IMG/VR virus record: IMGVR_UViG_3300043773_002546 | Span: 62,001 to 126,000 of that record | DNA from: a virus | Strand: one strand, 5' to 3' | DNA length: 64,000 nucleotides | Shown: positions 1 through 64,000 of the stretch, in pieces | How positions within the stretch are numbered: the first letter of the stretch is position 1 | Layout: each line of letters starts with the position of its first letter | The notes under the pieces: model-generated | The model's database searches: none | Seen by the model: only the letters and a program-made list of their open reading frames with translations | Told to the model about the DNA's origin: nothing | Translations under genes and position numbers: made by a program

Positions 1-11
1 AGCATTCGGGC

Positions 12-416
12 ATGCCCGAGATTCGACCAACGCGGCTGTGCGCTGGGCAGTCGCTAGGAATTTACAACGAGTACTGCGAACAGTTGCCTGCAATTTTGTC
101 GCAGAACTTTGAGATCGCCGGGGGAACACTGGCCAAGCAGATCAAGGCCACAGACACCTTTCGCATGGAGCCGGAAGACCAGATCTTCTACTGCATCTGC
201 GACGAAAGCACCGTGTCGGCCTCGCCCTTTTTCCGTCACGCCTTCGCTGCCCAGCTGGACTGCTGGCGCGGCGTAGAGCGTTATCTTTGGCTGGCAGCGC
301 TGGATTACGAAGCGCAGCAACGCCTTTACGATGCCGCGGTTGAACCATGGTGCGTTACGGAACTCTTACAGGAATCAGTGAAAGATATTAGGCGTCATTG
401 GGAGCATTACGCATGA
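12..416 (+). CDS. Hypothetical protein, possibly truncated at window edge
   Basis: About 134 residues if the ATG at 12 is used, but no in-frame stop lies between the window edge and that ATG and no clear Shine-Dalgarno precedes it, so the true start may be outside the window. The protein is rich in aromatic and acidic residues, with no signal peptide or membrane segment, and I recognise no domain. Its stop codon overlaps the ATG of the replicative helicase gene (ATGA), implying translational coupling and membership of the replication operon. Confidence 0.6.
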   Translation: MPEIRPTRLCAGQSLGIYNEYCEQLPAILSQNFEIAGGTLAKQIKATDTFRMEPEDQIFYCICDESTVSASPFFRHAFAAQLDCWRGVERYLWLAALDYEAQQRLYDAAVEPWCVTELLQESVKDIRRHWEHYA

Positions 417-2083
417 GCTTGAGCGAAGGACCGCGCGATCGTATTCATCATGATGTGCCGCTGCAGCCCGACGAAGTCGTCGCGCTGTTTCGCGGGTTTA
501 TCCGTCACCCCAGTCTCATGGACGAGGGGTTGCGGCTCGGCTTGACTGCCGAACACTTTAACGGCCCAGGCGAATATCGCTTGGCCGTTCTTTTTACCGT
601 GCTGCACAACGCTTTTGAGCAGTATGGCACGTATACCAAAGAAATGATTCTCACCAGCTTGCGGTCTAACCAAACCAGCGGCCAGGTGGCAATTGGCCCA
701 GCGGACATCGAGTTCCTCCTGGGCGACGAAACCAATCAAGGCTTTATCAGCGAGACTTTTGACGAGCCCCGCGTTGATGCCGAAGCCGCCAAGGCCGAAC
801 GTCGGTTCTGCGAGAACCTTCTGCGGCGATTCATGCGGGTGCGGCTCATCAAACAATCGCTGCAACATCAGCTTGGCGCGGCAGCGGCGGCCTCGGCCCC
901 GACAAATATCGCTGAGCTGCTGGGCCGCTTTCACCGCGTCAGTCAGCGGGTCGAGCACCTAGGCGCTGATGTCCGTAACTCGGCGATGATGCCCGCTTTC
1001 GGCGAACAGATCGAGCTGCCGCCGCCAGCGATTCCCGTAGGCTTGCCTTGGCTCGATCAGTACACAGGTGGTATCCGTACTGGCGACGTGATCGGCGTGC
1101 TGGGCCCATACGGCGGCGGTAAATCGACGCTGTTGACCGTGGCGGCCGTGCGGATTGCGCATCACTTCGCTCTCAACGGCGAGAACAAGCTTTCCGTGTT
1201 CATCGGCTATGAGGACGGCGGCGCCAAATGGAACCACATGTTCTGGAGCGCTGCTGCCCGCATTGAACGCAAGGTGTTTACTGACTACGGCACTGACATT
1301 TGGGCGCAATTCTCGACGCGCGAGACGCTTAAAGACTACGACCGGCTGCTGCCGGAGAACCGCAACGGCGAGATCATGTTTGGCGAGCGCGAACGCTGGG
1401 AGGCGGCTATCCCTTGGCTCAACCGGCACTTTGTGTTCTTGGATTTCTCCTGTAACTCCGACACCGGCGGGCAGGGAGCAGGCGGCGTGCCAGAAATCGT
1501 CAACGCCCTGGAGCGGCTGGCTGAGGAACGCGGTATGGAGATTGGTTTCGTGGCCATCGACTACGCGGGCATTCTTGTCGAGCGCATGATGGGTTCTCGC
1601 AGCACGGATCTGAAAGACATCATTCGTCCAATCAAGAAAGTGCCAGACGACTTGCGCACGCTCTTGGCAGTGCCTACGGGCGCCACGGTAATGCTCGCGC
1701 ATCAGCTGGCTCCCGGCGACATCAAAGGCCGTCCGGTCTATAAGTACGTCGGCCACGATGACGCGTCGGGCTCCAAAAGTTTTGCCGAGAATGTGCATTC
1801 GTGCATGGGCATCAACCACCGCGACCACTCGACCAACGTTTCCACGATTTACTGGTCAAAGATCCGCGCTTTGCGGCCAGTCTCGCCTTATGGCCTGATC
1901 AAGATGGACGATCACGTTGTGGACGTGCATCTGGTCAACGACGATTACGTTGCCTGCCCAACGACCCGCGCCATCATCCGCAAGGGCGACGTGCGCGTGG
2001 TTAATCCATATGCCGAGAACGGCGCGCGCGACAACGAGCAGCGCCGCGGCTGGAGCACCGATACCATGCCCGGAGATTTTTGA
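413..2083 (+). CDS. DnaB-like replicative DNA helicase
   Basis: 556 residues. The N-terminal 150 residues resemble the helical DnaB N domain; the C-terminal part is a RecA-fold ATPase with Walker A GPYGGGKS near residues 231-238 and a hydrophobic Walker B ending in a conserved Asp (VAIDYAG) near 380. Family knowledge: hexameric helicases of this type unwind the fork 5' to 3' and recruit primase. I chose the ATG at 413 because it overlaps the upstream stop as ATGA; an in-frame TTG at 398 lacks support. A TOPRIM primase gene follows directly and the polymerase is two genes further on, which fits a replisome operon. Confidence 0.85.
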   Translation: MSLSEGPRDRIHHDVPLQPDEVVALFRGFIRHPSLMDEGLRLGLTAEHFNGPGEYRLAVLFTVLHNAFEQYGTYTKEMILTSLRSNQTSGQVAIGPADIEFLLGDETNQGFISETFDEPRVDAEAAKAERRFCENLLRRFMRVRLIKQSLQHQLGAAAAASAPTNIAELLGRFHRVSQRVEHLGADVRNSAMMPAFGEQIELPPPAIPVGLPWLDQYTGGIRTGDVIGVLGPYGGGKSTLLTVAAVRIAHHFALNGENKLSVFIGYEDGGAKWNHMFWSAAARIERKVFTDYGTDIWAQFSTRETLKDYDRLLPENRNGEIMFGERERWEAAIPWLNRHFVFLDFSCNSDTGGQGAGGVPEIVNALERLAEERGMEIGFVAIDYAGILVERMMGSRSTDLKDIIRPIKKVPDDLRTLLAVPTGATVMLAHQLAPGDIKGRPVYKYVGHDDASGSKSFAENVHSCMGINHRDHSTNVSTIYWSKIRALRPVSPYGLIKMDDHVVDVHLVNDDYVACPTTRAIIRKGDVRVVNPYAENGARDNEQRRGWSTDTMPGDF

Positions 2084-2091
2084 AAGAAACT

Positions 2092-3153
2092 ATGACTATG
2101 ACAGCTCCTGGTTCCGTAGCGGTCGATCCGCTTAACCCCATGCTGTACAACCTCCTGGAGCACAAGTTCGGGGAGGTAAAGATCGCCAATGAAGGCGTCT
2201 CAGCCGATGTCCAGGAGCTGCCTGATCCGTTCCACCCGGGACGCACAATCACGCACTCCAACAGCTGGGGCGAGTATTACCGGATTAACTGTCCGTTTTG
2301 CAACGACGTCGGACACAAGCTCTGGATTAACCATCTTTACGGGGCCGAGTATCACAACGGTCGGCGCACGAACCTGCACCGCGCCATTTGCTACAAAAAC
2401 GACTGTCTTTCCGCGCCTGGCCGCCGCGAACAGCTCGAGATGCTCGTCTTTGGCCCCGGGCGCCCGCTGGTTAAGAAAATGCCTATTAAGATGGCCACCC
2501 AGGAGTTTACGCCCCTGGCGGCCTCTCCGCCGGGTGAAATTATCCCAGTGGACACGCTCTACGAAGGACACGCGGCTCTGGAGTATCTTCGGCAGAGGAA
2601 CTTCGACCCGGGCGAACTGACCAGGGACTTCGGCATCGGGTTTTGCACCCGCACAACTCAAGAGCGCGTTCGCATCGCCGCCGGGCGGCTCTACATCCCT
2701 ATCAGCTTTCACGGCAAACTTGTGGGCTGGCAGGCTCGCGCTGTTGGTGACGGCAACAAGAACCTCAAGTACTTCAACTGCCCGGGCACCAGCAAAAGTC
2801 GCATGCTCTACAACTACGACCGCGCCAGCCAACAGCCGTTTGTAATTGTCGTTGAGGGTGTGCCCAGCGTGTGGCGTCTCGGCGCGGCTGCTGTGTGTCT
2901 CTTCGGCAAAACGATGAGCCTTTGGCAGCGGACCACGATCAGCACGACTTGGTCTGGCAAGCCGGTGTTCATGATGCTCGACAACGACGCCCGCGGTGAG
3001 ATGGAACAGGCCATTCAACTTTTGAAACAGGCGCAAGTTAACGTCATTCCTGTGTATTTGCCCGATAAGCGCGATCCGGCGGATTACCCGCGGGAAGAAA
3101 TAATCTCATTGATATCAATGACCGGCGCCGCCGCCGGGCACGCACCGTTTTAG
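2092..3153 (+). CDS. DNA primase, zinc-binding plus TOPRIM domains
   Basis: About 353 residues. A Cys/His cluster near residues 66-105 (CPFC, then H and a CYKNDC stretch) looks like a CHC2-type zinc finger that reads template DNA. Downstream, VVEG near residue 254 and LDNDARG near 297 are the Glu and Asp-x-Asp signatures of a TOPRIM catalytic core. Function by family: synthesis of RNA primers together with the preceding helicase. The start is not certain: ATG 2092 or 2098 are possible, both with a weak ribosome site, and the gene is probably coupled to the helicase stop at 2083. The 3' end carries a dispersed TGATATCA palindrome read as SLISMT. Confidence 0.85.
   Translation: MTMTAPGSVAVDPLNPMLYNLLEHKFGEVKIANEGVSADVQELPDPFHPGRTITHSNSWGEYYRINCPFCNDVGHKLWINHLYGAEYHNGRRTNLHRAICYKNDCLSAPGRREQLEMLVFGPGRPLVKKMPIKMATQEFTPLAASPPGEIIPVDTLYEGHAALEYLRQRNFDPGELTRDFGIGFCTRTTQERVRIAAGRLYIPISFHGKLVGWQARAVGDGNKNLKYFNCPGTSKSRMLYNYDRASQQPFVIVVEGVPSVWRLGAAAVCLFGKTMSLWQRTTISTTWSGKPVFMMLDNDARGEMEQAIQLLKQAQVNVIPVYLPDKRDPADYPREEIISLISMTGAAAGHAPF
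3107..3120. repeat. Dispersed palindrome copy 1 (TGATATCA core)
   Basis: CATTGATATCAATG, a perfect 14-base palindrome inside the 3' end of the primase gene, 43 bases before the next start codon. Member of the 14-copy family described in the findings. Confidence 0.85.
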
Positions 3154-3162
3154 GAGCAACCC

Positions 3163-3522
3163 ATGGGTAACCTGACCACCATGACGATCTACAACGACGG
3201 GATCGATCAGATCCCCAAGCACGCGCAGGAATTTGCGGACGCCCTGTATGCGGCGGCGCAGTCCACCGACCCGCAGACAATCCGCGTGGGCAATCACTGG
3301 AATCTAGTGAAAGTTCATCCTTTTCGGCATGCGGACACCAGCACGATCTACGTGCACATGGGCAACACGGTTTGCGAAATGAGCGGCTGGAGCAAAGAGA
3401 CTCGGCGCCTCATGCGTGAAAGCCCCGCGTTCTTCGAGAAGATGCTTAACTTCATGCGCGGCGTGGTGGAAAACCTGAGCGCTGATTTCAAGAAACTCCA
3501 AGAAGAGAAAGTAACCGCATGA
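3163..3522 (+). CDS. Hypothetical protein in replication operon
   Basis: 119 residues with a good ribosome site (AGGAG) ahead of the ATG. The protein ends in a predicted amphipathic helix rich in Lys and Glu and has no transmembrane segment. I do not recognise a family. It lies between primase and DNA polymerase and its stop overlaps the polymerase start (ATGA), so a replication accessory role is plausible, but this is context only. Confidence 0.75.
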   Translation: MGNLTTMTIYNDGIDQIPKHAQEFADALYAAAQSTDPQTIRVGNHWNLVKVHPFRHADTSTIYVHMGNTVCEMSGWSKETRRLMRESPAFFEKMLNFMRGVVENLSADFKKLQEEKVTA

Positions 3523-6500
3523 GCGGCGGAATCACTATTCATCATCTTTTGTCTGAAGCTCTGTCGGACCCGGTCAAGGCCGAGTTCGCCGACGCGGCGT
3601 ATCCGTTCATGCCGCTGGATTCCTACGGTATGCCGCCCGCGGGCCCGGACTTCCTTGCCGCGGCGATTGCCATGGGCGACGACATCGACAGCAGTGTCGT
3701 GAAGCGCAAGAAAGAGCCGCCCACAGGAGAAAACCTCAAGTATCTCTACCGCCGGGCACTTTACGATCCGACCTTCAGTCTCCGAATTGCAATTAAAGGC
3801 GGCGAGGCTTTCGTTCGTTTCATGCCGGGCCATCTTTGGCGGCCGACGGGTAAACGCACCCACGGCCCCAAGAAAGCCCGTGTCATGATCGTCGGCAAGA
3901 TTCCCGGCCGTGACGAACTGGCTGAGCAGCGGGCGCTGGTTGGCCGCGGCGTCGAACCGCTGCGGCAGGCGCTATCCGAGCTGGGAGTGGCCGAGGAGGA
4001 ATACAGCTCCTGGTACGTCACTTTCGCCTGTAAGTTCGGTTCGCCCACTCCTGACAGCGCCACGATCCCCGCTGTGTGGCTTAAAGATTGCGCGCCGCTG
4101 CTGGCCCAAGAGCTGCGCCTTGTGCAGCCGGAGTACATCCTCTGCATGGGCAACGAAGCGGCTAAAGCCGTACTGCAGACCAACGGCAACGTTTCCGGCC
4201 TGTCCGGCCGCGTGCTGCCGATCCATTATCAAGACGAGTACGGGAGCAAGCACGAGGTCAAGGTTATGACCTGCTTAAACCCGGCTTACGTCGCCCGCAA
4301 ACCAGAAGCCTACGAAGATTTCAAAGGGCAGCTTTCGCGGTTTCTGGATATGACGCAGAATCGCACGCCCCAGTCCGAGGACATCGATCATGCCGAGATC
4401 TACACGGAAGAAGCGCTCACTGAGCTCGTGGACGCTATGCTGGCCGATCAGACTCCCGGCTCGAACATTGTTGCGGTGGACTGCGAGTGGCACGGAGACC
4501 ATCCGACAGAGCCTGGTGCTTATTTGCGCACGGTGCAGATTTCCAACCAGGATCGCTGGGCGCGGACGATCGTTCTGCGGTATGACCATGGCGCGGAAGC
4601 GTTTCGTCCGAATCTGGACGCCGCCCGAATCCAGCTCAACCGCTTGCTCAAATCTACGCCGAGTCGTCACGTGCGGGTGGGTGGTCACTTTTTCCGCGCC
4701 GACCTTCCGTGGCTCGTTGATTTTGGCGTCGATGTACGGGACGAGTACGCGCCCGCTGCCGACCACAACAATCGAACACAGGGCGGTTGGGACACCAGCC
4801 TGATGTACCACGCCGTGTGCGAGACGGCGAAATTCGGCTTGGATGACTGCGTGCTGCGGTTCACTTCCGCGCCTCCTTATTGGGAAGAGCTGGACAAGTG
4901 GAAGAAGCGATACCGAGCCCGCCACAAGGTCAAAGCAAGCGAGATGGGCGGCTACGGCATCATCCCGGGCAGTGTGCTTCACCCTTACGCCAGCTACGAC
5001 GTCGATGTCACGCGCCGGATTATGCTCAAGTTTTACGGCACCGACGGAACCGACGGTCTGCTGGCCTGCGATCAGTACGGCAACGACTGCTGGCTGCCTT
5101 ATTGGACGGCGCACCAGGCAAGCTTGGCTTTTCTGGAGATGGAACAGACCGGACTGGTTGTTGACCGCGCGCGGTCTGACGAGATCACGACGCTGTTTAT
5201 GAACACGCAGGATCGGCTGATCCAGGAGATTCGTTCGGAACTCAACTGGCCTAAGTTCAACCCCAAGAGCCAGCCGCAGCTTGCGGTGGCTTTGTTTGGC
5301 TTGGCGTTTAAGGACCGTTACGCCACCAAGATCGAGGTCCCCGAGGACGCGCGCCCTTTGGATTTAACGCCGATTAAAACAACCGGCAAGCGCCCTACGC
5401 TTTGGCACGAACTGGGCTTCCGCGGCGGTAATCGCGACACCGCCACACCCAGCACCGACAAAGAGAGCCTTGGCATCCTTGGGCATCACAACACGACAGC
5501 GGCCAAAATCCGCGACTACAAGTTTGTCGCCCAAGTGCTGCAGTCTGTGCTGCGCAAACCCAACGTGAACGAAGACGGAGAGTTTGAAACTGACGAAGAA
5601 GGACATTACGAATATGACAAGGGCCTTATTGGCGCGGCTCATTCCGACGGGAAGGTACGCACGCATCTTTTCCAGACGAAAGAAACAGGACGCGCCTCAA
5701 GCTCTCGCCCTCCTTTGCAAAACCTCAGCAGTCGACGAGAAGACGACTACAAACGAATTCTCGGCGCCGCTCATCAGCACCCCGTCAGAAGTATCCTCCG
5801 CGTTCCGGAAGGTTGCGTCGGGATTGAAACCGACCTCACTGGTGCGGAATTGGCGGTCCTCGCGTGGCTAAGCCAAGATAAAAACTTTATCGAACACGTT
5901 CGCCGCAACCTGTTGCCCGAAGAACACCCTGACCACTACGACATACATTCACAACAGGCCGTAAAAGCTTTCTGCTTGCGCGACGTGATGCCGACAAAGA
6001 CCGGTATGAAAGACGCTGGTAAAAAGGGTCTGCGCGTGGCCGCCAAAAATGTGAATTTCGGCATTCCATACGGGCGCGGAGCCGAGGCAATTGCGCGGCA
6101 ATGCAAAGAAGAGGGCGTCGAAGTTTCGGCTGAGGACTGCCAGAAGATGATTGACGCGTACTTCATCTCGTACCCTAAGACATACGATTTCCTGGCTGAG
6201 TGCCGCAAACGTTCTCAGGATCCGGGTTGGCTTGTTGGCCCCTACGGTCGTTACAGGCGATTCTTACCCGCTAGCGAACGCTCGGTCATCGGAGAGCAGG
6301 AGCGACAAGCTCAAAACTTTCCAATTCAAGGCGGCGTAGCCGACGCCGTATCAATCGCGCTGAATAACTTTTACAGGTATCGGCTCGAGCACCCCGATGT
6401 TCAATACGATATCGCGCTGCAGATCCACGACGCGATTATGCTCATCGTCCCCCGCGAGCACGCTGAGCGGGTGTACCACGAGGTGGTTCCCAGGTGCATG

Positions 6501-6656
6501 GTCGAAGACGTGCCTTTCTGGCCGCGCTACCTTAACGGCACGCCAATCCCCGTGGCCGAACCCTACCACTTTGGCGCCGACCGTGAGGTATTCGTCCATT
6601 GGGGCGAGAAGCTGAAACCCGACGCCGCAAAGGCTTTAGGCCTGGATTGGCTGTGA
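3519..6656 (+). CDS. Family A DNA polymerase with N-terminal UDG-like domain
   Basis: 1045 residues in three parts. Residues about 115-290 resemble a family 4-type uracil-DNA glycosylase (GKIPGRDE, then LVGRG, later LNPAYV). Residues about 315-530 are a 3'-5' proofreading exonuclease: DCEW near 320, HFFRADLPWL, and YASYDVD near 490. Residues about 590-1045 are a PolA-type polymerase: motif A DLTGAEL near 769, motif B AAKNVNFGIPYG near 841, motif C IHDAIMLIVP near 968. Fusion of a UDG-like domain to PolA is known in the SPO1 phage polymerase; whether this copy is an active glycosylase is unclear, as the family 4 iron-sulfur cysteines are not obvious. No 5'-3' exonuclease domain. Coupled to the previous gene by ATGA. 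Confidence 0.93.
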   Translation: MSGGITIHHLLSEALSDPVKAEFADAAYPFMPLDSYGMPPAGPDFLAAAIAMGDDIDSSVVKRKKEPPTGENLKYLYRRALYDPTFSLRIAIKGGEAFVRFMPGHLWRPTGKRTHGPKKARVMIVGKIPGRDELAEQRALVGRGVEPLRQALSELGVAEEEYSSWYVTFACKFGSPTPDSATIPAVWLKDCAPLLAQELRLVQPEYILCMGNEAAKAVLQTNGNVSGLSGRVLPIHYQDEYGSKHEVKVMTCLNPAYVARKPEAYEDFKGQLSRFLDMTQNRTPQSEDIDHAEIYTEEALTELVDAMLADQTPGSNIVAVDCEWHGDHPTEPGAYLRTVQISNQDRWARTIVLRYDHGAEAFRPNLDAARIQLNRLLKSTPSRHVRVGGHFFRADLPWLVDFGVDVRDEYAPAADHNNRTQGGWDTSLMYHAVCETAKFGLDDCVLRFTSAPPYWEELDKWKKRYRARHKVKASEMGGYGIIPGSVLHPYASYDVDVTRRIMLKFYGTDGTDGLLACDQYGNDCWLPYWTAHQASLAFLEMEQTGLVVDRARSDEITTLFMNTQDRLIQEIRSELNWPKFNPKSQPQLAVALFGLAFKDRYATKIEVPEDARPLDLTPIKTTGKRPTLWHELGFRGGNRDTATPSTDKESLGILGHHNTTAAKIRDYKFVAQVLQSVLRKPNVNEDGEFETDEEGHYEYDKGLIGAAHSDGKVRTHLFQTKETGRASSSRPPLQNLSSRREDDYKRILGAAHQHPVRSILRVPEGCVGIETDLTGAELAVLAWLSQDKNFIEHVRRNLLPEEHPDHYDIHSQQAVKAFCLRDVMPTKTGMKDAGKKGLRVAAKNVNFGIPYGRGAEAIARQCKEEGVEVSAEDCQKMIDAYFISYPKTYDFLAECRKRSQDPGWLVGPYGRYRRFLPASERSVIGEQERQAQNFPIQGGVADAVSIALNNFYRYRLEHPDVQYDIALQIHDAIMLIVPREHAERVYHEVVPRCMVEDVPFWPRYLNGTPIPVAEPYHFGADREVFVHWGEKLKPDAAKALGLDWL

Positions 6657-6748
6657 TTTGGCGGCTGATCTGGACACGGCCAAAAGGCTGGTTAGACTTG
6701 ATTCTATAAGCATTTTTTGAGTTCTTTTTCTTGAAGGAGAAGGCGTCT
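6657..6748. other. Non-coding leader with U-rich tract
   Basis: 92 bases without a gene between the polymerase and the next start. Two T-rich runs lie here (ATTTTTTGAG at 6713-6721 and TTCTTTTTCTT just before the AAGGAG ribosome site). A TATAAG near 6705 resembles a -10 box, but I see no matching -35 at the right distance, so no promoter is called. Confidence 0.4.
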
Positions 6749-8158
6749 ATGCCTCGTTACGCTGGTTCGAATTTTGCCGCTTTGGACCCTGAATTTCGCA
6801 AGGCAAACACTGGCGGCGGCGACCCCAAGAAGCGCCGCTATGCCTACGGCAAGCAGAACAACGTCCTGGTCGCCCAGGGCGCGGATTTGTTCGCCAACGG
6901 CTTCACTATCCGTCTCATGCCGCTCTATGACGGCACGACCGCCGACGACGCGGGCAACCGCTCGTTTGTTAACTTCCGCGAAGGCGCAAGCGGAGAAATC
7001 ATGGGCGACTGGTGCCGGTTGTTCACTTGCGCCAATTGGGTGGGCAACCCTGGGATCTGCTTCATCATCCACGATGGCAACCCCGACACGAGCCCCTACG
7101 ACAGTCCCTATCACATCTTCCGCAACGTGGCCTGGAACAACTCCAGCCAGTCCAAGAGCGGCATGCCGCACCCGCGGCTGGGGCGCCTGTTTGACGAGCT
7201 GCTCTCGAAGAACTTTGTGCCCAAGAGCCACGTCGGCTCGCTCCGTCGCCCCGAGCAGACGCTCTTCGTGTCGGCCTCGGCGGTGGGACTGGACGCCAAC
7301 GGGCAGCCTACGCTGCTGGCTTTTGGCGACGACCCGAAGAAGAACGCCCGTATTATCGGCCTGAAGACCAGCGCGGCGCAGTCTCTGCACGCGGCGCTGG
7401 CCGTGCGGGACGAGTCCACTGGGGAGTTCCTCGCGGGCGACATGCTCAGCTTCGGCTCGTCTAAGCTGATCACGTTTCTGCCAGAGACCTACACCAACAA
7501 CTCCAAGAACAGCAACGGCATCTCGTTGCAGGGCAGCGTGGGCGTGCAAGTGCCCAAGCAGGCTCAGCAGCAGCGCCCGGTGCTGGTGGGCTATCCGCCT
7601 AGCCGCAGCTCGATGACGCACTTCTGCGTGGTTCATGACCAATATAACGGTCAGGACATCGCGCTTGAGCCGTACGCCGAGAAGATCGTGGCGGACAGCA
7701 AGAGCTGGGACGAGTACATGTACTTCCCCACGTTCGAAGAGCAGGCTGAAATGCTTGCTACGGCGTTCCCTCGCGAGGCGCTGGAGTTCGCCTGGCAGGA
7801 CCACCCGCAGTTCCTGCGGGCTCTGCCGCGCGGTACAGCGACTGTCGACATGGGTGACCGCGCGGTCGAAGACCTGGAAGAAGCCGACGGTCCGGCGGTT
7901 GCGCCGCGGCAGTCGTTCACTCGCCCGGCTCCGGCACGTCCGGCTGCGCCCGCTCCCGCCCCTGCAATCCAGCAGGCGCCGTGGGAAGGCGAGAGCGAGT
8001 TGTCTCAAGAGGAAGCGGCAGGCGTCGATGCCATGTTTGGCTCGCCCGCCCCGGCTCCAGCCCCAGCCGCAGCCACCCCGGCGGCTCGCGCTTCGGCGCC
8101 AGCCAACACGGCCGATATTATCGCCCGTGCCCGTGCGGCGGCGGCGCGAAACCGCTGA
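6749..8158 (+). CDS. Probable single-stranded DNA-binding-like protein
   Basis: 469 residues. The globular part (about 1-380) has no motif I can name with certainty. The last 80 residues are a flexible Pro/Ala-rich tail with acidic patches, the architecture typical of phage ssDNA-binding proteins that recruit partners through the tail. Position between DNA polymerase and RecA supports this role, but it is inference. Start set at ATG 6749, six to nine bases after a strong AAGGAGA; the in-frame TTG at 6731 overlaps the ribosome site and is rejected. Leader contains a CTTTTTCTT tract seen before several other genes. Confidence 0.6.
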   Translation: MPRYAGSNFAALDPEFRKANTGGGDPKKRRYAYGKQNNVLVAQGADLFANGFTIRLMPLYDGTTADDAGNRSFVNFREGASGEIMGDWCRLFTCANWVGNPGICFIIHDGNPDTSPYDSPYHIFRNVAWNNSSQSKSGMPHPRLGRLFDELLSKNFVPKSHVGSLRRPEQTLFVSASAVGLDANGQPTLLAFGDDPKKNARIIGLKTSAAQSLHAALAVRDESTGEFLAGDMLSFGSSKLITFLPETYTNNSKNSNGISLQGSVGVQVPKQAQQQRPVLVGYPPSRSSMTHFCVVHDQYNGQDIALEPYAEKIVADSKSWDEYMYFPTFEEQAEMLATAFPREALEFAWQDHPQFLRALPRGTATVDMGDRAVEDLEEADGPAVAPRQSFTRPAPARPAAPAPAPAIQQAPWEGESELSQEEAAGVDAMFGSPAPAPAPAAATPAARASAPANTADIIARARAAAARNR

Positions 8159-8184
8159 ATTTAGCTAGCCATAGCGGCGACTGT

Positions 8185-8216
8185 CACTACGTAGTGGCAG
8201 TGCCGCCGCGGCGGCA
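8185..8216. terminator. Two adjacent perfect palindromes, possible terminator
   Basis: In the 114-base gap before the recA-like gene, CACTACGTAGTG (8185-8196) is followed by the perfect 16-base palindrome TGCCGCCGCGGCGGCA (8201-8216) and then TTGTTTCT. The second could form a GC hairpin followed by a short U-rich run, so weak termination or operator function are both possible. Confidence 0.45.
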
Positions 8217-8272
8217 TTGTTTCTAAAACTTGTCGGCGCCGCTGCGTAGCGAGCCGACCTTCTGAGGGAAAT

Positions 8273-9643
8273 ATGGCAAAACGTAAAAAGACGGAAGACG
8301 ACGTTGTCGATGTTCGATCACGGAACGGCGAGCATCCCGTCATTACAGAGGTGCTCAAGGCGACAGCCGAAGATCAAGATCCTTTGATCGGCTTGCCGCT
8401 TCCGTCCCTGGCTGCGCGTTACTTGCTGCAGGCCACTATCTTTCCGCTCTCTCGCTTTACTCAACTGCGCGGCGAGTTCTCCGCTGGCAAGTCTGCGCTG
8501 CTCATGGAGATCATGCGCTGGTTCAACGTGTATGGCGGCGGCGCCATCATGATCGACACGGAGAACAAGAACAGCGAGACGATGCTCGACGGCATCATGG
8601 GGCATAACGAGGAGTACAAAAAGCGTACTTTCTGCGTGAAAGCCCAGTCGGTCGAAGACTGGCAGAAGAAGTACATGGGTTTCTGCCAGAAGATCCACGC
8701 CCAGGCCGATAACGCCGACCGGGCGTTCCCCGTGTGCATCGGCATCGACTCTATCTCGGCGGTCGAGGTCGATCGCCGCGTGGACAAGGTGGCCGAGGAA
8801 GGCCACGCTGCGGCTGGCCACCCCTACCTGGCGCGCAATCTGTCGGACTTCATGCGTACGGCGTTGGTGCCCACGCTGCGGCACTACCCGATCGCGTTTG
8901 TGGCGACCAATCACCTCAAGGAGGAAATTAACTCCATGGGGTTCGGGCCTCCGAAGAAGTACGCCCCCGGCGGCGCCAGCTTGGACTATTACCCGACGCT
9001 GATTCTCGACATGTCCCGCACCTCGCGTAACACAATGCAGGCCGGGCGGGCTGAGGGGCAGTCGGTGCGGATAACCGCAACTAAGAACAATCTTGGCGCG
9101 CCAGGCCGCAAGATCGTTGTGAACCTCATGTGGTACAACGAGATCGTCCCCTGCAAGGACAAGGCCGGGAACGACAGCTTCAAAAACCAGCAGTTCCATT
9201 ATTGGGACTGGCACACAGCCACCGTGCGGCTCCTCATGGAGCTGCAGGACGAGAACAACAAGAAGCTCCCGGCGGGCATGGACCCCAAGCTGCCTAAGCT
9301 TCTCCGCCAAGTCTGCGACCTGGAGTACAAGCACGGCACCAAGAACGCCGAGACGCCGCTGGTCTGGTCTAACGCCCTAGGCGTGACCAAGCAGGAGGCG
9401 CTGCCGGAGGTCGAGATTGCCATGCTGCTCGAGAAGAACACCAAGGTGCTGGGCGTACTGCACGGGCTTCTGGGCGTGAATGAATACCTCGTCTGCGACC
9501 CCGCGGTGAGGTACCGCGAGCAGGTTATGGCCGAGCTGGCTAAGCAGAACGTCTCCGACGAGCCCGAGATGCTGGCTGGCGCCAGTCGGACAGTCGAGGA
9601 CATCATTCCCGCTGATTTTGACCCCCTAGGACAGGTGAGCTGA
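8273..9643 (+). CDS. RecA/UvsX-like recombinase
   Basis: 456 residues. Walker A GEFSAGKS near residues 67-74 and Walker B with VCIGIDSIS near 153-161, followed by a loop with ATNHLKEE, match RecA/UvsX-type strand-exchange ATPases. The C-terminal third is longer than in bacterial RecA and has no motif I know. It would form filaments on ssDNA for recombination-dependent replication and repair. ATG preceded by GAGGGAAA. Downstream gene overlaps as TGATG. Confidence 0.85.
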   Translation: MAKRKKTEDDVVDVRSRNGEHPVITEVLKATAEDQDPLIGLPLPSLAARYLLQATIFPLSRFTQLRGEFSAGKSALLMEIMRWFNVYGGGAIMIDTENKNSETMLDGIMGHNEEYKKRTFCVKAQSVEDWQKKYMGFCQKIHAQADNADRAFPVCIGIDSISAVEVDRRVDKVAEEGHAAAGHPYLARNLSDFMRTALVPTLRHYPIAFVATNHLKEEINSMGFGPPKKYAPGGASLDYYPTLILDMSRTSRNTMQAGRAEGQSVRITATKNNLGAPGRKIVVNLMWYNEIVPCKDKAGNDSFKNQQFHYWDWHTATVRLLMELQDENNKKLPAGMDPKLPKLLRQVCDLEYKHGTKNAETPLVWSNALGVTKQEALPEVEIAMLLEKNTKVLGVLHGLLGVNEYLVCDPAVRYREQVMAELAKQNVSDEPEMLAGASRTVEDIIPADFDPLGQVS

Positions 9644-10107
9644 TGCAGCTGCTGTGTTGCAATCTGATCGCCCGCAAGGGAAACCTTGAACGGCCGGAAA
9701 AGACGGCGCGCGGCTGTGCAGCGGACTCGAAAGAGTTCTTGCACACGCTGGCTTATCTGGAGAAGCTGTGCCCGCCGCCGATGCCGGTTCGGCTGAGTTT
9801 TTCTTACATGCACGACACTATGCTGGGGCAGTGTCAGCGGAAGAAAAAGTACTTTTTAATCCGGCTCAACAAGTTTATGAATCAGTTTCAGTCCGCTGAC
9901 GTGCTGGTTCACGAGTGGGCGCACGCCTTGGCCTGGAACTACGCGCTGGATCGCCTTGTCGCAAACCCCGATACGACGCCCGAAGAGTTTGAAACGGCCA
10001 GCCATGACGAGGTCTGGGGGTGCGCTTACGCGCGCACTTATCGCGCTCACCTGGCGGCTCTGAGCACTTTTAGCGCCTCAACCGAAAAACACCATGGATC
10101 GCGATAA
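9643..10107 (+). CDS. HExxH metalloprotease-like protein (first of two paralogues)
   Basis: 154 residues. Contains HEWAH at residues 90-94, the zinc-binding and catalytic signature of gluzincin-type metalloproteases, followed by a Trp/Asn and later DEVWGCAYARTY. The same layout (HEWAHA-x-AWN, then D-x-AWG-x-AYA) recurs in the gene at 55526, so the two are paralogues. Substrate unknown; no signal peptide, so action in the cytoplasm or in the virion. A third zinc ligand is not certain: a downstream Glu or His in the second motif is the best candidate. Start overlaps the recA-like stop (TGATG). Confidence 0.7.
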   Translation: MQLLCCNLIARKGNLERPEKTARGCAADSKEFLHTLAYLEKLCPPPMPVRLSFSYMHDTMLGQCQRKKKYFLIRLNKFMNQFQSADVLVHEWAHALAWNYALDRLVANPDTTPEEFETASHDEVWGCAYARTYRAHLAALSTFSASTEKHHGSR

Positions 10108-10612
10108 CTTTTTTGACAACTTGCGCAGCGAGAACGATGAGCTTATCCGAGCCCAGCGCCAGCTAGGCTTTGAGGAGCGCTGCATCAAGCGCGTGTTCTC
10201 CGAGTGCGGCATCAAAATCAACGGCTGGGGCCGATTTGTGAACGAGTGCCGCGAGGCCACCGGTCACGACCGGTTGACGTTCGAGTGGTTCAACCAACGG
10301 TTTCGTTCGTTCCCGGGCGTGCTCAGCGGCAAGCGAATTCCGCGGCTGCATGAGCTGACGATGCTGGATCTGTTTAAGCCCGCCGAGAAGAATCGGCTGG
10401 GTAAAGCTGTGATGCGCGGCCTGACAAACTTCTGCGCCACGAACTTCGTTTTTATGTTCCCGGTGACCCGCACAATGTTCGTGGCGCACGATCACGAACC
10501 CAGCAGCACCGACGAGCGCGTCGTTTGGTCGTGCTTTGCCGACCCCCCGTTGTTTGTCGAGCCGAGCAAGCATTTCTTCCGGGCGATCGGTGGCGACTGG
10601 TTTGAGGGGTGA
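10094..10612 (+). CDS. Hypothetical protein
   Basis: 172 residues, soluble, with two Cys and a basic N-terminal half. Starts 14 bases inside the preceding metalloprotease-like gene. No domain recognised. The neighbourhood (recombination genes upstream, unknown genes downstream) gives no firm hint. Confidence 0.75.
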   Translation: MDRDNFFDNLRSENDELIRAQRQLGFEERCIKRVFSECGIKINGWGRFVNECREATGHDRLTFEWFNQRFRSFPGVLSGKRIPRLHELTMLDLFKPAEKNRLGKAVMRGLTNFCATNFVFMFPVTRTMFVAHDHEPSSTDERVVWSCFADPPLFVEPSKHFFRAIGGDWFEG

Positions 10613-10615
10613 GTC

Positions 10616-11761
10616 ATGCCAGGGATGGCGACAAGGCGCAGTGTGTTTGCACCGGTCACGGCGCTGGCCTTTTCGGCAGACCAGCTCGCCGACCTCAAGA
10701 GCTTCCTTACGCGGCGAAGCGACCAGACCGAGGTCGTGCCGATTTCCGATGCCGATCAGCTCCTAATGGCTGCCGACGGCCGGTTGGTTGAAAGCGGTTA
10801 TCGCTTTAACTACATCGGCTTCATGCAGCTGACCAATGCCATGGTCACCGGCCTGGGCTCGGTCTTTAAGGAGCTCTCCGGGGAAGTGGCCCGCCGCCAG
10901 CGCGACAACCCCACGCCTGACCTGGCCGCCGCGGTGAGCATTTACAACACCGTCGTGCGGGCCCAGATCGACCGCCTCCGGGAACGAAGCCTCCTGGTGG
11001 ATCACCGCGAACGGGTCATCGACGGCTTCCTGGGGCTGGACTACCGCCTCCTGGACAACAGCGCCTTTCTGGACCTGGTAATTCACGAGGTCGCTGTCTG
11101 CCAGCCCAGGGCGCAGTACTACCGGGCGGAGCTCATCGGCCGCGAGCTAATGCTCTACTTTCTCGACCACGGTTCACGGCGCAATGATATCATTGAGAAT
11201 TCTGCTCACGTGTTCACCCGCGGCTGGCAGTTTGTGAACGGCGAGGGGACTAACCGCGCCGTGAACGGCACCAGCTGCGTGTTCACGAAGTTTGGCCTGG
11301 GAGTCGAGCCCAAGGCCAGCAAGCGGGGCTTTCTCCAGCACAGCGGGGCGGACCTGGCCGGTCGAGCCGCGGCGCTGGTTTCCCGCGCCGCCGCTTCAGA
11401 GATTGATATGGATCTGCTGGCGCAGGGCGTGCGCAAGCTCGTGGCGGTCAACCTGGGCTTCACCGAGAACGGGTTCACCGAGCACGTGGCCCGCGTCGCA
11501 GAATCCCTGCTACGGTTCAAGATCCCCGGCGAGGACGCCAAGCTGATCGCCAAAAACGCGGCCATGGTCGGCTCCGACCTCAAGCCGCGGGATTCCGTGG
11601 ACGTTTTTACCGACAAAGTGCTCAAGACCAGAACGGGATACGACCTGGTCTGCGCGTTGTTGCGACACAGCCGGGCCGTGGGGCACCTCGACGCCGTGCG
11701 TTATCAGCAGGCGGCGATGCGTTCTATGTACCCCGCGGCTCGCCGCACCCGAAAATCGTGA
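10616..11761 (+). CDS. Hypothetical protein, about 380 residues
   Basis: 381 residues, mixed alpha/beta composition, no membrane segment. The general look (a single compact domain whose middle contains LGLDYRLLDN and a C-terminal stretch of short helices) is reminiscent of DUF932-type phage/plasmid proteins, but I cannot confirm it. Ribosome site GAGGGG ahead of ATG 10616. A dispersed TGATATCA palindrome lies inside at 11182-11195. Confidence 0.75.
   Translation: MPGMATRRSVFAPVTALAFSADQLADLKSFLTRRSDQTEVVPISDADQLLMAADGRLVESGYRFNYIGFMQLTNAMVTGLGSVFKELSGEVARRQRDNPTPDLAAAVSIYNTVVRAQIDRLRERSLLVDHRERVIDGFLGLDYRLLDNSAFLDLVIHEVAVCQPRAQYYRAELIGRELMLYFLDHGSRRNDIIENSAHVFTRGWQFVNGEGTNRAVNGTSCVFTKFGLGVEPKASKRGFLQHSGADLAGRAAALVSRAAASEIDMDLLAQGVRKLVAVNLGFTENGFTEHVARVAESLLRFKIPGEDAKLIAKNAAMVGSDLKPRDSVDVFTDKVLKTRTGYDLVCALLRHSRAVGHLDAVRYQQAAMRSMYPAARRTRKS
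11182..11195. repeat. Dispersed palindrome copy 2 (TGATATCA core)
   Basis: CAATGATATCATTG, a perfect 14-base palindrome within a coding region. The flanking bases are the mirror variant (AAT/ATT) of copy 1, so the conserved part is WTGATATCAW. Confidence 0.8.
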
Positions 11762-11810
11762 AGCGTCAAGTATTACTTTATAGTTCGACTCGTTTTATAG
11801 GAGAGTTTTC

Positions 11811-12740
11811 ATGACTCGCAAATCGAATGCCCTGATTGTTAAGGCCGCCTCCGCGGTGTCCCAGCAGGCCGAAGATCTTCCCGAGATGACCGCTGCGCTG
11901 CAGGACGTGGTCACCGAAATCGGCACGCTCTTGGACGACGTGGCAACGGCCAGCGTCACTGCTTACTGGCAGATCGGCAAGCTAATCACTGAGGTCAGCG
12001 GTGACCCGGACAAGTACCTTACTGAGCAGCAGCAAGCGGCGCATATCGACGCAGGCGCGCTGGTGATTTCAATTTTTGCCAAGGCTTACTCGCCTGAGCA
12101 GCTTCGCGGGGCTGTGTCGTTCTTTGACAAGTATCCCAGTGAGCGCCAGCTCAACCGGTTGCTGAATATGCGCTGCCCTGACAATCCCCGCTGGCGTTTG
12201 TCGCCCTCGCACATCCAGGTGCTCTCCCAGGTCGCCGATGACGACCAGCGGACAGCGCTCGAAGAGAAGTGCGCTGAGGAAGCGTACACCGCCAACGTGC
12301 TTGCCAAGGAACTCCAGGAGATCCGCGGCAAGCGGCCGGGCGGCGGTCGCAAGCACAAGGCCCCCAAAGGTCTCAAACAGCAGCTGGACGACCTGCTGCA
12401 GTACATGCGGAAGTTCATTGGCCGCAGCGAGGCGATCTGGCTTAACGAAGATTCTGAGACCCTTTACGACGCGATTGCCAACACAGCCCCGGCGAAGCTT
12501 GACGAGACTGTGCGCGGCAAGATCCGCGAAATCGCCGAAAAATTCACAGAGCTCAGTGATATTGTCGGCACGCACATCCAGATGGTGAACAGCGTTCTAG
12601 AGCACATCGACGAGCCCGAGAGCGCCGAAGAGGCCGAGGAAACCGAAGAGGGCGAAGACGACGTGTCCGACGCCGTTCGTTCTGCGGCAGCCGCAGCCGC
12701 GGCAGCCGGTCAGCGCAAGGCAAAAACCATGACGCGTTAA
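11811..12740 (+). CDS. Hypothetical protein with acidic C-terminal tail
   Basis: 309 residues. A helical N-terminal region containing AYWQIGKLI, a basic centre (RPGGGRKHKAPKG) and a strongly acidic then Ala-rich tail. The tail and the basic patch suggest a nucleic-acid-associated protein; AYWQIGKLI is weakly similar to DUF1016-type N-terminal regions, not enough to assign. Preceded by a 49-base AT-richer gap with TAGGAG ribosome site, so possibly the first gene of a new unit. Confidence 0.7.
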   Translation: MTRKSNALIVKAASAVSQQAEDLPEMTAALQDVVTEIGTLLDDVATASVTAYWQIGKLITEVSGDPDKYLTEQQQAAHIDAGALVISIFAKAYSPEQLRGAVSFFDKYPSERQLNRLLNMRCPDNPRWRLSPSHIQVLSQVADDDQRTALEEKCAEEAYTANVLAKELQEIRGKRPGGGRKHKAPKGLKQQLDDLLQYMRKFIGRSEAIWLNEDSETLYDAIANTAPAKLDETVRGKIREIAEKFTELSDIVGTHIQMVNSVLEHIDEPESAEEAEETEEGEDDVSDAVRSAAAAAAAAGQRKAKTMTR

Positions 12741-12750
12741 GGAGGTCCTA

Positions 12751-13299
12751 GTGTTTTACGTTCGCGAGATTCCCGTGGTTATTGAGCCGGGCGTGGGCGC
12801 CTTGGAGGCGGCGATTACCGTTAAGGACGCCAAGAACAAGGAGCGTACGCTTGCTGCTCATTTTCAACGGATACCGCTCGATGAGAAAACGGCGCCTCAA
12901 CTGCCGCTGGTTCCCACTACGCAGCATCCGCACGTTTTCACAATTCACGAAGACCTGCAGAAGTCCTCTGTCCTTCTGGTTTATGACCTGCTGGGGCGGT
13001 TGGCGTTGATCTACACTCGCGACGACAAGCGACGTGGTTGGGAGCGCAACGACGTCGTCGCCGAGCACTCTGGCAAGTCGGTGACGCAGTTCTCTGTGCG
13101 CTTTTCTTTCAGCTCCGTGAAAGACCGCAACCGGTTTATGGAGCTGATTGACCGCATGGCTGGCATGGTTCGCGACGGTACCAGCGTCACCAAACCAGAC
13201 ATGACTGAAGCAATCACTTTGTTGTCACGGGCTCGCGCCGCTCCGGCGGTGTTGCCTGTAGCGGTGGCAAGATCCACACTACGAAACGTGCGCATCTAG
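12751..13299 (+). CDS. Hypothetical protein with GTG start
   Basis: 182 residues. The GTG at 12751 is chosen because a near-perfect AAGGAGGT sits four bases upstream. Beta-rich N-terminal half, no membrane segment, no known motif. It lies between the acidic-tail protein and a glycosyltransferase and gives no functional hint. Confidence 0.75.
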   Translation: MFYVREIPVVIEPGVGALEAAITVKDAKNKERTLAAHFQRIPLDEKTAPQLPLVPTTQHPHVFTIHEDLQKSSVLLVYDLLGRLALIYTRDDKRRGWERNDVVAEHSGKSVTQFSVRFSFSSVKDRNRFMELIDRMAGMVRDGTSVTKPDMTEAITLLSRARAAPAVLPVAVARSTLRNVRI

Positions 13300-13324
13300 C
13301 GCGCTGAAAGCCAAGGAGGGCGGA

Positions 13325-14176
13325 ATGGCGGAGGGAGCCGCAGACGTGTGCGTATGCGTCCTGTTGTACGGGACCGACGACGCTTGTTTCCAGTTGGCGC
13401 AACGGGTCTTAAACGCCCCCATGCTTCAGTTGGCGCGACAAAACGTCGAGTTCCGTCTGGGCCTAAACGCCGTCAGTGACCGCACGCGGGCGTTCGTGAA
13501 AGAGACTGTAGCGTCCCATCTCCCGGGGGCGCTTGTCCTGGACTACGGCGAGAACATCTTCAAATACCCGATGATGCGCCGCATGTTCCACGAACGCCCG
13601 CTTCGGGCGCCCTTGACCATGTGGTTCGACGATGACTCCTGTCTGGCGCCGGAGAACAATCCGGCCGCTTGGCTGCCGAGGGCGCAAAAGCTTATGGAAA
13701 ACTACACGATGATTGGCTCGCTTTACCGCCAGCGCCTTGTCGGTAAGCAAGCTCAGTGGATTCAGGACCAGTGGTGGTACAACGGTAAAATCCCGGGGCC
13801 ATATGTCAAGTTTTGCACCGGCGGCTGGTGGACCATCCGAACTGAAACATTGCTGCGTTTTGATTGGCCGCCGCCAGAACTCAAACACCGCGGCGGCGAC
13901 GTTATGCTCGGCGCCCTGTGCGAACAGCACGGCCTGGCGCTGACCCACTTCCGCGACCAGGTCTGGATCAACGCTAACGACCAGGGCGTCGAGAGCAAAT
14001 CCCCGCGCCGCGGCTATAACGAAAAGCCCATCGGCGTCGATTACAAGACCAGCGCAGCGCCACTGTCCCGCGAGGTCCTAGTGGCGCAGGGTAGCTGCTG
14101 CGGCAACGCCTGCGTGAACTGTCCCTACACGCCTCCGCACGAGCGCGGGGCCACAACGATTCGTAATGCCGTATGA
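13325..14176 (+). CDS. GT-A-type glycosyltransferase with Cys-rich CCGNxC tail
   Basis: 283 residues. The N-terminal two thirds read as a GT-A fold: start with a beta strand (VCVCVLLYG), a FDDDSC motif near residues 101-106 that would bind metal and the sugar nucleotide, and a CTGGWW/RTETLLRF acceptor-side region as in GT2-like enzymes. The C-terminal end carries CCGNACVNCPY near 257-267, the signature of the small DUF5522-type cysteine module. The fusion is unusual. AAGGAGGG precedes ATG 13325; the stop overlaps the next gene (ATGA). Substrate unknown. Confidence 0.7.
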   Translation: MAEGAADVCVCVLLYGTDDACFQLAQRVLNAPMLQLARQNVEFRLGLNAVSDRTRAFVKETVASHLPGALVLDYGENIFKYPMMRRMFHERPLRAPLTMWFDDDSCLAPENNPAAWLPRAQKLMENYTMIGSLYRQRLVGKQAQWIQDQWWYNGKIPGPYVKFCTGGWWTIRTETLLRFDWPPPELKHRGGDVMLGALCEQHGLALTHFRDQVWINANDQGVESKSPRRGYNEKPIGVDYKTSAAPLSREVLVAQGSCCGNACVNCPYTPPHERGATTIRNAV

Positions 14177-14577
14177 AACTATTTTTTGAACAACTCGATC
14201 TCGAGAAGACCCGGGCCAACTGGCCGGAGGGCGCGCCCTTCCGCCCGGCCCTGGTCAAATACCGCCGCGACGACTCGCGGCACTGGCTAGCCCTCTCGGA
14301 GCCGCTGCTCCCCGGCGGTACTCCGCAGTGGGCCAAAACAGAACACGATGAGTATGTGCGTATTCCGCTGTTTCCCTATGTCGTGCCCAGCCCCGAGGCC
14401 GACCGTTCTATTGCCTTTGCCCTGCAGCTGGGCCTCAGCTGTGCCGGACATCTGCCCGGGCGAGTCGAGGCTTTTCGGGTCGTGACTGGCGTTCCCGTCC
14501 AGCTTTTGTACGATCCCGCGACTGACCAGAACACGGGCTTGCGTTTCTGGTTGGGGTTCGCCGTGAACTTGGAGTAA
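14173..14577 (+). CDS. Hypothetical protein
   Basis: 134 residues, soluble, beta-rich with several Pro and Trp. Start overlaps the glycosyltransferase stop (ATGA), so it is co-translated. No known domain. Confidence 0.7.
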   Translation: MKLFFEQLDLEKTRANWPEGAPFRPALVKYRRDDSRHWLALSEPLLPGGTPQWAKTEHDEYVRIPLFPYVVPSPEADRSIAFALQLGLSCAGHLPGRVEAFRVVTGVPVQLLYDPATDQNTGLRFWLGFAVNLE

Positions 14578-14579
14578 TT

Positions 14580-14975
14580 ATGAGCACCGACCAAGAACCG
14601 AAAGAATCGGCGGCAGAACGGCTCAAGTCGTTTGCCGACAGCATTTCTTATGTCTACGAAAACTATTTAGCGCTCAAACGCTTGGCACAGGCGCTGGACG
14701 GACAGTCGCCCGCGGCGCCTTTTCCCCCAGGTGTAGCGGTCACACGCATTGACATCGAGTACGTCACCGCCGACGCCGGACGTCACACCGCGCGCATTGG
14801 TTATGTCACCCGTGTTGGCGACGTGGCGGCTCTGCTGGCGGCCGAGATTGAAAAGTCGATTGATTCGCTGCGCAATCTTTCTTTCGGCGCGCAGCAAACC
14901 AGCGAGCAAATCGCCGCCGCTTGCGAAGCTGCTCAATACAGCGCTCGAGCGCAACAGGTCGGGGGGCCGCAATGA
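14580..14975 (+). CDS. Hypothetical protein
   Basis: 131 residues, helical at both ends with a beta-strand centre (VTRIDIEYVTADAG). No membrane segment or known motif. Stop overlaps the ATG of the following Cys-rich gene (ATGA). Confidence 0.7.
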   Translation: MSTDQEPKESAAERLKSFADSISYVYENYLALKRLAQALDGQSPAAPFPPGVAVTRIDIEYVTADAGRHTARIGYVTRVGDVAALLAAEIEKSIDSLRNLSFGAQQTSEQIAAACEAAQYSARAQQVGGPQ

Positions 14976-15820
14976 AGACCCGCGGCTTCAGCTACAGGCG
15001 CGTAATCAAGCGGCGCGACGCAGTCTTTGGTAGGGCCATGCGGCCCTACATGGAAGCGCGACTGACTGGCGCGACGATCGGCGACCTGACTGATGACATC
15101 CTCGCGGAAATGCCGCCCACCGTCTCACGCGACGCGCTGTTTGAGTCGCTCAGGCTTTTTGCTGGTACGCAGCTTTCGCGTCGCACGGGTTTCGAGATTG
15201 CCTGGCGTTTGGCGGGTAACCTCGACCGGCTCATTGCTGGCGAGCCCGTGCTGCCCTGGAACCGCCAAATTGCTAACGAGGTCGTTCCCGTCCGCGTCGA
15301 GCACATGCGGCCACACAAGCGGTTTGATAATCCTGGGTATTTGCTGCACTGTCGTGCGCTGGCTGGAAGTTCCTGTCCGCTGGTGTTTCCTAATTTTTTC
15401 AGCCGCCGCAGCTGCTTTGGGATCGCTAATACAATCGGCTTTTCGGCGCCCTGGGGCCTCTATCCCTACCAGCACCCCATGTACTTTGTGAACCTTATGT
15501 TTTTCGCCCACATTGAGGCAGAAAAGAGTCACGAGTATCCGGTGTTCTCAGAAGTCAGCTGCAACACAAGCTTGAAACTGGAAAACAAAGCCAAGATTGA
15601 AGTTCGCACGCGCGCACGCCCCTGCCCGCGGGGCTTTAAGCACGAGTGCAACAAATGCCCAATCGGTTACAACGAGTGCCCCGCTGGAATTTACCCGCGC
15701 ACGTTAGTCTCACGCTACTGCGCCCGTTGCCAGCAGGACGCGTTCTTTGAGCCCGATGACGAAGAGCAACAGGACTGCATTAACTGCCGCCACACCCCGA
15801 CTCCCACCGAGAAAGTCTGA
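14972..15820 (+). CDS. Cys-rich protein with C-terminal zinc-ribbon-like clusters
   Basis: 282 residues. The C-terminal 80 residues contain a chain of cysteines (PCPRGFKHECNKCP, ECP, then CARC and CINC) that could hold two zinc ions. The N-terminal half is basic and helical; the middle is aromatic-rich. I chose ATG 14972, which overlaps the preceding stop, over upstream in-frame codons. It follows closely behind a glycosyltransferase with its own Cys module and precedes another glycosyltransferase, so a shared role is possible. Function unknown. Confidence 0.7.
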   Translation: MKTRGFSYRRVIKRRDAVFGRAMRPYMEARLTGATIGDLTDDILAEMPPTVSRDALFESLRLFAGTQLSRRTGFEIAWRLAGNLDRLIAGEPVLPWNRQIANEVVPVRVEHMRPHKRFDNPGYLLHCRALAGSSCPLVFPNFFSRRSCFGIANTIGFSAPWGLYPYQHPMYFVNLMFFAHIEAEKSHEYPVFSEVSCNTSLKLENKAKIEVRTRARPCPRGFKHECNKCPIGYNECPAGIYPRTLVSRYCARCQQDAFFEPDDEEQQDCINCRHTPTPTEKV

Positions 15821-15821
15821 C

Positions 15822-16487
15822 GTGAAACGTGTTGTTTATTGCACGGCTGTATTCAACCGCCGTGAAAACTTTGAAATTCTGCTGGACAGCTACTTGGCGT
15901 TGCGCAAACTTCCCCGGAACACGCAGGACGTGCTGTGCGTCTACGACTGGGACGGCGAGCTCAATGATATCAATGAGATTGACGGCCTGGCTTATCAAGC
16001 AGGCCACCAGACTGGACCAATTAACCGCGCCGAAGCGCGCAACCGCGCGCTGGCAGTTGCCAAGGCGGCCCCCGACGAGCTTGTGTTTTTCGTCGATTGC
16101 GATATGGTGCTACCCACGGACTTTTCCGACCGAGTGCGTCATTTCGTGAAACCAGGTCACGCTTACTTTCCTGTCTGCTATTCGCTCTACCGTGGCTCCC
16201 CCGCGGTCGTTAAGGGCCACGGTCCGGCGCACACACCTGGCAAATCAGGCGCCAACGGCTGGTGGCGCGAAGCAGGCCGTGGCAACTGCGGTTTCGTACT
16301 TCAAGACTTTTTGGCCATTGGCGGCTGGGACGGCGCCCGCTGGGGCACAAACTACGGCCGCGAAGACGACGACGTCTTCTGGCGGGCCAAGGCTAAGCTC
16401 ACCATCCATCGCGAGTGGACGCAGAACTTTTTTCATCAGTGGCATCCGCGCGTGGCGGAACCACAGAATCCATCTATTACGAGGTAA
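15822..16487 (+). CDS. GT2/GT7-like glycosyltransferase
   Basis: 221 residues. GT-A fold: NRRENFEILLDSYL at the start, a VDCDM metal-binding motif near residue 91, and GGWDGARWGTNYGREDDDVFWRA near 165-188, the hallmark of galactosyltransferase/chondroitin-polymerase-type C-terminal regions. Metal-dependent transfer from a UDP-sugar is expected. GTG 15822 is the likely start, two bases after the upstream stop with GAGAAAG before it. A dispersed palindrome is encoded in-frame as LNDINE at 15960-15977. Confidence 0.75.
   Translation: MKRVVYCTAVFNRRENFEILLDSYLALRKLPRNTQDVLCVYDWDGELNDINEIDGLAYQAGHQTGPINRAEARNRALAVAKAAPDELVFFVDCDMVLPTDFSDRVRHFVKPGHAYFPVCYSLYRGSPAVVKGHGPAHTPGKSGANGWWREAGRGNCGFVLQDFLAIGGWDGARWGTNYGREDDDVFWRAKAKLTIHREWTQNFFHQWHPRVAEPQNPSITR
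15960..15977. repeat. Dispersed palindrome copy 3 (TGATATCA core)
   Basis: CTCAATGATATCAATGAG inside the glycosyltransferase gene, read as LNDINE. This variant also contains the direct repeat TCAATGA-TA-TCAATGA. Confidence 0.85.
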
Positions 16488-16489
16488 TC

Positions 16490-17176
16490 ATGTCGATTGG
16501 TTATAGACCGCAAGGAGCTGCTGGTCCCTTGTATCACCCCGAGCGCGACTTTGCGTACATCACCCCAACCCTCATGCGGCAGGCGATCGACAACATGTCA
16601 GCTCCGCCTAATCCGGAGATTGAGGAGTGGAAGAAACAAAACAACATCACCGAGGCCGACATAATCACAGCCGCCGAGGCTCTCGCTGACGCCCAGCGTG
16701 ATTTTGTCAGCACGGCCGACCCGGTCACAAGCCTACATCAGGCGTTGCACCGTCGCGATTACTTTGCGCTGCCTGTCCCGGTGCGGCTCTTGCTTCAGGC
16801 GATGATTGGCGAGGTCATGACCGGCGCATGGTTCAAAGCAGTGCGCGAAGTCTCGATTAAGGGCGAAGAATCTCCTGTGCAGAACGAGATGTGCCGCTTC
16901 TCCGCCGCTGTGCGTGAGTTTGTAACATCCAGCGGGGCGCCTAAGCCCAACCCGGTCAACGTGGCCGAGACGGTTATGGCGCAGAACGACGTGTTGCGCG
17001 GTCGTTTTGACGCCTTACGCGAGGAATACACGGCGCTGCAAAAGAAACTCCACGAAATTGAAACTAAGGCTACGAAACTGGAAATAGAGCTGACGCATTT
17101 GCCTTCTTGGTATCGTCGCCTGTCGAACTGGTTGCGGGCCACTTGCACCGGCCGAACCTGCTGCAATCGCTATTAA
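16490..17176 (+). CDS. Hypothetical protein with C-terminal coiled coil
   Basis: 228 residues. N-terminal region acidic and helical; a probable coiled coil spans about residues 165-205 (RFDALREEY then LQKKLHEIETKATKLEIEL). A short Cys-containing basic tail follows. ATG 16490 chosen because GAGGTAATC precedes it and the upstream stop lies within the same stretch. No known family. Confidence 0.7.
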   Translation: MSIGYRPQGAAGPLYHPERDFAYITPTLMRQAIDNMSAPPNPEIEEWKKQNNITEADIITAAEALADAQRDFVSTADPVTSLHQALHRRDYFALPVPVRLLLQAMIGEVMTGAWFKAVREVSIKGEESPVQNEMCRFSAAVREFVTSSGAPKPNPVNVAETVMAQNDVLRGRFDALREEYTALQKKLHEIETKATKLEIELTHLPSWYRRLSNWLRATCTGRTCCNRY

Positions 17177-17186
17177 GGAGGCTCGT

Positions 17187-17831
17187 GTGGCCAAATACAG
17201 GATGTACAAAGACCCGGCGCTGTTTGCCGGAAAGATCGGTAAAGCTGCAGACGGCACGATCCGTTGCCTGGGCATGGACCTGGGCAGCAACTGCGGCGTG
17301 GCAATTTACGATTACACGCCAGGCGGCAAGCTTCTCCAGGACAAGCTCCAGCTGTTCCAGTGGGACTTGTCAACGCAAGGGCTCGAGTCCGGCGCCGCGC
17401 GATTCGTACGTTTGCGGGGTTTTCTCAACGCCGTGAAACCCGATGCGCTGGCTTACGAGGACGTGAAATACTCGCCACCCAAAGAATTTTTCGTCAACAA
17501 GAAGTTTGGTATCCCCGCCGTGCTGTCGCGCGTGGCCACAGCCAGCGAAGTTCTCGGCGGCATGAAGGTTACCGTGGCGACTTGGGCTGAAGAACAGAAC
17601 ATAGTCTCTAACGGCTTTGCTATTGCCACGATCAAGAAGTTTGCCACCGGAGACGGCAGGGCCAGTAAAGAACAAGTCATTGCCGCGGCGAACAAGAACT
17701 TAGGTACGGCCTTTGATCAGGCTAAATACAAATCGGCGGGTCTGGATAACGTGGCTGACGCTGCGTTCGTGCTTTTAATGCTCCTCCAGCAGCTCAAGCA
17801 AGCTGCCCCGCCGCAGACCAAGGAAGGGTAA
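17187..17831 (+). CDS. RuvC-like RNase H-fold nuclease
   Basis: 214 residues. GMDLGSNCGVAIYD near residue 29 supplies the first catalytic Asp, AYEDVKY near 90 the Glu, and NVADAAFVL near 189 the C-terminal acidic residues of the RuvC/RNase H superfamily. Phage proteins of this type cleave branched DNA such as Holliday junctions before packaging. GTG 17187 follows AAGGAGG at the correct distance. Confidence 0.8.
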   Translation: MAKYRMYKDPALFAGKIGKAADGTIRCLGMDLGSNCGVAIYDYTPGGKLLQDKLQLFQWDLSTQGLESGAARFVRLRGFLNAVKPDALAYEDVKYSPPKEFFVNKKFGIPAVLSRVATASEVLGGMKVTVATWAEEQNIVSNGFAIATIKKFATGDGRASKEQVIAAANKNLGTAFDQAKYKSAGLDNVADAAFVLLMLLQQLKQAAPPQTKEG

Positions 17832-17832
17832 C

Positions 17833-18480
17833 ATGCCTTACCGCCCCGACAATTTTGAAGAGGTTGAGCCGCTTCGGGACGCGCCAGACATTGCACGCCT
17901 CTCCTGCTCCGAAGCTCTGCGAAACACCGGCCGCAAGCTGGTGCTGTTTACTCCTGCGCTGATGATCACTCACGGTCGTTTTGATCGCGACCCGGTTATC
18001 GAATACGACTGCCGATTTCCTGTGGACAACGCCGACCTGCGCCCATTTGTTGTCGATCTTCAGAAAGACAGCGAGCGGTTTTTTGAGGGCCTGGGCGTCT
18101 CTGTGCCGCCGGGAAAAAAGAAACCAGTGAATTGGGACAAGCGGATCTACGCCCTGGACGCCTCCAGAGCCGACGAATGTTTTGGTTTCATCGGTGGCAT
18201 CGCTTTTTCTGATCCCAAGCGCGGTTATTTCGGTACGGTGCTGTCCTACGATTTAGACATCCCCGACCCGACGAGCCGCATACACGAACGGCTTGAGGTC
18301 AAAGTTTTCGGCGTCTTGGCAAACAATGTCATGGCTTTTCTGGCGCCGCGACCGCACAACATTCCGGTTGTCCAGGTGGTGCACAATCCAGGGCACGCTT
18401 GGCCTACAAACTTGCCGCGAACAAACTTGCTAGGCGTGCCGCTGGAAGAAGACATTCTTGGCATGCGCGAGGAGGACTGA
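17833..18480 (+). CDS. Hypothetical protein
   Basis: 215 residues, soluble, no recognised motif. GGAAGGG ribosome site ahead of ATG 17833, one base after the RuvC-like stop. Contains a Gly/Lys linker (PPGKKKPVN) between two apparent domains. Confidence 0.75.
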   Translation: MPYRPDNFEEVEPLRDAPDIARLSCSEALRNTGRKLVLFTPALMITHGRFDRDPVIEYDCRFPVDNADLRPFVVDLQKDSERFFEGLGVSVPPGKKKPVNWDKRIYALDASRADECFGFIGGIAFSDPKRGYFGTVLSYDLDIPDPTSRIHERLEVKVFGVLANNVMAFLAPRPHNIPVVQVVHNPGHAWPTNLPRTNLLGVPLEEDILGMREED

Positions 18481-18481
18481 C

Positions 18482-18922
18482 ATGAGCGAAGCATCTTCAG
18501 AGGCGGTCAACCCGCCCGCGCCCCAACACGCCTACTTCGCCGTCGTGCTCCACAGCGACGGCGCATTTGTTACCGAGGAGTTCGATTCGCTCGCAGCACT
18601 GGTTATTCGCCTCCGCGAGCTGGTCGACCGCGACGTCTCTGTGTCGTGCTTCACGGGCGCGCGGCTGGCAATCTCCAAGCCGCCGCTGCGCTACCTGATG
18701 ACGCCCGAGGGGAACCACGCGCTGTTCGAAGTGCCCGAGGCGCCCGAGCCCGATGACACCGGTTACCTGGGCGTGGACCCAATCCACATGGGCGACCCGC
18801 CCCAGCTAAAGATGCCCCAAGGCGCACGGCCCAGCCCCGGCGCGCCTGACGAATTTTTTGACGACCGCAACGACAACGTGCTGGGCGTTTTTGACAACGT
18901 GCTGCCTGACCCGGACAGCTAA
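18482..18922 (+). CDS. Hypothetical acidic protein
   Basis: 146 residues. Beta-alpha N-terminal domain, then a Pro/Asp-rich low-complexity C-terminal half. GAGGAGG precedes ATG 18482. Its TAA stop lies inside the GCTAAA box of the promoter-like element at 18918, so this gene ends where a new transcription unit seems to begin. Confidence 0.7.
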   Translation: MSEASSEAVNPPAPQHAYFAVVLHSDGAFVTEEFDSLAALVIRLRELVDRDVSVSCFTGARLAISKPPLRYLMTPEGNHALFEVPEAPEPDDTGYLGVDPIHMGDPPQLKMPQGARPSPGAPDEFFDDRNDNVLGVFDNVLPDPDS

Positions 18923-18951
18923 ACCGCGCGCGTTTGCCGGGCATATTTAAT
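18918..18951 (+). promoter_or_regulatory. Bipartite promoter-like element, copy 1
   Basis: GCTAAA-N7-CGTTTGCCGGGCATATTTAATG. The same arrangement recurs at 33801 and 40992 with the distance from GCTAAA to CGGGCATAT kept exactly. GCTAAA sits 17 bases upstream of CATATT, the normal -35/-10 distance. Confidence 0.65.
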
Positions 18952-18981
18952 GTCCACTGTTGTGTTTGCAGCGGACATTAA
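18947..18981 (+). promoter_or_regulatory. Inverted repeat at start of predicted leader
   Basis: TTAATGTCC (18947-18955) pairs perfectly with GGACATTAA (18973-18981) across 17 bases. It starts where transcription from the preceding element would begin, so it could be a 5' stem-loop or an operator. Confidence 0.55.
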
Positions 18982-19016
18982 CCATGTACCGGGCGTATAT
19001 GCTCGAGGGAGGGATC

Positions 19017-19034
19017 ATGTTTTGGGCACCATGA
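19017..19034 (+). promoter_or_regulatory. Putative five-codon leader peptide MFWAP
   Basis: ATG at 19017, preceded by GAGGGAGGG three bases upstream, reads Met-Phe-Trp-Ala-Pro then TGA, which overlaps the ATG of the next reading frame. Minimal leader ORFs can couple or attenuate translation; nothing beyond the arrangement supports this. Confidence 0.35.
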
Positions 19035-19219
19035 CGTTCGATGGGCGCTTTGTAAAACGCCACCACCGCGACAAAACTACCGGAATGATCAAGGTCGTCT
19101 TTTATGACGGACCGCCCGAGCTTGTGCCGTATGCCGAATGGCAGGCCAGGAAGAAGCTCGTATTTCACGGCGGCAATATTCGCCGCGCCGAGATTACCCG
19201 CGCGGTTGCGCATTGTTGA
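19031..19219 (+). CDS. Small hypothetical protein, start uncertain
   Basis: 62 residues from ATG 19031; the frame is open back to an ATG at 18950 (89 residues). The upstream ATG lies within the promoter-like element and has no ribosome site. A strong GAGGGAGGG at 19005-19013 serves an out-of-frame ATG at 19017 that encodes only MFWAP, whose stop overlaps ATG 19031 (ATGA), suggesting a leader peptide with translational coupling. A TTG at 19022 is the third option. The product is basic with no known domain. Confidence 0.5.
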   Translation: MTFDGRFVKRHHRDKTTGMIKVVFYDGPPELVPYAEWQARKKLVFHGGNIRRAEITRAVAHC

Positions 19220-19253
19220 TTACCACCCATTACCGCTACGAAGGAGCATGCGA

Positions 19254-20402
19254 ATGCAAACCATCACCGAGAACCTTGTCGCCCGCCAAGCTCAGTTGCT
19301 TAAAGATTTTGCTTACGTGGCTGACGCGCTTTGCGGCGTCGTTGCCATGTTGTGGTTGCCGGGGTTGCGCCAGCGCTTCCACGGACCACGCGCGGTCCGC
19401 GGCACGCGGCCGCTGTGCGTCACTTTGGAAGTGACCTCCAGTGGCGGGTTGACCCTCAGCGGCGCCATTTCCCGACCCAAAAACGGAAAGCTGCGCTATG
19501 ACGTGATCTTCAAGTACGACTTCACTCAGCCGATGTGCGACGAGCCCGCAGGAAACGTGCTTTCGGCCAAAAATGAAGTCATCGCCAACCGGGCGCTGGG
19601 GCTGCTCCAGAGCCTCATTCGTTTCGGCCAGCGCGACCAGCGCCGCGTGCGCACGGCTCAACCCGCCTGGCCGATGTACCTGGTGCCCTTCAACCCAGGC
19701 GAGCAGCAATACGACGACGCCAAACTCGAGGCCCTCGCCGCAGGAATCGATCCGGCGCTTCGGGCGCTTTACAAGGAGCAGTTGAAGAAAGACCTCACCG
19801 ATACGGCAACGGTATCCGGCTCCGTGCTGGTAAACGCGGCGATCGTCCCTGACGCGATTATCGCCCGCGCGCTGGAAACCGAGCTGGGTTACGAGGACTA
19901 CAGTCCGGTGTTGGGCGTTGGTCATTGGAATCCGGCTCACGCTTTGCGCGAGCAGCCCAACCCCGCTACGGCGCTCTTCGCCAAGCACGGGATTACTGAT
20001 CTGGAGTCGGTTGACCAAGACACGGTCGACGGGCTTCTGACAGAGTTCCGGGCGGCAGTCGCGCTGGGCGAATGTCTGAGCGATGACGACATCTACGACG
20101 CCTTGGTTCACCCCGATGCGCCGGTCGTCTTTTCTCAGGGCATCGCCCACGCCGAACCGAAGCGGCTTGTGGCGGCAATGCGCCGTGCCGCTGGGCATAG
20201 CCGCGCGGCTCGTGAAGCCAGTGATGCAGACCTGCTGGCGGCTACTGCCAACCAGGGTCGACTGGTGATTAGCGCCTTGTCGGCCACGCAGATCTGCACG
20301 GCTGCGGCGCTTCAAGACCTTCCCTGGTCTTATACAGGCGGTGTCCTGCCGTCGCAGGATTGGGAGCCCAACAGCCGCCGTCGCGTTGCGGTAGAGGCAT
20401 GA
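19254..20402 (+). CDS. Hypothetical protein
   Basis: 382 residues from ATG 19254, seven bases behind AAGGAG; ATG 19248 is too close to that site. Mostly helical in its C-terminal half (Ala/Asp-rich), with a beta-rich segment around LCVTLEVTSSGGLTLSG. No membrane segment or known motif. Stop overlaps the next gene. Confidence 0.75.
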   Translation: MQTITENLVARQAQLLKDFAYVADALCGVVAMLWLPGLRQRFHGPRAVRGTRPLCVTLEVTSSGGLTLSGAISRPKNGKLRYDVIFKYDFTQPMCDEPAGNVLSAKNEVIANRALGLLQSLIRFGQRDQRRVRTAQPAWPMYLVPFNPGEQQYDDAKLEALAAGIDPALRALYKEQLKKDLTDTATVSGSVLVNAAIVPDAIIARALETELGYEDYSPVLGVGHWNPAHALREQPNPATALFAKHGITDLESVDQDTVDGLLTEFRAAVALGECLSDDDIYDALVHPDAPVVFSQGIAHAEPKRLVAAMRRAAGHSRAAREASDADLLAATANQGRLVISALSATQICTAAALQDLPWSYTGGVLPSQDWEPNSRRRVAVEA

Positions 20403-20692
20403 GGTGCGCGATGCGTTACTTCCTCAAGCATGTCAGTCCAGAATACACGCTGCAGTGGCTTTTGGAGCAGGACCCAGAACCGCGCGCGGTGCCTGTATTT
20501 CCGGAAGAATTTGACGTGGCTTTGGTGATAACGCACCTGCTCGGCGGGACGGTTTTCGCGGAGGTTGCTACCTCCCCAAAACATCTCGTCGAGATCTGCG
20601 GGCAGGGGTTTCCTTTGGGACGGCTGTATTTCCAGATTTCGCGATCTGCGCTATACAGTGTGTGTCCGGAGTTAACCCCGGAAGCCTTTTAA
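20399..20692 (+). CDS. Small hypothetical protein
   Basis: 97 residues from ATG 20399, overlapping the previous stop as ATGA; ATG 20411 is an alternative. No known domain. It is the last gene before a terminator. Confidence 0.65.
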   Translation: MRCAMRYFLKHVSPEYTLQWLLEQDPEPRAVPVFPEEFDVALVITHLLGGTVFAEVATSPKHLVEICGQGFPLGRLYFQISRSALYSVCPELTPEAF

Positions 20693-20740
20693 GAAAAGGG
20701 CACGTCGTCCGGGTAACCGGGCGGCCTCTGCCTTTTCTTT
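20691..20740 (+). terminator. Probable intrinsic terminator
   Basis: AGAAAAGGGCA (from 20693) pairs with TGCCTTTTCT (ending near 20738) with one bulge, enclosing an inner CCGG-GTAA-CCGG hairpin, and the descending arm merges into CCTTTTCTTT. The 11-base motif TAGCTATCAGC follows at once (20740-20750). Confidence 0.7.
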
Positions 20741-20750
20741 AGCTATCAGC
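20740..20750 (+). repeat. Post-terminator motif TAGCTATCAGC, copy 1
   Basis: Identical 11-mer immediately downstream of the T-tract; the same motif follows the T-tracts of the terminators ending near 40933 and 41246. Confidence 0.6.
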
Positions 20751-20763
20751 AATCGGAGTCGAC

Positions 20764-21723
20764 ATGAGCGGAGTGCAGTACAAGGACCCGACCCAAGAAC
20801 GGATGGCAAACGGCCGGTCGTTGGCGGACCTTATGCGCCGCGGCCCGCACGGTATCCGCGGCGTTGTCGTGCAGCCTGCGACTCCCGGCGGCGTACCTGT
20901 AAATTTTAATCCGCACGATCGCGGCGCAATTGAAATTCACGTCGAACCAGACGGCGGCAACGCTACTTTGCGGCTTAACCAGATTACCGCTAGCAGCGTG
21001 GAAAAAGCGCTCGCGGCAGCTAACGCGCAAATTCAGGGGAACGACATCGAATCTATTCGGGAGCGCACAGCCGTGGCCTTTGAAGAACTTGCCCGTCTTT
21101 CCAAATCTAATGTTCAACGCGTGCCAGTGAAGCAGGCTGCCGCGCGCCCGGCCCAGCAACAGCGCGAAAGCGACGACGAAGAAACCACGTTGGCCGAGCT
21201 CTCGCAGTTGAGCGAGGAACTGCAATCTGGTTTTGACGGACACAGCCAGTTGGTAAAACAGCCTGCCGCTCCGCCGTTGGAAAAAATTGACCGCGGCTAT
21301 AGCCCCATGGCTGCTTTCGGTCTCAAGAAAGCCGCTATGCCAGCGACTACTGCCGCCAGCAACGTGGCCAAAAACACGCAGGTCGGACCGCCGCAAAAAC
21401 TTGTGTACTTTGAGAAAGAGGGCATTGGCACGGTTCCTGCGTTTTTTCACGACGTGTTAGTTAACGTCTCTCGTCCCGAACCCGACAGCCCCGAAGAGTC
21501 GGGGTTTATTGTCCTGGTTTACGACGTGCGTTTTGAGCAATCTGCGGCGCGCTGGTTTCCTCCGGCAAATGACCCGTATCAGCGACCTTGGGCGGTGCAG
21601 GTTAACGACGACAACCGCCTGTACCTTGTTCATACCACGGGATTTCAGTATCTTTATGATGCGCGCGAATACTGCGTTTTGTTGGTGGAAAAGGCCCTGC
21701 GGGCGCCGGAAGGAGACGGCTGA
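20764..21723 (+). CDS. Hypothetical protein upstream of portal
   Basis: 319 residues. Central Gln/Glu/Asp-rich low-complexity stretch, and a C-terminal beta-rich domain of about 110 residues. First gene after a terminator, with ATCGGAG ahead of ATG 20764. Its location just before a portal-like gene suggests a structural or assembly role; no family recognised. Confidence 0.7.
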   Translation: MSGVQYKDPTQERMANGRSLADLMRRGPHGIRGVVVQPATPGGVPVNFNPHDRGAIEIHVEPDGGNATLRLNQITASSVEKALAAANAQIQGNDIESIRERTAVAFEELARLSKSNVQRVPVKQAAARPAQQQRESDDEETTLAELSQLSEELQSGFDGHSQLVKQPAAPPLEKIDRGYSPMAAFGLKKAAMPATTAASNVAKNTQVGPPQKLVYFEKEGIGTVPAFFHDVLVNVSRPEPDSPEESGFIVLVYDVRFEQSAARWFPPANDPYQRPWAVQVNDDNRLYLVHTTGFQYLYDAREYCVLLVEKALRAPEGDG

Positions 21724-21905
21724 TGGAAAAGCGCGGCGTAATTAAACCCGGCCAAACACCCCCCGAACACGACTCCCCGGCGGTTCCCGTCGTTAATTTT
21801 ACAGATCACTGTGAAAAAACGGCGGAAAGCGAGCTAGACGCCATTCGGCGGCTGGACGGGGATTTCCGTAAAGAGGCCGCGGACCAGGCCAAAAAGGCCC
21901 TCTAA
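21723..21905 (+). CDS. Small hypothetical protein
   Basis: 60 residues, charged and soluble, start overlapping the previous stop (TGATG) with AAGGAGACGG in front. Lies between the hypothetical protein and the portal gene. Confidence 0.65.
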   Translation: MEKRGVIKPGQTPPEHDSPAVPVVNFTDHCEKTAESELDAIRRLDGDFRKEAADQAKKAL

Positions 21906-21931
21906 ACCTCTGTGCGCATGGAGGCGCAGCC

Positions 21932-23851
21932 GTGGCACTTACACCCTCTACCTCGATGGGCTTCACCACGCTCGGTAACGGCGCCATCGCCGACGAGCGT
22001 TTTCCGGATCCCTTTTGCGACGTCGCTAGCCTGTCGATGCCCGAAAGCATCCAGGCAGCCAACCGTTGGGTTGAGTACATCGCCAGCGCTAACGGCGTTT
22101 ACCGTCAAGCAATCGACCGGGTCGTCAGCTATTTCGTTACGGATATCGAGGTCCAGGACTTAGGCGAGAAAACGATTGGCCGCGAGGAAAAAGAGAAGTA
22201 CGCCACTTTTCTCGAGGAAACAATCGGCATCAAGAATGTCCTGCACACCGTGGCCCTGGACTACGCCGTCTACGGCAACTCATTCACCACGGTCCTAGTG
22301 CCCTTTCGGCGTTACTTGTCTTGCAAGAAGTGCGGCTTCGAGGCTCCGCTCGATAAAGTCTTCAACCAGAAGGCTTACAACTTTAAATGGAACGACTTTG
22401 ACTTCTACGCCAGCTGCCCGAAGTGCAAATACACTGGCGCCTGGAATCATATTGACCGCCGTAGCGGAGACACGAACTCCGTAAAAATCAAGCGCTGGAG
22501 CCCGCACGAGATTGACCTGCTCTGGGACCCTTACACGGACGAGGTGAGTTACGTCTGGAAGATCCCCGAGGACTACCGTAACCTCATCAAGCAGGGCCAC
22601 CTGCATCACCTAGAACGGGCTAGCTGGGAAGTTATCCAGGCGATCAAGAACGGCCAAAACCTGATGTTCGACAAGGGCGTCGTCTTCCACCTTAAGGAAG
22701 ATGCGCTATCGGGCATGCGCAACCGCGGATGGGGTATTTCTCGGATTTTGGCCAATTTTCGCCAGGCTTGGTATGTGCAAATCCTGCAACGATACAACGA
22801 AGCCATCGCCCTAGATTACGTTATCCCGTTTCGCGTGATTACGCCCGCGCCGCGCGGTGGCGATAGCGCGTCGAATGACCCTGTTCACACGATTAACCTC
22901 GCCAGCTTTTCCTCGCGCGTGCAGGCCATGCTCCGCGCGCGCCGCGTCGACCCGGCGCGATGGAACGTGTTGCCCTTCCCTGTGAACTACCAGGCCCTGG
23001 GCGGTGATGCGTCGCAGCTTGCGCCTAAAGACCTCATGGACCAAGGCATGCAGACGCTCCTGAATTGCATCGGCGTGCCCATGGAGCTTTTTAACGGATC
23101 ACTTACTCTCCAGGCTGCTCCGGCCGCATTGCGGTTGTTTGAAGCCAACTGGAGCCACTTGCCGCACAACCTCAACTGCTTTCTTAAAAACCTAGCCAGC
23201 ACCCTGGCCAAGGTCATGCAGTGGGAGCCGGTGAGCGTCAAGCTAATGCGCGTTACGCACGCCGACGATCTAAACCGCCAGATGGCCAAGCTGCAGCTCA
23301 TGCAGGGTCAAATGATTTCTAAGGGTACTGGCCTCAAGAGCGTTGGCCTGGACTACGAAGAAGAGACTAAGCGGATGCTCGAAGAGGAGCGAATTTACGC
23401 CGAAGAGCAAGAGCGAATGCAGAAGGAGATGGAACAGTCTAAGTCCATGCAGGACATCTCTCAGCAGACGCAAATGATGGGCGGCGTGGGTAACACCGGC
23501 GCCAGCGCTACCGGCGCACCGGCGCAGGGCGGCGCGCCGCAACCGGGAATGCAGCCGGGCATGCCCGGAGCAGGCAGCCCGGTCGACCAGTTTCTTTCTC
23601 AGCGCACTAACACGCCCAACGTCCCGCGCACGCCCGAGGATTTGCAGACGCAGGCGCAGCTCCTGGCTAATCAAATTCTTTCGCTACCCGAAAGCCAGAA
23701 AGACAGCGAACTTATTAAGCTCAAGCGCGGCGACCAGACGATGCACGCGCTGGTTTCTAGCATCATCGACGACATCCGGCAGCAGGCTCGCAACCAGGGC
23801 GGCGCCATGGTCATGCAGCAACAGTTCGGTCAAGGCGCGCCCCCCGGATAA
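21932..23851 (+). CDS. Portal-like protein with internal zinc ribbon
   Basis: 639 residues. The overall plan fits a portal vertex protein: an N-terminal region with AANRWVEYIASANGVYRQAIDRVVSYF, an alpha/beta core, a long stem-like helical segment, and a Glu/Gln-rich then Gly/Pro-rich C-terminal tail. Near residues 130-165 two CxxC knuckles (CKKCG and CPKCK) form a probable zinc ribbon inserted into the core, unusual for portals. The portal is the dodecameric ring through which DNA is packaged and ejected. GTG 21932 with GGAGGCG upstream. No terminase is in view. Confidence 0.65.
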   Translation: MALTPSTSMGFTTLGNGAIADERFPDPFCDVASLSMPESIQAANRWVEYIASANGVYRQAIDRVVSYFVTDIEVQDLGEKTIGREEKEKYATFLEETIGIKNVLHTVALDYAVYGNSFTTVLVPFRRYLSCKKCGFEAPLDKVFNQKAYNFKWNDFDFYASCPKCKYTGAWNHIDRRSGDTNSVKIKRWSPHEIDLLWDPYTDEVSYVWKIPEDYRNLIKQGHLHHLERASWEVIQAIKNGQNLMFDKGVVFHLKEDALSGMRNRGWGISRILANFRQAWYVQILQRYNEAIALDYVIPFRVITPAPRGGDSASNDPVHTINLASFSSRVQAMLRARRVDPARWNVLPFPVNYQALGGDASQLAPKDLMDQGMQTLLNCIGVPMELFNGSLTLQAAPAALRLFEANWSHLPHNLNCFLKNLASTLAKVMQWEPVSVKLMRVTHADDLNRQMAKLQLMQGQMISKGTGLKSVGLDYEEETKRMLEEERIYAEEQERMQKEMEQSKSMQDISQQTQMMGGVGNTGASATGAPAQGGAPQPGMQPGMPGAGSPVDQFLSQRTNTPNVPRTPEDLQTQAQLLANQILSLPESQKDSELIKLKRGDQTMHALVSSIIDDIRQQARNQGGAMVMQQQFGQGAPPG

Positions 23852-23857
23852 CAGCGT

Positions 23858-24901
23858 ATGCGTGTCGGAATTTACACGCATTACGCCCACTGTGACCAGG
23901 CGTACCTCGCTGTACGGCTGGCCGATTTCGTGCGTTCTCAGGGCGCCGAATTCGACATCTATTCTGACGCGGCGCCCGGCAAACTTGGCCTGGCCTACGA
24001 CCGCGCCGTGGCTCACCGCGGAATTATGAACTTCAGCGACTGGCTGAAGCGGCAGAGCGTCTTAGTCTGGACGCACGTGCCCTACATTGAGCAGTTGGCT
24101 TACGTGAAGCGATTTAAGATTCCCACAGTTATTGCGCCGATGTGGCAAGAGATGGAGCCGCCGTTCAAGAAGTGTCTCCGCGCGGCCGACGCCGTGGTGG
24201 TTTTCAGTCAGGAGCAACGGGAACTGTTTCACGCGGTGTTTAAACTTCGCAACGTGGCGTACATTCCCTTTGACACAGGGCTGCCAGTCACTCGCAAAGA
24301 GACCATTGTGAACGACCGGGCGATTTCGTTGTTTTTGCCGTGGTTTGACCGCAACGCTCGTTGCGCGTCTAGCCAGCTTCTGTCTTTTTTGGGCTATCTC
24401 GTTGAGCGAATGCCGGAAGTCCGCCTGACCGTGGGCATTACTTCCAGCCGTTTCGGCCCCGCAATCGCCAAGTACTTTACAAACTTGAGCAAGCGCACCG
24501 AAAACCGTGTTTGGCTCGCGCGCGGCGTGCCTTTTGCCAGGCGCGCGCCGCTGTACGGCCAGCACGACCTGACGCTTTGGCCCGGCGAGTGCGACAACTA
24601 CGGTCTTTGCGGCCTTTATAGCCTCGCGGCCGGGACGCCCGTGGTCAGCATGGCTACGGCGCCGCAGACGGACTTCCTTATCCAGGACGTCAATGCGGCC
24701 CTATGCAAAACGCGAGTCGATTACGATGATAACGGCGTTCCGCATGCGGTCCCCAACTATGAAGCATTTGCCGCTGTAATTCAGGATCTAGTTGCCGACA
24801 CTCGCTACATTGACCGCTTGCAAAAAAAGTCCAACTACAATCTGCAACCGCGCCGTACCGCCTTTGAGCTGGGCTGGCGCGGGCTACTCGAAATACCATG
24901 A
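23858..24901 (+). CDS. GT-B glycosyltransferase (GT4-like)
   Basis: 347 residues. N-terminal Rossmann half with THYAHCDQAYLAVRLADFV, C-terminal half with LWPGECDNYGLCGLYSLAAGTPVVS near residues 240-265, which matches the E-x7-E nucleotide-sugar motif of GT4 enzymes. Retaining transfer from an activated sugar is expected; acceptor unknown. Follows directly behind the portal-like gene (6-base gap). Confidence 0.75.
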   Translation: MRVGIYTHYAHCDQAYLAVRLADFVRSQGAEFDIYSDAAPGKLGLAYDRAVAHRGIMNFSDWLKRQSVLVWTHVPYIEQLAYVKRFKIPTVIAPMWQEMEPPFKKCLRAADAVVVFSQEQRELFHAVFKLRNVAYIPFDTGLPVTRKETIVNDRAISLFLPWFDRNARCASSQLLSFLGYLVERMPEVRLTVGITSSRFGPAIAKYFTNLSKRTENRVWLARGVPFARRAPLYGQHDLTLWPGECDNYGLCGLYSLAAGTPVVSMATAPQTDFLIQDVNAALCKTRVDYDDNGVPHAVPNYEAFAAVIQDLVADTRYIDRLQKKSNYNLQPRRTAFELGWRGLLEIP

Positions 24902-24917
24902 GGCGTAAGGACATGCC

Positions 24918-25658
24918 ATGACACCACTCGAAGAACAACTAGCCCATACTACCGAGTTTGCCAGGCGTCATTACGGCGACCGGCCGTCGATTTACGGGCG
25001 CTCGCTGTTTGCTCACTGCCAGGCGGTATCCAGGTTTGCCGAACACATCGCCCAGAAGCTTTACCAAGACGTTCGCGCCGAGTACACAAGCGCCGAGACC
25101 AACGAAACTCTTGCAGCCATCGTGCAAGGCGCTATGCTGCACGACGTCATCAATGTCAGTTGTGCATTCGAGGACGTAGCCGGGCACACCACAGTGCAGG
25201 TCGCCGCAATGGTGGCCGACTTGAGTCGCGATTACCGGCTTGTGGAAACCAAGCGCGATATGGAATTCCGCGGCAGGCTAAGCCAAAGCCCTGTAAGCAC
25301 GCAAATCGTCGCAGTCGCCGATATTGTTTGCTCGACCAAAGAGATTATTGCCATGCTCAACGCCGAAGGGCTTCCCGCGGTGCCACGCGCGAAAAAACTT
25401 CTGGCGCAGTTGGACGGCGATCTGCTTTCGGTGCACGCCGCAAACCTTTATTATGTCTTGCGCATGTATGTACATGCGGGTAGAAACATGATGCGAGAAG
25501 CAAGTCAGCTTATTAAAGACGTTCGCATCAAAGCCCGCACCGCGCAAAGCAACGCCGTGCTGCGCGCCAAGATCGCGGCCAAGCTCAACGCCAAGCCAGA
25601 GAAGGAAGTACCGGAGAAGAAACATGGCAAAAAGCGAACTACTCGACGCGATTCGTGA
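24918..25658 (+). CDS. HD-domain protein, Mesh1/SpoT-hydrolase-like
   Basis: 246 residues. H33, H75-D76 and D135 form the H...HD...D metal site. Spacing and flanking sequence (a DVAGH...VAAMVADLS region, then an Arg-rich helix and IVAVADIVCSTKEI) follow the small alarmone hydrolase Mesh1 and the hydrolase half of RelA/SpoT. The Glu-Asp pair that normally follows HD in these enzymes (HDVVEDT) is replaced here (HDVINVS), so (p)ppGpp hydrolysis may be lost or the substrate altered. The C-terminal 50 residues are a Lys-rich tail. Confidence 0.65.
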   Translation: MTPLEEQLAHTTEFARRHYGDRPSIYGRSLFAHCQAVSRFAEHIAQKLYQDVRAEYTSAETNETLAAIVQGAMLHDVINVSCAFEDVAGHTTVQVAAMVADLSRDYRLVETKRDMEFRGRLSQSPVSTQIVAVADIVCSTKEIIAMLNAEGLPAVPRAKKLLAQLDGDLLSVHAANLYYVLRMYVHAGRNMMREASQLIKDVRIKARTAQSNAVLRAKIAAKLNAKPEKEVPEKKHGKKRTTRRDS

Positions 25659-25947
25659 CGCATTTGAAATTGCGCAACCCAGCGTAGATGCGCTTGCGAT
25701 TAGCGCGTTTTGTGACTTCGCCGCCGACTGGCTGGCCAGGGCGGGCATCCTGGGCGTCGGGCACACGGCCAACGGCCTGGCCTTGCGGATGCGCGACGGT
25801 AGCGAAAAGCTTTTGGTGAACTTGGAACTCGAGCCCACCGTTGCGGATACTCCGGCGGTCGGCATCGGCGTCAACGGCGTCAGCGCCAGGCAGGGGATCG
25901 GCGGCGGGGAAGCACCCAGCATCCGTATCACCGGCCGTTCTCAATGA
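25624..25947 (+). CDS. Hypothetical protein
   Basis: 107 residues, soluble, Gly-rich at the C-terminus. Starts inside the HD-domain gene with GAGAAG upstream. Its TGA stop is the TGA of palindrome copy 4. Confidence 0.65.
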   Translation: MAKSELLDAIRDAFEIAQPSVDALAISAFCDFAADWLARAGILGVGHTANGLALRMRDGSEKLLVNLELEPTVADTPAVGIGVNGVSARQGIGGGEAPSIRITGRSQ

Positions 25948-25957
25948 TATCAATGAG
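25940..25957. repeat. Dispersed palindrome copy 4 (TGATATCA core)
   Basis: CTCAATGATATCAATGAG at a gene boundary, containing the stop codon of the upstream gene and lying 17 bases before the thymidylate kinase start. Confidence 0.9.
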
Positions 25958-25974
25958 ATAGAGAAAGGATTCTC

Positions 25975-26604
25975 GTGTTCGTTTGTTTCGAAGGCATTGA
26001 CGGCGCTGGGAAGACAACCCAGGCGCTAAACCTAGTCGAACGACTGAAGACCGAAGGAGTTCCTGCTGAGCGGGTCTTTGACCCCGGCACGACGCGCGTT
26101 GGACAGGCAATCCGCGAGATTCTCCTGAACAACGACGAGCCCATGTCGCGGATGGCGCAGATGCTTCTTTTCTCTGCGGCGCGCGCGGAGCTAGCCGAGC
26201 ATATCGCGCGGCAGGTGGCGCAAGGAGTAGTGGTTATCTGCGACCGCTGGCTGCTGTCTACTTTGGTCTATCAGGGACACGGAAACCAGATAGATCCGCA
26301 GCTGATCTTGTCTATTTACCGGGGCACGTCAGACATCGTGCCGGATTTGTGTTTCCTGCTCGACATAACCGCCGAAGAAGCCGCGCGCCGTGTTGGTCCG
26401 CCTCGCGACCGGTATGAGCGCAAAAGTCTTTCCGACCGGCAGGCTATGCGCGACGTGTACCGGCACTACGCCGAGCAAAACGCTGTGACAATAGCGCGGC
26501 AAATTCACATTCTAGACGCCAGCGCGGCGGAGCAAGATACGCACGCCGCGGTGTATAAGTTGTTTTGTCGCGCGCATACCGTTTGTCGTTCGAAACCTGT
26601 CTGA
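25975..26604 (+). CDS. tmk: Thymidylate kinase
   Basis: 209 residues, the usual family length. FEGIDGAGKTTQ at residues 5-16 is the P-loop; CDRWLLSTLVYQG near 89-101 is the DR(Y/W) motif with the Ser/Tyr that recognise dTMP; GPPRDRYERKS near 142-152 is the lid. Phosphorylates dTMP to dTDP with ATP in the cytoplasm. GTG 25975 follows AGAAAGGA. With the thymidine kinase gene 1.8 kb downstream it gives the phage a salvage route from thymidine to dTDP. Palindrome copy 4 just upstream may regulate it. Confidence 0.92.
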   Translation: MFVCFEGIDGAGKTTQALNLVERLKTEGVPAERVFDPGTTRVGQAIREILLNNDEPMSRMAQMLLFSAARAELAEHIARQVAQGVVVICDRWLLSTLVYQGHGNQIDPQLILSIYRGTSDIVPDLCFLLDITAEEAARRVGPPRDRYERKSLSDRQAMRDVYRHYAEQNAVTIARQIHILDASAAEQDTHAAVYKLFCRAHTVCRSKPV

Positions 26605-26616
26605 CCGGAGGATTGC

Positions 26617-27186
26617 ATGTCTGCTAGTGCTTTAGCGCTCCCACGTAAATGCAAAGACCTTAATAATCAGATGTTCTTCTCTTTTGCCGAGTCGCATCGA
26701 CCGGTCAAAAAAGCTGCCGGGCGAGAGAAGCCTAAAGTGGCGCGCAATGTTTTGAAAATGCCCGCCCCGGCCCAGGTTGCGCCAGACCCGGCAAAAACGC
26801 AGTTGGAAAGCGTTACAGAAATGTGCCGGATGCTGCACAAACTCGCCGCAAAATATATTCCGCGGACGGCTTTCGACGACTTTGAATACCTTGTTCAAGG
26901 GACAAAAGTTCTTCAAGAGCTGCAGGTTCCGTTGACGGTCGCAGAAAACCTCCAGGCGCCCGTAGCCGAACATAACTCCGCTGTCGTATTGCACGCGCCG
27001 CAATATCGTCTTTTACGCAATCGCGCTTTAGCTGCGCTGGCCACAATTGCAGATCTATCTAGTAAGACTCCGGCCAAAGGCTCGGGGGAGTATCAGAAAG
27101 GCATGCGAGACGGCTTTGATTACGCCAGCGATATCGCGATTTTTTTTCTTGAAGATATGGAAGCTGCTTTTTCGTTTCGGAGATAA
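26617..27186 (+). CDS. Hypothetical helical protein
   Basis: 189 residues, largely helical with a basic Lys/Arg/Pro-rich region around residues 27-55. Ribosome site GGAGGA before ATG 26617. No known domain; sits between the two thymidine-salvage kinases. Confidence 0.7.
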   Translation: MSASALALPRKCKDLNNQMFFSFAESHRPVKKAAGREKPKVARNVLKMPAPAQVAPDPAKTQLESVTEMCRMLHKLAAKYIPRTAFDDFEYLVQGTKVLQELQVPLTVAENLQAPVAEHNSAVVLHAPQYRLLRNRALAALATIADLSSKTPAKGSGEYQKGMRDGFDYASDIAIFFLEDMEAAFSFRR

Positions 27187-27193
27187 GTCAATC

Positions 27194-27502
27194 GTGTCTG
27201 ACATTAAGATAAGCACCGGCGATATGTTTGAGCTAGTGAACCCAATTCTGGCACAAGAAGGCGATGAAGCGCCCACGTTGCTGCTGGAAGCAGGTGTCTG
27301 GAAAACGAATGACGGCAGCAACAAAAGCGGAATCTCCGTATCGACCTTTGGCGAACTGGCGCCGCTGATCGAACCGCAAGACGCGCGACGGTTGGCCAAA
27401 TGGTTGCTCTCGGCTGCCGACGAGCTCAGCGGCGAGAAAAGACTTAAGAACCGCAAAGGCCCAAAACGCACGCATTACGAAGACGACGACGATAATTATT
27501 AG
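27194..27502 (+). CDS. Small hypothetical protein with acidic tail
   Basis: 102 residues from GTG 27194, preceded by GGAGATAAG. Ends in a basic patch (RLKNRKGPKR) followed by EDDDDNY. No known domain. A sigma70-like promoter and a terminator follow immediately. Confidence 0.65.
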   Translation: MSDIKISTGDMFELVNPILAQEGDEAPTLLLEAGVWKTNDGSNKSGISVSTFGELAPLIEPQDARRLAKWLLSAADELSGEKRLKNRKGPKRTHYEDDDDNY

Positions 27503-27505
27503 CGC

Positions 27506-27533
27506 TTGACGCCTTTGCCGCGTCGCTCATAAT
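27506..27533 (+). promoter_or_regulatory. Sigma70-like promoter
   Basis: TTGACG, 16-base spacer, CATAAT. Predicted start of transcription near 27540 falls inside the 5' arm of the hairpin at 27537. Confidence 0.6.
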
Positions 27534-27536
27534 CCG

Positions 27537-27567
27537 GGTTGGCACGAGGCCAGCCTTTTCTTTTCTT
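27537..27567 (+). terminator. Intrinsic terminator overlapping promoter start
   Basis: GGTTGGC (27537-27543) pairs with GCCAGCC (27549-27555), one G-T wobble, followed by TTTTCTTTTCTT. It would end upstream transcripts, while transcripts from the promoter just before it start within the stem. Confidence 0.65.
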
Positions 27568-27577
27568 GGAGCTACTC

Positions 27578-27799
27578 ATGGATTGGACAAACGCTTTCGT
27601 TGCAATATGTAGCGCGGCGTTGGGAGCCGCAGCGCACGCGATTTATGCTGTTTGGTACCGCCGTAATTATTGGTCTGACTTTCACCTAGCCTTGCAGCAC
27701 GGCAAACGACGTCAAAACAGCATGCGCAAACGGGCGCCCGTCAAACGTAATCGGTTGCGGCACATAGCGCTTCGTTCTCTCCGGGACTTCGATGTCTAA
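27578..27799 (+). CDS. Small single-pass membrane protein
   Basis: 73 residues. One hydrophobic segment at about residues 5-27 (AFVAICSAALGAAAHAIYAVWY) followed by a strongly basic cytoplasmic tail. TTGGAG precedes ATG 27578. First gene behind the promoter at 27506 and overlapping the thymidine kinase start. Function unknown. Confidence 0.65.
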   Translation: MDWTNAFVAICSAALGAAAHAIYAVWYRRNYWSDFHLALQHGKRRQNSMRKRAPVKRNRLRHIALRSLRDFDV

Positions 27800-28379
27800 G
27801 CTCTATTTTCGTTACGGCACTGTCAACTCCGCCAAAACACTTAATCTTTTGGCCGTTGCGCACAATTACCGACAACAGGGTAAACGAGCGTTGATCGTCA
27901 AACCCGCCGTGGACACCCGCTGGGGACGAGAATGGATCACCAGCCGCGCCGGGCCTAAAATGCCTGCGGACCTTGTCCTCGAAAGAAACAGCGTAATCAC
28001 CGCTGACGATTTGATGGCCGTTTCCTGTGTTCTTGTGGATGAGGCGCAATTTCTTTCGCTGTTTACCGTTGAGCAGCTGGCGTACATCGCACACCGTAAT
28101 CCGGGCATTCCGGTGATCTGCTACGGGCTGCGAACTGATTTCAAGACTCGGTTGTTTCCCGCCTCCGCGCGCCTTATGGAGTTAGCGGACTCAATCGAGG
28201 AGATTAAGACGACCTGTCAGTACTGCGAACGCAAAGCGATCTTCAACCTGAAGTTTGTCAACGGCGTCCCGACTCGCGAAGGTCCGTCTGTGGAGCTGGG
28301 CGCCGAGGAAAAGTACGCCCCGGCCTGCGCGCTGTGTTATGCCGAGCAGCACGCCGCGGTGACAACGCACTATGTCTGA
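27792..28379 (+). CDS. tdk: Thymidine kinase (TK1 type)
   Basis: 195 residues, typical for bacterial/phage TK1. P-loop-like RYGTVNSAKT near residues 8-17 (the canonical form is GxMxSGKT, so the first half is altered), VDEAQFL near 83-89 as Walker B, YGLRTDF near 116, and two Cys pairs (CQYC and CALC) that bind the structural zinc. Phosphorylates thymidine to dTMP, feeding the thymidylate kinase upstream. Start overlaps the small membrane protein gene. Confidence 0.9.
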   Translation: MSKLYFRYGTVNSAKTLNLLAVAHNYRQQGKRALIVKPAVDTRWGREWITSRAGPKMPADLVLERNSVITADDLMAVSCVLVDEAQFLSLFTVEQLAYIAHRNPGIPVICYGLRTDFKTRLFPASARLMELADSIEEIKTTCQYCERKAIFNLKFVNGVPTREGPSVELGAEEKYAPACALCYAEQHAAVTTHYV

Positions 28380-28662
28380 GCAAGCCATGCCCGTGCTGGT
28401 ATTTGTATTTCTTTTTTCGGTCGCGGTCTTGACATGCGTGTTTGGTTTGTCGCTGTACATAGATCGGGCCGCCAAGCATGCGAGCCGCGCGCGGGTGGCC
28501 GAGATGGAACGCCGCCGGGAAGAAGCTAACGCTTACTGGGCCCCACGGATTCAAGCGGCGCTGGAGCGGGAGGCCGCACAGCAAACGACCGTTATCGCCG
28601 TTGCGCCCGTGCCGGAGGCGGAACATAATGCCGGTCGCCGCCGCATACAGAAACTGGACTGA
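28372..28662 (+). CDS. Small N-terminally anchored membrane protein
   Basis: 96 residues. Hydrophobic segment at about residues 7-30 (VLVFVFLFSVAVLTCVFGLSLYI) then a charged, helical region (AEMERRREEANAYWAPRIQAALERE). This is the shape of an inner-membrane spanin subunit, but without a nearby endolysin the role is open. Starts inside the thymidine kinase gene. Confidence 0.6.
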   Translation: MSEQAMPVLVFVFLFSVAVLTCVFGLSLYIDRAAKHASRARVAEMERRREEANAYWAPRIQAALEREAAQQTTVIAVAPVPEAEHNAGRRRIQKLD

Positions 28663-28664
28663 GC

Positions 28665-28850
28665 ATGGACGACGATATCGATAACGTAGCGCATAAGCCC
28701 ACTTACGAGGAGCTTTTGCGGGTCGTGAATTACATTGCCCGCTACAAAAGCTGGGACTTCCAAAAAGTGCGCGAACCATGGAAGTGGTGCAACGAGTTTA
28801 CTCATGTGGCTAGCGCTACCTTGAAAGGGGAGGAGACGTTTTGCGGATGA
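28665..28850 (+). CDS. Small hypothetical protein
   Basis: 61 residues, Trp- and Lys-containing, soluble. ATG 28665 two bases after the preceding stop. No known domain. Confidence 0.6.
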   Translation: MDDDIDNVAHKPTYEELLRVVNYIARYKSWDFQKVREPWKWCNEFTHVASATLKGEETFCG

Positions 28851-29143
28851 TTGCTGTCGTCACGCCCATCGAGCTGCTCGGGTTGTTTCTTTTTTTGTTG
28901 GTCGGCGCGTCGGTGCTTCACGGCGCCCTGACCGTGTCCCAGGAAAACGACTATGAGCCACAAACAAGAGCAGCTGGCGCTGATTCTGGCCCGCCAGCTT
29001 CTAAACGCTCTTCGCGATCCAAACGCGCAGGCAACAATTCCGCTGCGCGTCCGCGAACAGGCCGCCGTCGTTCTGCGGCACTTTCCAAGCAACGCAAAGC
29101 TCGATCTTCTGTACGCCGCTGTAAAAAAGGCCCCACCCAATGA
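28847..29143 (+). CDS. Small membrane protein, overlaps another frame
   Basis: 98 residues from ATG 28847 (overlapping the previous stop as ATGA; a TTG at 28841 is better spaced from GGGGAGGAG). Hydrophobic residues about 7-25, then an Arg/Lys/Ser-rich tail. Nearly all of the tail is overlapped in another frame by the gene at 28953, so only one of the two tails may be under selection. Confidence 0.45.
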   Translation: MIAVVTPIELLGLFLFLLVGASVLHGALTVSQENDYEPQTRAAGADSGPPASKRSSRSKRAGNNSAARPRTGRRRSAALSKQRKARSSVRRCKKGPTQ

Positions 29144-29153
29144 CTTGCAATAA
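28953..29153 (+). CDS. Small helical protein embedded in another frame
   Basis: 66 residues, amphipathic helices (LALILARQLLNALRDP, VREQAAVVLRHF). AGGAAAACG in front of ATG 28953. Overlaps the C-terminal two thirds of the frame at 28847 and the start of the next gene. Its composition looks more protein-like than the competing tail. Confidence 0.5.
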   Translation: MSHKQEQLALILARQLLNALRDPNAQATIPLRVREQAAVVLRHFPSNAKLDLLYAAVKKAPPNDLQ

Positions 29154-29589
29154 CAAAAACTGTGGTTGCGCAAAGCGGGCACAGCCACGCGAAGAGCTGA
29201 TCGACATGTCGGCCATTACGGCCCTTGGCGATATTGGCGCTGAGGCATTGCGCGGTCTTTTGGCGGTAGCCCGTAGCGGACTAACTGGACTCGCTAAGCT
29301 CGACCTTCCCGCAGGAGAACTGCGCACGCTGGCCCGCACGATTGCCGTTCTTTACGAAGAGCGCAACAGACTGCAAAATCTTTTGGCATCCATGGAGACT
29401 GTTGACGGCATCAACGTTGCAAGCGGCCCGACTGACGTAAAGATCGGCTTCGGCCCGGACAAGAAATACACGCTGATCATTCCCGTCACAGGGGCAATCG
29501 CCAAGCAGGAGCTAGCCACAGGTTTGCGCAACGTGGCCGACGTGCTCGCTCCGGATCCGCGTCAAATGCCGCTGCCTTTGGAATACTGA
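29140..29589 (+). CDS. Hypothetical protein with N-terminal Cys cluster
   Basis: 149 residues beginning MTCNNKNCGCAK, a possible metal-binding cluster, followed by a helical domain and a beta-rich end. No family recognised. Overlaps neighbours on both sides. Confidence 0.65.
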   Translation: MTCNNKNCGCAKRAQPREELIDMSAITALGDIGAEALRGLLAVARSGLTGLAKLDLPAGELRTLARTIAVLYEERNRLQNLLASMETVDGINVASGPTDVKIGFGPDKKYTLIIPVTGAIAKQELATGLRNVADVLAPDPRQMPLPLEY

Positions 29590-30644
29590 TGAGCGATCCA
29601 GCGCATGATCTGGCTCTGCTGCACCACGCGTTCTACGTCGGCGAACTAGAAGTAGGCCGCCGGGCGGCAGAGCGGTTGTTGCGCCAGGACCTGCCTGAAG
29701 ACAGCGCAACGCGGGCCCGCCACAACCGCACCTTCTACACACCGACGCTGGCCGAGCTGGGCCCGGTTGAATTCAGGCGCATTGATATCAAACCGGCTTA
29801 TCACGGTTGGAGCCTGTTCAACCCCACGCTCCTGAACAACAACGGCAAGCTCGTGGGACTGGTCCGCTCGAGCAACTACACCATGAAGGGCATGCAGTAC
29901 ATCATGCCGCCCGCGGACAAGGGCGTCATCCGCACCATCAGCATTTTCGTCGAGTACGCCCCAGACTTCAGCGTGGCCGCGTCTCATGCCTTGGCCGACC
30001 CCGACTACCCGCGGACAACCTTCGCCGTGGATGGCCTGGAGGATTGTCGCTTGTACGCTCGCGGCGACGCTCTTTATGTCTCGGCTACCGTGCGGAACTT
30101 TGCCCCCTATGACGGCAACTGCCGCATCGGCACGGCACGGCTGGACACGGCGGGGAAACGCTACTGCGAACTGGAGGTTCCCGCCGCGCCTGGCTCGCAG
30201 CACGAGAAGAACTGGATGCCGGTGATAGGCCAGGATTGCTGGCTTTATGCCTGCAATCAAAACGACAAAACTTTCTTGGCCCGCCGTAAAGGCGTTAACT
30301 GGGAACTTGTGAGCACGGGCCCGGCACCAATCGTGGCGCGCTCGTTTCGCGGTGGCGCGCAATTAGTGCCATTCGGCGGCGGTTATCTCTGCGCCATTCA
30401 CGAGGTTACGCACGGCGACAACAGACGGACTTATGAGCACCGGTTTGTGTGGTTTGACGATCAACTGCGCGTCAAGAAACTCAGCGCGCCTTTTTACTTT
30501 CGCAACAAACGGCAAATTGAGTTTGCGGCTGGCTTGGCCGTTATTGGCGATCAAGTCGTACTGTCGTTCGGCTATCAGGACAAAGAAGCGTGGCTGGCAA
30601 TTTTAAGCGCCCAGGCCGTTTCGGAACGATTGTCGCCGGTGTAA
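29589..30644 (+). CDS. GH130-like five-bladed propeller glycan enzyme
   Basis: 351 residues. A run of blade-like motifs matches GH130-type glycosidases/phosphorylases: FNPTLL near 79, EDCRLY near 152, EKNWMPV near 201, GGAQLVP near 256, THGDNRRTYEHRFVWFD near 276-292 and SAPFYF. These enzymes act on mannosides or transfer related sugars. Followed by two or three glycosyltransferases, so it may trim or sense the same glycan. Start overlaps the previous stop (TGATG). Confidence 0.6.
   Translation: MSDPAHDLALLHHAFYVGELEVGRRAAERLLRQDLPEDSATRARHNRTFYTPTLAELGPVEFRRIDIKPAYHGWSLFNPTLLNNNGKLVGLVRSSNYTMKGMQYIMPPADKGVIRTISIFVEYAPDFSVAASHALADPDYPRTTFAVDGLEDCRLYARGDALYVSATVRNFAPYDGNCRIGTARLDTAGKRYCELEVPAAPGSQHEKNWMPVIGQDCWLYACNQNDKTFLARRKGVNWELVSTGPAPIVARSFRGGAQLVPFGGGYLCAIHEVTHGDNRRTYEHRFVWFDDQLRVKKLSAPFYFRNKRQIEFAAGLAVIGDQVVLSFGYQDKEAWLAILSAQAVSERLSPV
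29780..29793. repeat. Dispersed palindrome copy 5 (TGATATCA core)
   Basis: CATTGATATCAAAC within the GH130-like gene, read as IDIKP. Shares the hybrid CATT...AAAC flanks with the copy at 38904. Confidence 0.7.
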
Positions 30645-30646
30645 GC

Positions 30647-31459
30647 ATGCGCTATTTTGTTTCTAAGACCAGTACGGACGGGTTGGGAAACGTCCTGAAG
30701 GCCTACATCTCGATCCTCAGCATCAACCCGCGCAGCTATATCGTCTGCAATCCGGATTTCATGTACGGCGCCTACGATACGCTGTTGGCGCCAAAACACA
30801 TCTTCGATTTTTCCGATCCTTCTCCAGCGATATGGCATTACGGCTGGCGTTTGTGCGTCCTGCACGAGGAAACCAAGCAGCAACGACATTGTTCAAACGA
30901 ATGCGACAAATGGCCCGGTTTTGATAACCCTTATTTCCTGCGCCATTTCAGCCCGCGCGTGCACATCGACCATACGTACAACGCCCAGCGCATCAGCGCG
31001 CCCGTAAAAGAACGCATTTTGTCGGCGATCGCCCAGTTGCGGTTTTTACCGCCCGTCTTGGAACAGGCAAACGCCTGGCGGCAGGAAATCGGCGACGAAC
31101 CCGCGCTAGCTGTAGCGGTGCGCACGTGGAAAGCAAAGCACGAACACAACGTTGACCGCAATTACTCACAGTCAGCGTATCGAAAAGCCATCGCGGCCAA
31201 CCTTGCAGGTTTATCTACGGTGGTCTTGTCTGCGGACACTGATGACACGCTGGACGAGTACGCGCGCTGGTTAGCGGCGTTTTCCGTGCGCGTTGTTAAG
31301 CTGCACCAGGCACCGCACATGAACGCACTGCAATCCGCAGCATCGAAAATGCTGGCGTTTGCGCATTGTTCCCGCCTAGTTGCCGCGTGGCTAAGCACGT
31401 ATACCGAGTTGATATGGTGGTTTGGCGGTTGCCAGGCGCGCGTGATTCCCGTTCAATAG
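30647..31459 (+). CDS. Fucosyltransferase-like protein
   Basis: 270 residues from ATG 30647. The C-terminal half (VVLSADTDD, then SKMLAFAHCSRLVAAWLSTYTELIWWFGG) resembles the NodZ/alpha-1,6-fucosyltransferase GT-B region, where a Ser/Thr-rich strand and a final helix hold GDP-fucose. This similarity is by eye. It lies in a glycan cassette between a GH130-like protein and a multi-domain transferase. Confidence 0.5.
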   Translation: MRYFVSKTSTDGLGNVLKAYISILSINPRSYIVCNPDFMYGAYDTLLAPKHIFDFSDPSPAIWHYGWRLCVLHEETKQQRHCSNECDKWPGFDNPYFLRHFSPRVHIDHTYNAQRISAPVKERILSAIAQLRFLPPVLEQANAWRQEIGDEPALAVAVRTWKAKHEHNVDRNYSQSAYRKAIAANLAGLSTVVLSADTDDTLDEYARWLAAFSVRVVKLHQAPHMNALQSAASKMLAFAHCSRLVAAWLSTYTELIWWFGGCQARVIPVQ

Positions 31460-31463
31460 AACC

Positions 31464-33770
31464 ATGTCGCAGTTACAAGCATTTACAAACGTAGCCGGAC
31501 CCATAACGGTAGGGTTCAAGGGCGAGTTGGCGCGGCTGGCCGATCCGAACATCACGGACAAGGATACGGCCCACAGTTACTGCCCGGTATACGAGCAGGA
31601 ACTTGGGCGTTTGCGCCTAACCACAGGGCACGTGCTTGAAATTGGAGTGCAGCGCGGCGGTTCGGCCTGCATGTGGCTGCAGTATTTCGATTATGCAACT
31701 GTGCATGGCGTTGATATTTCGCCCAAACCGCAGTTGATGTTGCTGCACGATCCGCGCTACCAGCATCACCAAAAAGACGCCTACTCTGCAGATTTCGTTG
31801 CGTCTTTGCCGGACCTAATGGTAGCAATTGACGACGGGCCGCACACTGTCGAGTCGCAGCTGTCTTTTATTCGTCTGTACGGGCCAAAAATCGAACCGGC
31901 TGGTTTGCTAATCATCGAGGACATAGCGGCAGACGACGCTTTGCAACGCATCACAGCGCAGTTTGACGATCGCTGGGTCGTGCGCGTTTACGACCGTCGC
32001 GCGCTCACCAATCGGTTTGACGACGTAATACTGGTGGCGCAAAAAACGCAAGGTATGGTTGTGATGGTGGATGATCGCGGTTACGCGGATTTCATACAGG
32101 GCGCGGCCGCGCGGAACAAAGCTTTTGCCGACATGCACGGTCACGCGTTTCGGTTTTACCGTCCTGAAACCATAGTCTCTCCAGCGGGCCAGAAGCGGCA
32201 CCCAAGTTGGACAAAAATTATTGCCGTCGCGCACGCGCTACAGTCGGTTGATTGGGTTTTGTACATTGATTCTGACGCGGCCGTTGTCGCGCCGCGGCAA
32301 CCCGTCCCGATGCGCGAAAAATCTTGGTTCATTGCTGATCGGCCCTGGAACCGACAGTCTCCTAATGCGGGAATCTTTTTACTGCACAAGCGCGACTTAG
32401 CCTGGTTGCCGCAATGGTGGGAGTTTGACCTGCCCGAGCACGATAACAAACATTCCTGGGAGCAGGCGGCGTTGCAACGGTTGTGGGACACGTTACCGTT
32501 GGCGCTTTACAACGCGCCCCACGTGGAGATTGCTGACGAGCAGTGGGTGCGCCATTGCTATAACGAACAATCTAATCGCCGCAAGGATTTCTGCGTTGGC
32601 GCGCCCGTTGTGGCGCTGCCGGAGCCAATACCGTTTTCATGCACGCAACATGATGTTACGATTGGCGGCACTACATCTCCTTTTTACGCTCTCTGGAAAC
32701 AGCCACGCGCTATGAAAATCGCTGTTTACTCGCTGGCCAAGAACGAAGAGAAGCACGCTGCGGCCTGGGCGGAGTCTTGCAAAGAAGCTGACTACCGCGT
32801 GGTCACGGACACCGGTTCGGCCGACAAGACACCGGATATCCTGCGCGCAGCTGGCGTTAGTGTGTACACGGGCAACGTTGTGCCGTGGCGCTGGGACGAG
32901 GCCCATAACCTCTCCATGCACCATATACCCAGCGACGCCGACGTTTGCGTGCGCTTGGACTTGGACGAGCGTTTCAAACCTGGCTGGCGCGCGGCTATCG
33001 AGCAAGCCTGGAAGCCCGGCACGACCAAGCTACGGTACATGTACACCTGGAGCATGACGCCCGACGGTAAACCATTAAAGCGATTTCCCTCTGACCGCGT
33101 GCACAGTCGCTCGGGGTATCGCTGGACCGGAGCGACGCACGAAGGACTTGTGCGCTGGAATGGCGCGGAAGTATTCGCCTGGTCTGACGAGCTAGAAATT
33201 TTGCATCACCGCGATTTCGGCAAGAAACATAGCACAGACATGGAGCTCTTGCAGATCGCCGTGCGTGAAACGCCGCACGACGCTCGCATGTACTGGTATT
33301 TAGCGCGGCAAATGGACTATGAAAATCACACCGACACGGTCGCCACGTTTTTGAAGTACTTAGACATGCCCGGGGGTAGCTCAATCGAGCGAGCCTACGC
33401 TTGCCGCGTTTTGTCCCGTAGGCTGCCCGATAAAGCAGAATACTGGCTGCAGCGCGCCATTCAAGAAGATGCCGCTGGGCCTGATGGTTACTACGCCATG
33501 GCCAAATTGGCGCATCAAAATAAAAATCACTTAACAGCCTTCTACTACGGCAAGCAGGCCGCCGATAGAGCGGGCGCAAGCATGATGCACACCAGCGACA
33601 CAGAAGCGTTCAGCCACCTTCCGGCGGATATCACGAGCGTGAACGCGTTTCTCTTGGGGCTCAACAAAGAAGCCTTGCGCTACACCAAAATTGCGCTTGA
33701 GCGCAGCCCAAACGATGAGCGCCTCAAGCGCAATCTTGAGCAACTCTCGGAACAGCTCAAAGCTCATTGA
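31464..33770 (+). CDS. Methyltransferase-GT34-GT2-TPR fusion protein
   Basis: 768 residues, at least three enzymes in one chain. Residues about 45-160: class I SAM methyltransferase of the Methyltransf_24/cephalosporin-hydroxylase type (VLEIGVQRGGSACMW near 57, VDIS, AIDDGPHTVESQLSF, LLIIED). About 195-385: GT34-like galactosyl/mannosyltransferase (WVLYIDSDAAVV near 264, AGIFLLHKRDLAWL, HSWEQAALQ). About 416-570: GT2-type transferase (SLAKNEEKHAAAWAESC, TGSADKTPDIL, LDLDERF near 499). The rest looks like TPR-type helical repeats. Such chains build and cap a short glycan. The TGA stop lies inside palindrome copy 6. Confidence 0.75.
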   Translation: MSQLQAFTNVAGPITVGFKGELARLADPNITDKDTAHSYCPVYEQELGRLRLTTGHVLEIGVQRGGSACMWLQYFDYATVHGVDISPKPQLMLLHDPRYQHHQKDAYSADFVASLPDLMVAIDDGPHTVESQLSFIRLYGPKIEPAGLLIIEDIAADDALQRITAQFDDRWVVRVYDRRALTNRFDDVILVAQKTQGMVVMVDDRGYADFIQGAAARNKAFADMHGHAFRFYRPETIVSPAGQKRHPSWTKIIAVAHALQSVDWVLYIDSDAAVVAPRQPVPMREKSWFIADRPWNRQSPNAGIFLLHKRDLAWLPQWWEFDLPEHDNKHSWEQAALQRLWDTLPLALYNAPHVEIADEQWVRHCYNEQSNRRKDFCVGAPVVALPEPIPFSCTQHDVTIGGTTSPFYALWKQPRAMKIAVYSLAKNEEKHAAAWAESCKEADYRVVTDTGSADKTPDILRAAGVSVYTGNVVPWRWDEAHNLSMHHIPSDADVCVRLDLDERFKPGWRAAIEQAWKPGTTKLRYMYTWSMTPDGKPLKRFPSDRVHSRSGYRWTGATHEGLVRWNGAEVFAWSDELEILHHRDFGKKHSTDMELLQIAVRETPHDARMYWYLARQMDYENHTDTVATFLKYLDMPGGSSIERAYACRVLSRRLPDKAEYWLQRAIQEDAAGPDGYYAMAKLAHQNKNHLTAFYYGKQAADRAGASMMHTSDTEAFSHLPADITSVNAFLLGLNKEALRYTKIALERSPNDERLKRNLEQLSEQLKAH

Positions 33771-33780
33771 TATCAATGAG
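33763..33780. repeat. Dispersed palindrome copy 6 (perfect 18-mer)
   Basis: CTCATTGATATCAATGAG, a perfect 18-base palindrome that includes the stop codon of the fusion gene and lies 21 bases before the promoter-like element at 33801. Confidence 0.92.
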
Positions 33781-33800
33781 ATTTCGGGTATCTTGCGCGG

Positions 33801-33834
33801 GCTAAATCTGGCCCGTTTGGCGGGCATATTTAGT
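33801..33834 (+). promoter_or_regulatory. Bipartite promoter-like element, copy 2
   Basis: GCTAAA-N7-CGTTTGGCGGGCATATTTAGTA, nearly identical to the copy at 18918. Lies in a 100-base gap ahead of the HTH protein gene. Confidence 0.7.
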
Positions 33835-33870
33835 AGCCCCTGTGGCTTGTTATTACGCAAGGAGGAGAGT

Positions 33871-34422
33871 GTGCGCGCGTATAGTTTGAAAAAAGTCAAA
33901 GAAATGGTCGCGAGCTACAACAAGACCAAATCTGCCGATAGCGTCGCCGAAGAATTGAATTTGCCGCTTCGGGATGTGAAGCAGATCCTGGTCTGGTTGC
34001 ACCGGCATGACCCGATAAATAAAGAAGCCGACAAAGGGCGTTCGTTTTTGCTTCGGCTGCCCATCAATCAAATTTGGGCGCAGTTCTTGTACATACAGGA
34101 CGTAGCGGCGCACACTGCCGCGGCGTGCCTGAACTGGCCGCTTGAGCGTTTGCTGGAAACATGCGGTGGCCCTGAAGAGTGGGCGAAGCACTCCGGGCGC
34201 AAGCCAATCAAGCTCCATGTAAACGACATCTGGAACGGCCGCGAAAGTCAAGAACGACGGCCGGAAGATCCGACAGTAGAAGAGATCGAATCCCGTAAGC
34301 GCGAAGTTCACGCGATGTGGGACAGCAATAACAGCAGCATGCGCGGCGGCGTGCCCAAGGAGCCGCAACGCGTAGAGGTCCGGGAATACGTCTACGACAA
34401 CCGGAACGGCACTTTTACGTAA
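33871..34422 (+). CDS. HTH-type DNA-binding protein
   Basis: 183 residues from GTG 33871, behind AAGGAGGAG. Residues about 18-40 (SADSVAEELNLPLRDVKQILVWL) read as a helix-turn-helix. The rest is basic with no clear second domain. Preceded in the same 100-base gap by a perfect 18-base palindrome and the promoter-like element, so it is the best local candidate for the regulator that binds the dispersed palindromes, perhaps autoregulated; this is inference. Confidence 0.65.
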   Translation: MRAYSLKKVKEMVASYNKTKSADSVAEELNLPLRDVKQILVWLHRHDPINKEADKGRSFLLRLPINQIWAQFLYIQDVAAHTAAACLNWPLERLLETCGGPEEWAKHSGRKPIKLHVNDIWNGRESQERRPEDPTVEEIESRKREVHAMWDSNNSSMRGGVPKEPQRVEVREYVYDNRNGTFT

Positions 34423-34489
34423 ACAGGGCGTTGCTGGGGGCAGCGCCTTGCAGGAGGGTTGATTTGTGTTCTTTCCAAGGAGGGGGGAG
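34423..34489. other. Short gap with imperfect hairpin
   Basis: GGCGTTGC and GCAGCGCC around 34429-34452 form an imperfect GC hairpin, but no T-run follows. Two Shine-Dalgarno-like runs (AGGAGGG and AAGGAGGGGGG) precede the next gene. No promoter seen. Confidence 0.35.
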
Positions 34490-34768
34490 ATGAGTCTGAT
34501 TCTTGCGATTCTGTCGCTGCTTACGGCGCTGTTGCCAATTGCCGACAGGAGTATCCAAGGTTACCAGCACTACCAGCAAGGCAAGCAGGCCGCACCTGCC
34601 GAAGCCGTGCGGGCAGCGCTTCAGCCGGTCGTACCGCCCGAGGCAGGCCAGGCCAATGTCGTGTTCTACAACGGTGAGTGGTGGAAATACGAGAATGGCG
34701 CCTGGCTTGTCTGGCGGCCCAATCGGCAGTACATGGCCCAAGGAGGGGTTTCCAATGTTTCTCGTTAA
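34490..34768 (+). CDS. Small membrane protein
   Basis: 92 residues. Hydrophobic residues about 2-18 (LILAILSLLTALLPIA), a Gln/Ala-rich middle and a Trp-rich end (FYNGEWWKYENGAWLVWR). Strong AAGGAGGGGGGAG ahead of ATG 34490. Next gene overlaps and encodes a two-pass membrane protein, so a holin/antiholin-type pair is possible but unproven. Confidence 0.6.
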   Translation: MSLILAILSLLTALLPIADRSIQGYQHYQQGKQAAPAEAVRAALQPVVPPEAGQANVVFYNGEWWKYENGAWLVWRPNRQYMAQGGVSNVSR

Positions 34769-34952
34769 GAACAGCATCGTGTGCGGAGCAGGCGCGATTG
34801 GCGGCGTGTTCGGCTACGTCTCGGCACCAACCGAGCTGTGGGCGCTCGCCGCTGCTTTTGGCTGCATGCTGGCGTGTGCCAGCGTGGCCGACTTTTTGAC
34901 GCTTCAGCTGGAGGAAGACGAGGATGAAGACGATACTCGCGAGTCAGTTTGA
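34755..34952 (+). CDS. Two-pass membrane protein, holin-like
   Basis: 65 residues with two hydrophobic stretches (IVCGAGAIGGVFGYV and LWALAAAFGCMLACASVADFL) and a strongly acidic C-terminus (EEDEDEDD). Size and topology fit a class II holin. AAGGAGGGG lies seven bases before ATG 34755. No endolysin is next to it. Confidence 0.5.
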   Translation: MFLVKNSIVCGAGAIGGVFGYVSAPTELWALAAAFGCMLACASVADFLTLQLEEDEDEDDTRESV

Positions 34953-35313
34953 GCGATGCAAAACGGCGCTGATTCGGCTCGAGAACTTGGTGCCCGAGGA
35001 CGCGACCGGTGAGACTACCGTGCCGATCGCCGTACACGAGATCGACGACTTGGACGTGTTTGTACAAAACGCCCAGCTCGAAATCGATTCGCGGCGGTCA
35101 ATGATTGACGAGACGGTCAAAGCTATCCGTGGCGGCGACGTCATGGTGACGCCCGAGGAGCTGCGTACGATATCGCTGGCGACGGCCTTTTTGAAGGACG
35201 CGCTGGACTACATCGACGCAGGAATGACATGCCGAGAGACGGTTCTGGACGCTCAGCGGCGTATTTTGCGGGCGCTCGAGTCCATCAACGCCAGGGACAC
35301 ATCTTGGCACTAG
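34924..35313 (+). CDS. Hypothetical helical protein
   Basis: 129 residues, helical, acidic. Starts inside the holin-like gene. No known domain. Confidence 0.65.
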   Translation: MKTILASQFERCKTALIRLENLVPEDATGETTVPIAVHEIDDLDVFVQNAQLEIDSRRSMIDETVKAIRGGDVMVTPEELRTISLATAFLKDALDYIDAGMTCRETVLDAQRRILRALESINARDTSWH

Positions 35314-35326
35314 AAAGGAGTCGAGC

Positions 35327-35959
35327 ATGCAGGTTTATCAGGGCCGGTACCACCACTGGTTTCAACCGTATCGCTGGCTGAAAGACTGGGCGATGTGGTG
35401 GAACGGCGTTCACGGCGAAAAGGATAAGTTCGACCTTGGGCGTTACGAGGCTGTCGAAAAACGGATTCGTGACAATCGGTTTGCGCGTTGGCTGCGTGAC
35501 GTCGAACATTTCGTCGACGCGCGGCACACCCGCAAGATCAGGGTAAAGATCGACTACTGGGATGTGTGGGGCGCGGACCACACCTTGGCGGTGATCATCG
35601 TGCCGCTGCTCAAGCTCCTCAAGGAGAAAAAGCAGGGCTCACCGTTTGTCGATGATGACGACGTTCCCGAGCATCTCTGTTCGACGGCTTGCCCGCCGGT
35701 TGGAGAGTACGAGACCGACGCCAATCATCATGCGCGGTGGGAATGGGTTCTGGACGAAATGATCTGGGCGATGGAGCAGGTCGCAGACGAGTCGGGCGAC
35801 GACGAGTTCTTTGACCACAGCAACGTGAACGACTCCGACTCGTTCTCCGCCCAGGTCAAGCAAATGAAGTTTGACAAAAAGGGGTACGACAAGTACCAAC
35901 ACCGGGTCGCCCGCGGCCTGAAGTTGTTCGGTAAGTACTTCCGCGCGCTTTGGGATTGA
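35327..35959 (+). CDS. Conserved phage protein of unknown function
   Basis: 210 residues. The stretch IDYWDVWGADHTLA, followed by IIVPLLKLLKE, FVDDDDVPE and WEWVLDEMIWAMEQ, is characteristic of a widely distributed tailed-phage protein family without assigned function. AAAGGAG precedes ATG 35327. A tRNA gene follows 42 bases later. Confidence 0.75.
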   Translation: MQVYQGRYHHWFQPYRWLKDWAMWWNGVHGEKDKFDLGRYEAVEKRIRDNRFARWLRDVEHFVDARHTRKIRVKIDYWDVWGADHTLAVIIVPLLKLLKEKKQGSPFVDDDDVPEHLCSTACPPVGEYETDANHHARWEWVLDEMIWAMEQVADESGDDEFFDHSNVNDSDSFSAQVKQMKFDKKGYDKYQHRVARGLKLFGKYFRALWD

Positions 35960-36001
35960 TGTTTAGGGCAGTTTCGGGTTAACGCCCAACCTGCCCGCCC
36001 T

Positions 36002-36072
36002 GGGACTGTAGCTCGACGGTCGAGCAGGGGACTTTTAATCCCTCGGTCTGGGTTCGATTCCCAGCGGTCCCA
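36002..36072 (+). tRNA. tRNA-Lys (UUU)
   Basis: 71-base cloverleaf: acceptor GGGACTG/CGGTCCC, D arm GCTC/GAGC, anticodon stem GGGGA/TCCCT with loop CTTTTAA (anticodon TTT), T arm TGGGT TCGATTC CCAGC-type with TTCGATT. CCA not encoded. Confidence 0.92.
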
Positions 36073-36115
36073 TGCCGTAATGGTTTACGGTTGTCCCTGT
36101 TTCAAGGAGGATTGT

Positions 36116-36418
36116 ATGAAGTACGTTCTGTTTGTTCTGCTCGCCCTGGTTGCCTGTGCCGCCCAAGCCCAGCAGCCTGTCCGGACCTACACCAGCATGC
36201 CCTGCAACGCCACTGCGCAAGGCGTTGCCGAGCTGTGCGCCCGCAATCGAGTGCTCAAGCACTGGGGCGGGAACCGAGGCTTGGAGGGCGTCGGGTCGGG
36301 CAGCACGCCGGAACAGGCGCTGCGCAACTGCTGCTACTCCAATAGCGGCAGGCAGGTGGTCGACCAGGGTGTCGCCTTTGGCGGCGGCCGGTGGTTCGCC
36401 TGCAAGCGTTATCGCTAG
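36116..36418 (+). CDS. Small secreted Cys-containing protein
   Basis: 100 residues. Classical signal peptide (MKYVLFVLLALVACAAQA, cleavage before QQ), then a mature part with five to six Cys and a GSTPEQALRNCCYSN motif like small periplasmic domains. AAGGAGG precedes ATG 36116. Exported to the periplasm; a superinfection or lysis-timing role is possible but not shown. Confidence 0.65.
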   Translation: MKYVLFVLLALVACAAQAQQPVRTYTSMPCNATAQGVAELCARNRVLKHWGGNRGLEGVGSGSTPEQALRNCCYSNSGRQVVDQGVAFGGGRWFACKRYR

Positions 36419-36603
36419 AATGCGTTTAACACACCGGGCGCACCGCTCGCCGCAAGGCTGACGTGCATCAAGGCCCGGTTCGCAAACCCGCGGGGCGCCG
36501 TGCTGGGGAACCCGGTGCGAGCTCACTTCCGCGGGTCGTTTGGGGCGGGCGCTGGGGAAAACTTCCTGGCGCCCGCCCTTTTCTTTTCTCTGGAGCGCGC
36601 ACA
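36419..36603 (+). other. Structured non-coding region with terminator
   Basis: 185 bases without a supported gene. ACCCGCGG (36486-36493) pairs with CCGCGGGT (36529-36536), and CACCGGG near 36433 with CCCGGTG near 36510, so long-range stems are possible before the terminator at 36543. It could be a small RNA or a 3' UTR. Confidence 0.45.
36543..36590 (+). terminator. Strong intrinsic terminator
   Basis: GGGCGGGCGC (36543-36552) pairs perfectly with GCGCCCGCCC (36569-36578), 16-base loop, followed by TTTTCTTTTCT. Confidence 0.85.
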
Positions 36604-36942
36604 ATGCGTTATGCCGACGCTCGGTGCACCTACACCGAGACCTACACGCCGGAGCACACCTACACGTTCACCGGCCCCTGTGCGATCACGGGCAAGCCCT
36701 ACAGCGTGACGGTGCCCGCCGCCGGTCTCTTTGCCTATCGCCAGGGCGCCTATATCCAAGACGCCTTTCCCGATCTGCCTGCGGGCGACCGGGAGTTTCT
36801 CATGTCGGGTATTTCTCCCGAGGCGTTTGATTCCATGTTCGGTAACCCTTTCGAGGACGACGACGATGGCGACGATGACGAAACTGGACCGGGAACAGGC
36901 GATACAGTTGGCGAAGACCACGCCGAGACCACTGGAACCTAG
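36604..36942 (+). CDS. Hypothetical protein with acidic tail
   Basis: 112 residues. Beta-rich N-terminal domain with three Cys and a DDDDGDDDE tail. First gene after the terminator, with CTGGAG before ATG 36604. No family recognised. Confidence 0.65.
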   Translation: MRYADARCTYTETYTPEHTYTFTGPCAITGKPYSVTVPAAGLFAYRQGAYIQDAFPDLPAGDREFLMSGISPEAFDSMFGNPFEDDDDGDDDETGPGTGDTVGEDHAETTGT

Positions 36943-37171
36943 GATCCCGACTGGTCCTCACGACTACGGTGACGAGCTGACCGTGGGCCTGCAGATGAAG
37001 CGCAACAGCTATAAGCTGGGCAACGGTATCGGCGAAGACGACTTCGGCATGTTCGTGGGCAAGACCGAGCAAGGCTACGCCATTCTGACGTGGGGACTGT
37101 TCTACAACCCCACGGGCGCCGAGGTGTTCTCGACGCTGGACGACATGAAGGCCGAGTGGAGGCTGGACTGA
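36866..37171 (+). CDS. Small hypothetical protein
   Basis: 101 residues from ATG 36866 (36875 also possible), overlapping the acidic tail of the previous gene by 77 bases. C-terminal part contains a beta-strand pattern with GMFVGKTEQGYAILTWGLFY. No known domain; TGATG overlap with the next gene. Confidence 0.65.
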   Translation: MATMTKLDREQAIQLAKTTPRPLEPRIPTGPHDYGDELTVGLQMKRNSYKLGNGIGEDDFGMFVGKTEQGYAILTWGLFYNPTGAEVFSTLDDMKAEWRLD

Positions 37172-37470
37172 TGCTTCTGGAAAACAGCAATCTGACGTTT
37201 GACGGCGAGTACGCGGAGATCCCCGACTATATGCGTGAGCCGCTGCTGGCTTACGTCAACACGGGGCGGAGCAGCCGGTTCGATTTCCTGCGCGCCGTGG
37301 TGAGCAATGACCTGTTCAACTCCGTGGGTCGCGCCGACAAGACAAACCTGGCCCTGCTTCCGCTCTACGTCCGCTGGCTCTACAACAGGGCGCCTATCGG
37401 TTGCTATGGTTCGCCGGAGGCCGTGGCGGCTTGGATCAAAAAGGGCGGCCTCGAGGGAGAACGCGCATGA
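37171..37470 (+). CDS. Small hypothetical protein
   Basis: 99 residues, helical C-terminal half (LALLPLYVRWLYNRAP), otherwise soluble. Reminiscent in size of other phage early proteins; no named family. Overlaps both neighbours by four or fewer bases. Confidence 0.7.
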   Translation: MLLENSNLTFDGEYAEIPDYMREPLLAYVNTGRSSRFDFLRAVVSNDLFNSVGRADKTNLALLPLYVRWLYNRAPIGCYGSPEAVAAWIKKGGLEGERA

Positions 37471-37970
37471 AGCCCAAGTTTCAACACGACTGTGACTGCT
37501 GCACGTTCTATGGTCACCTCTACGACCACGACGTGTACCAGTGCGGCAAGAGCCTGATCGCCCGCCACGGCAACGAGGGCGGCGAATACGCCTCGTGGCC
37601 CAAGGCCGTGTTCATCGATGTGTTGGCCAGAGAAAGTTGGGCGGAGGACAAAGCCTCGCGGGCCATCGCAGCGGCGCTTTCCTGCCAGGCACTGGGCGAC
37701 ACTCCGCGCGAGCTGCAACGCTTTGAGAACATCGGCGAGGTCAAGAACGCTGTCTATAAAGTAAAGTGGGACATGCTCTTTGGGCCGGACAAACGGGACA
37801 TCGTGCCTGATCCCGGCTGGGGCCTGGAAGCCAACACGGCTTTCAACCACTTCTACATCGCCCGCTCGCTGCTCGAGCAGGCCGAGCATCACCTGGCCAT
37901 TGCCGATGCGCATGACCGGGTGTGCTGGCAGAAGTTCCGCGAGAAACAGGAGGCGCCCAGTGGACAGTAA
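37467..37970 (+). CDS. Hypothetical protein with N-terminal Cys cluster
   Basis: 167 residues. CDCC near residue 9 and a further Cys in DVYQCG suggest metal binding at the N-terminus. The rest is helical. ATGA overlap upstream; GTG-started gene overlaps downstream. Function unknown. Confidence 0.7.
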   Translation: MKPKFQHDCDCCTFYGHLYDHDVYQCGKSLIARHGNEGGEYASWPKAVFIDVLARESWAEDKASRAIAAALSCQALGDTPRELQRFENIGEVKNAVYKVKWDMLFGPDKRDIVPDPGWGLEANTAFNHFYIARSLLEQAEHHLAIADAHDRVCWQKFREKQEAPSGQ

Positions 37971-38313
37971 CACACGCTGGTTCATTGAGGCGCTGCGTGA
38001 TGCCTGTGATCACGCGCTGGAAGACGGCATGGTGGGCGACCAGATGGGGCACATCGAAAGCATTGAAGTAACCGATTCGGGCACTTCCCGTATCTGCGAA
38101 AACAGCGGGTTTGTGCACAGTACGCCCATCATGTTGAAAGTGACCTGCTTTGGCGCATACAGCCCGACTGAATGTCGGCGGGTGTATGAAAACCAAGGCG
38201 TTATTCAAGTGGCAGATATGGTCGCGCGCTTTTTGGCAGACCGCAGTATTGGTTTGAAAACAACTCTGGAGGACCTCAAATGTCCGCAGAACAAGGAGTC
38301 AGCGACTGGGTAG
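37960..38313 (+). CDS. Small hypothetical protein, GTG start
   Basis: 117 residues from GTG 37960, six bases behind AGGAGG. Alpha/beta composition, three Cys. No family recognised. Confidence 0.65.
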   Translation: MDSNTRWFIEALRDACDHALEDGMVGDQMGHIESIEVTDSGTSRICENSGFVHSTPIMLKVTCFGAYSPTECRRVYENQGVIQVADMVARFLADRSIGLKTTLEDLKCPQNKESATG

Positions 38314-38657
38314 ACATCATCGACCAGCACCACGACGAGCACGGAGGCGATGCGCCGCTCGTGCTGCAGCCGTCGGAGGTGCACCGGCTGCGCGAAGATC
38401 TCTGCAGTGCGTACTCGTCGCTCACGTTTCGTGAGCGGCAGCTGGTAGAGCTCAGCGCGTTTGTCAAGCGGTATGACGCCGCGCTGGATCGGACGATGGT
38501 GCTGGTGGAGAGCTACAAAAAGCTCACCGCTAAGACGGCGGATATCGCGCGGATAGCGATCAGCTCCCGCCAGGACGACGGCTATACGACGCGGCCGTAC
38601 TGTCCTGCAGACCGCCCGGGCGAAGAGACCCTGGCGGAGTTCTCGCGTCGGGCATAG
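38280..38657 (+). CDS. Small helical protein
   Basis: 125 residues, helical with a likely short coiled coil (RLREDLCSAYSSLTFRERQL). CTGGAGG precedes ATG 38280. No known domain. Confidence 0.65.
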   Translation: MSAEQGVSDWVDIIDQHHDEHGGDAPLVLQPSEVHRLREDLCSAYSSLTFRERQLVELSAFVKRYDAALDRTMVLVESYKKLTAKTADIARIAISSRQDDGYTTRPYCPADRPGEETLAEFSRRA

Positions 38658-38666
38658 GAGGAGCAC

Positions 38667-38897
38667 ATGCGGCTGATGATCTACGGCATCGGAGGCGAGT
38701 TCGCCGAGCAGCTCGTGGGCTGCGCGACGGACATCACCACGGCGCTGAACCTGCTCAAGCTTCTGCGCTTGAGCGGCGCCAGCGGTTGTTCTGTTCATGG
38801 CTCGTTGGGCTACGGCACGGAGCCGTTGTCCGGCGAGCTGGGGCTGGGCGCGCTCGAGAACATGCTTCTCGACGCGCGTTGGGCTCCGGCGTGTTAA
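38667..38897 (+). CDS. Small hypothetical protein
   Basis: 76 residues, Leu- and Gly-rich but without a convincing membrane segment. AGGAGG before ATG 38667. No known domain. Confidence 0.6.
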   Translation: MRLMIYGIGGEFAEQLVGCATDITTALNLLKLLRLSGASGCSVHGSLGYGTEPLSGELGLGALENMLLDARWAPAC

Positions 38898-38903
38898 TTG
38901 TGT

Positions 38904-38919
38904 CTCATTGATATCAAAC
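38904..38919. repeat. Dispersed palindrome copy 7 (TGATATCA core)
   Basis: CTCATTGATATCAAAC in the 39-base gap before the next gene, immediately upstream of its AAGGAGG. Hybrid of the ATTG and TTTG flank types. Confidence 0.88.
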
Positions 38920-38936
38920 CCAAGGAGGAAACATCC

Positions 38937-39191
38937 GTGGCCAAGATGACGCTTGAACGGGCCAGCGAACTGGTGTCGGCGCTGCGGGAAATGTGCCCGC
39001 CGCCCGACACCAAGGCTCCCGAGCTGTTCGACTATTTCGTCGAGGCGCTGAACATCAGCGACGACAAGCTCGAGCAGTTCGCGGTGCTGTGCGGTTTCCA
39101 GGTTGTCACCAACGTCGAGCTGATGTTTGTGCCCTGGGAAGAGATGGGGAAGATGCTCGATTGTCCACCTGAAGAAGGGAGTCAGCAGTGA
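38937..39191 (+). CDS. Small hypothetical protein
   Basis: 84 residues from GTG 38937, eight bases behind AAGGAGG. Acidic, helical, soluble. A palindrome copy lies directly upstream of its ribosome site. Confidence 0.65.
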   Translation: MAKMTLERASELVSALREMCPPPDTKAPELFDYFVEALNISDDKLEQFAVLCGFQVVTNVELMFVPWEEMGKMLDCPPEEGSQQ

Positions 39192-39559
39192 CCAAGATCG
39201 TGATCAACACGTGTTTCGGCGGGTTTGGGCTCTCGCAGGAGGCGCAGGCCAAGCTGCACGCGCTGGGCTCTGAGTACGTCCGGGAGCTGACGCCCCTGGA
39301 GCGCGAGGAGTCGGTTTTTCATGACGACGACCAGTTCCTGCTGGCCTACGAGATTCCGCGCCATGACCCGCTGTTTGTGCAGGTGGTCGAGGAGTTGGGC
39401 TCAAGGGCCAACGGGAATTGCGCCAAGCTGGCTGTGGTCGAGATTCCGGGAACGCTCTACCGGATCAATGAGTACGACGGCCGGGAAGGAGTCGAGACGC
39501 CCGAGAAGCTCAACTGGATCGACGCCACGCAGGCGCCGGTGCCGGTAGACTGGGCGTAA
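39188..39559 (+). CDS. Conserved phage protein of unknown function
   Basis: 123 residues beginning with KIVINTCFGGFGLSQEA and containing RHDPLFVQVVEELG and VVEIPG-x-LYRINEYDG, a pattern I recognise from a widely shared phage protein of unknown role. GTG 39188 overlaps the previous stop. A tRNA gene follows after 8 bases. Confidence 0.75.
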   Translation: MTKIVINTCFGGFGLSQEAQAKLHALGSEYVRELTPLEREESVFHDDDQFLLAYEIPRHDPLFVQVVEELGSRANGNCAKLAVVEIPGTLYRINEYDGREGVETPEKLNWIDATQAPVPVDWA

Positions 39560-39567
39560 TGTTGTTA

Positions 39568-39639
39568 GGCCCCATCGTCTAATGGTTAGGACACCGCCCT
39601 TTCACGGCGGTAATCGGGGTTCGAATCTCCGTGGGGTCA
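39568..39639 (+). tRNA. tRNA-Glu (UUC)
   Basis: 72-base cloverleaf: acceptor GGCCCCA/TGGGGTC, anticodon stem CCGCC/GGCGG with loop CTTTCAC (anticodon TTC), T arm CGGGG TTCGAAT CTCCG. CCA not encoded. Confidence 0.93.
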
Positions 39640-39672
39640 CTGTCGTAATAACTTTCAATCGCAGGAAAACAC

Positions 39673-39975
39673 ATGACAGTACGTGAATTGATCGAGCAAT
39701 TGTCGTCGTTGGATCCTGACAGCGTTGTTTACGCCGCTGAACTTGTCCGCCACGAGCCGTATGACGACGAAGATTCTTTGTCGGCACATGGTTTTCGTTA
39801 TTCATACAACGCCAAAAATATTGTTTGTGTGCCCGGCAAGCAGGCTGCAATTATTGGGTGCCGTGCGCTTGTCGACCTTATGCCGTCGAGTGAAGAATTG
39901 GTGCAGCAGCAGGCATTTTTCGCCGCGCTTTCTGCTAATTATGCTGCAGAAAGCACACAAGCAGATCGGTATTGA
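39673..39975 (+). CDS. Small hypothetical protein before tmRNA
   Basis: 100 residues, soluble, with a C-terminal Gln/Ala-rich helix. Lies between tRNA-Glu and the tmRNA gene and ends 11 bases before the latter. No known domain; base composition is slightly more AT-rich than its neighbours. Confidence 0.65.
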   Translation: MTVRELIEQLSSLDPDSVVYAAELVRHEPYDDEDSLSAHGFRYSYNAKNIVCVPGKQAAIIGCRALVDLMPSSEELVQQQAFFAALSANYAAESTQADRY

Positions 39976-39986
39976 TTTAACCATAC

Positions 39987-40335
39987 GGGGGCGAAAAGGT
40001 ATCGACGGGATGAAGAAAGTTTGGACTGCATGCCGTGGTTGATCGGTTGGCCACGTTAAAAGCCGATTACGTTTCTAGCTGGCGCTTACGCTCCCGCTCT
40101 CGCTGCCTAGTTTCTAGGTTCGCGAGTGGGGCTGCATGGGCCTCATTGCCCAATCATGCCGTGTCGTTTCGTTAAACGACTGATCTCGCCCAGAGAGAAA
40201 GGGCACGATGGTGGTAGCCCACCTGACGCCGATAATCGGCTGGCTTTGCCTGTAGTGTGAGCAACAACAGGATACGCATGTAGACGTCCTTACCAGGCAC
40301 ATCTCCGGACCCGGGTTCGATTCCCGGCGCCTCCA
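39987..40335 (+). ncRNA. ssrA: Transfer-messenger RNA (tmRNA)
   Basis: About 349 bases, one-piece type. 5' end GGGGGCG pairs with 3' CGCCTCC (one G-T) followed by discriminator A; CCA is not encoded. The region TGCATGCCG followed by GGTTGGCCACGTTAAAAGCCG matches the canonical 5' tmRNA core, and GCATGTAG plus GGGTTCGATTCCC match the 3' half and T arm. The tag frame ends GCT TAC GCT CCC GCT CTC GCT GCC TAG, giving YAPALAA; aligning the TAG triplet before the resume codon with E. coli (TAGTC-GCA) places resume at GGC, tag GAYAPALAA. Would rescue stalled ribosomes and tag proteins for ClpXP-type proteases. Confidence 0.92.
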
Positions 40336-40406
40336 TTTGTTAGTTAGTTGGTTGGCTGGCTTGCTGGTTGGGTAATTAGTTTTTCTTTTCCTCGAAGGAG
40401 CGACAT

Positions 40407-40859
40407 ATGGCTCGTGGTTATTGGCTCGATCGTGTCGGCGGGCTCATGTACGGCGACAAGATGTACGGTGACGCCGAGTTGACCAAGGCGCAGTACGACG
40501 CCCTGTTCGCGTATGCGCCCGAGCATCGCGCGCAGGCGTTGGCGCTGCTCGCGGTCCAGGCCGAGTACGAGGAGGTTTCCAAGGCGAACACGGAAGCTGT
40601 GATCGCCGAGGTGCTGGCGCACGACGTTGCCGACAAGGCCGCGTTCGCTGCCCAGGCTGTGTTCGACGAGCACCAGGCGGCCCTCAAGGAGAACCCCGAT
40701 ACGCCCATTCCGGCGATCGAGGAAGCTCTGAAGGCTGCCCAGGAGGCCCGTGCAGCGGCCGAGGCTGCCACCCAGGTGACCGCGCCGCTGCAGGAGAAGA
40801 TGGCAGCTCTGCGGACGCAGCTGGAGGCCATGCCGCCCCAGCGGTTCATCGCGGCCTAG
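40407..40859 (+). CDS. Ala-rich coiled-coil protein, probably well expressed
   Basis: 150 residues. N-terminal 30 residues globular (ARGYWLDRVGGLMYGDKMYG), then a long Ala/Glu/Gln helix likely to form a coiled coil. Monocistronic setting: U-rich leader (TTTTTCTTTTCC), GAAGGAG ribosome site, and a very strong terminator 25 bases after the stop. Function unknown; the setting suggests high, independent expression. Confidence 0.75.
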   Translation: MARGYWLDRVGGLMYGDKMYGDAELTKAQYDALFAYAPEHRAQALALLAVQAEYEEVSKANTEAVIAEVLAHDVADKAAFAAQAVFDEHQAALKENPDTPIPAIEEALKAAQEARAAAEAATQVTAPLQEKMAALRTQLEAMPPQRFIAA

Positions 40860-40883
40860 CGCTGCGGTCTCGCGCAGATCAGT

Positions 40884-40933
40884 AGCGTATGCCCCGGGGT
40901 GCCGCCCAAGCCCCCGGGGCATACGCTTTTTTC
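40884..40933 (+). terminator. Very strong intrinsic terminator
   Basis: AGCGTATGCCCCGGGG (40884-40899) pairs perfectly with CCCCGGGGCATACGCT (40912-40927), 12-base loop, then TTTTTT. The motif TAGCTATCAGC follows at 40934. Confidence 0.95.
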
Positions 40934-40944
40934 TAGCTATCAGC
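40934..40944 (+). repeat. Post-terminator motif TAGCTATCAGC, copy 2
   Basis: Identical 11-mer directly after the T-run of the terminator at 40884. Confidence 0.6.
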
Positions 40945-40974
40945 CCCGACTGCTCTCGCCAGGGCAGTCACTTT

Positions 40975-40990
40975 CTCAATGATATCAATG
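40975..40990. repeat. Dispersed palindrome copy 8 (TGATATCA core)
   Basis: CTCAATGATATCAATG in an intergenic region, two bases before the GCTAAA box of promoter-like element copy 3. Confidence 0.9.
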
Positions 40991-40991
40991 C

Positions 40992-41025
40992 GCTAAATAC
41001 TCTCTCGTTTCCGGGCATATCCAGT
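40992..41025 (+). promoter_or_regulatory. Bipartite promoter-like element, copy 3
   Basis: GCTAAA-N8-CGTTTCCGGGCATATCCAGTG. GCTAAA to CGGGCATAT distance equals that in the other two copies although the CGTTT block is shifted by one base. Confidence 0.7.
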
Positions 41026-41095
41026 GAGCACCTAGATAGCTATTTCCGCGCCATGTGGCCCGAAGCTGTTCTGTGCCTGTTCTGGAGGTTTTGCC

Positions 41096-41176
41096 ATGGA
41101 AACGATGTCAACAATCGTTGCGTGCGTTCTGTTCATCGCCGTGCTGTCGGTCTGGAGTCCGCTCTGGCGCTGGTAA
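41096..41176 (+). CDS. 26-residue membrane peptide
   Basis: METMSTIVACVLFIAVLSVW-type sequence of 26 residues: one hydrophobic helix ending in PLWRW. CTGGAGG stands nine bases before ATG 41096. It is the only supportable gene between the promoter-like element at 40992 and the terminator at 41197, so it forms its own transcription unit. No known family. Confidence 0.6.
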   Translation: METMSTIVACVLFIAVLSVWSPLWRW

Positions 41177-41196
41177 TCGGCGGCATGCTGGCTCAA

Positions 41197-41246
41197 AAGC
41201 GCGCACTAACCCGGGGCCCACAAACCCCGGGCCTCGCGCTTTTTCT
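41197..41246 (+). terminator. Strong intrinsic terminator
   Basis: Outer stem AAGCGCG/CGCGCTT and inner stem CCCGGGG (41210-41216)/CCCCGGG (41225-41231), then TTTTTCTT. Motif TAGCTATCAGC follows at 41247. Confidence 0.88.
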
Positions 41247-41257
41247 TAGCTATCAGC
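41247..41257 (+). repeat. Post-terminator motif TAGCTATCAGC, copy 3
   Basis: Identical 11-mer directly after the T-run of the terminator at 41197. Confidence 0.6.
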
Positions 41258-41291
41258 GCTCATTACCTGTTAACACAAATAATGTCTGCTA

Positions 41292-41322
41292 TATGCGGTC
41301 GTCTCCCGCCTAATACCGCATA
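41292..41322. promoter_or_regulatory. Inverted repeat, possible operator or leader hairpin
   Basis: TATGCGGT (41292-41299) and ACCGCATA (41315-41322) are perfect inverted copies 15 bases apart, 14 bases before a small start codon. Confidence 0.45.
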
Positions 41323-41335
41323 GATCGGACCCACC

Positions 41336-41446
41336 ATGACACAACCTGTTAATGCCCAGCAAGCTGCCGCTCAAGTTCTTCAAGATAAAAAACTTGCTAT
41401 GTTTGTGCGCCGCCTTAAGAAACCACGGCCAGATAAATCGCGGTAG
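41336..41446 (+). CDS. Possible 36-residue basic protein
   Basis: 36 residues, Ala/Gln-rich then basic (VRRLKKPRPDKSR). ATG 41336 with only a weak GGAC upstream. Lies between a terminator and the virion-like gene at 41516. Reported because the gap is otherwise empty; it could be chance. Confidence 0.35.
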   Translation: MTQPVNAQQAAAQVLQDKKLAMFVRRLKKPRPDKSR

Positions 41447-41515
41447 CGTTGCGCTTCGGCGGGCGATTTGCGAAAATGCGCGTGTCATCTGGCGCCCTGA
41501 GCGAAGAGGCACGCC

Positions 41516-43354
41516 ATGCCATTTAAGTCTGAAAAGCAGCGCAGGTTTCTCTGGGCCGAGCACCCCGAAATCGCCAAGCGCTGGGCCCGCAAGTACCCCG
41601 AGAGCAACAAAGGTCTGCCTATGTACGCCGAGAGTCCTGATAGCAAAGAAAAAGCGGCAGCCTTGGCGGTACTTGGCGGCGCCCTGGCAAAACACGCTGT
41701 TACGTTAACAACGAACCCAGCATCATATGAATCTGTGATAAACGACGACGGAACTATCAAGAAATCTAATGATGGCCTGGTTCGCGTCGAGCTCCCGAAG
41801 ACCGAGGGACCCACTTACGCCGGGCAAGAACAGGAAGCAGGCAAGGAAACCAGCTGCAAAAAGGATCTGGCGCCCAATAGCGAGAAAGTCCTGGATCTTA
41901 ACAATCCCGTGGCGGCCAAGCTCGCCACCGTGCTCTCGCACGCCCTGCGCGAAAAGCTCGAGCGGGAAAACGCGCTGGTCGAGGGACGCGATCCGCTTCA
42001 TGTCCCGCGTAACATGGGCATTAAGAGGTATGCCGTTGCCCCGCAGTTACACCAACTTCCCATGGGAATGCAGCCCCAAGCGCCCGCTCCGGCGCAAAAC
42101 CAGCCCAGCAATGGTCCGGTCGGCGGCGGTAATAATCCCCAGGCAAATCCGATTCAGGCGTTCGGCCCCTTAAGCGCGTCCGGCCAACTTAATGGCAACG
42201 CAGCGTTCGGCGTCAAGAACTCGCCGGACAGCTCCAAGACGTCTGCGTTTAATCCGCTGCCTGCGCTGCAAAAAGGCGTGGCGCGCTACGGCGAATTACT
42301 GACGGGTTCAAAGATTCCTCAGCTGGCGGCTAAATCTCGCCTGTCAGCTGATCATCTGGGCTCATTGGCTGGGCAATCGCCGTGGAACATGATCACCAGC
42401 CGCGCGCGACAGGCGCTGGCCGATGTGGGCGTTAACGCCGCGCAGCAAACCGTGCACGGCGCTGTCGATCTGGCAAAAGAAAAGGCGCTGTCCCGAGCCA
42501 CGCAACTGGGTACTGGCGCAGCTGGACTGGCTGGCGCTGGCTTGCTGGCGCATAGAGCCATGAACGCCAAACAAGCGGCCGAGAGCGGCGCCTGGACTCG
42601 CGCCGAAGGCAAGAACCCCGACGGCGGCCTGAACGCCAAGGGTCGGGCGAGTCTCAAAGCCCAGGGGCACGACATCAAAGCGCCAGTCACAGAGAGTAAT
42701 CCCAGTGGCGAGCGGGCGCAGCGGCAGAACTCGTTCTGCTCGCGCATGTGCGGCATGAAGAAGCACGAGACGGGCGCCAAGACTAAATCAGACCCAGACT
42801 CGCGCATTAACAAGTCGCTGCGCAAGTGGAACTGCAAATGCTCGAGCGCCTACGAGTTTGGCGCGCTGGCGTCGCGAGTTGCGCTCAATGATATCAATGA
42901 GAAATCGGCGGCCCGGGGCGACATGTTTCAGAAGATGATTAACTCTGGCGCCCTGAACTTCGTTTCGGGGCTCAGCGGGCGCACTCCAGGGCGCGCGACA
43001 GCAGGCATGGGCACAGCTGGCATGTCGCACGCCGGAAACCAAGCCAAGATCGTCGCTGATTTCATGCGGCGTGCTCGCGGCATGGTCCGCCCAGCGCAGC
43101 CTGCTGCTGCTGCGGCGCTGCCCGTGGCGGCCGCCAGTCAAGCCGCCAGCCGCGTGAGCCCGGATCTTTTGGCGGGTCTCAAGCAATTTGGCGCGAACAT
43201 CCGCAAGTCCAACCGCGGCAAGTATCTGGAAGGCGTCATGGACCTCCCAATCATGAGCCCCAGAGTGCGCGAGCTATTTCACGGGGCGCCGCCGTCTGCG
43301 CCGTTTGGTGCGCTGCCTTCTTTGGCGGCCACGCTACGGGGTCTGCAGCCGTGA
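41516..43354 (+). CDS. Virion-like protein with DUF6321-type module
   Basis: 612 residues. Starts with KSEKQRRFLWAEHPEIAK, a short basic module I have seen at the N-terminus of structural proteins of very large phages. Residues about 355-440 hold WTRAEGKNPDGGLNAKGRAS, then FCSRMCGM and LRKWNCKC, which is the recurrent DUF6321-type phage motif. Remaining parts are Ala/Gly/Gln-rich and probably elongated. Likely a virion or head-maturation protein. Palindrome copy 9 is encoded in-frame as LNDINE. Ends overlapping a lipoprotein start. Confidence 0.6.
   Translation: MPFKSEKQRRFLWAEHPEIAKRWARKYPESNKGLPMYAESPDSKEKAAALAVLGGALAKHAVTLTTNPASYESVINDDGTIKKSNDGLVRVELPKTEGPTYAGQEQEAGKETSCKKDLAPNSEKVLDLNNPVAAKLATVLSHALREKLERENALVEGRDPLHVPRNMGIKRYAVAPQLHQLPMGMQPQAPAPAQNQPSNGPVGGGNNPQANPIQAFGPLSASGQLNGNAAFGVKNSPDSSKTSAFNPLPALQKGVARYGELLTGSKIPQLAAKSRLSADHLGSLAGQSPWNMITSRARQALADVGVNAAQQTVHGAVDLAKEKALSRATQLGTGAAGLAGAGLLAHRAMNAKQAAESGAWTRAEGKNPDGGLNAKGRASLKAQGHDIKAPVTESNPSGERAQRQNSFCSRMCGMKKHETGAKTKSDPDSRINKSLRKWNCKCSSAYEFGALASRVALNDINEKSAARGDMFQKMINSGALNFVSGLSGRTPGRATAGMGTAGMSHAGNQAKIVADFMRRARGMVRPAQPAAAAALPVAAASQAASRVSPDLLAGLKQFGANIRKSNRGKYLEGVMDLPIMSPRVRELFHGAPPSAPFGALPSLAATLRGLQP
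42884..42901. repeat. Dispersed palindrome copy 9 (TGATATCA core)
   Basis: CTCAATGATATCAATGAG inside the virion-like gene, read as LNDINE, identical in sequence and reading frame to copy 3. Confidence 0.88.
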
Positions 43355-43482
43355 GCCGCGTGCAGCTCTTAACCGTCCTAATCTTGTTTGTGGTTTTGAC
43401 ACTGGTGGGCTGTAACGTGGCGCGCGGCGCATTAGGTGGTTTGTTAACATTTTGCCACAATAAGTCCGGTTCTGCTTTATAG
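43351..43482 (+). CDS. 43-residue lipoprotein
   Basis: GTG 43351 overlaps the previous stop. Residues 1-20 are a hydrophobic signal peptide ending LTLVG, and Cys21 is the lipobox cysteine; the mature peptide is about 23 residues. Size and type fit an outer-membrane spanin or a superinfection-exclusion lipoprotein. Not long enough to show homology. It precedes a secreted protease gene. Confidence 0.6.
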   Translation: MSRVQLLTVLILFVVLTLVGCNVARGALGGLLTFCHNKSGSAL

Positions 43483-43549
43483 CGAGGCGCCGATATGCGT
43501 TGACCGGGGGACACACGCTTTTGATGCGCATGTGCGCAGGGAGGCAGTC

Positions 43550-44374
43550 ATGAACAAGCTTATTTCTTGGTTAGTGACTTTTTTTCTCTTTCTTTTTGCC
43601 AGTCTGGCCGCCGCAGGCACACGCGACCCCAACACGCCCGACGCCCAGTATCTCGAGTTTGGTAAGAAGTTTCCGTTTGTCGTGCGCATCTGCACGCACA
43701 GTGAGCACACCGACGCGCAGGGCAATAAATACACCGAGCACGCCTGCGCCAGCGCGGTTGTGATCCGGCCGCACTGGGTACTGACCGCGGCGCATGTCTT
43801 CTCAGACGCTGAACGAGCCACAGTCAGGACCGAAGACGGCACGAAGTTTCCCCTGGTCAAACTGATTCCGCACAAAGACTACAAGCCGGAAAGCGTCGGC
43901 TGGCACGATATCGCGCTGGGCCGGACTGCGGCGCCCATTGAGCTGGAGTTCTATCCCAAGCTCTACACGAAGACCGACGAGCTGAATCAGGCCTGCACGT
44001 TTGCGGGCTGGGGCCTGGCAGGGACGTTTCATACCGGCGGCACGCACAGCGATAACAAGCGCCGGGCGGGACACAACAAGATCGATAGTCTGTCAGACGC
44101 GGTGCTATTATGCACGCCTAGCCGGGGCGCGGAGCGCTTTCCGCTGGAGTTTATGATTACGCCGGGAGACTCTGGCGGCGGCATGTTTCTGGGCAACGAG
44201 CTAGCGGGCATTAACTCGTTTCTTTTGGCCAGCGACGGCAAGCCAAACGGGACCTACACGGACGAAACGGCGTTTACGCGTGTGAGTCTATACGCGGATT
44301 GGGTAGAATCTCAGATCGAGAAGTACGAACTCGCGCTTCAAGCCCGCGCCACCGAGGGCGCACAGCTCGAGTAG
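43550..44374 (+). CDS. Secreted trypsin-like serine protease
   Basis: 274 residues. Signal peptide of about 22 residues (LISWLVTFFLFLFASLAAAG). LTAAHV near residue 77-82 gives the catalytic His, WHDIALGR near 116-123 the Asp, and PGDSGGGMF near 204-212 the Ser, so the S1 triad is complete. Exported to the periplasm or beyond. A phage-encoded secreted S1 protease is unusual; envelope damage, host-surface processing or defence against predators are possibilities. Start ATG 43550 behind GGGAGG. Confidence 0.85.
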   Translation: MNKLISWLVTFFLFLFASLAAAGTRDPNTPDAQYLEFGKKFPFVVRICTHSEHTDAQGNKYTEHACASAVVIRPHWVLTAAHVFSDAERATVRTEDGTKFPLVKLIPHKDYKPESVGWHDIALGRTAAPIELEFYPKLYTKTDELNQACTFAGWGLAGTFHTGGTHSDNKRRAGHNKIDSLSDAVLLCTPSRGAERFPLEFMITPGDSGGGMFLGNELAGINSFLLASDGKPNGTYTDETAFTRVSLYADWVESQIEKYELALQARATEGAQLE

Positions 44375-44387
44375 CAGGACGCCCCGT

Positions 44388-44483
44388 ATGAAATCCATCA
44401 ACGCGTTTCTATTCACGATGATCGTCATGGCCACGGTGTTGGCAACGGGGCTCACGTGGTTTCTGTTGTATTTGCGGGGTTGA
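44388..44483 (+). CDS. 31-residue membrane peptide
   Basis: 31 residues, almost entirely one hydrophobic helix (AFLFTMIVMATVLATGLTWF) with a short basic end. AGGACG before ATG 44388; its stop abuts the start of the helicase gene. Third very short membrane or lipoprotein gene within 3.4 kb. Confidence 0.5.
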   Translation: MKSINAFLFTMIVMATVLATGLTWFLLYLRG

Positions 44484-44489
44484 GTGCGC

Positions 44490-46430
44490 ATGCTTGATCC
44501 CATTCCCGCCTACTACGCGCAGAAGTTTGCGGCCGCGCAAAACGCCGACGTCAGTCTGCGCTTTCAGCCCGACTACACCCCAGAGCAGCTCGAGCGCCTG
44601 GGCGTGTACGACGCGCTGTACCGCGGTAAGAGCCCCAGACTCGCCAGCCTGGGCGAATGGAAGCCCGAATGGATCTCTGAGCATGATCCCAAGGGCTGGG
44701 CGCAGTGGTACAAGCGCTACGCCGCTGGCCGCCGAATCGAGGGCGAAGACGACCGGCAGATGAAGCGCTGGCTGAGCTTTAAATCACGCCACGGCGGGCC
44801 GTTTAGCAAGAACCCCACGCCGAGACGGGGCTGGGCGCTGCGCAACTGGGGCATTGATCCCAGCAAGCTGGTGCCAGACCGGGCGCAAGAGATCAACGAG
44901 CTGCTAGACGAGCATCAACGCAAGGCTATGCAAAAATACGTGCAGGAGAAAGTCAGCGAGCTCCTGCCCGAGATTCAGCTCCAAGAGCATCAGCAGCGCG
45001 TGGCTGATCGCGTAGCCGACGAAGACCCGCGCCTGCTGGTCTATCACGGCCTGGGCTCTGGTAAGTCTCTTTCAGCGCTCGCTGCTGCCGAAATGGCACG
45101 CAGAAATTCCGGGAGCCAATATGGCATAGTCGTTCCTGCAAGTTTGCGGGGCAACTTCCAGAAAGAAGTTAAGAAGTTCACCCGAAACTCCAATCCGGAG
45201 ATCATGAGTTACACGGGCTTAGCGCTCGGCAAGCGCTTTCAGCAGCCGCCAGAGACCGTGGTCATGGACGAGGCGCAAAGATTACGTAATCCTGGCGCCG
45301 CAGCAACGCAGGGAGCTGAGGAAATCGCGCGCCAGGCCAAACGGCTCGTGCTGCTGTCGGGCACGCCCATTACCAACTCGCCGACAGACCTCGCCTCATT
45401 GATGTCATTGCTCGATAACAAACCGATGTCGCCGCAGGACTTTGAGAAGCGCTACATTGGCTACAAGAAAAAGTTTCCCGGGTTTGTTAACTGGCTGCGC
45501 GGCGCCGAATGGGGCGAAGAGCCGTATGTCAAAAACGAGAAAGAGCTCCGCGAGAGACTCAAGGGCAAAGTTGACTATCAGCCCAGCAAGACTCCCCAGG
45601 GCGTGACTGTCAACGAAGAGACGGTGAAAGTTCCGCTGAGTTCTGAGCAAAGTAAAATTCAAAAAGCCATTCGCACGCAGATTCCGCCCGGCTTTCTCTG
45701 GAAACTAGATAAAGAGTTTCCGCTGTCGCGCGATGAGCTCAAGAAACTGAATTCTTTTCTTACGGGCCTGCGCCAAGTTTCGCTGTCCACGCAGCCGTTT
45801 CGCGTGGACAAAGATCCGCTCAAAGCTTTTGATCAGTCCAGCAAGCTTCGCGAGGCTATGAAGCGCCTGCGCGAAAACCTGGACGCGGATCCCCGTAAAA
45901 AAGCCATCATCTACTCGAACTTTATAGATTCGGGAATTCAGCCCTACGCCAAAGCCCTCGAGCGCGACAAGATTCCCTATGGCATCTTTCACGGCGGCGT
46001 GCCCGTCAAGGCCCGCCAAGAGGCCCTCAAGCAGTACAACGAGGGCAAGCTCCGCGCGCTCTTGCTGGGGCCCGCCGCCGCCGAGGGCATCTCCACGAAG
46101 GGTACGAGTTTAATTCAGCTCTTGGATCCCTACTGGCACGAGTCCCGAACGCAGCAGGCCCGCGGGCGTGGTTTGCGGTTTGATAGTCACGCGGGGCTGC
46201 CTGAAGAGCTCAAGAACGTTGCCGTGCAGCGCTTTCTCTCGGCTAGCGAGGAACCGGGCGTATTTAGCAAGTACGTGCTGGGCAAGCGCCGTCAGCGGAC
46301 CGGAGACGAAGTGTTGCAGCACCTCTCCAACGACAAAGAAAAGCTTAACGAGGCGTTCCGTAAGATTTTGCGCGAAGTTGGCTCAGAAAAACACAAGCCA
46401 ACGCCTGACGAAGAAAACACACCTCATTGA
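44490..46430 (+). CDS. SNF2-type helicase with N-terminal QWY-GRR module
   Basis: 646 residues. Residues about 20-125 include DPKGWAQWYKRYAAGRR, later DDRQMKRW and ALRNWGIDP, resembling a small module known from giant-virus and algal proteins (W-x-QWY-x-RY-x-x-GRR). Residues about 170-640 are an SF2/SNF2 ATPase: Walker A GLGSGKS near 187, VVMDEAQRL near 258, SGTPITNSP near 289, then IFHGG, GPAAAEGIST and QQARGRGLRFD near 555. Predicted dsDNA translocase; virion or transcription-related roles are both seen in phages. GTG 44484 is an alternative start. Stop lies in palindrome copy 10. Confidence 0.8.
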   Translation: MLDPIPAYYAQKFAAAQNADVSLRFQPDYTPEQLERLGVYDALYRGKSPRLASLGEWKPEWISEHDPKGWAQWYKRYAAGRRIEGEDDRQMKRWLSFKSRHGGPFSKNPTPRRGWALRNWGIDPSKLVPDRAQEINELLDEHQRKAMQKYVQEKVSELLPEIQLQEHQQRVADRVADEDPRLLVYHGLGSGKSLSALAAAEMARRNSGSQYGIVVPASLRGNFQKEVKKFTRNSNPEIMSYTGLALGKRFQQPPETVVMDEAQRLRNPGAAATQGAEEIARQAKRLVLLSGTPITNSPTDLASLMSLLDNKPMSPQDFEKRYIGYKKKFPGFVNWLRGAEWGEEPYVKNEKELRERLKGKVDYQPSKTPQGVTVNEETVKVPLSSEQSKIQKAIRTQIPPGFLWKLDKEFPLSRDELKKLNSFLTGLRQVSLSTQPFRVDKDPLKAFDQSSKLREAMKRLRENLDADPRKKAIIYSNFIDSGIQPYAKALERDKIPYGIFHGGVPVKARQEALKQYNEGKLRALLLGPAAAEGISTKGTSLIQLLDPYWHESRTQQARGRGLRFDSHAGLPEELKNVAVQRFLSASEEPGVFSKYVLGKRRQRTGDEVLQHLSNDKEKLNEAFRKILREVGSEKHKPTPDEENTPH

Positions 46431-46440
46431 TATCAATGAG
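46423..46440. repeat. Dispersed palindrome copy 10 (perfect 18-mer)
   Basis: CTCATTGATATCAATGAG, identical to copy 6 and again containing the stop codon (CAT-TGA) of the upstream gene. Lies 89 bases before the fibre gene. Confidence 0.92.
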
Positions 46441-46447
46441 TTTTGCA

Positions 46448-46495
46448 GCCGTTTGCGCTACAATACGCTAAATGCGTACGCTAACAGCAAACGGC
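46448..46495. promoter_or_regulatory. Inverted repeat flanking TACAAT, fibre operator candidate
   Basis: GCCGTTTGC (46448-46456) and GCAAACGGC (46487-46495) are perfect 9-base inverted copies 30 bases apart. A -10-like TACAAT (46459-46464) lies between them, without a convincing -35. Confidence 0.5.
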
Positions 46496-46528
46496 GCGTT
46501 GTTAATTTAATCGCGAGGTACAGCTCCT

Positions 46529-49500
46529 ATGCCCACGCCGATCACCCGCATCTTTCGTTTGATTCGTTTGCTTCGCGTCCGGCGTGACGCTGCCAATAGC
46601 ACCGATGGCGCGCCGACGAATCTGCGCCCCGGTGAGCTGGCGTTTGGCGACACGGAAAGCACGCTGTACCTCGGCAAGACCGACGGAACAGTGGCCGCGT
46701 TTGGCGAAGGCGGCGGTGGCGGCTCTGGCGCCACGGGGCCTACTGGCCCAGTGGGCACCAACGGCGCGACCGGGCCTACTGGCCCTCAAGCCGAGACGGG
46801 CGCAACTGGCGCGACCGGCCCTCAAGGCGAGACGGGTTCAATTGGCGCGACCGGACCCCAAGGCGAGACGGGTTCAATTGGCGCGACTGGACCCCAGGGC
46901 GAAACTGGTTTAACTGGCCCGGCGGGTTCCAGCGTGTACACCTGGCGCGGCGAGTGGGACAACACGACAAGCTATAACGCGAACGACGTCGTGTCTTACA
47001 ACGGCGCGAGCTACATCGCGACGACGTCCGCGAGTTCAGGCAGCGGCGACCCGGTGACGAACACAAGCGCCTGGCAGCTGCTGGCACAAGCGGGCGCTAC
47101 CGGCCCCAACGGCGCCACGGGCACGAGCTTTACGTGGCGCGGCGAATGGAGCTCAAGCGCCGAGTACTACGTTAACGACGTGGTGTACTACGGCGGCAGC
47201 GCCTGGATTGCGACGACCACGACGTCGAATCAGACTCCGGCTAACGTGCCCGGAGCTTCTTGGGCGCTGATGACGCAAACCACGGGCGACACCGGGCCGA
47301 CTGGTCCGACGGGCGAAACTGGTCCCACGGGCCCGACGAGCCTGGTCTGGCGCGGCGAGTGGAACAGCGGCACGCCGTACTATGCCAACGACGTGGTGTT
47401 TTATTCCGGCGCGTCGTATGTCGCCACAGACTACAACACGAGTTCCGCGCCGACGAGCGGCATGTACTGGAACGTGCTCGTGCAGACCAGCGGCGACACG
47501 GGACCGACGGGCGAAACCGGTCCGACAGGCGCAGGCTCGAACATGGTCGAAGCAGGCGCGGGCACTGGCAGTCTTGTCGGCCTGCCGTCGGCCAATAGCA
47601 ACAGCGCCAACGGAAATTACAGCGCCGTAGGCGGCGGTGCGAGCAACACAGCTGCAGTTAGTTATTCTGCTGTTTTTGGTGGCAGCGCTAACGTGGCCTC
47701 CGGCGACACGCACGCTGCTGTGTTTGCTGGTCAGTGGAACGCGGCGTTAGGTCCGGCTGCCGCGATTTGCGCTGGGTTTTCCAACACCGCCAGCGGTTCG
47801 TATAGCTTTATCGGCGCCGGGCAGTCTAACGTCGTCGACGGTAAATGGGGCGTCATCGGCGGCGGTTCGAGCAACAACGCGGGCGGCGGCATCGACAGTT
47901 GGAGCGCCACGGTTGGCGGCGGCAAGTTCAACACCGCGAGTAATACCTACAGCACGGTCAGTGGCGGCTATGGCAACGCCGCCAACGGGCAATACAGCGC
48001 CGTCAGCGGCGGCTTGCTCAATGCCGCCAGCGGTACGGCTAGCGCCGTCGGCGGCGGCCAGCGCAACACCGCCAGCGCCTACTACAGCGCCACGGTTGGC
48101 GGCGGCTATGGCAACACCGCTCTCGGCAACTACAGCGCCGTCGGCGGCGGCAAGAGCAACGCCGCCAACGGAAATTACAGCGCCGTGGGCGGCGGCTTTC
48201 AAAACGTCACCAGTAATTCCGCCTACAACACCGTGGGCGGTGGCGCAATCAACAACGCTACTGCGGAGGGCAGCACCGTAGCGGGCGGAGGATGGTACGA
48301 CTCCGACACAGCCGAGATCGTAGGCAACACAGCCGGTGGGGCCATCAGCAGCGTCGGCGGCGGCGCGCGCAATTTTGCACTGGGCCTGGCCAGCACTGTG
48401 AGCGGCGGCACGCGCAACACCGCCAGCGGCGACTACACTACCATCAGCGGCGGTAAGCTGAACGCGGCCTCGGGCACCGGCGCCACGGTCGCGGGCGGTG
48501 GTCGGTTTAATGCGAGCGGCCCTAATCCCGAAGGCAACACGGCTGCTGGCAATTACAGCTTTGTGGGCGGCGGCATCGGCAACATCGCCCACAACCCCTA
48601 CAGCACCGTGGGCGGGGGATACAAAAACGAAGCTGTGGGCGAGGAATCCACGGTATCTGGCGGCAGGTACAACGACGCAGGCGCGACGCAGAGCACTATA
48701 GCGGGCGGAGAAAGTAACGGGGCTAACGCCTATTGCAGTTCCGTGGGCGGCGGAAGTCAAAATTATGCTAATGGTTATTGTTCCGTCATCGGCGGCGGTA
48801 TCTTGAACAACGCTGGCGGCGACCACACCACCGTCGGCGGTGGCTACCAAAACACCGCCAGCGGCAATCGAAGCACTGTCGGCGGTGGCTCCCAAAACAC
48901 CGCCACCGGCCAATCCGCCACGGTTGGCGGCGGCTATAAAAACACCGCCAGCGGCTACTACAGCGCCGTCAGTGGCGGTCGGCAAAACACCGCCAGCGCC
49001 TACTACAGCGCCGTGGGCGGCGGCTATAAAAACACCGCCACCGCCCGCTATAGTTTCGCCAGCGGCAGCTATTCCGCCGTCGCGCACTATAGCGCGCAGG
49101 CGCACGCCGCGGGCCGTTTCGCGAGCTCTGGTGACGCGCAAAAACTCACGCTCGTAGCGCGCTGCGAAACTACCGACGCCACGGCAAATCAGGTGCTGTA
49201 TCTAGACGGCGCTGACGCAACCGCGCGGTTGGTGCTCCCCGCTAATACGACCTGGGTATTTGATATCAAACTCAGCGCAAGCAACGTCACGGACGGCGCT
49301 GGAGCGGGCTGGCACATTCGCGGTGTGATTCGGCGAAATGCCTCCAACAGCACCGTGCTTGTGGGCAGCAATATCGTCGAAGGTTGGACGGAGTCGGCTA
49401 TGAGCGGTGCGGCAGTAAGCGCTGTGGCTGACAATACAAACGAGGCGCTTGAGCTGCGCGTCACGGGTTTAGCCAGCAAAACAATTCGTTGGGTTGCCGT

Positions 49501-49537
49501 CGTTGAAGTAGCGCAGGTTTCGTTTGATCCGGCGTAA
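46529..49537 (+). CDS. Tail fibre: collagen repeats, three CBM-like modules, beta-roll repeats
   Basis: 1002 residues. About 1-63: basic anchor and the [19 protein letters not shown] module common at fibre N-termini. 64-133: collagen-like Gly-x-y repeats (GATGPTGP type). Three copies of a chitin-binding-like module at about 136, 202 and 272 (WRGEW, then Y-x-x-NDVV-x-Y-x-G-x-x-YIA). 361-850: dozens of about 14-residue repeats of the SAVGGG-x-x-NTASG type, as in YadA-like trimeric beta-rolls. 870-1002: a beta domain shared with the next gene. A trimeric host-recognition fibre is expected. RBS GAGG before ATG 46529. Confidence 0.85.
49259..49270. repeat. Dispersed palindrome copy 11 (TTTGATATCAAA)
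   Basis: TTTGATATCAAA inside the fibre gene, read as FDIK. Same 12-base form as the copies at 51590 and 63661. Confidence 0.75.
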
Positions 49538-49584
49538 CGCACGCGCACACAGGCACAGCTACACATTGCAATAGGAGCAGCAGC

Positions 49585-51570
49585 ATGTCGAACGAAATCA
49601 ATTTTGGCGGTAAGACGCTCAAAAACACTGGCCAAGTCGCACTGGGCAAGAACGGCACCGCGAGCTACTACGCCACGGTCAGCGGCGGGAGAAGCAACAC
49701 GGCTCTTGGACAGGGCGTGACAATCAGCGGCGGCCAATACAACCTCGGCACCAGTAGTAGCTATCAAGATGTAATCGGCGGCGGCAGCGGGAATCTATTG
49801 AACGACAGCTACGCCAGCGTAATTGGCGGTGGCATGACAAACACGGTTAGCGCTCAGCACACCGTAGTTGGCGGCGGCTACACCAACACCGCCAGTAATA
49901 ATCAAGCGACGGTCAGCGGCGGCAAATTTAACGCTGCTTCGGGTGTTGCGGCGACGGTCGGCGGCGGGAGAAACAACACCGCCAGCGGCTACACCAGCAC
50001 CGTTAGCGGCGGCGTTCAAAATACCGCTACCGGTCTCTGTAGTGTTATTGGTGGCGGCGGCGGAAGGTTAATTCCGGATACGATTCCGCCGGAGGGCAAC
50101 TTAGTTGGTTCCAGTACCGGGTCGGGCGCGGTTTTTAGCTTGGTTTTTCAATCCAACGGCCCGCCGACTGTAGATGGCCCCGAAACGTGGATTCTTTCCG
50201 AGGCTTCTATCACCGACGGCGGTACGGGCTACAATCAGTACGACTACCTCACTATTTCTCTGGGCGCGCCCACCGACGTCGAACTTAGTCCGGCGAGCGT
50301 AGAAGTGTCCGACGTCGATCCGGAAACCGGCGCAATTCTGTCCGTCTATGTGACCGATGGCGGCTTGTACTATCGCCCGGCCGGTACGTTTACGGCGTTT
50401 GGGCGCAATCATGCCAGCGCCGACCACAGCACCGTCGGCGGCGGCAAGAACAACACCGCCGGAGGTACTTGGTCTGATTGCGCCACAGTTTCTGGCGGCC
50501 AAGACAACACCAGCCTGAACCGCAGCTTTATCGGCGGCGGCTATAGCAACACCGCCTTCGGCGGCTACAACGCTATCGGCGGCGGTAATAATAACGTTTC
50601 TATGGGTAATTGGAGCGCAATCAGTGGTGGAAGTGAGAATACCACTGCTACGAACACGAATCGCGCCGCAATTGGTGGCGGGAGGGGGAACGTCGTCGAC
50701 AGAACCGGCGGCACCGTCAGTGGCGGCTACAGCAACAGCGCGCTGGGGCAGTACGCCGCGGTCGGCGGCGGATCGGGCAACACCGCCATCGGTAATTTCG
50801 TCCCAGCTGTCGGCGCTCCCGCCTACGCCACCATCAGCGGCGGCAAGGAAAACACCGCCAGCGGTTACGGCGGCGTCGTTGGCGGTGGTCGGGAAAACAA
50901 AGCCGCCGGTATTTACGCTACGATCGACGGCGGGAGAAACAACACGGCGAGCGCCAATTACACCACCATCGGCGGCGGCGGTGTAAACACCGCCGCCGGG
51001 GGCCACGATACAGTCAGCGGCGGGCAGCGGAACACCGCCAGCGGCAGCTATAGCGTCATCGGCGGCGGCAGGTTTAACACCGTCAGCGGCCTGTACAGCA
51101 CCGTCAGCGGCGGCCAACGCGCTCTGGCAGACCGCCGCGGCATGCGGGCGTACGGCGCTGGGCAATTTAGCACTACCGGCGACGCGCAGCAGGTTGACTT
51201 TATGCTGCGCAATAGTACGACCAATGCTACGCCCACCACGCTGTTTCTTAACGGAAGCTCCGACCGGTTGACCATTCCGTCTGGCAAGGCGCTTTTTGCC
51301 ACGGTGACCGTAGCAGGCATTATCAACGGCGGCAGCAAAGCGGCGCATTACAGCCGCAAAGTGGCGATTAAGAACGTCGGCGGGACTACTAGCTTGATTG
51401 GCTCCGTGATCACACTTGGCACCGACGTCGAGGACGACGCTGCCTATGACGTCACGATTACTGCCGACAACACCAACGACGCGCTGCAGATCAACGTCAC
51501 GGGCAAAGCTAGCGAAACCATTCGCTGGGTAGCGCACGTCCAGGGCATCGAAATCGCCTACGGTTCATAG
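49585..51570 (+). CDS. Second beta-roll tail fibre
   Basis: 661 residues, paralogue of the preceding fibre without collagen or CBM parts. Residues about 1-170 and 280-515 are SAVGGG-x-x-NTASG-type repeats; about 175-275 is an inserted beta-rich domain (ITDGGTGYNQYDYLTISL then VDPETGAILSVYVTDGG) like modules seen in other phage fibres; about 530-661 is the shared C-terminal domain ending in a TADNTNDALQINVTGKASET region. ATAGGAG before ATG 49585. Probably forms part of the same tail-tip organelle. Confidence 0.8.
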   Translation: MSNEINFGGKTLKNTGQVALGKNGTASYYATVSGGRSNTALGQGVTISGGQYNLGTSSSYQDVIGGGSGNLLNDSYASVIGGGMTNTVSAQHTVVGGGYTNTASNNQATVSGGKFNAASGVAATVGGGRNNTASGYTSTVSGGVQNTATGLCSVIGGGGGRLIPDTIPPEGNLVGSSTGSGAVFSLVFQSNGPPTVDGPETWILSEASITDGGTGYNQYDYLTISLGAPTDVELSPASVEVSDVDPETGAILSVYVTDGGLYYRPAGTFTAFGRNHASADHSTVGGGKNNTAGGTWSDCATVSGGQDNTSLNRSFIGGGYSNTAFGGYNAIGGGNNNVSMGNWSAISGGSENTTATNTNRAAIGGGRGNVVDRTGGTVSGGYSNSALGQYAAVGGGSGNTAIGNFVPAVGAPAYATISGGKENTASGYGGVVGGGRENKAAGIYATIDGGRNNTASANYTTIGGGGVNTAAGGHDTVSGGQRNTASGSYSVIGGGRFNTVSGLYSTVSGGQRALADRRGMRAYGAGQFSTTGDAQQVDFMLRNSTTNATPTTLFLNGSSDRLTIPSGKALFATVTVAGIINGGSKAAHYSRKVAIKNVGGTTSLIGSVITLGTDVEDDAAYDVTITADNTNDALQINVTGKASETIRWVAHVQGIEIAYGS

Positions 51571-51589
51571 CATAGCCAGGCCAGCCCGA

Positions 51590-51601
51590 TTTGATATCAA
51601 A
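51590..51601. repeat. Dispersed palindrome copy 12 (TTTGATATCAAA)
   Basis: Intergenic, ending six bases before the TTGACA of the promoter at 51608, a classic place for an activator or repressor site. Confidence 0.85.
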
Positions 51602-51607
51602 CCCGCC

Positions 51608-51635
51608 TTGACAGGTTTTTGCGCCGCGCTATTCT
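51608..51635 (+). promoter_or_regulatory. Sigma70-like promoter of sulfotransferase gene
   Basis: TTGACA, 16-base spacer, TATTCT. The expected transcription start near 51642 leaves almost no leader before ATG 51643. Confidence 0.7.
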
Positions 51636-51642
51636 CGTGAGC

Positions 51643-52446
51643 ATGAAAGCGCATTATTTCATTTCGGGTTTGCCCCGGTCTGGCTCCACGCTTCTGTGCA
51701 ACATCCTGGCGCAGAACCCGCGGTTTTTTGTGTCGCCCGCGACCTCGGGCTGTCACGACGTGCTGTTTAATATCCGGAATCAGTGGGACCGGCTGATCGA
51801 GCACCAGGCCGAAGGTATCAACTACGATCAGCTACGCGGCGTGATGCGCGCTGCGTTGGACGCCTATCACGTCACCGACAAGCCCGTGGTTATCGACAAA
51901 GGCCGCGGCTGGCTAAGTCTTGTCGAGATGCTGGAATTCATCAAAGGCGGGCCTGCCAAGATCATTGTTCCGGTACGGGACATCGCTGAGATTCTGGCCA
52001 GCTTCGAACAGCTCTGGCGAAAGTCCACCGGCATGACGCAGTGGGCTTTCGAGAGCGCGGATTACTTTAAGTCACAAACCATCGAGGGGCGCTGCGAGAT
52101 CTGGGCGGGTATGAGCCAGCCAGTTGGGCTGGCCTACAACCGCGTAAAAGACGCGCTCGCCCGCGGCCACGACAAAAGCATGCTGTTCATGGAAATGGAC
52201 GACCTGACGCGCGATCCCGCGCAGACTATGCGCCGGATCTACGAGTTTCTGGGTGAGCCGTCGTTTGAGCATAACTTTGCGAACGTGCAGCAGGTCACCA
52301 AGGAAGACGACGTCAACGTACATCGCATTCCCGGCCTGCACGCGATTCGGGGCGTTGTGGCGCCAGTGCCCAAGCGCGCATCGGAGATTCTCGGCCCAGA
52401 TTTAGTCCGCAAGTACGCGCATGCAGAGATTTGGCGGCGTTCTTAA
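51643..52446 (+). CDS. Sulfotransferase
   Basis: 267 residues. GLPRSGSTLLCNIL at residues 9-22 is the 5'-phosphosulfate loop of PAPS-dependent sulfotransferases; PVRDIAEILASFEQLWR near 110-126 carries the Arg and Ser of the 3'-phosphate site. Transfers sulfate from PAPS to a hydroxyl or amine, probably of a glycan given the surrounding glycosyltransferases. ATG 51643 gives the correct N-terminus; with the promoter at 51608 the transcript would be nearly leaderless. Confidence 0.82.
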   Translation: MKAHYFISGLPRSGSTLLCNILAQNPRFFVSPATSGCHDVLFNIRNQWDRLIEHQAEGINYDQLRGVMRAALDAYHVTDKPVVIDKGRGWLSLVEMLEFIKGGPAKIIVPVRDIAEILASFEQLWRKSTGMTQWAFESADYFKSQTIEGRCEIWAGMSQPVGLAYNRVKDALARGHDKSMLFMEMDDLTRDPAQTMRRIYEFLGEPSFEHNFANVQQVTKEDDVNVHRIPGLHAIRGVVAPVPKRASEILGPDLVRKYAHAEIWRRS

Positions 52447-52460
52447 AACGTCGTTATACT
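52431..52460 (+). promoter_or_regulatory. Sigma70-like promoter
   Basis: TTGGCG, 18-base spacer, TATACT, in and behind the end of the sulfotransferase gene; drives the gene at 52498. Confidence 0.5.
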
Positions 52461-52497
52461 AAGTGTGTCACGTGCCCTTTTTTATGGAGTTTAACTC

Positions 52498-52866
52498 ATG
52501 AGTGTTTTGAATCCTCCGACGCAACCGGCTGTTCCCGCTGGCCAGGTCGTCGCCGAGCGGCTGAAGCAGCAAACCCGTCAGACGTTTCAGCAGCTTGTCA
52601 TGGCGTTTAACAATGGCGCCCGCTCGTTCTGGAATAACAACGACGCCACGCCTGCTGACATTGCTGCGGCCCTCGGCACCGACGCCAAGGAAGTTTTTGA
52701 GCTGCACGGCAAGATCGGCGCCCTGCTGGCGTCCGTGAATCCCGCGGCGATTGCTCCTGGTGTCTCTGCGGTGGGCGCGTTCACCTACAACGCCGACGGT
52801 ACGGTCACGGTCACCGGCCCCGCGCCCGAGCCCGCCCCCGAGCCCGCCCCGACGCCTGAAGCCTGA
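52498..52866 (+). CDS. Small protein with Pro-rich tail
   Basis: 122 residues. Helical N-terminal 90 residues (Gln/Ala/Asn-rich), a short beta hairpin (FTYNADGTVTVTG) and a PAPEPAPEPAP tail. Own promoter-like sequence and TATGGAG ribosome site. Small proteins of this kind next to fibre genes can be virion decoration or assembly factors; unproven. Confidence 0.7.
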   Translation: MSVLNPPTQPAVPAGQVVAERLKQQTRQTFQQLVMAFNNGARSFWNNNDATPADIAAALGTDAKEVFELHGKIGALLASVNPAAIAPGVSAVGAFTYNADGTVTVTGPAPEPAPEPAPTPEA

Positions 52867-52903
52867 GTCGCTCAAAGATATCTATTCACGTAGGTATCGG
52901 TAT

Positions 52904-52976
52904 CCCGGAGTAGAGAAACCAGTATCTCGCCACGCTCATAACGTGGAGTTTGCGGGTGCGAGTCCCGTCTCCGGCA
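52904..52976 (+). tRNA. tRNA with CAU anticodon (Met or Ile2), atypical
   Basis: Full cloverleaf geometry: acceptor CCCGGAG/CTCCGGC with a C1-C72 mismatch, D stem GAGA/TCTC with an 8-base loop lacking GG, anticodon stem CCACG/CGTGG with loop CTCATAA, 5-base variable loop, T stem GCGGG/CCCGT with loop TGCGAGT. Discriminator A, no CCA. The unpaired 1-72 position recalls initiator tRNA, but the GGG/CCC anticodon-stem signature is absent. Confidence 0.7.
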
Positions 52977-53013
52977 CTTATTACCCCCCTAGTCGCTTCG
53001 GTGGCTAGGCCGC

Positions 53014-53047
53014 GAAGCCCAGTCAAGTTAAACTCTTGCCGGGCTTC
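53014..53047 (+). terminator. Hairpin after tRNA, possible terminator
   Basis: GAAGCCC (53014-53020) pairs with GGGCTTC (53041-53047), with an inner CAAG/CTTG pair; followed by TGCTATTT and the next ATG. Could end the tRNA transcript or control translation of the next gene, which lacks a clear ribosome site. Confidence 0.45.
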
Positions 53048-53055
53048 TGCTATTT

Positions 53056-53988
53056 ATGCACCCGCGCAACTACGCCAACATTCAGCGCCGCCGGTATCTC
53101 GAACGCCAGCCCGCCGCGCAAAGTCTCGCGGGGCTGGAGGTGCTGCTTCATCTCGATTCGTTTTGCCTGGGCGACACGCTGTGCTTTGCGTCGTACCTGC
53201 CGGACTTCAAACACTACTATCAGCCCAGCAAGCTCTGGGTGACGACGTTCTGGCCGGAACTCTTTGGTATCTCCGACGAGTTCGACGTGCTCGACGCGGT
53301 AAGCCCAGACACGCTCGTGTGCGACAAGCTCGTTAGCTGCGGCTATCGCAAAGAAGACCTTCTGCACACCACCCGCGGCATGTTCTACGCCGCGCGGGCC
53401 TCGATGGGGCTGCCGGAGGCCCTGCCTGGCGCCGCGGTGCGGAGGCCGCTGACGCGCCCGGTGGCTGCCGTGCGGCAAACCAACAAGATCGTGCTGGCGC
53501 CGGAGAGTACAAAGTCCATTGCGCGCTGGGACTATCAGGGCGGTTGGGGTTGGCAAGCAGTTGTCGACGCGCTGGTGGCCCGCGGCTTCGAGGTGCACAA
53601 CATCTCGTATGAGACCGACCTGGGCCTGCGCAACGTGATTCCGCACCACGGGCACGACGATATCGCCGTCGTGCGCCAGCACATCGCCGAAGCGCGGCTG
53701 TTTCTGGGCTTGAGTTCAGGGCTCGCGTGGCTGGCCTGGGCTTACCACACGCCGGTGGTCATGGTGGCGGGGTTCACCAAGTTTTTTAACGAGTTTCCCT
53801 GCTACCGCGTTTGGAATCCGCACGCTTGCAACGGCTGTTTCAACGTGTTTCCCGACATTAAAAGTCCGTGTCCGCTGTTTGACAATACCGACCGTAAGCA
53901 CGAATGCCACCGCACGATTACGCCGGACATGGTGCTCGCGCAGGTCGATCGGGCGCTTGCAGATACGGCGACTCGCGCGCAGCATTAG
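53056..53988 (+). CDS. BAHT/TibC-like O-heptosyltransferase
   Basis: 310 residues. GT9-type GT-B fold: GDTLCFASYLPDF near residue 37, APESTKSIARWDYQGGWGW near 152-170, FLGLSSGLAWLAWAYHTPVVMV near 214-236. The C-terminus has four Cys (258, 261, 272, 284) in HACNGC, SPC and HEC, matching the iron-finger of bacterial autotransporter heptosyltransferases such as TibC. That family glycosylates Ser/Thr in beta-helical adhesin repeats, and this genome encodes two beta-roll repeat fibres close by. Start ATG 53056 without clear SD. Confidence 0.7.
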   Translation: MHPRNYANIQRRRYLERQPAAQSLAGLEVLLHLDSFCLGDTLCFASYLPDFKHYYQPSKLWVTTFWPELFGISDEFDVLDAVSPDTLVCDKLVSCGYRKEDLLHTTRGMFYAARASMGLPEALPGAAVRRPLTRPVAAVRQTNKIVLAPESTKSIARWDYQGGWGWQAVVDALVARGFEVHNISYETDLGLRNVIPHHGHDDIAVVRQHIAEARLFLGLSSGLAWLAWAYHTPVVMVAGFTKFFNEFPCYRVWNPHACNGCFNVFPDIKSPCPLFDNTDRKHECHRTITPDMVLAQVDRALADTATRAQH

Positions 53989-54038
53989 AAATCTCTTTCT
54001 CTCTCTCTCTCTTTTTCTTGCAAGGAAGGCAGAACGCT
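53989..54038 (+). other. Pyrimidine-rich leader
   Basis: TCTCTTTCTCTCTCTCTC followed by TTTTTCTTGCAAGGAAGG. CT microsatellite plus U-rich run ahead of the ribosome site; no hairpin precedes it. Confidence 0.5.
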
Positions 54039-55418
54039 ATGTTCGTGACGACATGCACGCGGGACTATCTTGTGGGGCTTGAAGTTCTGCTGCAGAGCCT
54101 GGTGGACCACAACGAGTGGCTCGCGTCCGACGATATTCCGTTTGTCGTGCTCTCGAATGACCTGACGGCTGCTGATCTCACGGTAGCGCAAAAGATATAT
54201 CCACACGTGAAAATCCGTGGCTACGACGCTGAGAAGTACGCGCCGCTGGAGGAGCTCCGCCGCCAGGCCCAGGCTTTCGGTGATTACTCGAAATACGAAG
54301 TGTTCTCAGTGCCCGACGCCGAGCGCGTGGTCTTTCTGGACGTCGACATGCTGATTCGTGGCGATATCTCTGCGCTGCTGTACAACGAGCAGGACTTCGC
54401 CGCCGTGCGCGAGCTGTACATCGACCAGTTCAATACTGGCGTGATGGTCATCGGCAAAAAGTATCTCTCGCCCCGGGTCACCGCTGATTTGATTCGCCTG
54501 ACGCAGGTCTACGGCGTTACCGAGCATTTGGATCAAGACATCATCAATCACTATTTCGACGGGCAGGTGCACGAGCTGCCGCTGGCCTATAACTTTTTGA
54601 AGATCTATCACAAGCCCATTTTCCGCCGCGACGGCCTGGCCAAGTACGTGAAGATTCTGCACTACGTTGTCAAAAAGCCCTGGCAGCAAAAGTCCGCTGT
54701 AAATCTTGAAGAAGGCACACTTTGGCTCGAGCGCTACTGGTATGACGTGTACGCCAAGACGCTGCGCCTGCGTCACGACAGCGTAGCGCCCGCCGCAGCC
54801 GCCCAGGCTCCGGCGTCAGTTTTAATTCCAGTTCCAGTTCCAGTTCCAGTTCCAGCAGTCGCTGCCCCCAGCACGCTGCCGCCGCTACGCACCCGCGACG
54901 AGTTGGGCAGCTGGATGACGCAGATGGGCTACACGCTGGCTGCCGAAGTCGGCGTGCAGCGTGGCAATTTCTCGCGGCAGCTTTTGAGCACCTGGCCCGG
55001 CGAGCTCTTGATGATCGACGCCTGGGAGCGCCTGCCGGATTATCAAGACGTCTCGAACGTCTACAACGACGAGCATGCGCAGCTCATGGCGGTTGCGCAG
55101 CAGGTGGCGCAGGCGTTTGCGCCCCGCGGCGTGATTGTGAAGGCCAAGAGCCCCGAGTGCGCAGTCAGCTACGCCGACGGCTCGCTGGATCTGGTGTATC
55201 TCGACGCAAATCACAGTTACGAGGCTGTGCTGGCTGACATTCAAGCCTGGCTCCCCAAGCTCCGCCCAGGTGGCGCGCTTGCTGGCCACGATTACGTCGA
55301 CGGCGAACTGCCCCAAGGCCGATTTGGCGTAAAACGGGCTGTTAACGAGTTTTTTGGTCGAGCGCCCGACCTTGTAACAGAAGAAACCTGGGCCACGTGG
55401 CTGTATCTCGTGAAATAG
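54039..55418 (+). CDS. GT8 glycosyltransferase-methyltransferase fusion
   Basis: 459 residues. About 1-250: GT8 (glycogenin-like) with LDVDMLIRGD near 101-110 and FNTGVMVIGKK near 129-139. About 263-278: Pro-Val linker encoded by a TTCCAG tandem repeat (about 54827-54856). About 300-459: class I methyltransferase (AAEVGVQRGNFSRQLL near 307, LVYLDANHSYEAVLADI near 385, PGGALAGHDYVDG), similar in type to the first domain of the fusion at 31464. Probably adds and then methylates a sugar. ATG 54039 follows AAGGAAGG. Confidence 0.8.
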   Translation: MFVTTCTRDYLVGLEVLLQSLVDHNEWLASDDIPFVVLSNDLTAADLTVAQKIYPHVKIRGYDAEKYAPLEELRRQAQAFGDYSKYEVFSVPDAERVVFLDVDMLIRGDISALLYNEQDFAAVRELYIDQFNTGVMVIGKKYLSPRVTADLIRLTQVYGVTEHLDQDIINHYFDGQVHELPLAYNFLKIYHKPIFRRDGLAKYVKILHYVVKKPWQQKSAVNLEEGTLWLERYWYDVYAKTLRLRHDSVAPAAAAQAPASVLIPVPVPVPVPAVAAPSTLPPLRTRDELGSWMTQMGYTLAAEVGVQRGNFSRQLLSTWPGELLMIDAWERLPDYQDVSNVYNDEHAQLMAVAQQVAQAFAPRGVIVKAKSPECAVSYADGSLDLVYLDANHSYEAVLADIQAWLPKLRPGGALAGHDYVDGELPQGRFGVKRAVNEFFGRAPDLVTEETWATWLYLVK

Positions 55419-55525
55419 TCTCTCGCACGCGAAAACCGCGTGATTTTAGCTGCCAGCCGCGTTTTGGCTGCGAGGTATACTTACAACCTGCGCGGCAAGG
55501 ACGCCGCGTGCCCGGGAGACAGAGC

Positions 55526-55885
55526 ATGGCGGCTCGCACGTTCAAACATTACCGGAAGCTCTTGCAGGTCCTGAAGCAGCACTGCGCCCCCGGCTACCCG
55601 ATTTCTGTGAAGCGGGTGAAAATTCCCAAGAAACTCGACGGGCGCTGCTGGAAAGACGGCCGAAAGTTTCTCATTCAGATCGACAAGGGCCTCGACGAGC
55701 ATCGGGCCATTGATGTGCTGCTGCACGAATGGGCGCACGCCCGGGCCTGGAATCACAGGCTCGATAATTGCTCCACGGACGACGAGTTTAACAAGCTCGC
55801 GCACGACGCCGCCTGGGGTGTGGCGTACGCCGAGGTGTACTGCGTCTACGAGCAGCAGTTCATTCCGGCGGCTGCGAGAATTTAA
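55526..55885 (+). CDS. HExxH metalloprotease-like protein (second paralogue)
   Basis: 119 residues. HEWAH at about residues 69-73, then AWNHRLDN and DAAWGVAYAEVY, repeating the layout of the gene at 9643. Shorter, without the N-terminal extension. GGGAGAC before ATG 55526. A TATACT at 55476 resembles a -10 box without a -35. Substrate unknown; adjacency to virion-type proteins might suggest processing of them. Confidence 0.7.
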   Translation: MAARTFKHYRKLLQVLKQHCAPGYPISVKRVKIPKKLDGRCWKDGRKFLIQIDKGLDEHRAIDVLLHEWAHARAWNHRLDNCSTDDEFNKLAHDAAWGVAYAEVYCVYEQQFIPAAARI

Positions 55886-55891
55886 GCGCAA

Positions 55892-55904
55892 TTTGATATC
55901 ATTG
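55892..55904. repeat. Dispersed palindrome copy 13 (TGATATCA core)
   Basis: TTTGATATCATTG in the 44-base gap between the metalloprotease-like gene and the next gene. Confidence 0.82.
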
Positions 55905-55929
55905 GTGGCTAGTCACCCGGAGCGTATTT

Positions 55930-56586
55930 ATGCGCAATCCCTACGAATTTGGCTATGCCGTTGGCCAGTACGAGAAGTCTGCCAGCCTGGGCGGTTTCGC
56001 GCAGGGTGCCTGGGACGTCGGCAAGTACATGATTCCCGGCGTGGGCACAGCGTACACCGCTAAAGACCTCTACGACTCTGTTCGGTCTGGCAATGTGCTT
56101 GGCACGCTCGGCAACACAGCGATGCTCGGCGTCTCGCTCATTCCTGGCGCCGGTGGTTTGCTCGGCGGCGCGGCGAAGGGCATGGGCAAAGGCCTGATGC
56201 GAGCTGGCGCGAGCATGGGCGGTAACCTCGCTGGGCGCGGCTTAATGTCGGCTGGTCGGGCAATGCGTGTGGCGCCTGTGGCAATGCGCGCCGCTGGCCG
56301 TGCCGCGCAGGGCATTGAGAGCGCTATGGCCAAGGGCGTCCAGAAAGTCGTGCCGGTTAACGCGGCCACAAAAAGCTGGACGCGCATGGCCGTGAACAAA
56401 GCTGTGCAGAATCCAATGCACACGGCGGCGTACACATTGCCAATGGCGGCCGGTGGCGGCCCAGCAAGTGCCGCGGCAGGCGCGGCTAACGCCGTTTCTG
56501 CTCCGCGTCGAGCACCGGCTCCGGCACCCGCACCTGCACCGGCGCCAATGCCGCGGGCGCAACCGATGGCCTACGCGGGCATGTAA
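55930..56586 (+). CDS. Glycine-zipper virion-type protein
   Basis: 218 residues. Residues about 40-105 are Gly/Ala/Met-rich with repeated small-x3-small spacing (IPGAGGLLGGAAKGMGKGL), which favours packed membrane helices; the C-terminus is a PAPAPAPAP tail. Three further genes downstream (56614, 58083, 61076) share this character. Such proteins are often ejected with the DNA to build a channel, which is inference. CGGAG before ATG 55930. Confidence 0.65.
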   Translation: MRNPYEFGYAVGQYEKSASLGGFAQGAWDVGKYMIPGVGTAYTAKDLYDSVRSGNVLGTLGNTAMLGVSLIPGAGGLLGGAAKGMGKGLMRAGASMGGNLAGRGLMSAGRAMRVAPVAMRAAGRAAQGIESAMAKGVQKVVPVNAATKSWTRMAVNKAVQNPMHTAAYTLPMAAGGGPASAAAGAANAVSAPRRAPAPAPAPAPAPMPRAQPMAYAGM

Positions 56587-56613
56587 CGCACAAAGATATC
56601 AATGGAGTTAAGC

Positions 56614-58083
56614 ATGCAACCCAAAGAATTTGGCCAGAAACTGCGCGCCGAGAAAGAAGCCAATTTGGCCGCGATGGCAAACACGGTGGGCCGCGGGCTG
56701 CGTGGCGCAGGCGCCATGACCGCAAAAGCTTATGGGGCGGCAAAGCCGATGCTTAACATGGCGGCCGGAAGCATGGCAAACAGTGCTGCTGGCGCGGTAG
56801 GCGGCGCCGCAGCGACCGCCGGACTGGGATACATGATGAACGGCGGGCGACCGCAAGCGGCTCCGTCAATTAACATTCACATGGGGGGCATGCCGAATGC
56901 GCCCCGCCCCTCCGCCGCCGCAGAAGTTCCGGCTGCGTTCACGGCGCTCAAGCAAGCGTCGTTTGCTGGCGCTCCGATGGGGCCCGGTCCCGGCGCTATG
57001 ACCGACGGACACATGAGCGGCACGAACCCCTTTGAGATGTTCACTGGTCCGACGCATCAGTTCAATCCTGCTGGCTCGATGTCGAACCCGGGAAACACGA
57101 TCGGCAATCTGTTGCCGTCGAGCGCGGCAAACCCCATTCATGACGTCAGTGGCGCGGGCCAGGGGCTTTCCCGGCTGCTCAAGCCCTCGAACATTTCGCC
57201 GTCGCCGTCGAGCGCGGCAGGGCAAGTTGGGCAGACGCTCGGCGGCGAGGTCAAGAACGTCGTCGGCGATATGCTGCGCGACGGTCTAGCTGGTCGCGGT
57301 GGCGCCACGAGCGCGCTGAAACACATGGGATCGATTAGGAACATCACGCAAACGTTGCAGCCATTTCAAGGAGTCGCACAAATGGGAATGAACGCACTGA
57401 GCAATATGCCGCTGAAGACAGCCAGCACGCGGCCGGTTGCCACCGCACTGGTCGCTATGGCCGTGAAGCGCGCGGCCGAGATGGAGAAAGACGCCGCCGG
57501 GCTCGGCGGGCTGCTTTCAGGTATCGGCAGTCTGGCCCGCACGGCGCCTGCGGCACTGGCTTCGGGCGCGAAGATGGTCGGTAACGCTGGAAAGTTTGTG
57601 AATACTGGCTCGAAAAACTTTTTGCGCGCGACCGGCAACGCACTCCAGGGCGGCGGCCAAGTTGGCCAGGCCGTAGGTGGCCTGGCTGGCCGCGTGGGTC
57701 GCTTCGGCCAGCAGATGGGCACGGGCATTATTGGCGCCGCGGAAAACATTCCGACGCGCATGCTCGGCACGAACATGGGCCGCCCGATTCGCGACGTGAC
57801 GCAGGCGGCAGGCCACGCCATGCGCGCGACTGGCTCCGCCATCGGCGGCACCGGCGGAGGCGTCGGTCTGGTCGGCAAGGGCATGAACGCGGCGGGCCAG
57901 GGCCTGAAGCGCGTCTCGCAGATGGGTTACGGCATTCCCACCGCCGCGGCGATTCCCGTCGCAGCGGGCGCGGCCATGGCAGCCAAGCCGTTCGTGCCCA
58001 ACGTCGGCCTGCAGAATCCCGTGGAAGCGTCGGCCAATGTAAACTTTCGCAATCCAATCACGTTGAATTGGGATAAGAAATAA
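56614..58083 (+). CDS. Gly/Ala-rich virion-type protein
   Basis: 489 residues. Mostly low-complexity Gly/Ala/Met/Asn segments with several glycine-zipper stretches (VGGLAGRVGRFGQQMG, VGLVGKGMNAAGQG). A short motif AAENIPTRMLG recurs as VENIPMNARVAG in the gene at 61076. GGAGTTAAGC before ATG 56614; a degenerate palindrome (AGATATCAATG) lies just upstream. Probably structural. Confidence 0.65.
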   Translation: MQPKEFGQKLRAEKEANLAAMANTVGRGLRGAGAMTAKAYGAAKPMLNMAAGSMANSAAGAVGGAAATAGLGYMMNGGRPQAAPSINIHMGGMPNAPRPSAAAEVPAAFTALKQASFAGAPMGPGPGAMTDGHMSGTNPFEMFTGPTHQFNPAGSMSNPGNTIGNLLPSSAANPIHDVSGAGQGLSRLLKPSNISPSPSSAAGQVGQTLGGEVKNVVGDMLRDGLAGRGGATSALKHMGSIRNITQTLQPFQGVAQMGMNALSNMPLKTASTRPVATALVAMAVKRAAEMEKDAAGLGGLLSGIGSLARTAPAALASGAKMVGNAGKFVNTGSKNFLRATGNALQGGGQVGQAVGGLAGRVGRFGQQMGTGIIGAAENIPTRMLGTNMGRPIRDVTQAAGHAMRATGSAIGGTGGGVGLVGKGMNAAGQGLKRVSQMGYGIPTAAAIPVAAGAAMAAKPFVPNVGLQNPVEASANVNFRNPITLNWDKK

Positions 58084-60197
58084 TGAGTCCGTTTCCGCCC
58101 GGCGGTTTGTTTGGCAAACCGTTGGTAAACGTACCCGTAGACTTGCTTTATACCCGGCGCAAGCTACTTGAAAAGATTATGCAAAACGTTGCAAACCGTA
58201 AAATCCAGAACGCTATTCAAGCTACAGGTGACAGAATGGCCGCAACTCCCGAACAGTTTGGCGCGAATCTTGCCAAGGGCATTTCGCAGATGGGCAAGAA
58301 GGCTGGCGTTGACTGGCGCGGCGCAATTCGCGGCGCAATGGAAGGGCACTACGGCAAAATGCTGGACGCGAGCGTGCCGAAGGCGCAAGGCATGTTTGAT
58401 CGGTATAAACAGCTGTTGACGTTTGACCGGTTTCGCCGCATGCAGCAGCACACATCTGACGCGATGAACACGCTCGGGAAGGTCAGAATGCCGTCGGAAG
58501 AGATTGCGCGTGTTCGGAATCAGCTTGACGACGTGGTGCAGCCCGAGTTTTTTAAATCGCTTGGCACTGCAGCTGGCACTGGTGTCGGCGCGTCGCTGGG
58601 CATTAGCGCTGGGGTTAATGCTTTGTCAGGCGGCGACAAGAAGGCCAACTCTAATCCCGCTGACGCTCACGGCTCGAGCTTTGTGCCCCTGATGGGCGGC
58701 GCGATCTCCGGTGCTGTAAAGCCTCATCCCAGCCGCGGCACGCTCACGAACGTGTTGGGCGAAGGCTTGGCTGGACTCAAAGGCGGCACGATTGGCTCGC
58801 TGCTTGGCGGCGGCGCTGGCGCTTTGACAGACCTGGCGACGAAGTTCAAGGGCCGCGGCGTGCCGACGCTGTTGGGTACGCTGTTGGGCGGCTCGCTGGG
58901 TACGCATGTCGGCTCGCAGCTGCACCGTGAGAGCATTCCGCTGAACGCCCGCGCGCTGGCTGAGCTGACTAACAAGAAGAGCGCGGCAGAAAAGACTGCT
59001 ATTATTGACGGCGCCCTAATTGGCGGCGCGTTGGGCGGAGCTTCGGCGCCTGAAGGAAATGTTTTACGTGGCGTTGGTCGCGGCATGGTCCGCGGTATTG
59101 GCACGGAACTTGGCGCTGTCGGCGGGGGTCTAGCTGGCGGCGCTGCTGGTGGCGCAGCTGGCGCTGCTGGTGGCGCTGGTCTCGGTGCGTTGACGGCGCT
59201 GTTGTCAAAAAATTACCGGAGCGAACTGGGCCGACTGGCTCTGGGCGGCGCGTTTATGGGCGGCAACGTTGGCGCCGGTCTGGGCGGCCTGGCGGGGCTG
59301 TATCACGGCGGCCGCGCTGGCTACAACGCAGCGGGCAAGTTCATGGGTCCGGCGAGCTACGCGAAGCAGTCTGCAGATAAGCGCGCCTCCCTGCCCGAGG
59401 GCGTATTTGCCGGTATGGGCGGCGCGATGAGCGGCGGCACAGCGGGTCTGGGCGTGGGCGCGCTGTACGGCCTGCTTTCAGGCGCACTACAAGCCCGCAA
59501 GGGCAAGAAATTGCGCGGCGCGGCCATGGGGGCTTTGCGCGGCGCTGGTGGCGGGGGTTTGATCGGCGCCGGTATCGGCGGCGGCCTGGGACTGGGTACG
59601 GGGCTCATGATGCCCAACGTGCTCACCGCAAACCCGATTACGCAGGCGGCCAATGCCGTGAGCATTGCCAGCAATCCTATTAGTCACGCCGCAAAAATGA
59701 CGCTTGGCGCCGCTGCTGGTGGTATCGGCGGCGGCTATCTGGGTAACAAAGCACGCAAGAGTCTCATCGGCGACAAGCCCGAAAGCGAAGACGAAGACGA
59801 GGGGCTTGAGACGGAAGACAAGACGGAGATGGATCCGGCGCTGAAAGCGGCCGGATTAGTTCCGTCTTTTCAGCAGGCCGCGCGAGAAGGGCTAGCGGGC
59901 ATGCGCGGCCGGTTCAAGATTCTTGAGAACATGCGCGGCGTGCGTGACCGGCTGCTTTCCGGCGACTTGTATCCAATGCCGCCGTTGGACAAACACCTTA
60001 ACATTGTCAACCGCGGCTCTAACCACGCGGCCGATATTGGCGCCAAATTGGAGCGCATGATGAAGCAAATGCGCGTTCCGACGGACAAAATTAAAGACAC
60101 GGTCGGTAACGCGGCGTTAGCGCGTTCGGGCATCCCGCCGATGAAGATGCCGCCTGAACAGTTGCGCGATCTTCGGATAGAAGCTCTTGGCCGTTAA
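58083..60197 (+). CDS. Large glycine-zipper protein, possible ejection protein
   Basis: 704 residues. At least six hydrophobic Gly-rich segments (GTGVGASLGISAGV, GGAISGAV, GGTIGSLLGGGAGAL, GTLLGGSLGTHVG, LVGGGLAGGAAGG-like, IGAGIGGGLGLGTGL) alternate with charged linkers. The pattern fits a membrane-inserting virion protein ejected into the envelope. ATG 58083 overlaps the previous stop. An acidic patch (ESEDEDEGLETEDKTEMD) precedes the C-terminal helical part. Confidence 0.65.
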   Translation: MSPFPPGGLFGKPLVNVPVDLLYTRRKLLEKIMQNVANRKIQNAIQATGDRMAATPEQFGANLAKGISQMGKKAGVDWRGAIRGAMEGHYGKMLDASVPKAQGMFDRYKQLLTFDRFRRMQQHTSDAMNTLGKVRMPSEEIARVRNQLDDVVQPEFFKSLGTAAGTGVGASLGISAGVNALSGGDKKANSNPADAHGSSFVPLMGGAISGAVKPHPSRGTLTNVLGEGLAGLKGGTIGSLLGGGAGALTDLATKFKGRGVPTLLGTLLGGSLGTHVGSQLHRESIPLNARALAELTNKKSAAEKTAIIDGALIGGALGGASAPEGNVLRGVGRGMVRGIGTELGAVGGGLAGGAAGGAAGAAGGAGLGALTALLSKNYRSELGRLALGGAFMGGNVGAGLGGLAGLYHGGRAGYNAAGKFMGPASYAKQSADKRASLPEGVFAGMGGAMSGGTAGLGVGALYGLLSGALQARKGKKLRGAAMGALRGAGGGGLIGAGIGGGLGLGTGLMMPNVLTANPITQAANAVSIASNPISHAAKMTLGAAAGGIGGGYLGNKARKSLIGDKPESEDEDEGLETEDKTEMDPALKAAGLVPSFQQAAREGLAGMRGRFKILENMRGVRDRLLSGDLYPMPPLDKHLNIVNRGSNHAADIGAKLERMMKQMRVPTDKIKDTVGNAALARSGIPPMKMPPEQLRDLRIEALGR

Positions 60198-60213
60198 CGC
60201 CCATTAATATCAA

Positions 60214-60435
60214 ATGGCCTGCCCCGTCTGTGAATCACCGACGATCGAGATTAGGGGCAAAGCCGTGTGCCCGTTCTGCCACGTCATCGTCGAGACGTGT
60301 TGCGAAGGCGGACGTTGTCAGTACAATTCTCCGAGTTCTGTAACTCAGACTCAGGAGGAGCGTACGCATGACGTGGGACGAGCTGATCACGGCGGTGGAG
60401 CAGTGGGCGGAAGCCCGGCAGATCATTCCCAATAG
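60214..60435 (+). CDS. Small zinc-ribbon protein
   Basis: 73 residues. CPVC at 3-6, CPFCH near 19-23, then CC and C near 29-35 form a compact zinc site, as in small phage zinc-ribbon proteins with an IEIRGKAVCP core. The last 20 residues overlap the MazG gene and may be uninformative. No clear ribosome site; a degenerate palindrome (CATTAATATCAAATG) overlaps the start. Confidence 0.55.
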   Translation: MACPVCESPTIEIRGKAVCPFCHVIVETCCEGGRCQYNSPSSVTQTQEERTHDVGRADHGGGAVGGSPADHSQ

Positions 60436-60682
60436 CACGCCCGAGGCGCAGCTACTCAAGTGCGTGAGCGAGCTGGGCGAACTGGCCGACGCGCGCCTCA
60501 AGCACGACATGCTCGAGATTGCTGACGGCATTGGCGACGTGCTAGTTACGCTGATTTTGTTTGCCAAGCTCAGCGACCTGAACATCCGGGGTTGCCTCGA
60601 GAGCGCCTACGACACGATCAAGGACCGCAAGGGCACGCTGATGCCTAACGGCGTGTTTGTGAAGGAGGAAAGTCATGCCTGA
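60368..60682 (+). CDS. MazG-like nucleotide pyrophosphohydrolase
   Basis: 104 residues. SELGELADA near 35-43 and EIADGIGDVLV near 49-59 supply the E-x2-E ... E-x2-D magnesium site of all-alpha NTP pyrophosphatases. Phage MazG proteins remove unusual or excess nucleotides and may affect alarmone pools. GGAGGAG before ATG 60368; overlaps the cupin gene. Confidence 0.85.
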   Translation: MTWDELITAVEQWAEARQIIPNSTPEAQLLKCVSELGELADARLKHDMLEIADGIGDVLVTLILFAKLSDLNIRGCLESAYDTIKDRKGTLMPNGVFVKEESHA

Positions 60683-61079
60683 ACCAGCCAAGCGTTTTAT
60701 TCTCAATGCCGAGCAGCGCACCTGGGTCGAGAAGTCCTGGGGCGGCGAGGACTGGATCTACAACGGGAGATATTGCGGCAAGAAGCTTCACGTCAAAAAG
60801 GGCAAAGCCTGCAGCTGGCACTATCACAAAGTCAAAGACGAGGTGATTTACTGCGAATCTGGCCGCGTAAAGTTCTCCTACGGCTGGGACGAGGACGACG
60901 CTACAGCCGCCGTAATTGAGCTGGGCCCGGACATGGCGTTTCACGTGCCGCCGGGAATGTGGCATCGGTTTGAGGGGGTTGAGAACACGGTTTTGCTAGA
61001 ATTTAGTACGCACCACAGCGACAAAGACGTCGTGCGCGCCGGGCAGGCGGAAACCCCAGACACAGAGGACGAGTCATGA
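60675..61079 (+). CDS. Cupin-domain protein
   Basis: 134 residues, single cupin barrel: CSWHYHKVKDEVIYCESGRV near 37-57 (two His and a Glu) and PPGMWHRFEG near 93-102 (third His), so the metal site is complete. Small phage cupins of this kind resemble sugar-isomerase or binding proteins; with the glycan genes in this genome a sugar-related role is possible. AAGGAGG before ATG 60675. Confidence 0.8.
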   Translation: MPEPAKRFILNAEQRTWVEKSWGGEDWIYNGRYCGKKLHVKKGKACSWHYHKVKDEVIYCESGRVKFSYGWDEDDATAAVIELGPDMAFHVPPGMWHRFEGVENTVLLEFSTHHSDKDVVRAGQAETPDTEDES

Positions 61080-62725
61080 ACCAGTTCGAGAAAGAGGCGA
61101 TTAACCTCCGCGGTATTCTGGAGACGGCCGCGCGCGGTGCCAAGTCTGTCGGCAGCGGCCTGGCGAGCGTGCCGGGGCGTGTGGCTGGCGCTCCGGGCGC
61201 CACGGGCAGCTTTGTCTTGAACACAGCGCGCCGCGGCCTGAACAACGCGGGCGCGGTCGGCGAAGCAGTGCTCCGCGGTGCTGTCGAGAACATTCCCATG
61301 AACGCGCGCGTGGCTGGGCCGATTTTTCACGCTTCGCAATCGATGAAGAACGTTGGCACGCGCACCGTCGGCGCGCTGCAGCGTGGCGCTGAGAAGCTCA
61401 CTGGCATGGGCCACACTGGTAAGTTTAATCCGCTCAATGTGGCTGTTGGCGCTGGCACGCTCTATGGTGGCGCCAAGGCGCTTGGTGTTGGCGGCGGCGG
61501 CGCGGCGCAAGCTGCACCTGCCGCGGCTCCGTCTGCTTCGCCCGCGCAGCAGTTCGGCGCGCAGGCGGCCCAACAAGCGGGCATGGGCGGCTTCGGCGGA
61601 TTTAGCCAGAAGGCCAAGGAAATGTGGGGCGCGCTGCCCACCGAGGCTAAGTGGGCGCTTGGCGCTGGTGTGCCTATGGCGCTGGCGGGCGGCCTGATGG
61701 GCGGCAAGGGTGGCTTGGGCCTGGGCGCGCTTGGTTTGGGCGCAGCGGGCTTGGGCGCTGCGGCGGGCGGTCTGCTGGGTGACGATGCCCGGCGCATGGT
61801 CGGCAAGGGCATGTACAACGTGGGCAGTTTCTTTGGCGGCGGCGGCAACGACCCCGGCTCGCAGATCGAGATGCTCAAGAAGTTTAGTCCCGGCCTGGGC
61901 TCTACGCTGCTCATGGGCCGCGACCCCAATCTCAGCGCAGCGCAGGCGCAAAAGCAGTACGAGTTTCTCACGCAGAACAGCGACATGATCAAGGCCCTGC
62001 TGCCGTCGATGCAGCAGAAGGGCGCCAGCGCGCTGTACGATATGACGATTAAGGGCGCGCGCTGCTGGAAGGGTTACGAGCCAGTGCCGGGCAAAGCGCC
62101 CTACAGCGAAGACTCCTGCCGCCCCGCGGGCAGCAAGAAGAAGAAACCCGCCGCCAAGAAGCAGGCCGCCAGCACGGTGTTTAAGCTCACCGAGAAGAAA
62201 CCCGAAGAAGTTGTGAATGGCGACAAGCCTTCCACCGAGGCAAGCAAGGAAGTTTCGGTAACACGTAGTGAGCCCGCAAAGAAAGAAGACCTGCGGCCGG
62301 AAGGCGCGCTTGGCGAACTGGGCAAGGAAGCTGCGCGTGGCGACATGACGAAAAAATTGTTGTCGTATCTTGGGAACAATACGCCGTTCCAAATGCACAA
62401 TTTTCCAGTGCCGGGCAGAATGCGGCCGCCAACTGATTCTTTGATGGCAAAATATCTGCCCAAAGAAAAACAACCTATGCAACAACTTGGGCAAGACTTG
62501 TTGGTTAAAGCAAAATCGTTTTTGCCTACGTCGGGCGGTATGCCAGAAAGAGGCGGCGGCTACTTCGACAATAATCAAAAAGATCTGGCCGACACGTTAA
62601 AAGCATTGCGCACAACGTACGGTAAATTTCACGGTGACATGCGCAGCGCATTGCCAAAAATGGACCCGCCGCCGTCGGCAACCGCAAACGCTACGTGGTT
62701 GGGCGCAAAAAAGCTGGCGCCCTGA
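61076..62725 (+). CDS. Glycine-zipper protein with CWKGY motif
   Basis: 549 residues. A long hydrophobic Gly/Leu/Ala stretch (about 200-240) would span a membrane. Near residues 325-345 is RCWKGYEPVPGKAPYSEDSC, a short Cys module that recurs in phage and giant-virus proteins; it is followed by Lys-rich and acidic low-complexity segments. Last in the series of Gly-rich virion-type genes. ATGA overlap with the cupin gene. Confidence 0.65.
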   Translation: MNQFEKEAINLRGILETAARGAKSVGSGLASVPGRVAGAPGATGSFVLNTARRGLNNAGAVGEAVLRGAVENIPMNARVAGPIFHASQSMKNVGTRTVGALQRGAEKLTGMGHTGKFNPLNVAVGAGTLYGGAKALGVGGGGAAQAAPAAAPSASPAQQFGAQAAQQAGMGGFGGFSQKAKEMWGALPTEAKWALGAGVPMALAGGLMGGKGGLGLGALGLGAAGLGAAAGGLLGDDARRMVGKGMYNVGSFFGGGGNDPGSQIEMLKKFSPGLGSTLLMGRDPNLSAAQAQKQYEFLTQNSDMIKALLPSMQQKGASALYDMTIKGARCWKGYEPVPGKAPYSEDSCRPAGSKKKKPAAKKQAASTVFKLTEKKPEEVVNGDKPSTEASKEVSVTRSEPAKKEDLRPEGALGELGKEAARGDMTKKLLSYLGNNTPFQMHNFPVPGRMRPPTDSLMAKYLPKEKQPMQQLGQDLLVKAKSFLPTSGGMPERGGGYFDNNQKDLADTLKALRTTYGKFHGDMRSALPKMDPPPSATANATWLGAKKLAP

Positions 62726-62741
62726 TGGCTAACGAAAAGTC

Positions 62742-62769
62742 TTGACCCGATAACAATACGCGCTACAGT
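62742..62769 (+). promoter_or_regulatory. Sigma70-like promoter overlapping hairpin
   Basis: TTGACC, 16-base spacer, TACAGT. The start of transcription would fall at about 62776, inside the 5' arm of the following hairpin. Confidence 0.65.
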
Positions 62770-62815
62770 ACTCCTCACGGTTGGGAATCACTCCCTCCGT
62801 GAGGAGTATTTTTTT
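62769..62815 (+). terminator. Terminator/SD-sequestering hairpin
   Basis: TACTCCTCACGG (62769-62780) pairs perfectly with CCGTGAGGAGTA (62797-62808), followed by seven T. The GAGGAG in the 3' arm is the only Shine-Dalgarno for the GTG at 62816, so in read-through transcripts the site would be buried. Confidence 0.85.
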
Positions 62816-63463
62816 GTGATTGCCACGGACGCGCGATACGAAACAGTCACAGTTACGTTCACAGACGAAGAGCGAGAGCTTATTGCTCATCACGCCGAGC
62901 AGGCCACGCTGCCGGTCGGCCGGTCTAAGATCTTTTGCGGCGACCAGGAAAATCTCGACCGGCGCGAGTTTGAGCGCAACGAAAACCAGCACACCGGCAT
63001 GGCCTGTGAAGCGGCGTTCTACAAGTGGGCCGCGCCGCTGGGTTCGGGCGACTTCGCGGCTTTTTTGGCCAACCGTGAGCTGCGCAACTCCGACAAGTTC
63101 ACGGGCGACAAGGGCATAGACTGCGTTCTGCCCGAGAACCTGCGCGTGGACATTAAAGGCTCCGAGCCGCAGGCTGGCAAGAGCCTGGACGTGTACACGG
63201 CGCTGAACTTGCATTTGACGCACGAGCGCGACAAGTCCCTGGCAGAAATACAGGACATCGCCTACGTGTTTGCCGTGACGCAGCGAGAACTGTCTGCGCC
63301 GTGCCGGGCGCCGAAATTTGTAATTCTTTCAGGCTGGCTCTGGGGCCGCGAGCTGTATGGCCGTGAAGATAAGAAATCTTTAGCGGGCTGGTCGGCCAAA
63401 GGCTGGTCATTACACAGAATGCACGAGTTTCCGGGCGTTGCGCAACTTGCAAACTGCGCTTAA
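62816..63463 (+). CDS. PD-(D/E)xK nuclease-like protein
   Basis: 215 residues from GTG 62816, which follows the hairpin T-run; GAGGAG nine bases upstream lies in the hairpin arm. DKGIDCVLPENLRVDIKGSE near residues 98-117 resembles the D ... D-x-K site of restriction-endonuclease-fold nucleases. A nuclease would explain the tight control. No partner methyltransferase is adjacent. Assignment rests on one motif. Confidence 0.5.
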   Translation: MIATDARYETVTVTFTDEERELIAHHAEQATLPVGRSKIFCGDQENLDRREFERNENQHTGMACEAAFYKWAAPLGSGDFAAFLANRELRNSDKFTGDKGIDCVLPENLRVDIKGSEPQAGKSLDVYTALNLHLTHERDKSLAEIQDIAYVFAVTQRELSAPCRAPKFVILSGWLWGRELYGREDKKSLAGWSAKGWSLHRMHEFPGVAQLANCA

Positions 63464-63509
63464 AATCGCGGTCGCTGGCATTAATTATTCGCGCAGTCAC
63501 GGAGGACAC

Positions 63510-63791
63510 ATGCGGGAGAGACGCAGGGAGGCGGTTCGACACTGGCGCCGCTCGCTCCACGCGGATGCGCCGAGTCGTGAAAAGTACCTGCGGAAGCGCG
63601 CGGTCGCATCGCCCGCGCTTCGCACTCCATCGGACAGCCGGAGTGCCGGGATGCTGCGGTTTGATATCAAATCGCGCTTAACGCGGGTTGCTGGGTTTCC
63701 AACGCCGTCCGAGCGCCTCCTTCGCCCCAACGCAACACGAGCACAAGCAGAGCACGAGCGGCTCTGCTGCCCGCGCCCAGCCCGTTTTTGA
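63510..63791 (+). CDS. Small Arg-rich protein
   Basis: 93 residues, over one fifth Arg, no acidic patches. CACGGAGGAC gives an excellent ribosome site seven bases before ATG 63510. Palindrome copy 14 is encoded as FDIK. A nucleic-acid-binding role is possible; no family recognised. Confidence 0.55.
   Translation: MRERRREAVRHWRRSLHADAPSREKYLRKRAVASPALRTPSDSRSAGMLRFDIKSRLTRVAGFPTPSERLLRPNATRAQAEHERLCCPRPARF
63661..63672. repeat. Dispersed palindrome copy 14 (TTTGATATCAAA)
   Basis: TTTGATATCAAA within the small Arg-rich gene, 129 bases before the ferritin-like gene. Confidence 0.82.
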
Positions 63792-63800
63792 GGAGATGAC

Positions 63801-64000
63801 ATGAAGCTCGACCAGTTTTTGGAATTCATGAACGAAGACTTGATGCGCGAATGGACGCATCTGAAGTTTTATCTATATCACGCTAGTGCCGTGACGGGCC
63901 TGCATGCCGAAGAGTTTCGCGAGTGGCTCACCGACTCAGCCAAGGGCGAAATGGAGCACGTGCAGCAGTTTCTGGACCGGTTGTTCGGGCTGGCGTACGC
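63801..64000 (+). CDS. Ferritin-like protein (truncated by window end)
   Basis: 66 residues visible. Helical, with E17 in LMREWTHLKFYL and E54-x-x-H57 in KGEMEHVQQF, the Glu and E-x-x-H iron-binding pattern of the ferritin/bacterioferritin/rubrerythrin superfamily. TGAGGAG precedes ATG 63801. The second half of the four-helix bundle lies beyond the window, so a complete iron site cannot be confirmed. Confidence 0.6.
   Translation, partial: MKLDQFLEFMNEDLMREWTHLKFYLYHASAVTGLHAEEFREWLTDSAKGEMEHVQQFLDRLFGLAY

Follow-up and report, generated by a model that had tools for sequence, protein, structure and literature searches.

Why a short palindrome should recur along the genome of a large uncultivated phage, and what might read it, is the question raised by the window studied here, a stretch of 64,000 nucleotides that corresponds to positions 62001-126000 of the 197,309-bp source record, G000. 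Coordinates below are those of the window unless they are prefixed with G000. A preliminary description of the window reported 14 exact copies of TGATATCA where about one or fewer would be expected by chance. This was borne out, as 100 dinucleotide shuffles gave 0.27 ± 0.51 copies and none reached 14; the sites themselves were real, but the start positions given for them were 1-5 bases too low. When the count was extended to the whole G000 record, 31 copies were found against 0.7-1.1 under order-1 and order-2 models, making TGATATCA the strongest 8-mer palindrome of the genome, and enrichment was seen in relatives too. All 31 copies read WTGATATCAW, as had been stated for the window, and the reversed control pattern gave none. 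With an extended definition of the site (GATATC with A or T on both sides and at least 5 A/T among the six bases that make up the three flanking positions on each side), G000 contains 40 sites, whereas Markov simulations gave 2.2 (order 3) and 6.4 (order 5). The enrichment of the palindrome is therefore confirmed and is stronger than the earlier description could know.

The site is dyad-symmetric. Read outward, the G000 half-site is ATC-A-A-T-G-A-G, giving the consensus CTCATTGATATCAATGAG, and perfect 18-mers of this sequence occur at 33768 and 46428. Together with the half-site profile, these fit an operator of ~14-20 bp. Degenerate members are also present, mostly with AAAGATATC half-sites; two in the window are CTCAAAGATATCTATTC at 52877-52882, upstream of tRNA-Met, and ACAAAGATATCAATGGA at 56595-56600, between genes at a boundary that is conserved in the sister phage G024. 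The 18-mer was found in 13 other IMG/VR contigs with a few copies each, which is about what chance predicts.

G000 has nearly all of its genes on one strand. It encodes a family-A DNA polymerase, a DnaB-like helicase, a primase and a UvsX-like recombinase, structural proteins that include a tail fibre and a tail sheath, and tRNAs and a tmRNA. The tmRNA gene lies at 39987-40335 and its tag, GAYAPALAA, is a possible aid to host assignment. RNA polymerase genes lie at G000:142154-149408, with products that are a beta/beta-prime fusion and the C-terminal part of beta-prime, and a sigma70-family protein matching SigA is encoded at G000:182099-182914. This combination looks unusual, because jumbo phages with recognisable sigma factors are usually without their own RNA polymerase (2020 review, PMC7598289). 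Among the conserved small proteins, one has a match to Pfam CsrA (E = 8e-20), and the small protein g11 (G000:8048-8245) reads like CsrA. Three words are absent from the genome, GCCGGC (173 expected), ATGCAT (35 expected) and ACTAGT (14 expected), which suggests restriction avoidance. No DNA similarity of G000 to cultured phages was found, and its DNA polymerase is only about 24% identical to those of known phages. A DNA polymerase search of IMG/VR yielded 28 relatives, several of about 200 kb. Orthologous proteins of the sister phage G024 have a median identity to those of G000 of about 60%.

In the window, six of the exact copies lie inside genes. These are the copy CTCATTGATATCAATGA at 3110-3117, 36 nt before the stop codon of its gene, those at 11185-11192 (372-aa gene), 29783-29790 (351-aa gene) and 49261-49268 (1002-aa tail-fibre gene), and two of the form CTCAATGATATCAATGAG at 15965-15972 and 42889-42896 (612-aa gene). 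Three copies supply the TGA stop codon of the upstream gene, as had been noted: CTCAATGATATCAATGAG at 25945-25952, where the boundary is conserved in G024, and the two perfect 18-mers at 33768-33775 and 46428-46435, the latter ending an SNF2-like helicase gene. The remaining copies are intergenic and lie at 38909-38916 (11 nt past a stop), 40980-40987, 51592-51599, 55894-55901 and 63662-63669, the last of these upstream of a ferritin-like gene; the boundaries at 55894 and 63662 are conserved in G024. The view that most copies sit at gene boundaries holds only in part: in the window, intergenic copies and those overlapping a stop codon together make up 8 of 14, and genome-wide 18 of the 40 extended sites are intergenic and 22 are inside genes. 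Genes were called with a simple in-house program, which makes the numbers of intergenic sites approximate. Intergenic sites are strongly enriched relative to the 13.5% non-coding fraction (P = 1e-6), and in 26 of 37 cases from G000 and G024 together the stop codon upstream is closer to the site than the start codon downstream (P = 0.01). A single role at gene boundaries is not supported, given the 22 intragenic sites, several of which occupy the same exact coding position in relatives.

Sites occur at a frequency of about one per 4-5 kb in G000, late structural region included, and their spacing is more even than random. The coefficient of variation (CV) was 0.66 in G000 (P = 0.007, or P = 0.001 with the coding/intergenic class of each site preserved), 0.59 in G024 and 0.60 in the relative G042 (both P < 0.001), and close pairs of sites are few in all three genomes. 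With only the 31 exact G000 copies the evenness is borderline (P = 0.05), and even spacing was not clear in G021, G040, G020 and G044.

Some sites adjoin promoter-like sequences. The phage promoter-like element occurs on the plus strand of the window as GCTAAAC-N14-CGGGCATAT at 18918-18946 and as GCTAAAT-N14-CGGGCATAT at 33801-33829 and 40992-41020. Its two parts, CTAAA and GGGCATAT, are 15 bases apart in 28 of 28 strict matches from 11 genomes, and relaxed matches number 5-10 per genome on the coding strand compared to 0-1 on the other. The element was present in each of the 11 related genomes of the first comparison, even in those without sites, and resembles sigma28-type promoters (TAAA-N15-GCCGATAA). 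Two palindromes had been reported to adjoin this element, and both do: the GATATC at 33768 starts 33 bp upstream of it and that at 40980 starts 12 bp upstream. Likewise, the copy at 51592 was correctly placed beside a sigma70-like promoter (TTGACA-N16-TATTCT, 51608-51635, plus strand), lying immediately upstream, 15 bp from the TTGACA. The eight site-bearing genomes contain 64 promoter elements; a palindrome lies 0-40 bp upstream of 5 of them, compared to 0.42 expected, and three of these five palindromes lie 12-13 bp upstream of the element. Neither the 2 elements found in G042 nor the 3 in G044 had a palindrome in such a position. Since a few sites lie just upstream of promoters, a minority is placed like regulatory operators.

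Copies of TGATATCA alone number 0 to 15 per relative. The GATATC core is common among the relatives and the flanks differ, with T-GATATC-A in G000 and A-GATATC-T in G024 and G042. G024 has 42 copies of AGATATCT against 1.1 expected, and 51 sites by the extended definition; G042, a further relative, has 40 sites of its type in 154 kb. There are 25-34 sites with mixed flanks in G017, G020, G021, G033 and G040, and 15 sites in G016; in one large clade the sites are weaker and mixed. G015, G030 and G038 are site-poor (0-4 sites), and such lineages occur in more than one place in the DNA polymerase tree. No convincing alternative enriched palindrome was found in the site-less relatives; TAGCTA probably belongs to the promoter element.

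Site positions in G000 and G024 were compared by projection through aligned orthologous codons. For ten of the 40 sites in G000 the nearest G024 site is no more than 20 nt away, compared to 0.56 in shifted controls, and five coincide exactly, compared to 0.01 expected. The preliminary description had pointed to positional conservation where coding sequence diverges as a check on its proposal, and it is seen here despite a median protein identity of only ~60%. At exact coding positions the core is common and the flanks usually match each phage's own motif. For example, AAT-GAT-ATC-AAT (NDIN) and AAT-GAT-ATC-ATT (NDII) in G000 each become AAA-GAT-ATC-TAT (KDIY) in G024, and the CTCAATGATATCAATGAG at 15965 has AAAGATATCTAT at the same position in G024. 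The coding position of the 11185 palindrome also bears a site in G024, G017, G020, G021 and G033. An intergenic site after gene 46 occurs in seven genomes, and the SNF2-like helicase gene carries a site in seven relatives, the G000 site lying about 200 nt further downstream, at the stop codon. Since positions are kept and flanks have shifted, selection acts on the sites as DNA, both inside genes and between them.

The best candidate for the protein that reads the sites is g81 (376 aa, G000:47256-48386), which is encoded outside the window. A profile made from its alignment matched helix-turn-helix (HTH) regulators in the PDB (4ich, E = 1e-4), with weaker matches to CI and 434 repressors; single homologues gave sub-threshold matches to HTH_3, HTH_31 and Phage_CI_repr. 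In the structure model, five helices span residues 16-82 (pLDDT 81-86), and the predicted N-terminal domain resembles the lambda/434 repressor fold. Towards the C terminus, similarity is to deoxyhypusine synthase, ArgZ and LOR/SDH enzymes. A domain of the deoxyhypusine-synthase/ArgZ type is fused here, in a family of phages, to an HTH domain like that of the lambda repressor. As a single query against IMG/VR, g81 gave no match, while its alignment as query did find matches, and G042 was found through g81. Every site-bearing full genome that was examined has the gene. Between G000 and G024 the HTH of g81 retains just 30% identity, compared to the ortholog median of 60%. The co-occurrence of gene and sites across genomes is mixed, as g81 with a diverged HTH is also found in the site-less or site-poor G015, G030, G045 and G047. 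This argues against g81 as the binder, as does the identity of only 41% between the HTHs of G024 and G042, which have close motifs. No consensus site was found at g81's own promoter. The assignment of g81 as binder is put forward tentatively, and we consider it less likely than not.

Other proteins fared worse. The HTH protein at 33871, which had been proposed as the partner of the palindrome, has a weak 25% match in G024 and no full-length match elsewhere; an iterated search with it drew in wrong-frame reading frames and was not relied on. Phyletic profiling gave g189 (82 aa) as the best protein absent from site-less genomes, and it was rejected as acidic in appearance and devoid of a DNA-binding signature. 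An HNH-HTH protein (G000:126326-126946) occurs only in G000, and g166 is ferritin-like by eye rather than HTH. The suggestion of a partition-site family was not sustained either: no PF02195 match (ParB) was found at E <= 10, and the sites are evenly spread rather than clustered near one locus. An actin-like protein is encoded at G000:129003-130007 (Volactin family, E = 4e-65) and in several relatives. Segregation of the actin type (ParMRC) was rejected, as this gene is missing from G024, with its 51 sites, and present in the site-poor G030.

The explanation we favour, at about even chances, is that the palindromes are operators of one dimeric, probably phage-encoded HTH protein that acts on transcription genome-wide. 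A homodimer would bind the dyad sites over about 12-18 bp around the GATATC core, would most likely be encoded by the phage itself, and would occupy about 40 sites along the genome, one every 4-5 kb. Bound at gene ends and inside genes, the dimers might form stoperator-like roadblocks to elongating polymerase that would limit read-through, and initiation might be affected at the minority of sites that directly precede -35 elements. Since nearly all genes point in one direction, genome-wide control of transcription is the most likely job for such a protein. Of the network first suggested for these sites, the network behaviour, the conserved positions with shifting flanks and the few promoter-adjacent sites have stood, whereas partition, the 33871 partner and a pure boundary role have not. 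Several observations count against operators: over half of the sites are intragenic, the spacing is more even than operators need, and only 3 of the 40 G000 sites adjoin a promoter element. Being symmetric, the site also has no orientation that could follow transcription, unlike an L5 stoperator, which counts against a stoperator-like action. A lysogeny repressor would have no obvious purpose, since no integrase was seen among the Pfam matches listed and no ParB match was found.

The same tiling could instead serve the chromosome itself, in which case a phage protein would fold, condense, package or position it via the palindromes and effects on transcription would be secondary. MatP/matS-type systems, which use dispersed sites, are the model for this somewhat unlikely but substantial alternative. 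It is consistent with the even spacing and few close pairs in G000, G024 and G042, with intragenic sites conserved as exactly as intergenic ones, and with sites in the late structural region. However, it predicts no intergenic enrichment, gene-end bias or fixed promoter distance, although relaxed coding constraint accounts for part of the intergenic enrichment; moreover, evenness is not clear in the G021/G040/G020 clade, the search for ParB found no partner and G024 lacks the actin homologue. Operators and an organising array explain the even spacing and the intragenic half equally well, and both may hold.

That no phage protein is tied firmly to the sites would suit a host-encoded regulator or nucleoid protein exploited by the phage, with the motif shifts reflecting different hosts. 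We regard this as improbable, as G000 and G024 keep positions and change the motif, which is simpler with a binder co-evolving in the phage. Recognition sites for DNA processing, whether Chi-like protection from an exonuclease or self-marking for a phage nuclease or methyltransferase, would account for a Chi-like spacing of one per 4-5 kb through coding and non-coding DNA alike, and the phage does have recombination and nuclease genes. Promoter-adjacent sites and long flanking symmetry nevertheless fit a dimeric repressor-type protein better, and the Chi sites and uptake words known to us are asymmetric, leaving this explanation with a small probability. An artefact of composition or codon use, or a recurring peptide motif, might be suspected where GAT ATC reads Asp-Ile in many coding copies. 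This is very improbable and was refuted by the shuffle counts and Markov simulations, which lie far below the observed numbers (6 against 40 in order-5 simulations); in addition, coding copies in G024 are in different frames and 18 of the 40 G000 sites are non-coding.

A few temperate phages are known to have dispersed repressor networks. Here such a network is seen in uncultivated ~200-kb phages with their own multisubunit RNA polymerase and sigma factor, with sites that are palindromic, even and largely intragenic, and with a specificity that changes between sister phages while the places are kept. As a concrete system, it would allow the co-evolution of a phage regulator with dozens of sites simultaneously to be tested, and it bears on the way in which a genome with almost all of its genes on one strand might be subdivided. 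Speculatively, evenly tiled sites and a fast-evolving phage protein, perhaps g81, could form a chromatin-like or insulating system that divides the one-directional 200-kb genome into ~5-kb domains; we think this unlikely, and know of no description of a phage genome organised by a chromatin-like system of tiled sites.

Cluster A mycobacteriophages such as L5 and Bxb1 carry dozens of dispersed repressor sites, few of them at promoters, and the stoperator consensus differs between related phages (PMC6550527, PMC9283540). G000 is similar in its many dispersed copies (40 compared to 2-6 simulated) and in a consensus that shifts between G000 and G024/G042 while sites stay syntenic. In contrast, L5 stoperators are 13-mers that lack symmetry and follow the direction of transcription, and they have been described from promoter regions and short intergenic spaces in temperate genomes (PMC6550527, PMC9283540), whereas those of G000 are palindromic with no orientation relative to transcription, 55% are inside genes and they are evenly tiled over ~200 kb. 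Nor were lysogeny genes found in G000, with no integrase among the Pfam matches listed (proteins under 420 aa) and no ParB. With neither the asymmetry nor the promoter and intergenic placement, the palindrome array falls outside the L5 stoperator family. Operators of the lambda, P22 and 434 CI class, which serve homodimeric HTH proteins, are likewise dyad-symmetric, and the candidate g81 of G000 has an HTH domain like that of the lambda repressor. The operator of the lambda-class repressor P22 c2 is CATTTAAGATATCTTAAATA, which contains the AGATATCT core (PMC9976882) that is also common to G024-type sites; a GATATC-type core is therefore natural for lambda-class repressors. Classical CI-class operators sit together in just one or two control regions, at divergent promoters, unlike the ~40 dispersed and evenly spaced G000 sites, and the candidate g81 differs from these repressors in its deoxyhypusine-synthase/ArgZ-like C-terminal domain. 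In SPbeta, a conserved short element, SPBRE, is repeated round a large genome and read by the master repressor MrpR (PMC10516654), but there are about ten sites, these are in promoter regions, and MrpR has a tyrosine-recombinase fold. Collectively, the palindrome array of G000 is best filed as a new variant of the dispersed phage operator networks.

Follow-up and report, generated by a model that had tools for sequence, protein, structure and literature searches.

The 64,000-nucleotide stretch of DNA analysed here (the window), which spans bases 62001–126000 of a 197,309-base virus record of 59% G+C, contains a tmRNA gene that we consider likely to be a phage gene, probably functional, and derived from Planctomycetota ssrA. 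The window encodes a DNA polymerase, a DnaB-like helicase and a UvsX-like recombinase, and the rest of the record encodes RNA polymerase beta-type subunits, a tail sheath and baseplate proteins. These phage genes, together with a tmRNA in every one of the group's ten records above 190 kb, place the gene in the phage genome rather than in host DNA flanking a prophage. A reading made earlier from the letters of the window (the sequence-only reading) had described a complete one-piece phage tmRNA, and ARAGORN, the RF00023 covariance model and the gene content of the record all bear this description out.

The features of the gene and its surroundings are listed in Table 1. ARAGORN makes a single tmRNA call, with the same ends as in the sequence-only reading and with the tag at 95–124 of the gene, and cmscan matches RF00023 at 39987–40338, over the whole model (positions 1–374), with 113 bits (E 2.3e-43) compared to the gathering score of 47 used as threshold. 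The earlier identification had been staked beforehand on this score and on the conservation of the tag frame in relatives; the frame is kept in 13/13, and neither result counts against it. The fold has a z-score of -3.08 relative to dinucleotide shuffles. The G3-U acceptor pair is an alanine identity element (PMC3985003), and A86 of E. coli tmRNA is needed for activity (PMC2481249). The discriminator A is at 40335 and is followed by TTT, so that CCA is not encoded. Two forms of the tag had been offered, GAYAPALAA and AGAYAPALAA, and both are right, the first being the encoded tag and the second the tag after addition of the alanine charged on the tmRNA.

Table 1. Coordinates of the tmRNA gene, its parts and its neighbours (window positions), and of two divergent alleles in related phages (contig positions)
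Feature	Position	Strand	Basis or remark
tmRNA (ssrA-like) gene, one-piece, CCA not encoded	39987–40335	+	ARAGORN, RF00023, covariation (n=13)
Acceptor stem, 5′ strand GGGGGCG; partner 40328–40334; third pair G-U	39987–39993	+	RF00023 alignment
Pseudoknot PK1	40034–40068	+	both stems show compensatory changes among relatives
PK1 stem 1	40034–40038 with 40051–40055		
PK1 stem 2	40041–40046 with 40063–40068		
A at -4 of resume codon, equivalent to E. coli A86	40077	+	conserved 13/13
Tag reading frame GAYAPALAA*, resume codon GGC, stop TAG	40081–40110	+	ARAGORN, alignment of 13 phages
Helix H5 (end of tag frame and sequence after it)	40099–40126	+	pairing across relatives
Pseudoknot PK2, 3′ of tag	40127–40159	+	covariation of both stems
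T arm CCGGG TTCGATT CCCGG	40311–40327	+	100% paired, compensatory changes
tRNA-Glu (TTC), ends 346 bases 5′ of tmRNA	39568–39640	+	ARAGORN and cmscan
ORF of 100 aa between tRNA-Glu and tmRNA	39673–39975	+	family search, no match
ORF of 150 aa downstream of tmRNA	40407–40859	+	family search, no match
Divergent tmRNA allele, phage G008	L326:9755–10102		flanks 87–89% like those of G023
Divergent tmRNA allele, phage G023	L327:9464–9807		flanks 87–89% like those of G008

The structure was examined in an alignment of 13 phage-group sequences, on which 60 pairs were drawn by hand in the acceptor, T stem, H2, PK1, H5 and PK2, and several patterns support it. First, 89.3% of the positions over these pairs are standard pairs, and pairing falls to 37–46% when the partners are slid. 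Secondly, both-sided changes are seen in 22 pairs, compared to a shuffled mean of 9.3, and 0/500 shuffles reach 22. Thirdly, the T arm is fully paired and the G3-U acceptor pair is present in 12/12 distinct sequences. The PK1 stems are 100% and 98.6% paired and the PK2 stems 84.8% and 73.1%, with covariation in both of the latter; the outer stem of H5 is 86.7% paired and its inner stem just 53.8%. Because the end of the tag also forms helix H5, its near-constant codons are not creditable to the peptide alone.

The relatives are 28 viral loci found via the DNA polymerase (56–74% identity in the best segment). Together with the window's own record these make 29, all linear metagenomic contigs without completeness estimates; 13 of them score above the RF00023 cut-off, among which are 10/10 of those longer than 190 kb, the window's record included. 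A tRNA-Glu and a tRNA-Leu lie within 1.5 kb upstream in 10 of the 12 tmRNA-bearing relatives; the upstream side of G002 has tRNA-Glu and tRNA-Asp, and in G011 a tRNA-Lys and a tRNA-Thr lie on the opposite side. The 13 tags, as read from the alignment, are of eight kinds with 8, 9 or 11 residues, all ending in LAA or IAA: GAYAPALAA, GAFAPALAA, GAHAPALAA, GTFNSVPALAA and GNTLAIAA (two each), and GTFNSAPALAA, GALNSAPALAA and GAPLALAA (one each). Every one has the resume codon GGC, A at -4, T at -5 and an in-frame stop, and the differences in length are whole codons. The tags beginning ADYVSS that ARAGORN reports for G008 and G020 were set aside as frame mis-calls, the alignment reading GAFAPALAA. 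Among other viral contigs, permuted tmRNA calls with the tags ANDSQFALAA and ANDEQFALAA were noted at L017:2707-3095 and L018:6593-7078, on contigs that share the protein family of the window's 39188–39559, and a call with the eight-residue tag GEAMPLAA at L149:10192-10508.

Two lines of similarity point to the Planctomycetota. When a degenerate pattern based on the phage tRNA-Glu was scanned over genome contigs of 84,980 species, it matched five contigs, only in Planctomycetota and all in one GTDB family; the depositors' names for the five assemblies conflict, and at L214 and L216 genes of the NuoD and ferrochelatase types adjoin the matched tRNA. The ssrA genes of this same family (G042-G046, G446 and kin) are up to 79% identical over their full length to the tmRNA of phage G011; the next best ssrA outside the family is 67% identical (392 genomes of the phylum), the others among the matches listed being partial. 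In a maximum-likelihood tree the phages and the family are joined with 98/100 support and the phage tmRNAs form a single clade (91/99); a single acquisition by these phages is probable, and is favoured rather than proven because the bootstrap is not fully settled and the bacterial family is itself not resolved as a clade. The bacterial ssrA that was checked lies among chromosomal genes (IspD, TyrRS, citrate synthase, PRPP synthetase, Pth and SSB), and from this setting and the wide presence of ssrA in the family we infer that the transfer was from bacterium to phage. The phage tmRNA is thus a probable derivative of the ssrA of one Planctomycetota family, and the similarities of tRNA-Glu and tmRNA suggest that these phages of about 200 kb probably infect Planctomycetota; the source of a captured gene need not be the present host.

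The DNA polymerase matches in the bacterial family (31–37% identical over part of the protein), taken as bacterial genes, give no sign of a binned phage. Partial second tmRNA matches in some of the bacterial genomes comprise five stretches, none of which gives a complete call and four of which reach or nearly reach the end of their contig. In one genome of the family (G486), two different contigs each have a full tmRNA match (L324:1040-1393 and L301), reflecting either a duplication or a mixed bin.

Rescue of ribosomes on damaged mRNA, as proposed in the sequence-only reading, is the natural reading of such a gene, and we infer rescue and tagging from its anatomy and the established mechanism of trans-translation (PMC8012679). 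The tmRNA would be transcribed, host enzymes would trim it and add the CCA, and charging with alanine and binding of host SmpB would follow. Host SmpB is the likely partner because a search for SmpB gave nothing in the 13 phage records (linear contigs, so that the absence is not absolute), whereas 4/4 bacterial genomes tested have it. The charged tmRNA would enter ribosomes that have stalled in infected cells on broken mRNA or mRNA lacking a stop, add A-GAYAPALAA and free the ribosome, leaving the unfinished protein to a host protease that recognizes its LAA terminus. The phage would probably gain a greater capacity for ribosome rescue at a time when mRNA is being degraded, and the occurrence of the gene in all ten long records suggests that these phages have a constant need of rescue.

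Among the phages, the tree of the DNA polymerase conflicts with that of the tmRNA. For example, the polymerases of G008 and G023 are almost identical, yet the tmRNAs of the two phages are only 71.5% identical and encode different tags. Identity of their DNA is 96% over a 6.2 kb stretch with its end about 3.6 kb 5′ of the tmRNA, 89% immediately 5′ of the gene and 87% in the first stretch that matches 3′ of it, and other parts of the region differ as much as the tmRNA does. This pattern fits replacement of the tmRNA gene between related phages. It could be extended to a tmRNA that, after its capture from a Planctomycetota host, became an exchangeable cassette, with phage backbones trading alleles that differ in their tags because a given tag or form of the RNA suits the SmpB, adaptor or protease of a given host, although we regard this extension as unlikely.

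The tag was described earlier as a very short one of the ALAA type. The LAA end stands, but the shortness is normal, the nearest bacterial ssrA genes also having tags of nine codons. All 30 called tags of the Planctomycetota family are AEAQFSLAA (21), AEARFSLAA (5) or AEAQFALAA (4), and wider Planctomycetota tags have nine residues in 23/30 by ARAGORN count, in a sample of the loci with the highest tmRNA scores rather than a random one. The phage tag is most likely short because it descends from a short-tag lineage; a nine-codon tag is ordinary for the probable source clade, and this ancestry corrects the tempting over-reading of it as a phage invention.

A related proposal, that the phage tmRNA competes with that of the host and that its tag body escapes an adaptor or shifts the protease, thereby redirecting degradation, draws on the difference between the phage body GAYAP and its variants (GGC in 13/13) and the bacterial AEA[QR]F[SA] (30/30), while the phages keep an LAA or IAA end, and on the failure of a degenerate tag pattern with its upstream motif to match any bacterial genome. 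However, Gly-initial tags and tags of 8 to 9 residues also occur in Planctomycetota chromosomes, and accelerated tag evolution, sought as a sign of adaptation, is not seen when phage and wider Planctomycetota tmRNAs are compared at equal divergence outside the tag. Mean tag identities for the phages and the wider Planctomycetota, respectively, are 0.49 and 0.49 at 60% identity of the rest of the RNA, 0.44 and 0.56 at 65%, 0.64 and 0.59 at 70%, and 0.72 and 0.71 at 75%, some of these bins being small. With the LAA end kept and the tag diverging no faster than in bacteria, the earlier suggestion that the phage redirects proteolysis finds no support, and we judge such rewriting quite improbable.

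Ribosome rescue with tagging is also to be weighed against a role as a decoy, in which the RNA would bind host SmpB or stalled ribosomes without tagging and so damp host trans-translation, as the TLD-only sequence in phage DS6A has been proposed to do (PMC4131195). Phage records without SmpB are in keeping with an RNA that draws on the host pool, but the whole mRNA-like part is present, the tag frame, the A at -4 and the stop, all needless for a decoy, are kept in 13 phages, and tag length changes among them in-frame; a decoy is accordingly a very doubtful explanation. That the gene is a functionless captured ssrA, or the remnant of an integration into ssrA, is scarcely credible and is disfavoured by conservation, for although ssrA is a known integration site and ssrA fragments in prophages have been discussed (PMC9004378), the gene is complete, has compensatory changes in many helices, and is present in 10/10 records above 190 kb with its tag frame kept.

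Phage tmRNAs are known from mycobacteriophages such as Bxz1 and Wildcat and from Bacillus phage G (PMC4131195), and from 402 of 18,146 phage genomes (PMC9004378). Like these named examples, the present tmRNA is a complete gene in a large phage genome, although its bacterial source and tag differ from theirs. Both tmRNA and SmpB are reported among the genes of huge phages (PMC7162821), whereas SmpB was not found in the 13 records of this group. In phage Melnitz and its relatives the tmRNA phylogeny likewise points to a bacterial source, but the Melnitz tmRNA is a permuted two-piece molecule with a glutamine riboswitch (PMC9004378), while that of the window is one-piece and cmscan found no riboswitch family at gathering score within the window. 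The Planctomycetota family ssrA shares with the phage gene its one-piece architecture, tag codons from position 95, a nine-codon LAA tag, the G3-U pair and, in the copies looked at, the lack of an encoded CCA; it differs in its resume codon (GCC rather than GGC) and tag body (AEAQFS rather than GAYAP), and in the window's phage subgroup the region after the tag has strongly diverged from it. The titles and abstract openings examined describe no tmRNA in a phage of Planctomycetes. The window tmRNA is a new lineage within the already known phage tmRNAs; what is new is its probable Planctomycetota source, probably by one acquisition, and the finding that phages with similar backbones carry differing tmRNA alleles. 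The phages with a tmRNA of their own gain an uncultured lineage, with genomes of about 200 kb and Planctomycetota as the probable hosts.

The 197-kb virus record is, as judged from sequence comparison, without a close isolated relative. Its DNA polymerase is at best about 24% identical to those of isolated phages among the matches listed, a candidate structural protein has no match in the phage collection, and neither the tmRNA nor the 24 kb around it has a DNA match there. The tail sheath gives weak matches only, to Vibrio and Salmonella phages, and two of these phage records have no tmRNA above the RF00023 cut-off. The downstream 150-aa ORF has no relatives in the viral contig collection, and a simple sigma-70-type scan gave no promoter near the tmRNA. 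Proteins matching phage RNA polymerase beta-subunit families are encoded at L006:17501-19900 and L007:1504-3405 (+), and from matches to such subunits we note that the phage may transcribe part of its own genome. A trypsin-family protein (PF00089) is encoded at 43550–44374, about 3 kb 3′ of the tmRNA.
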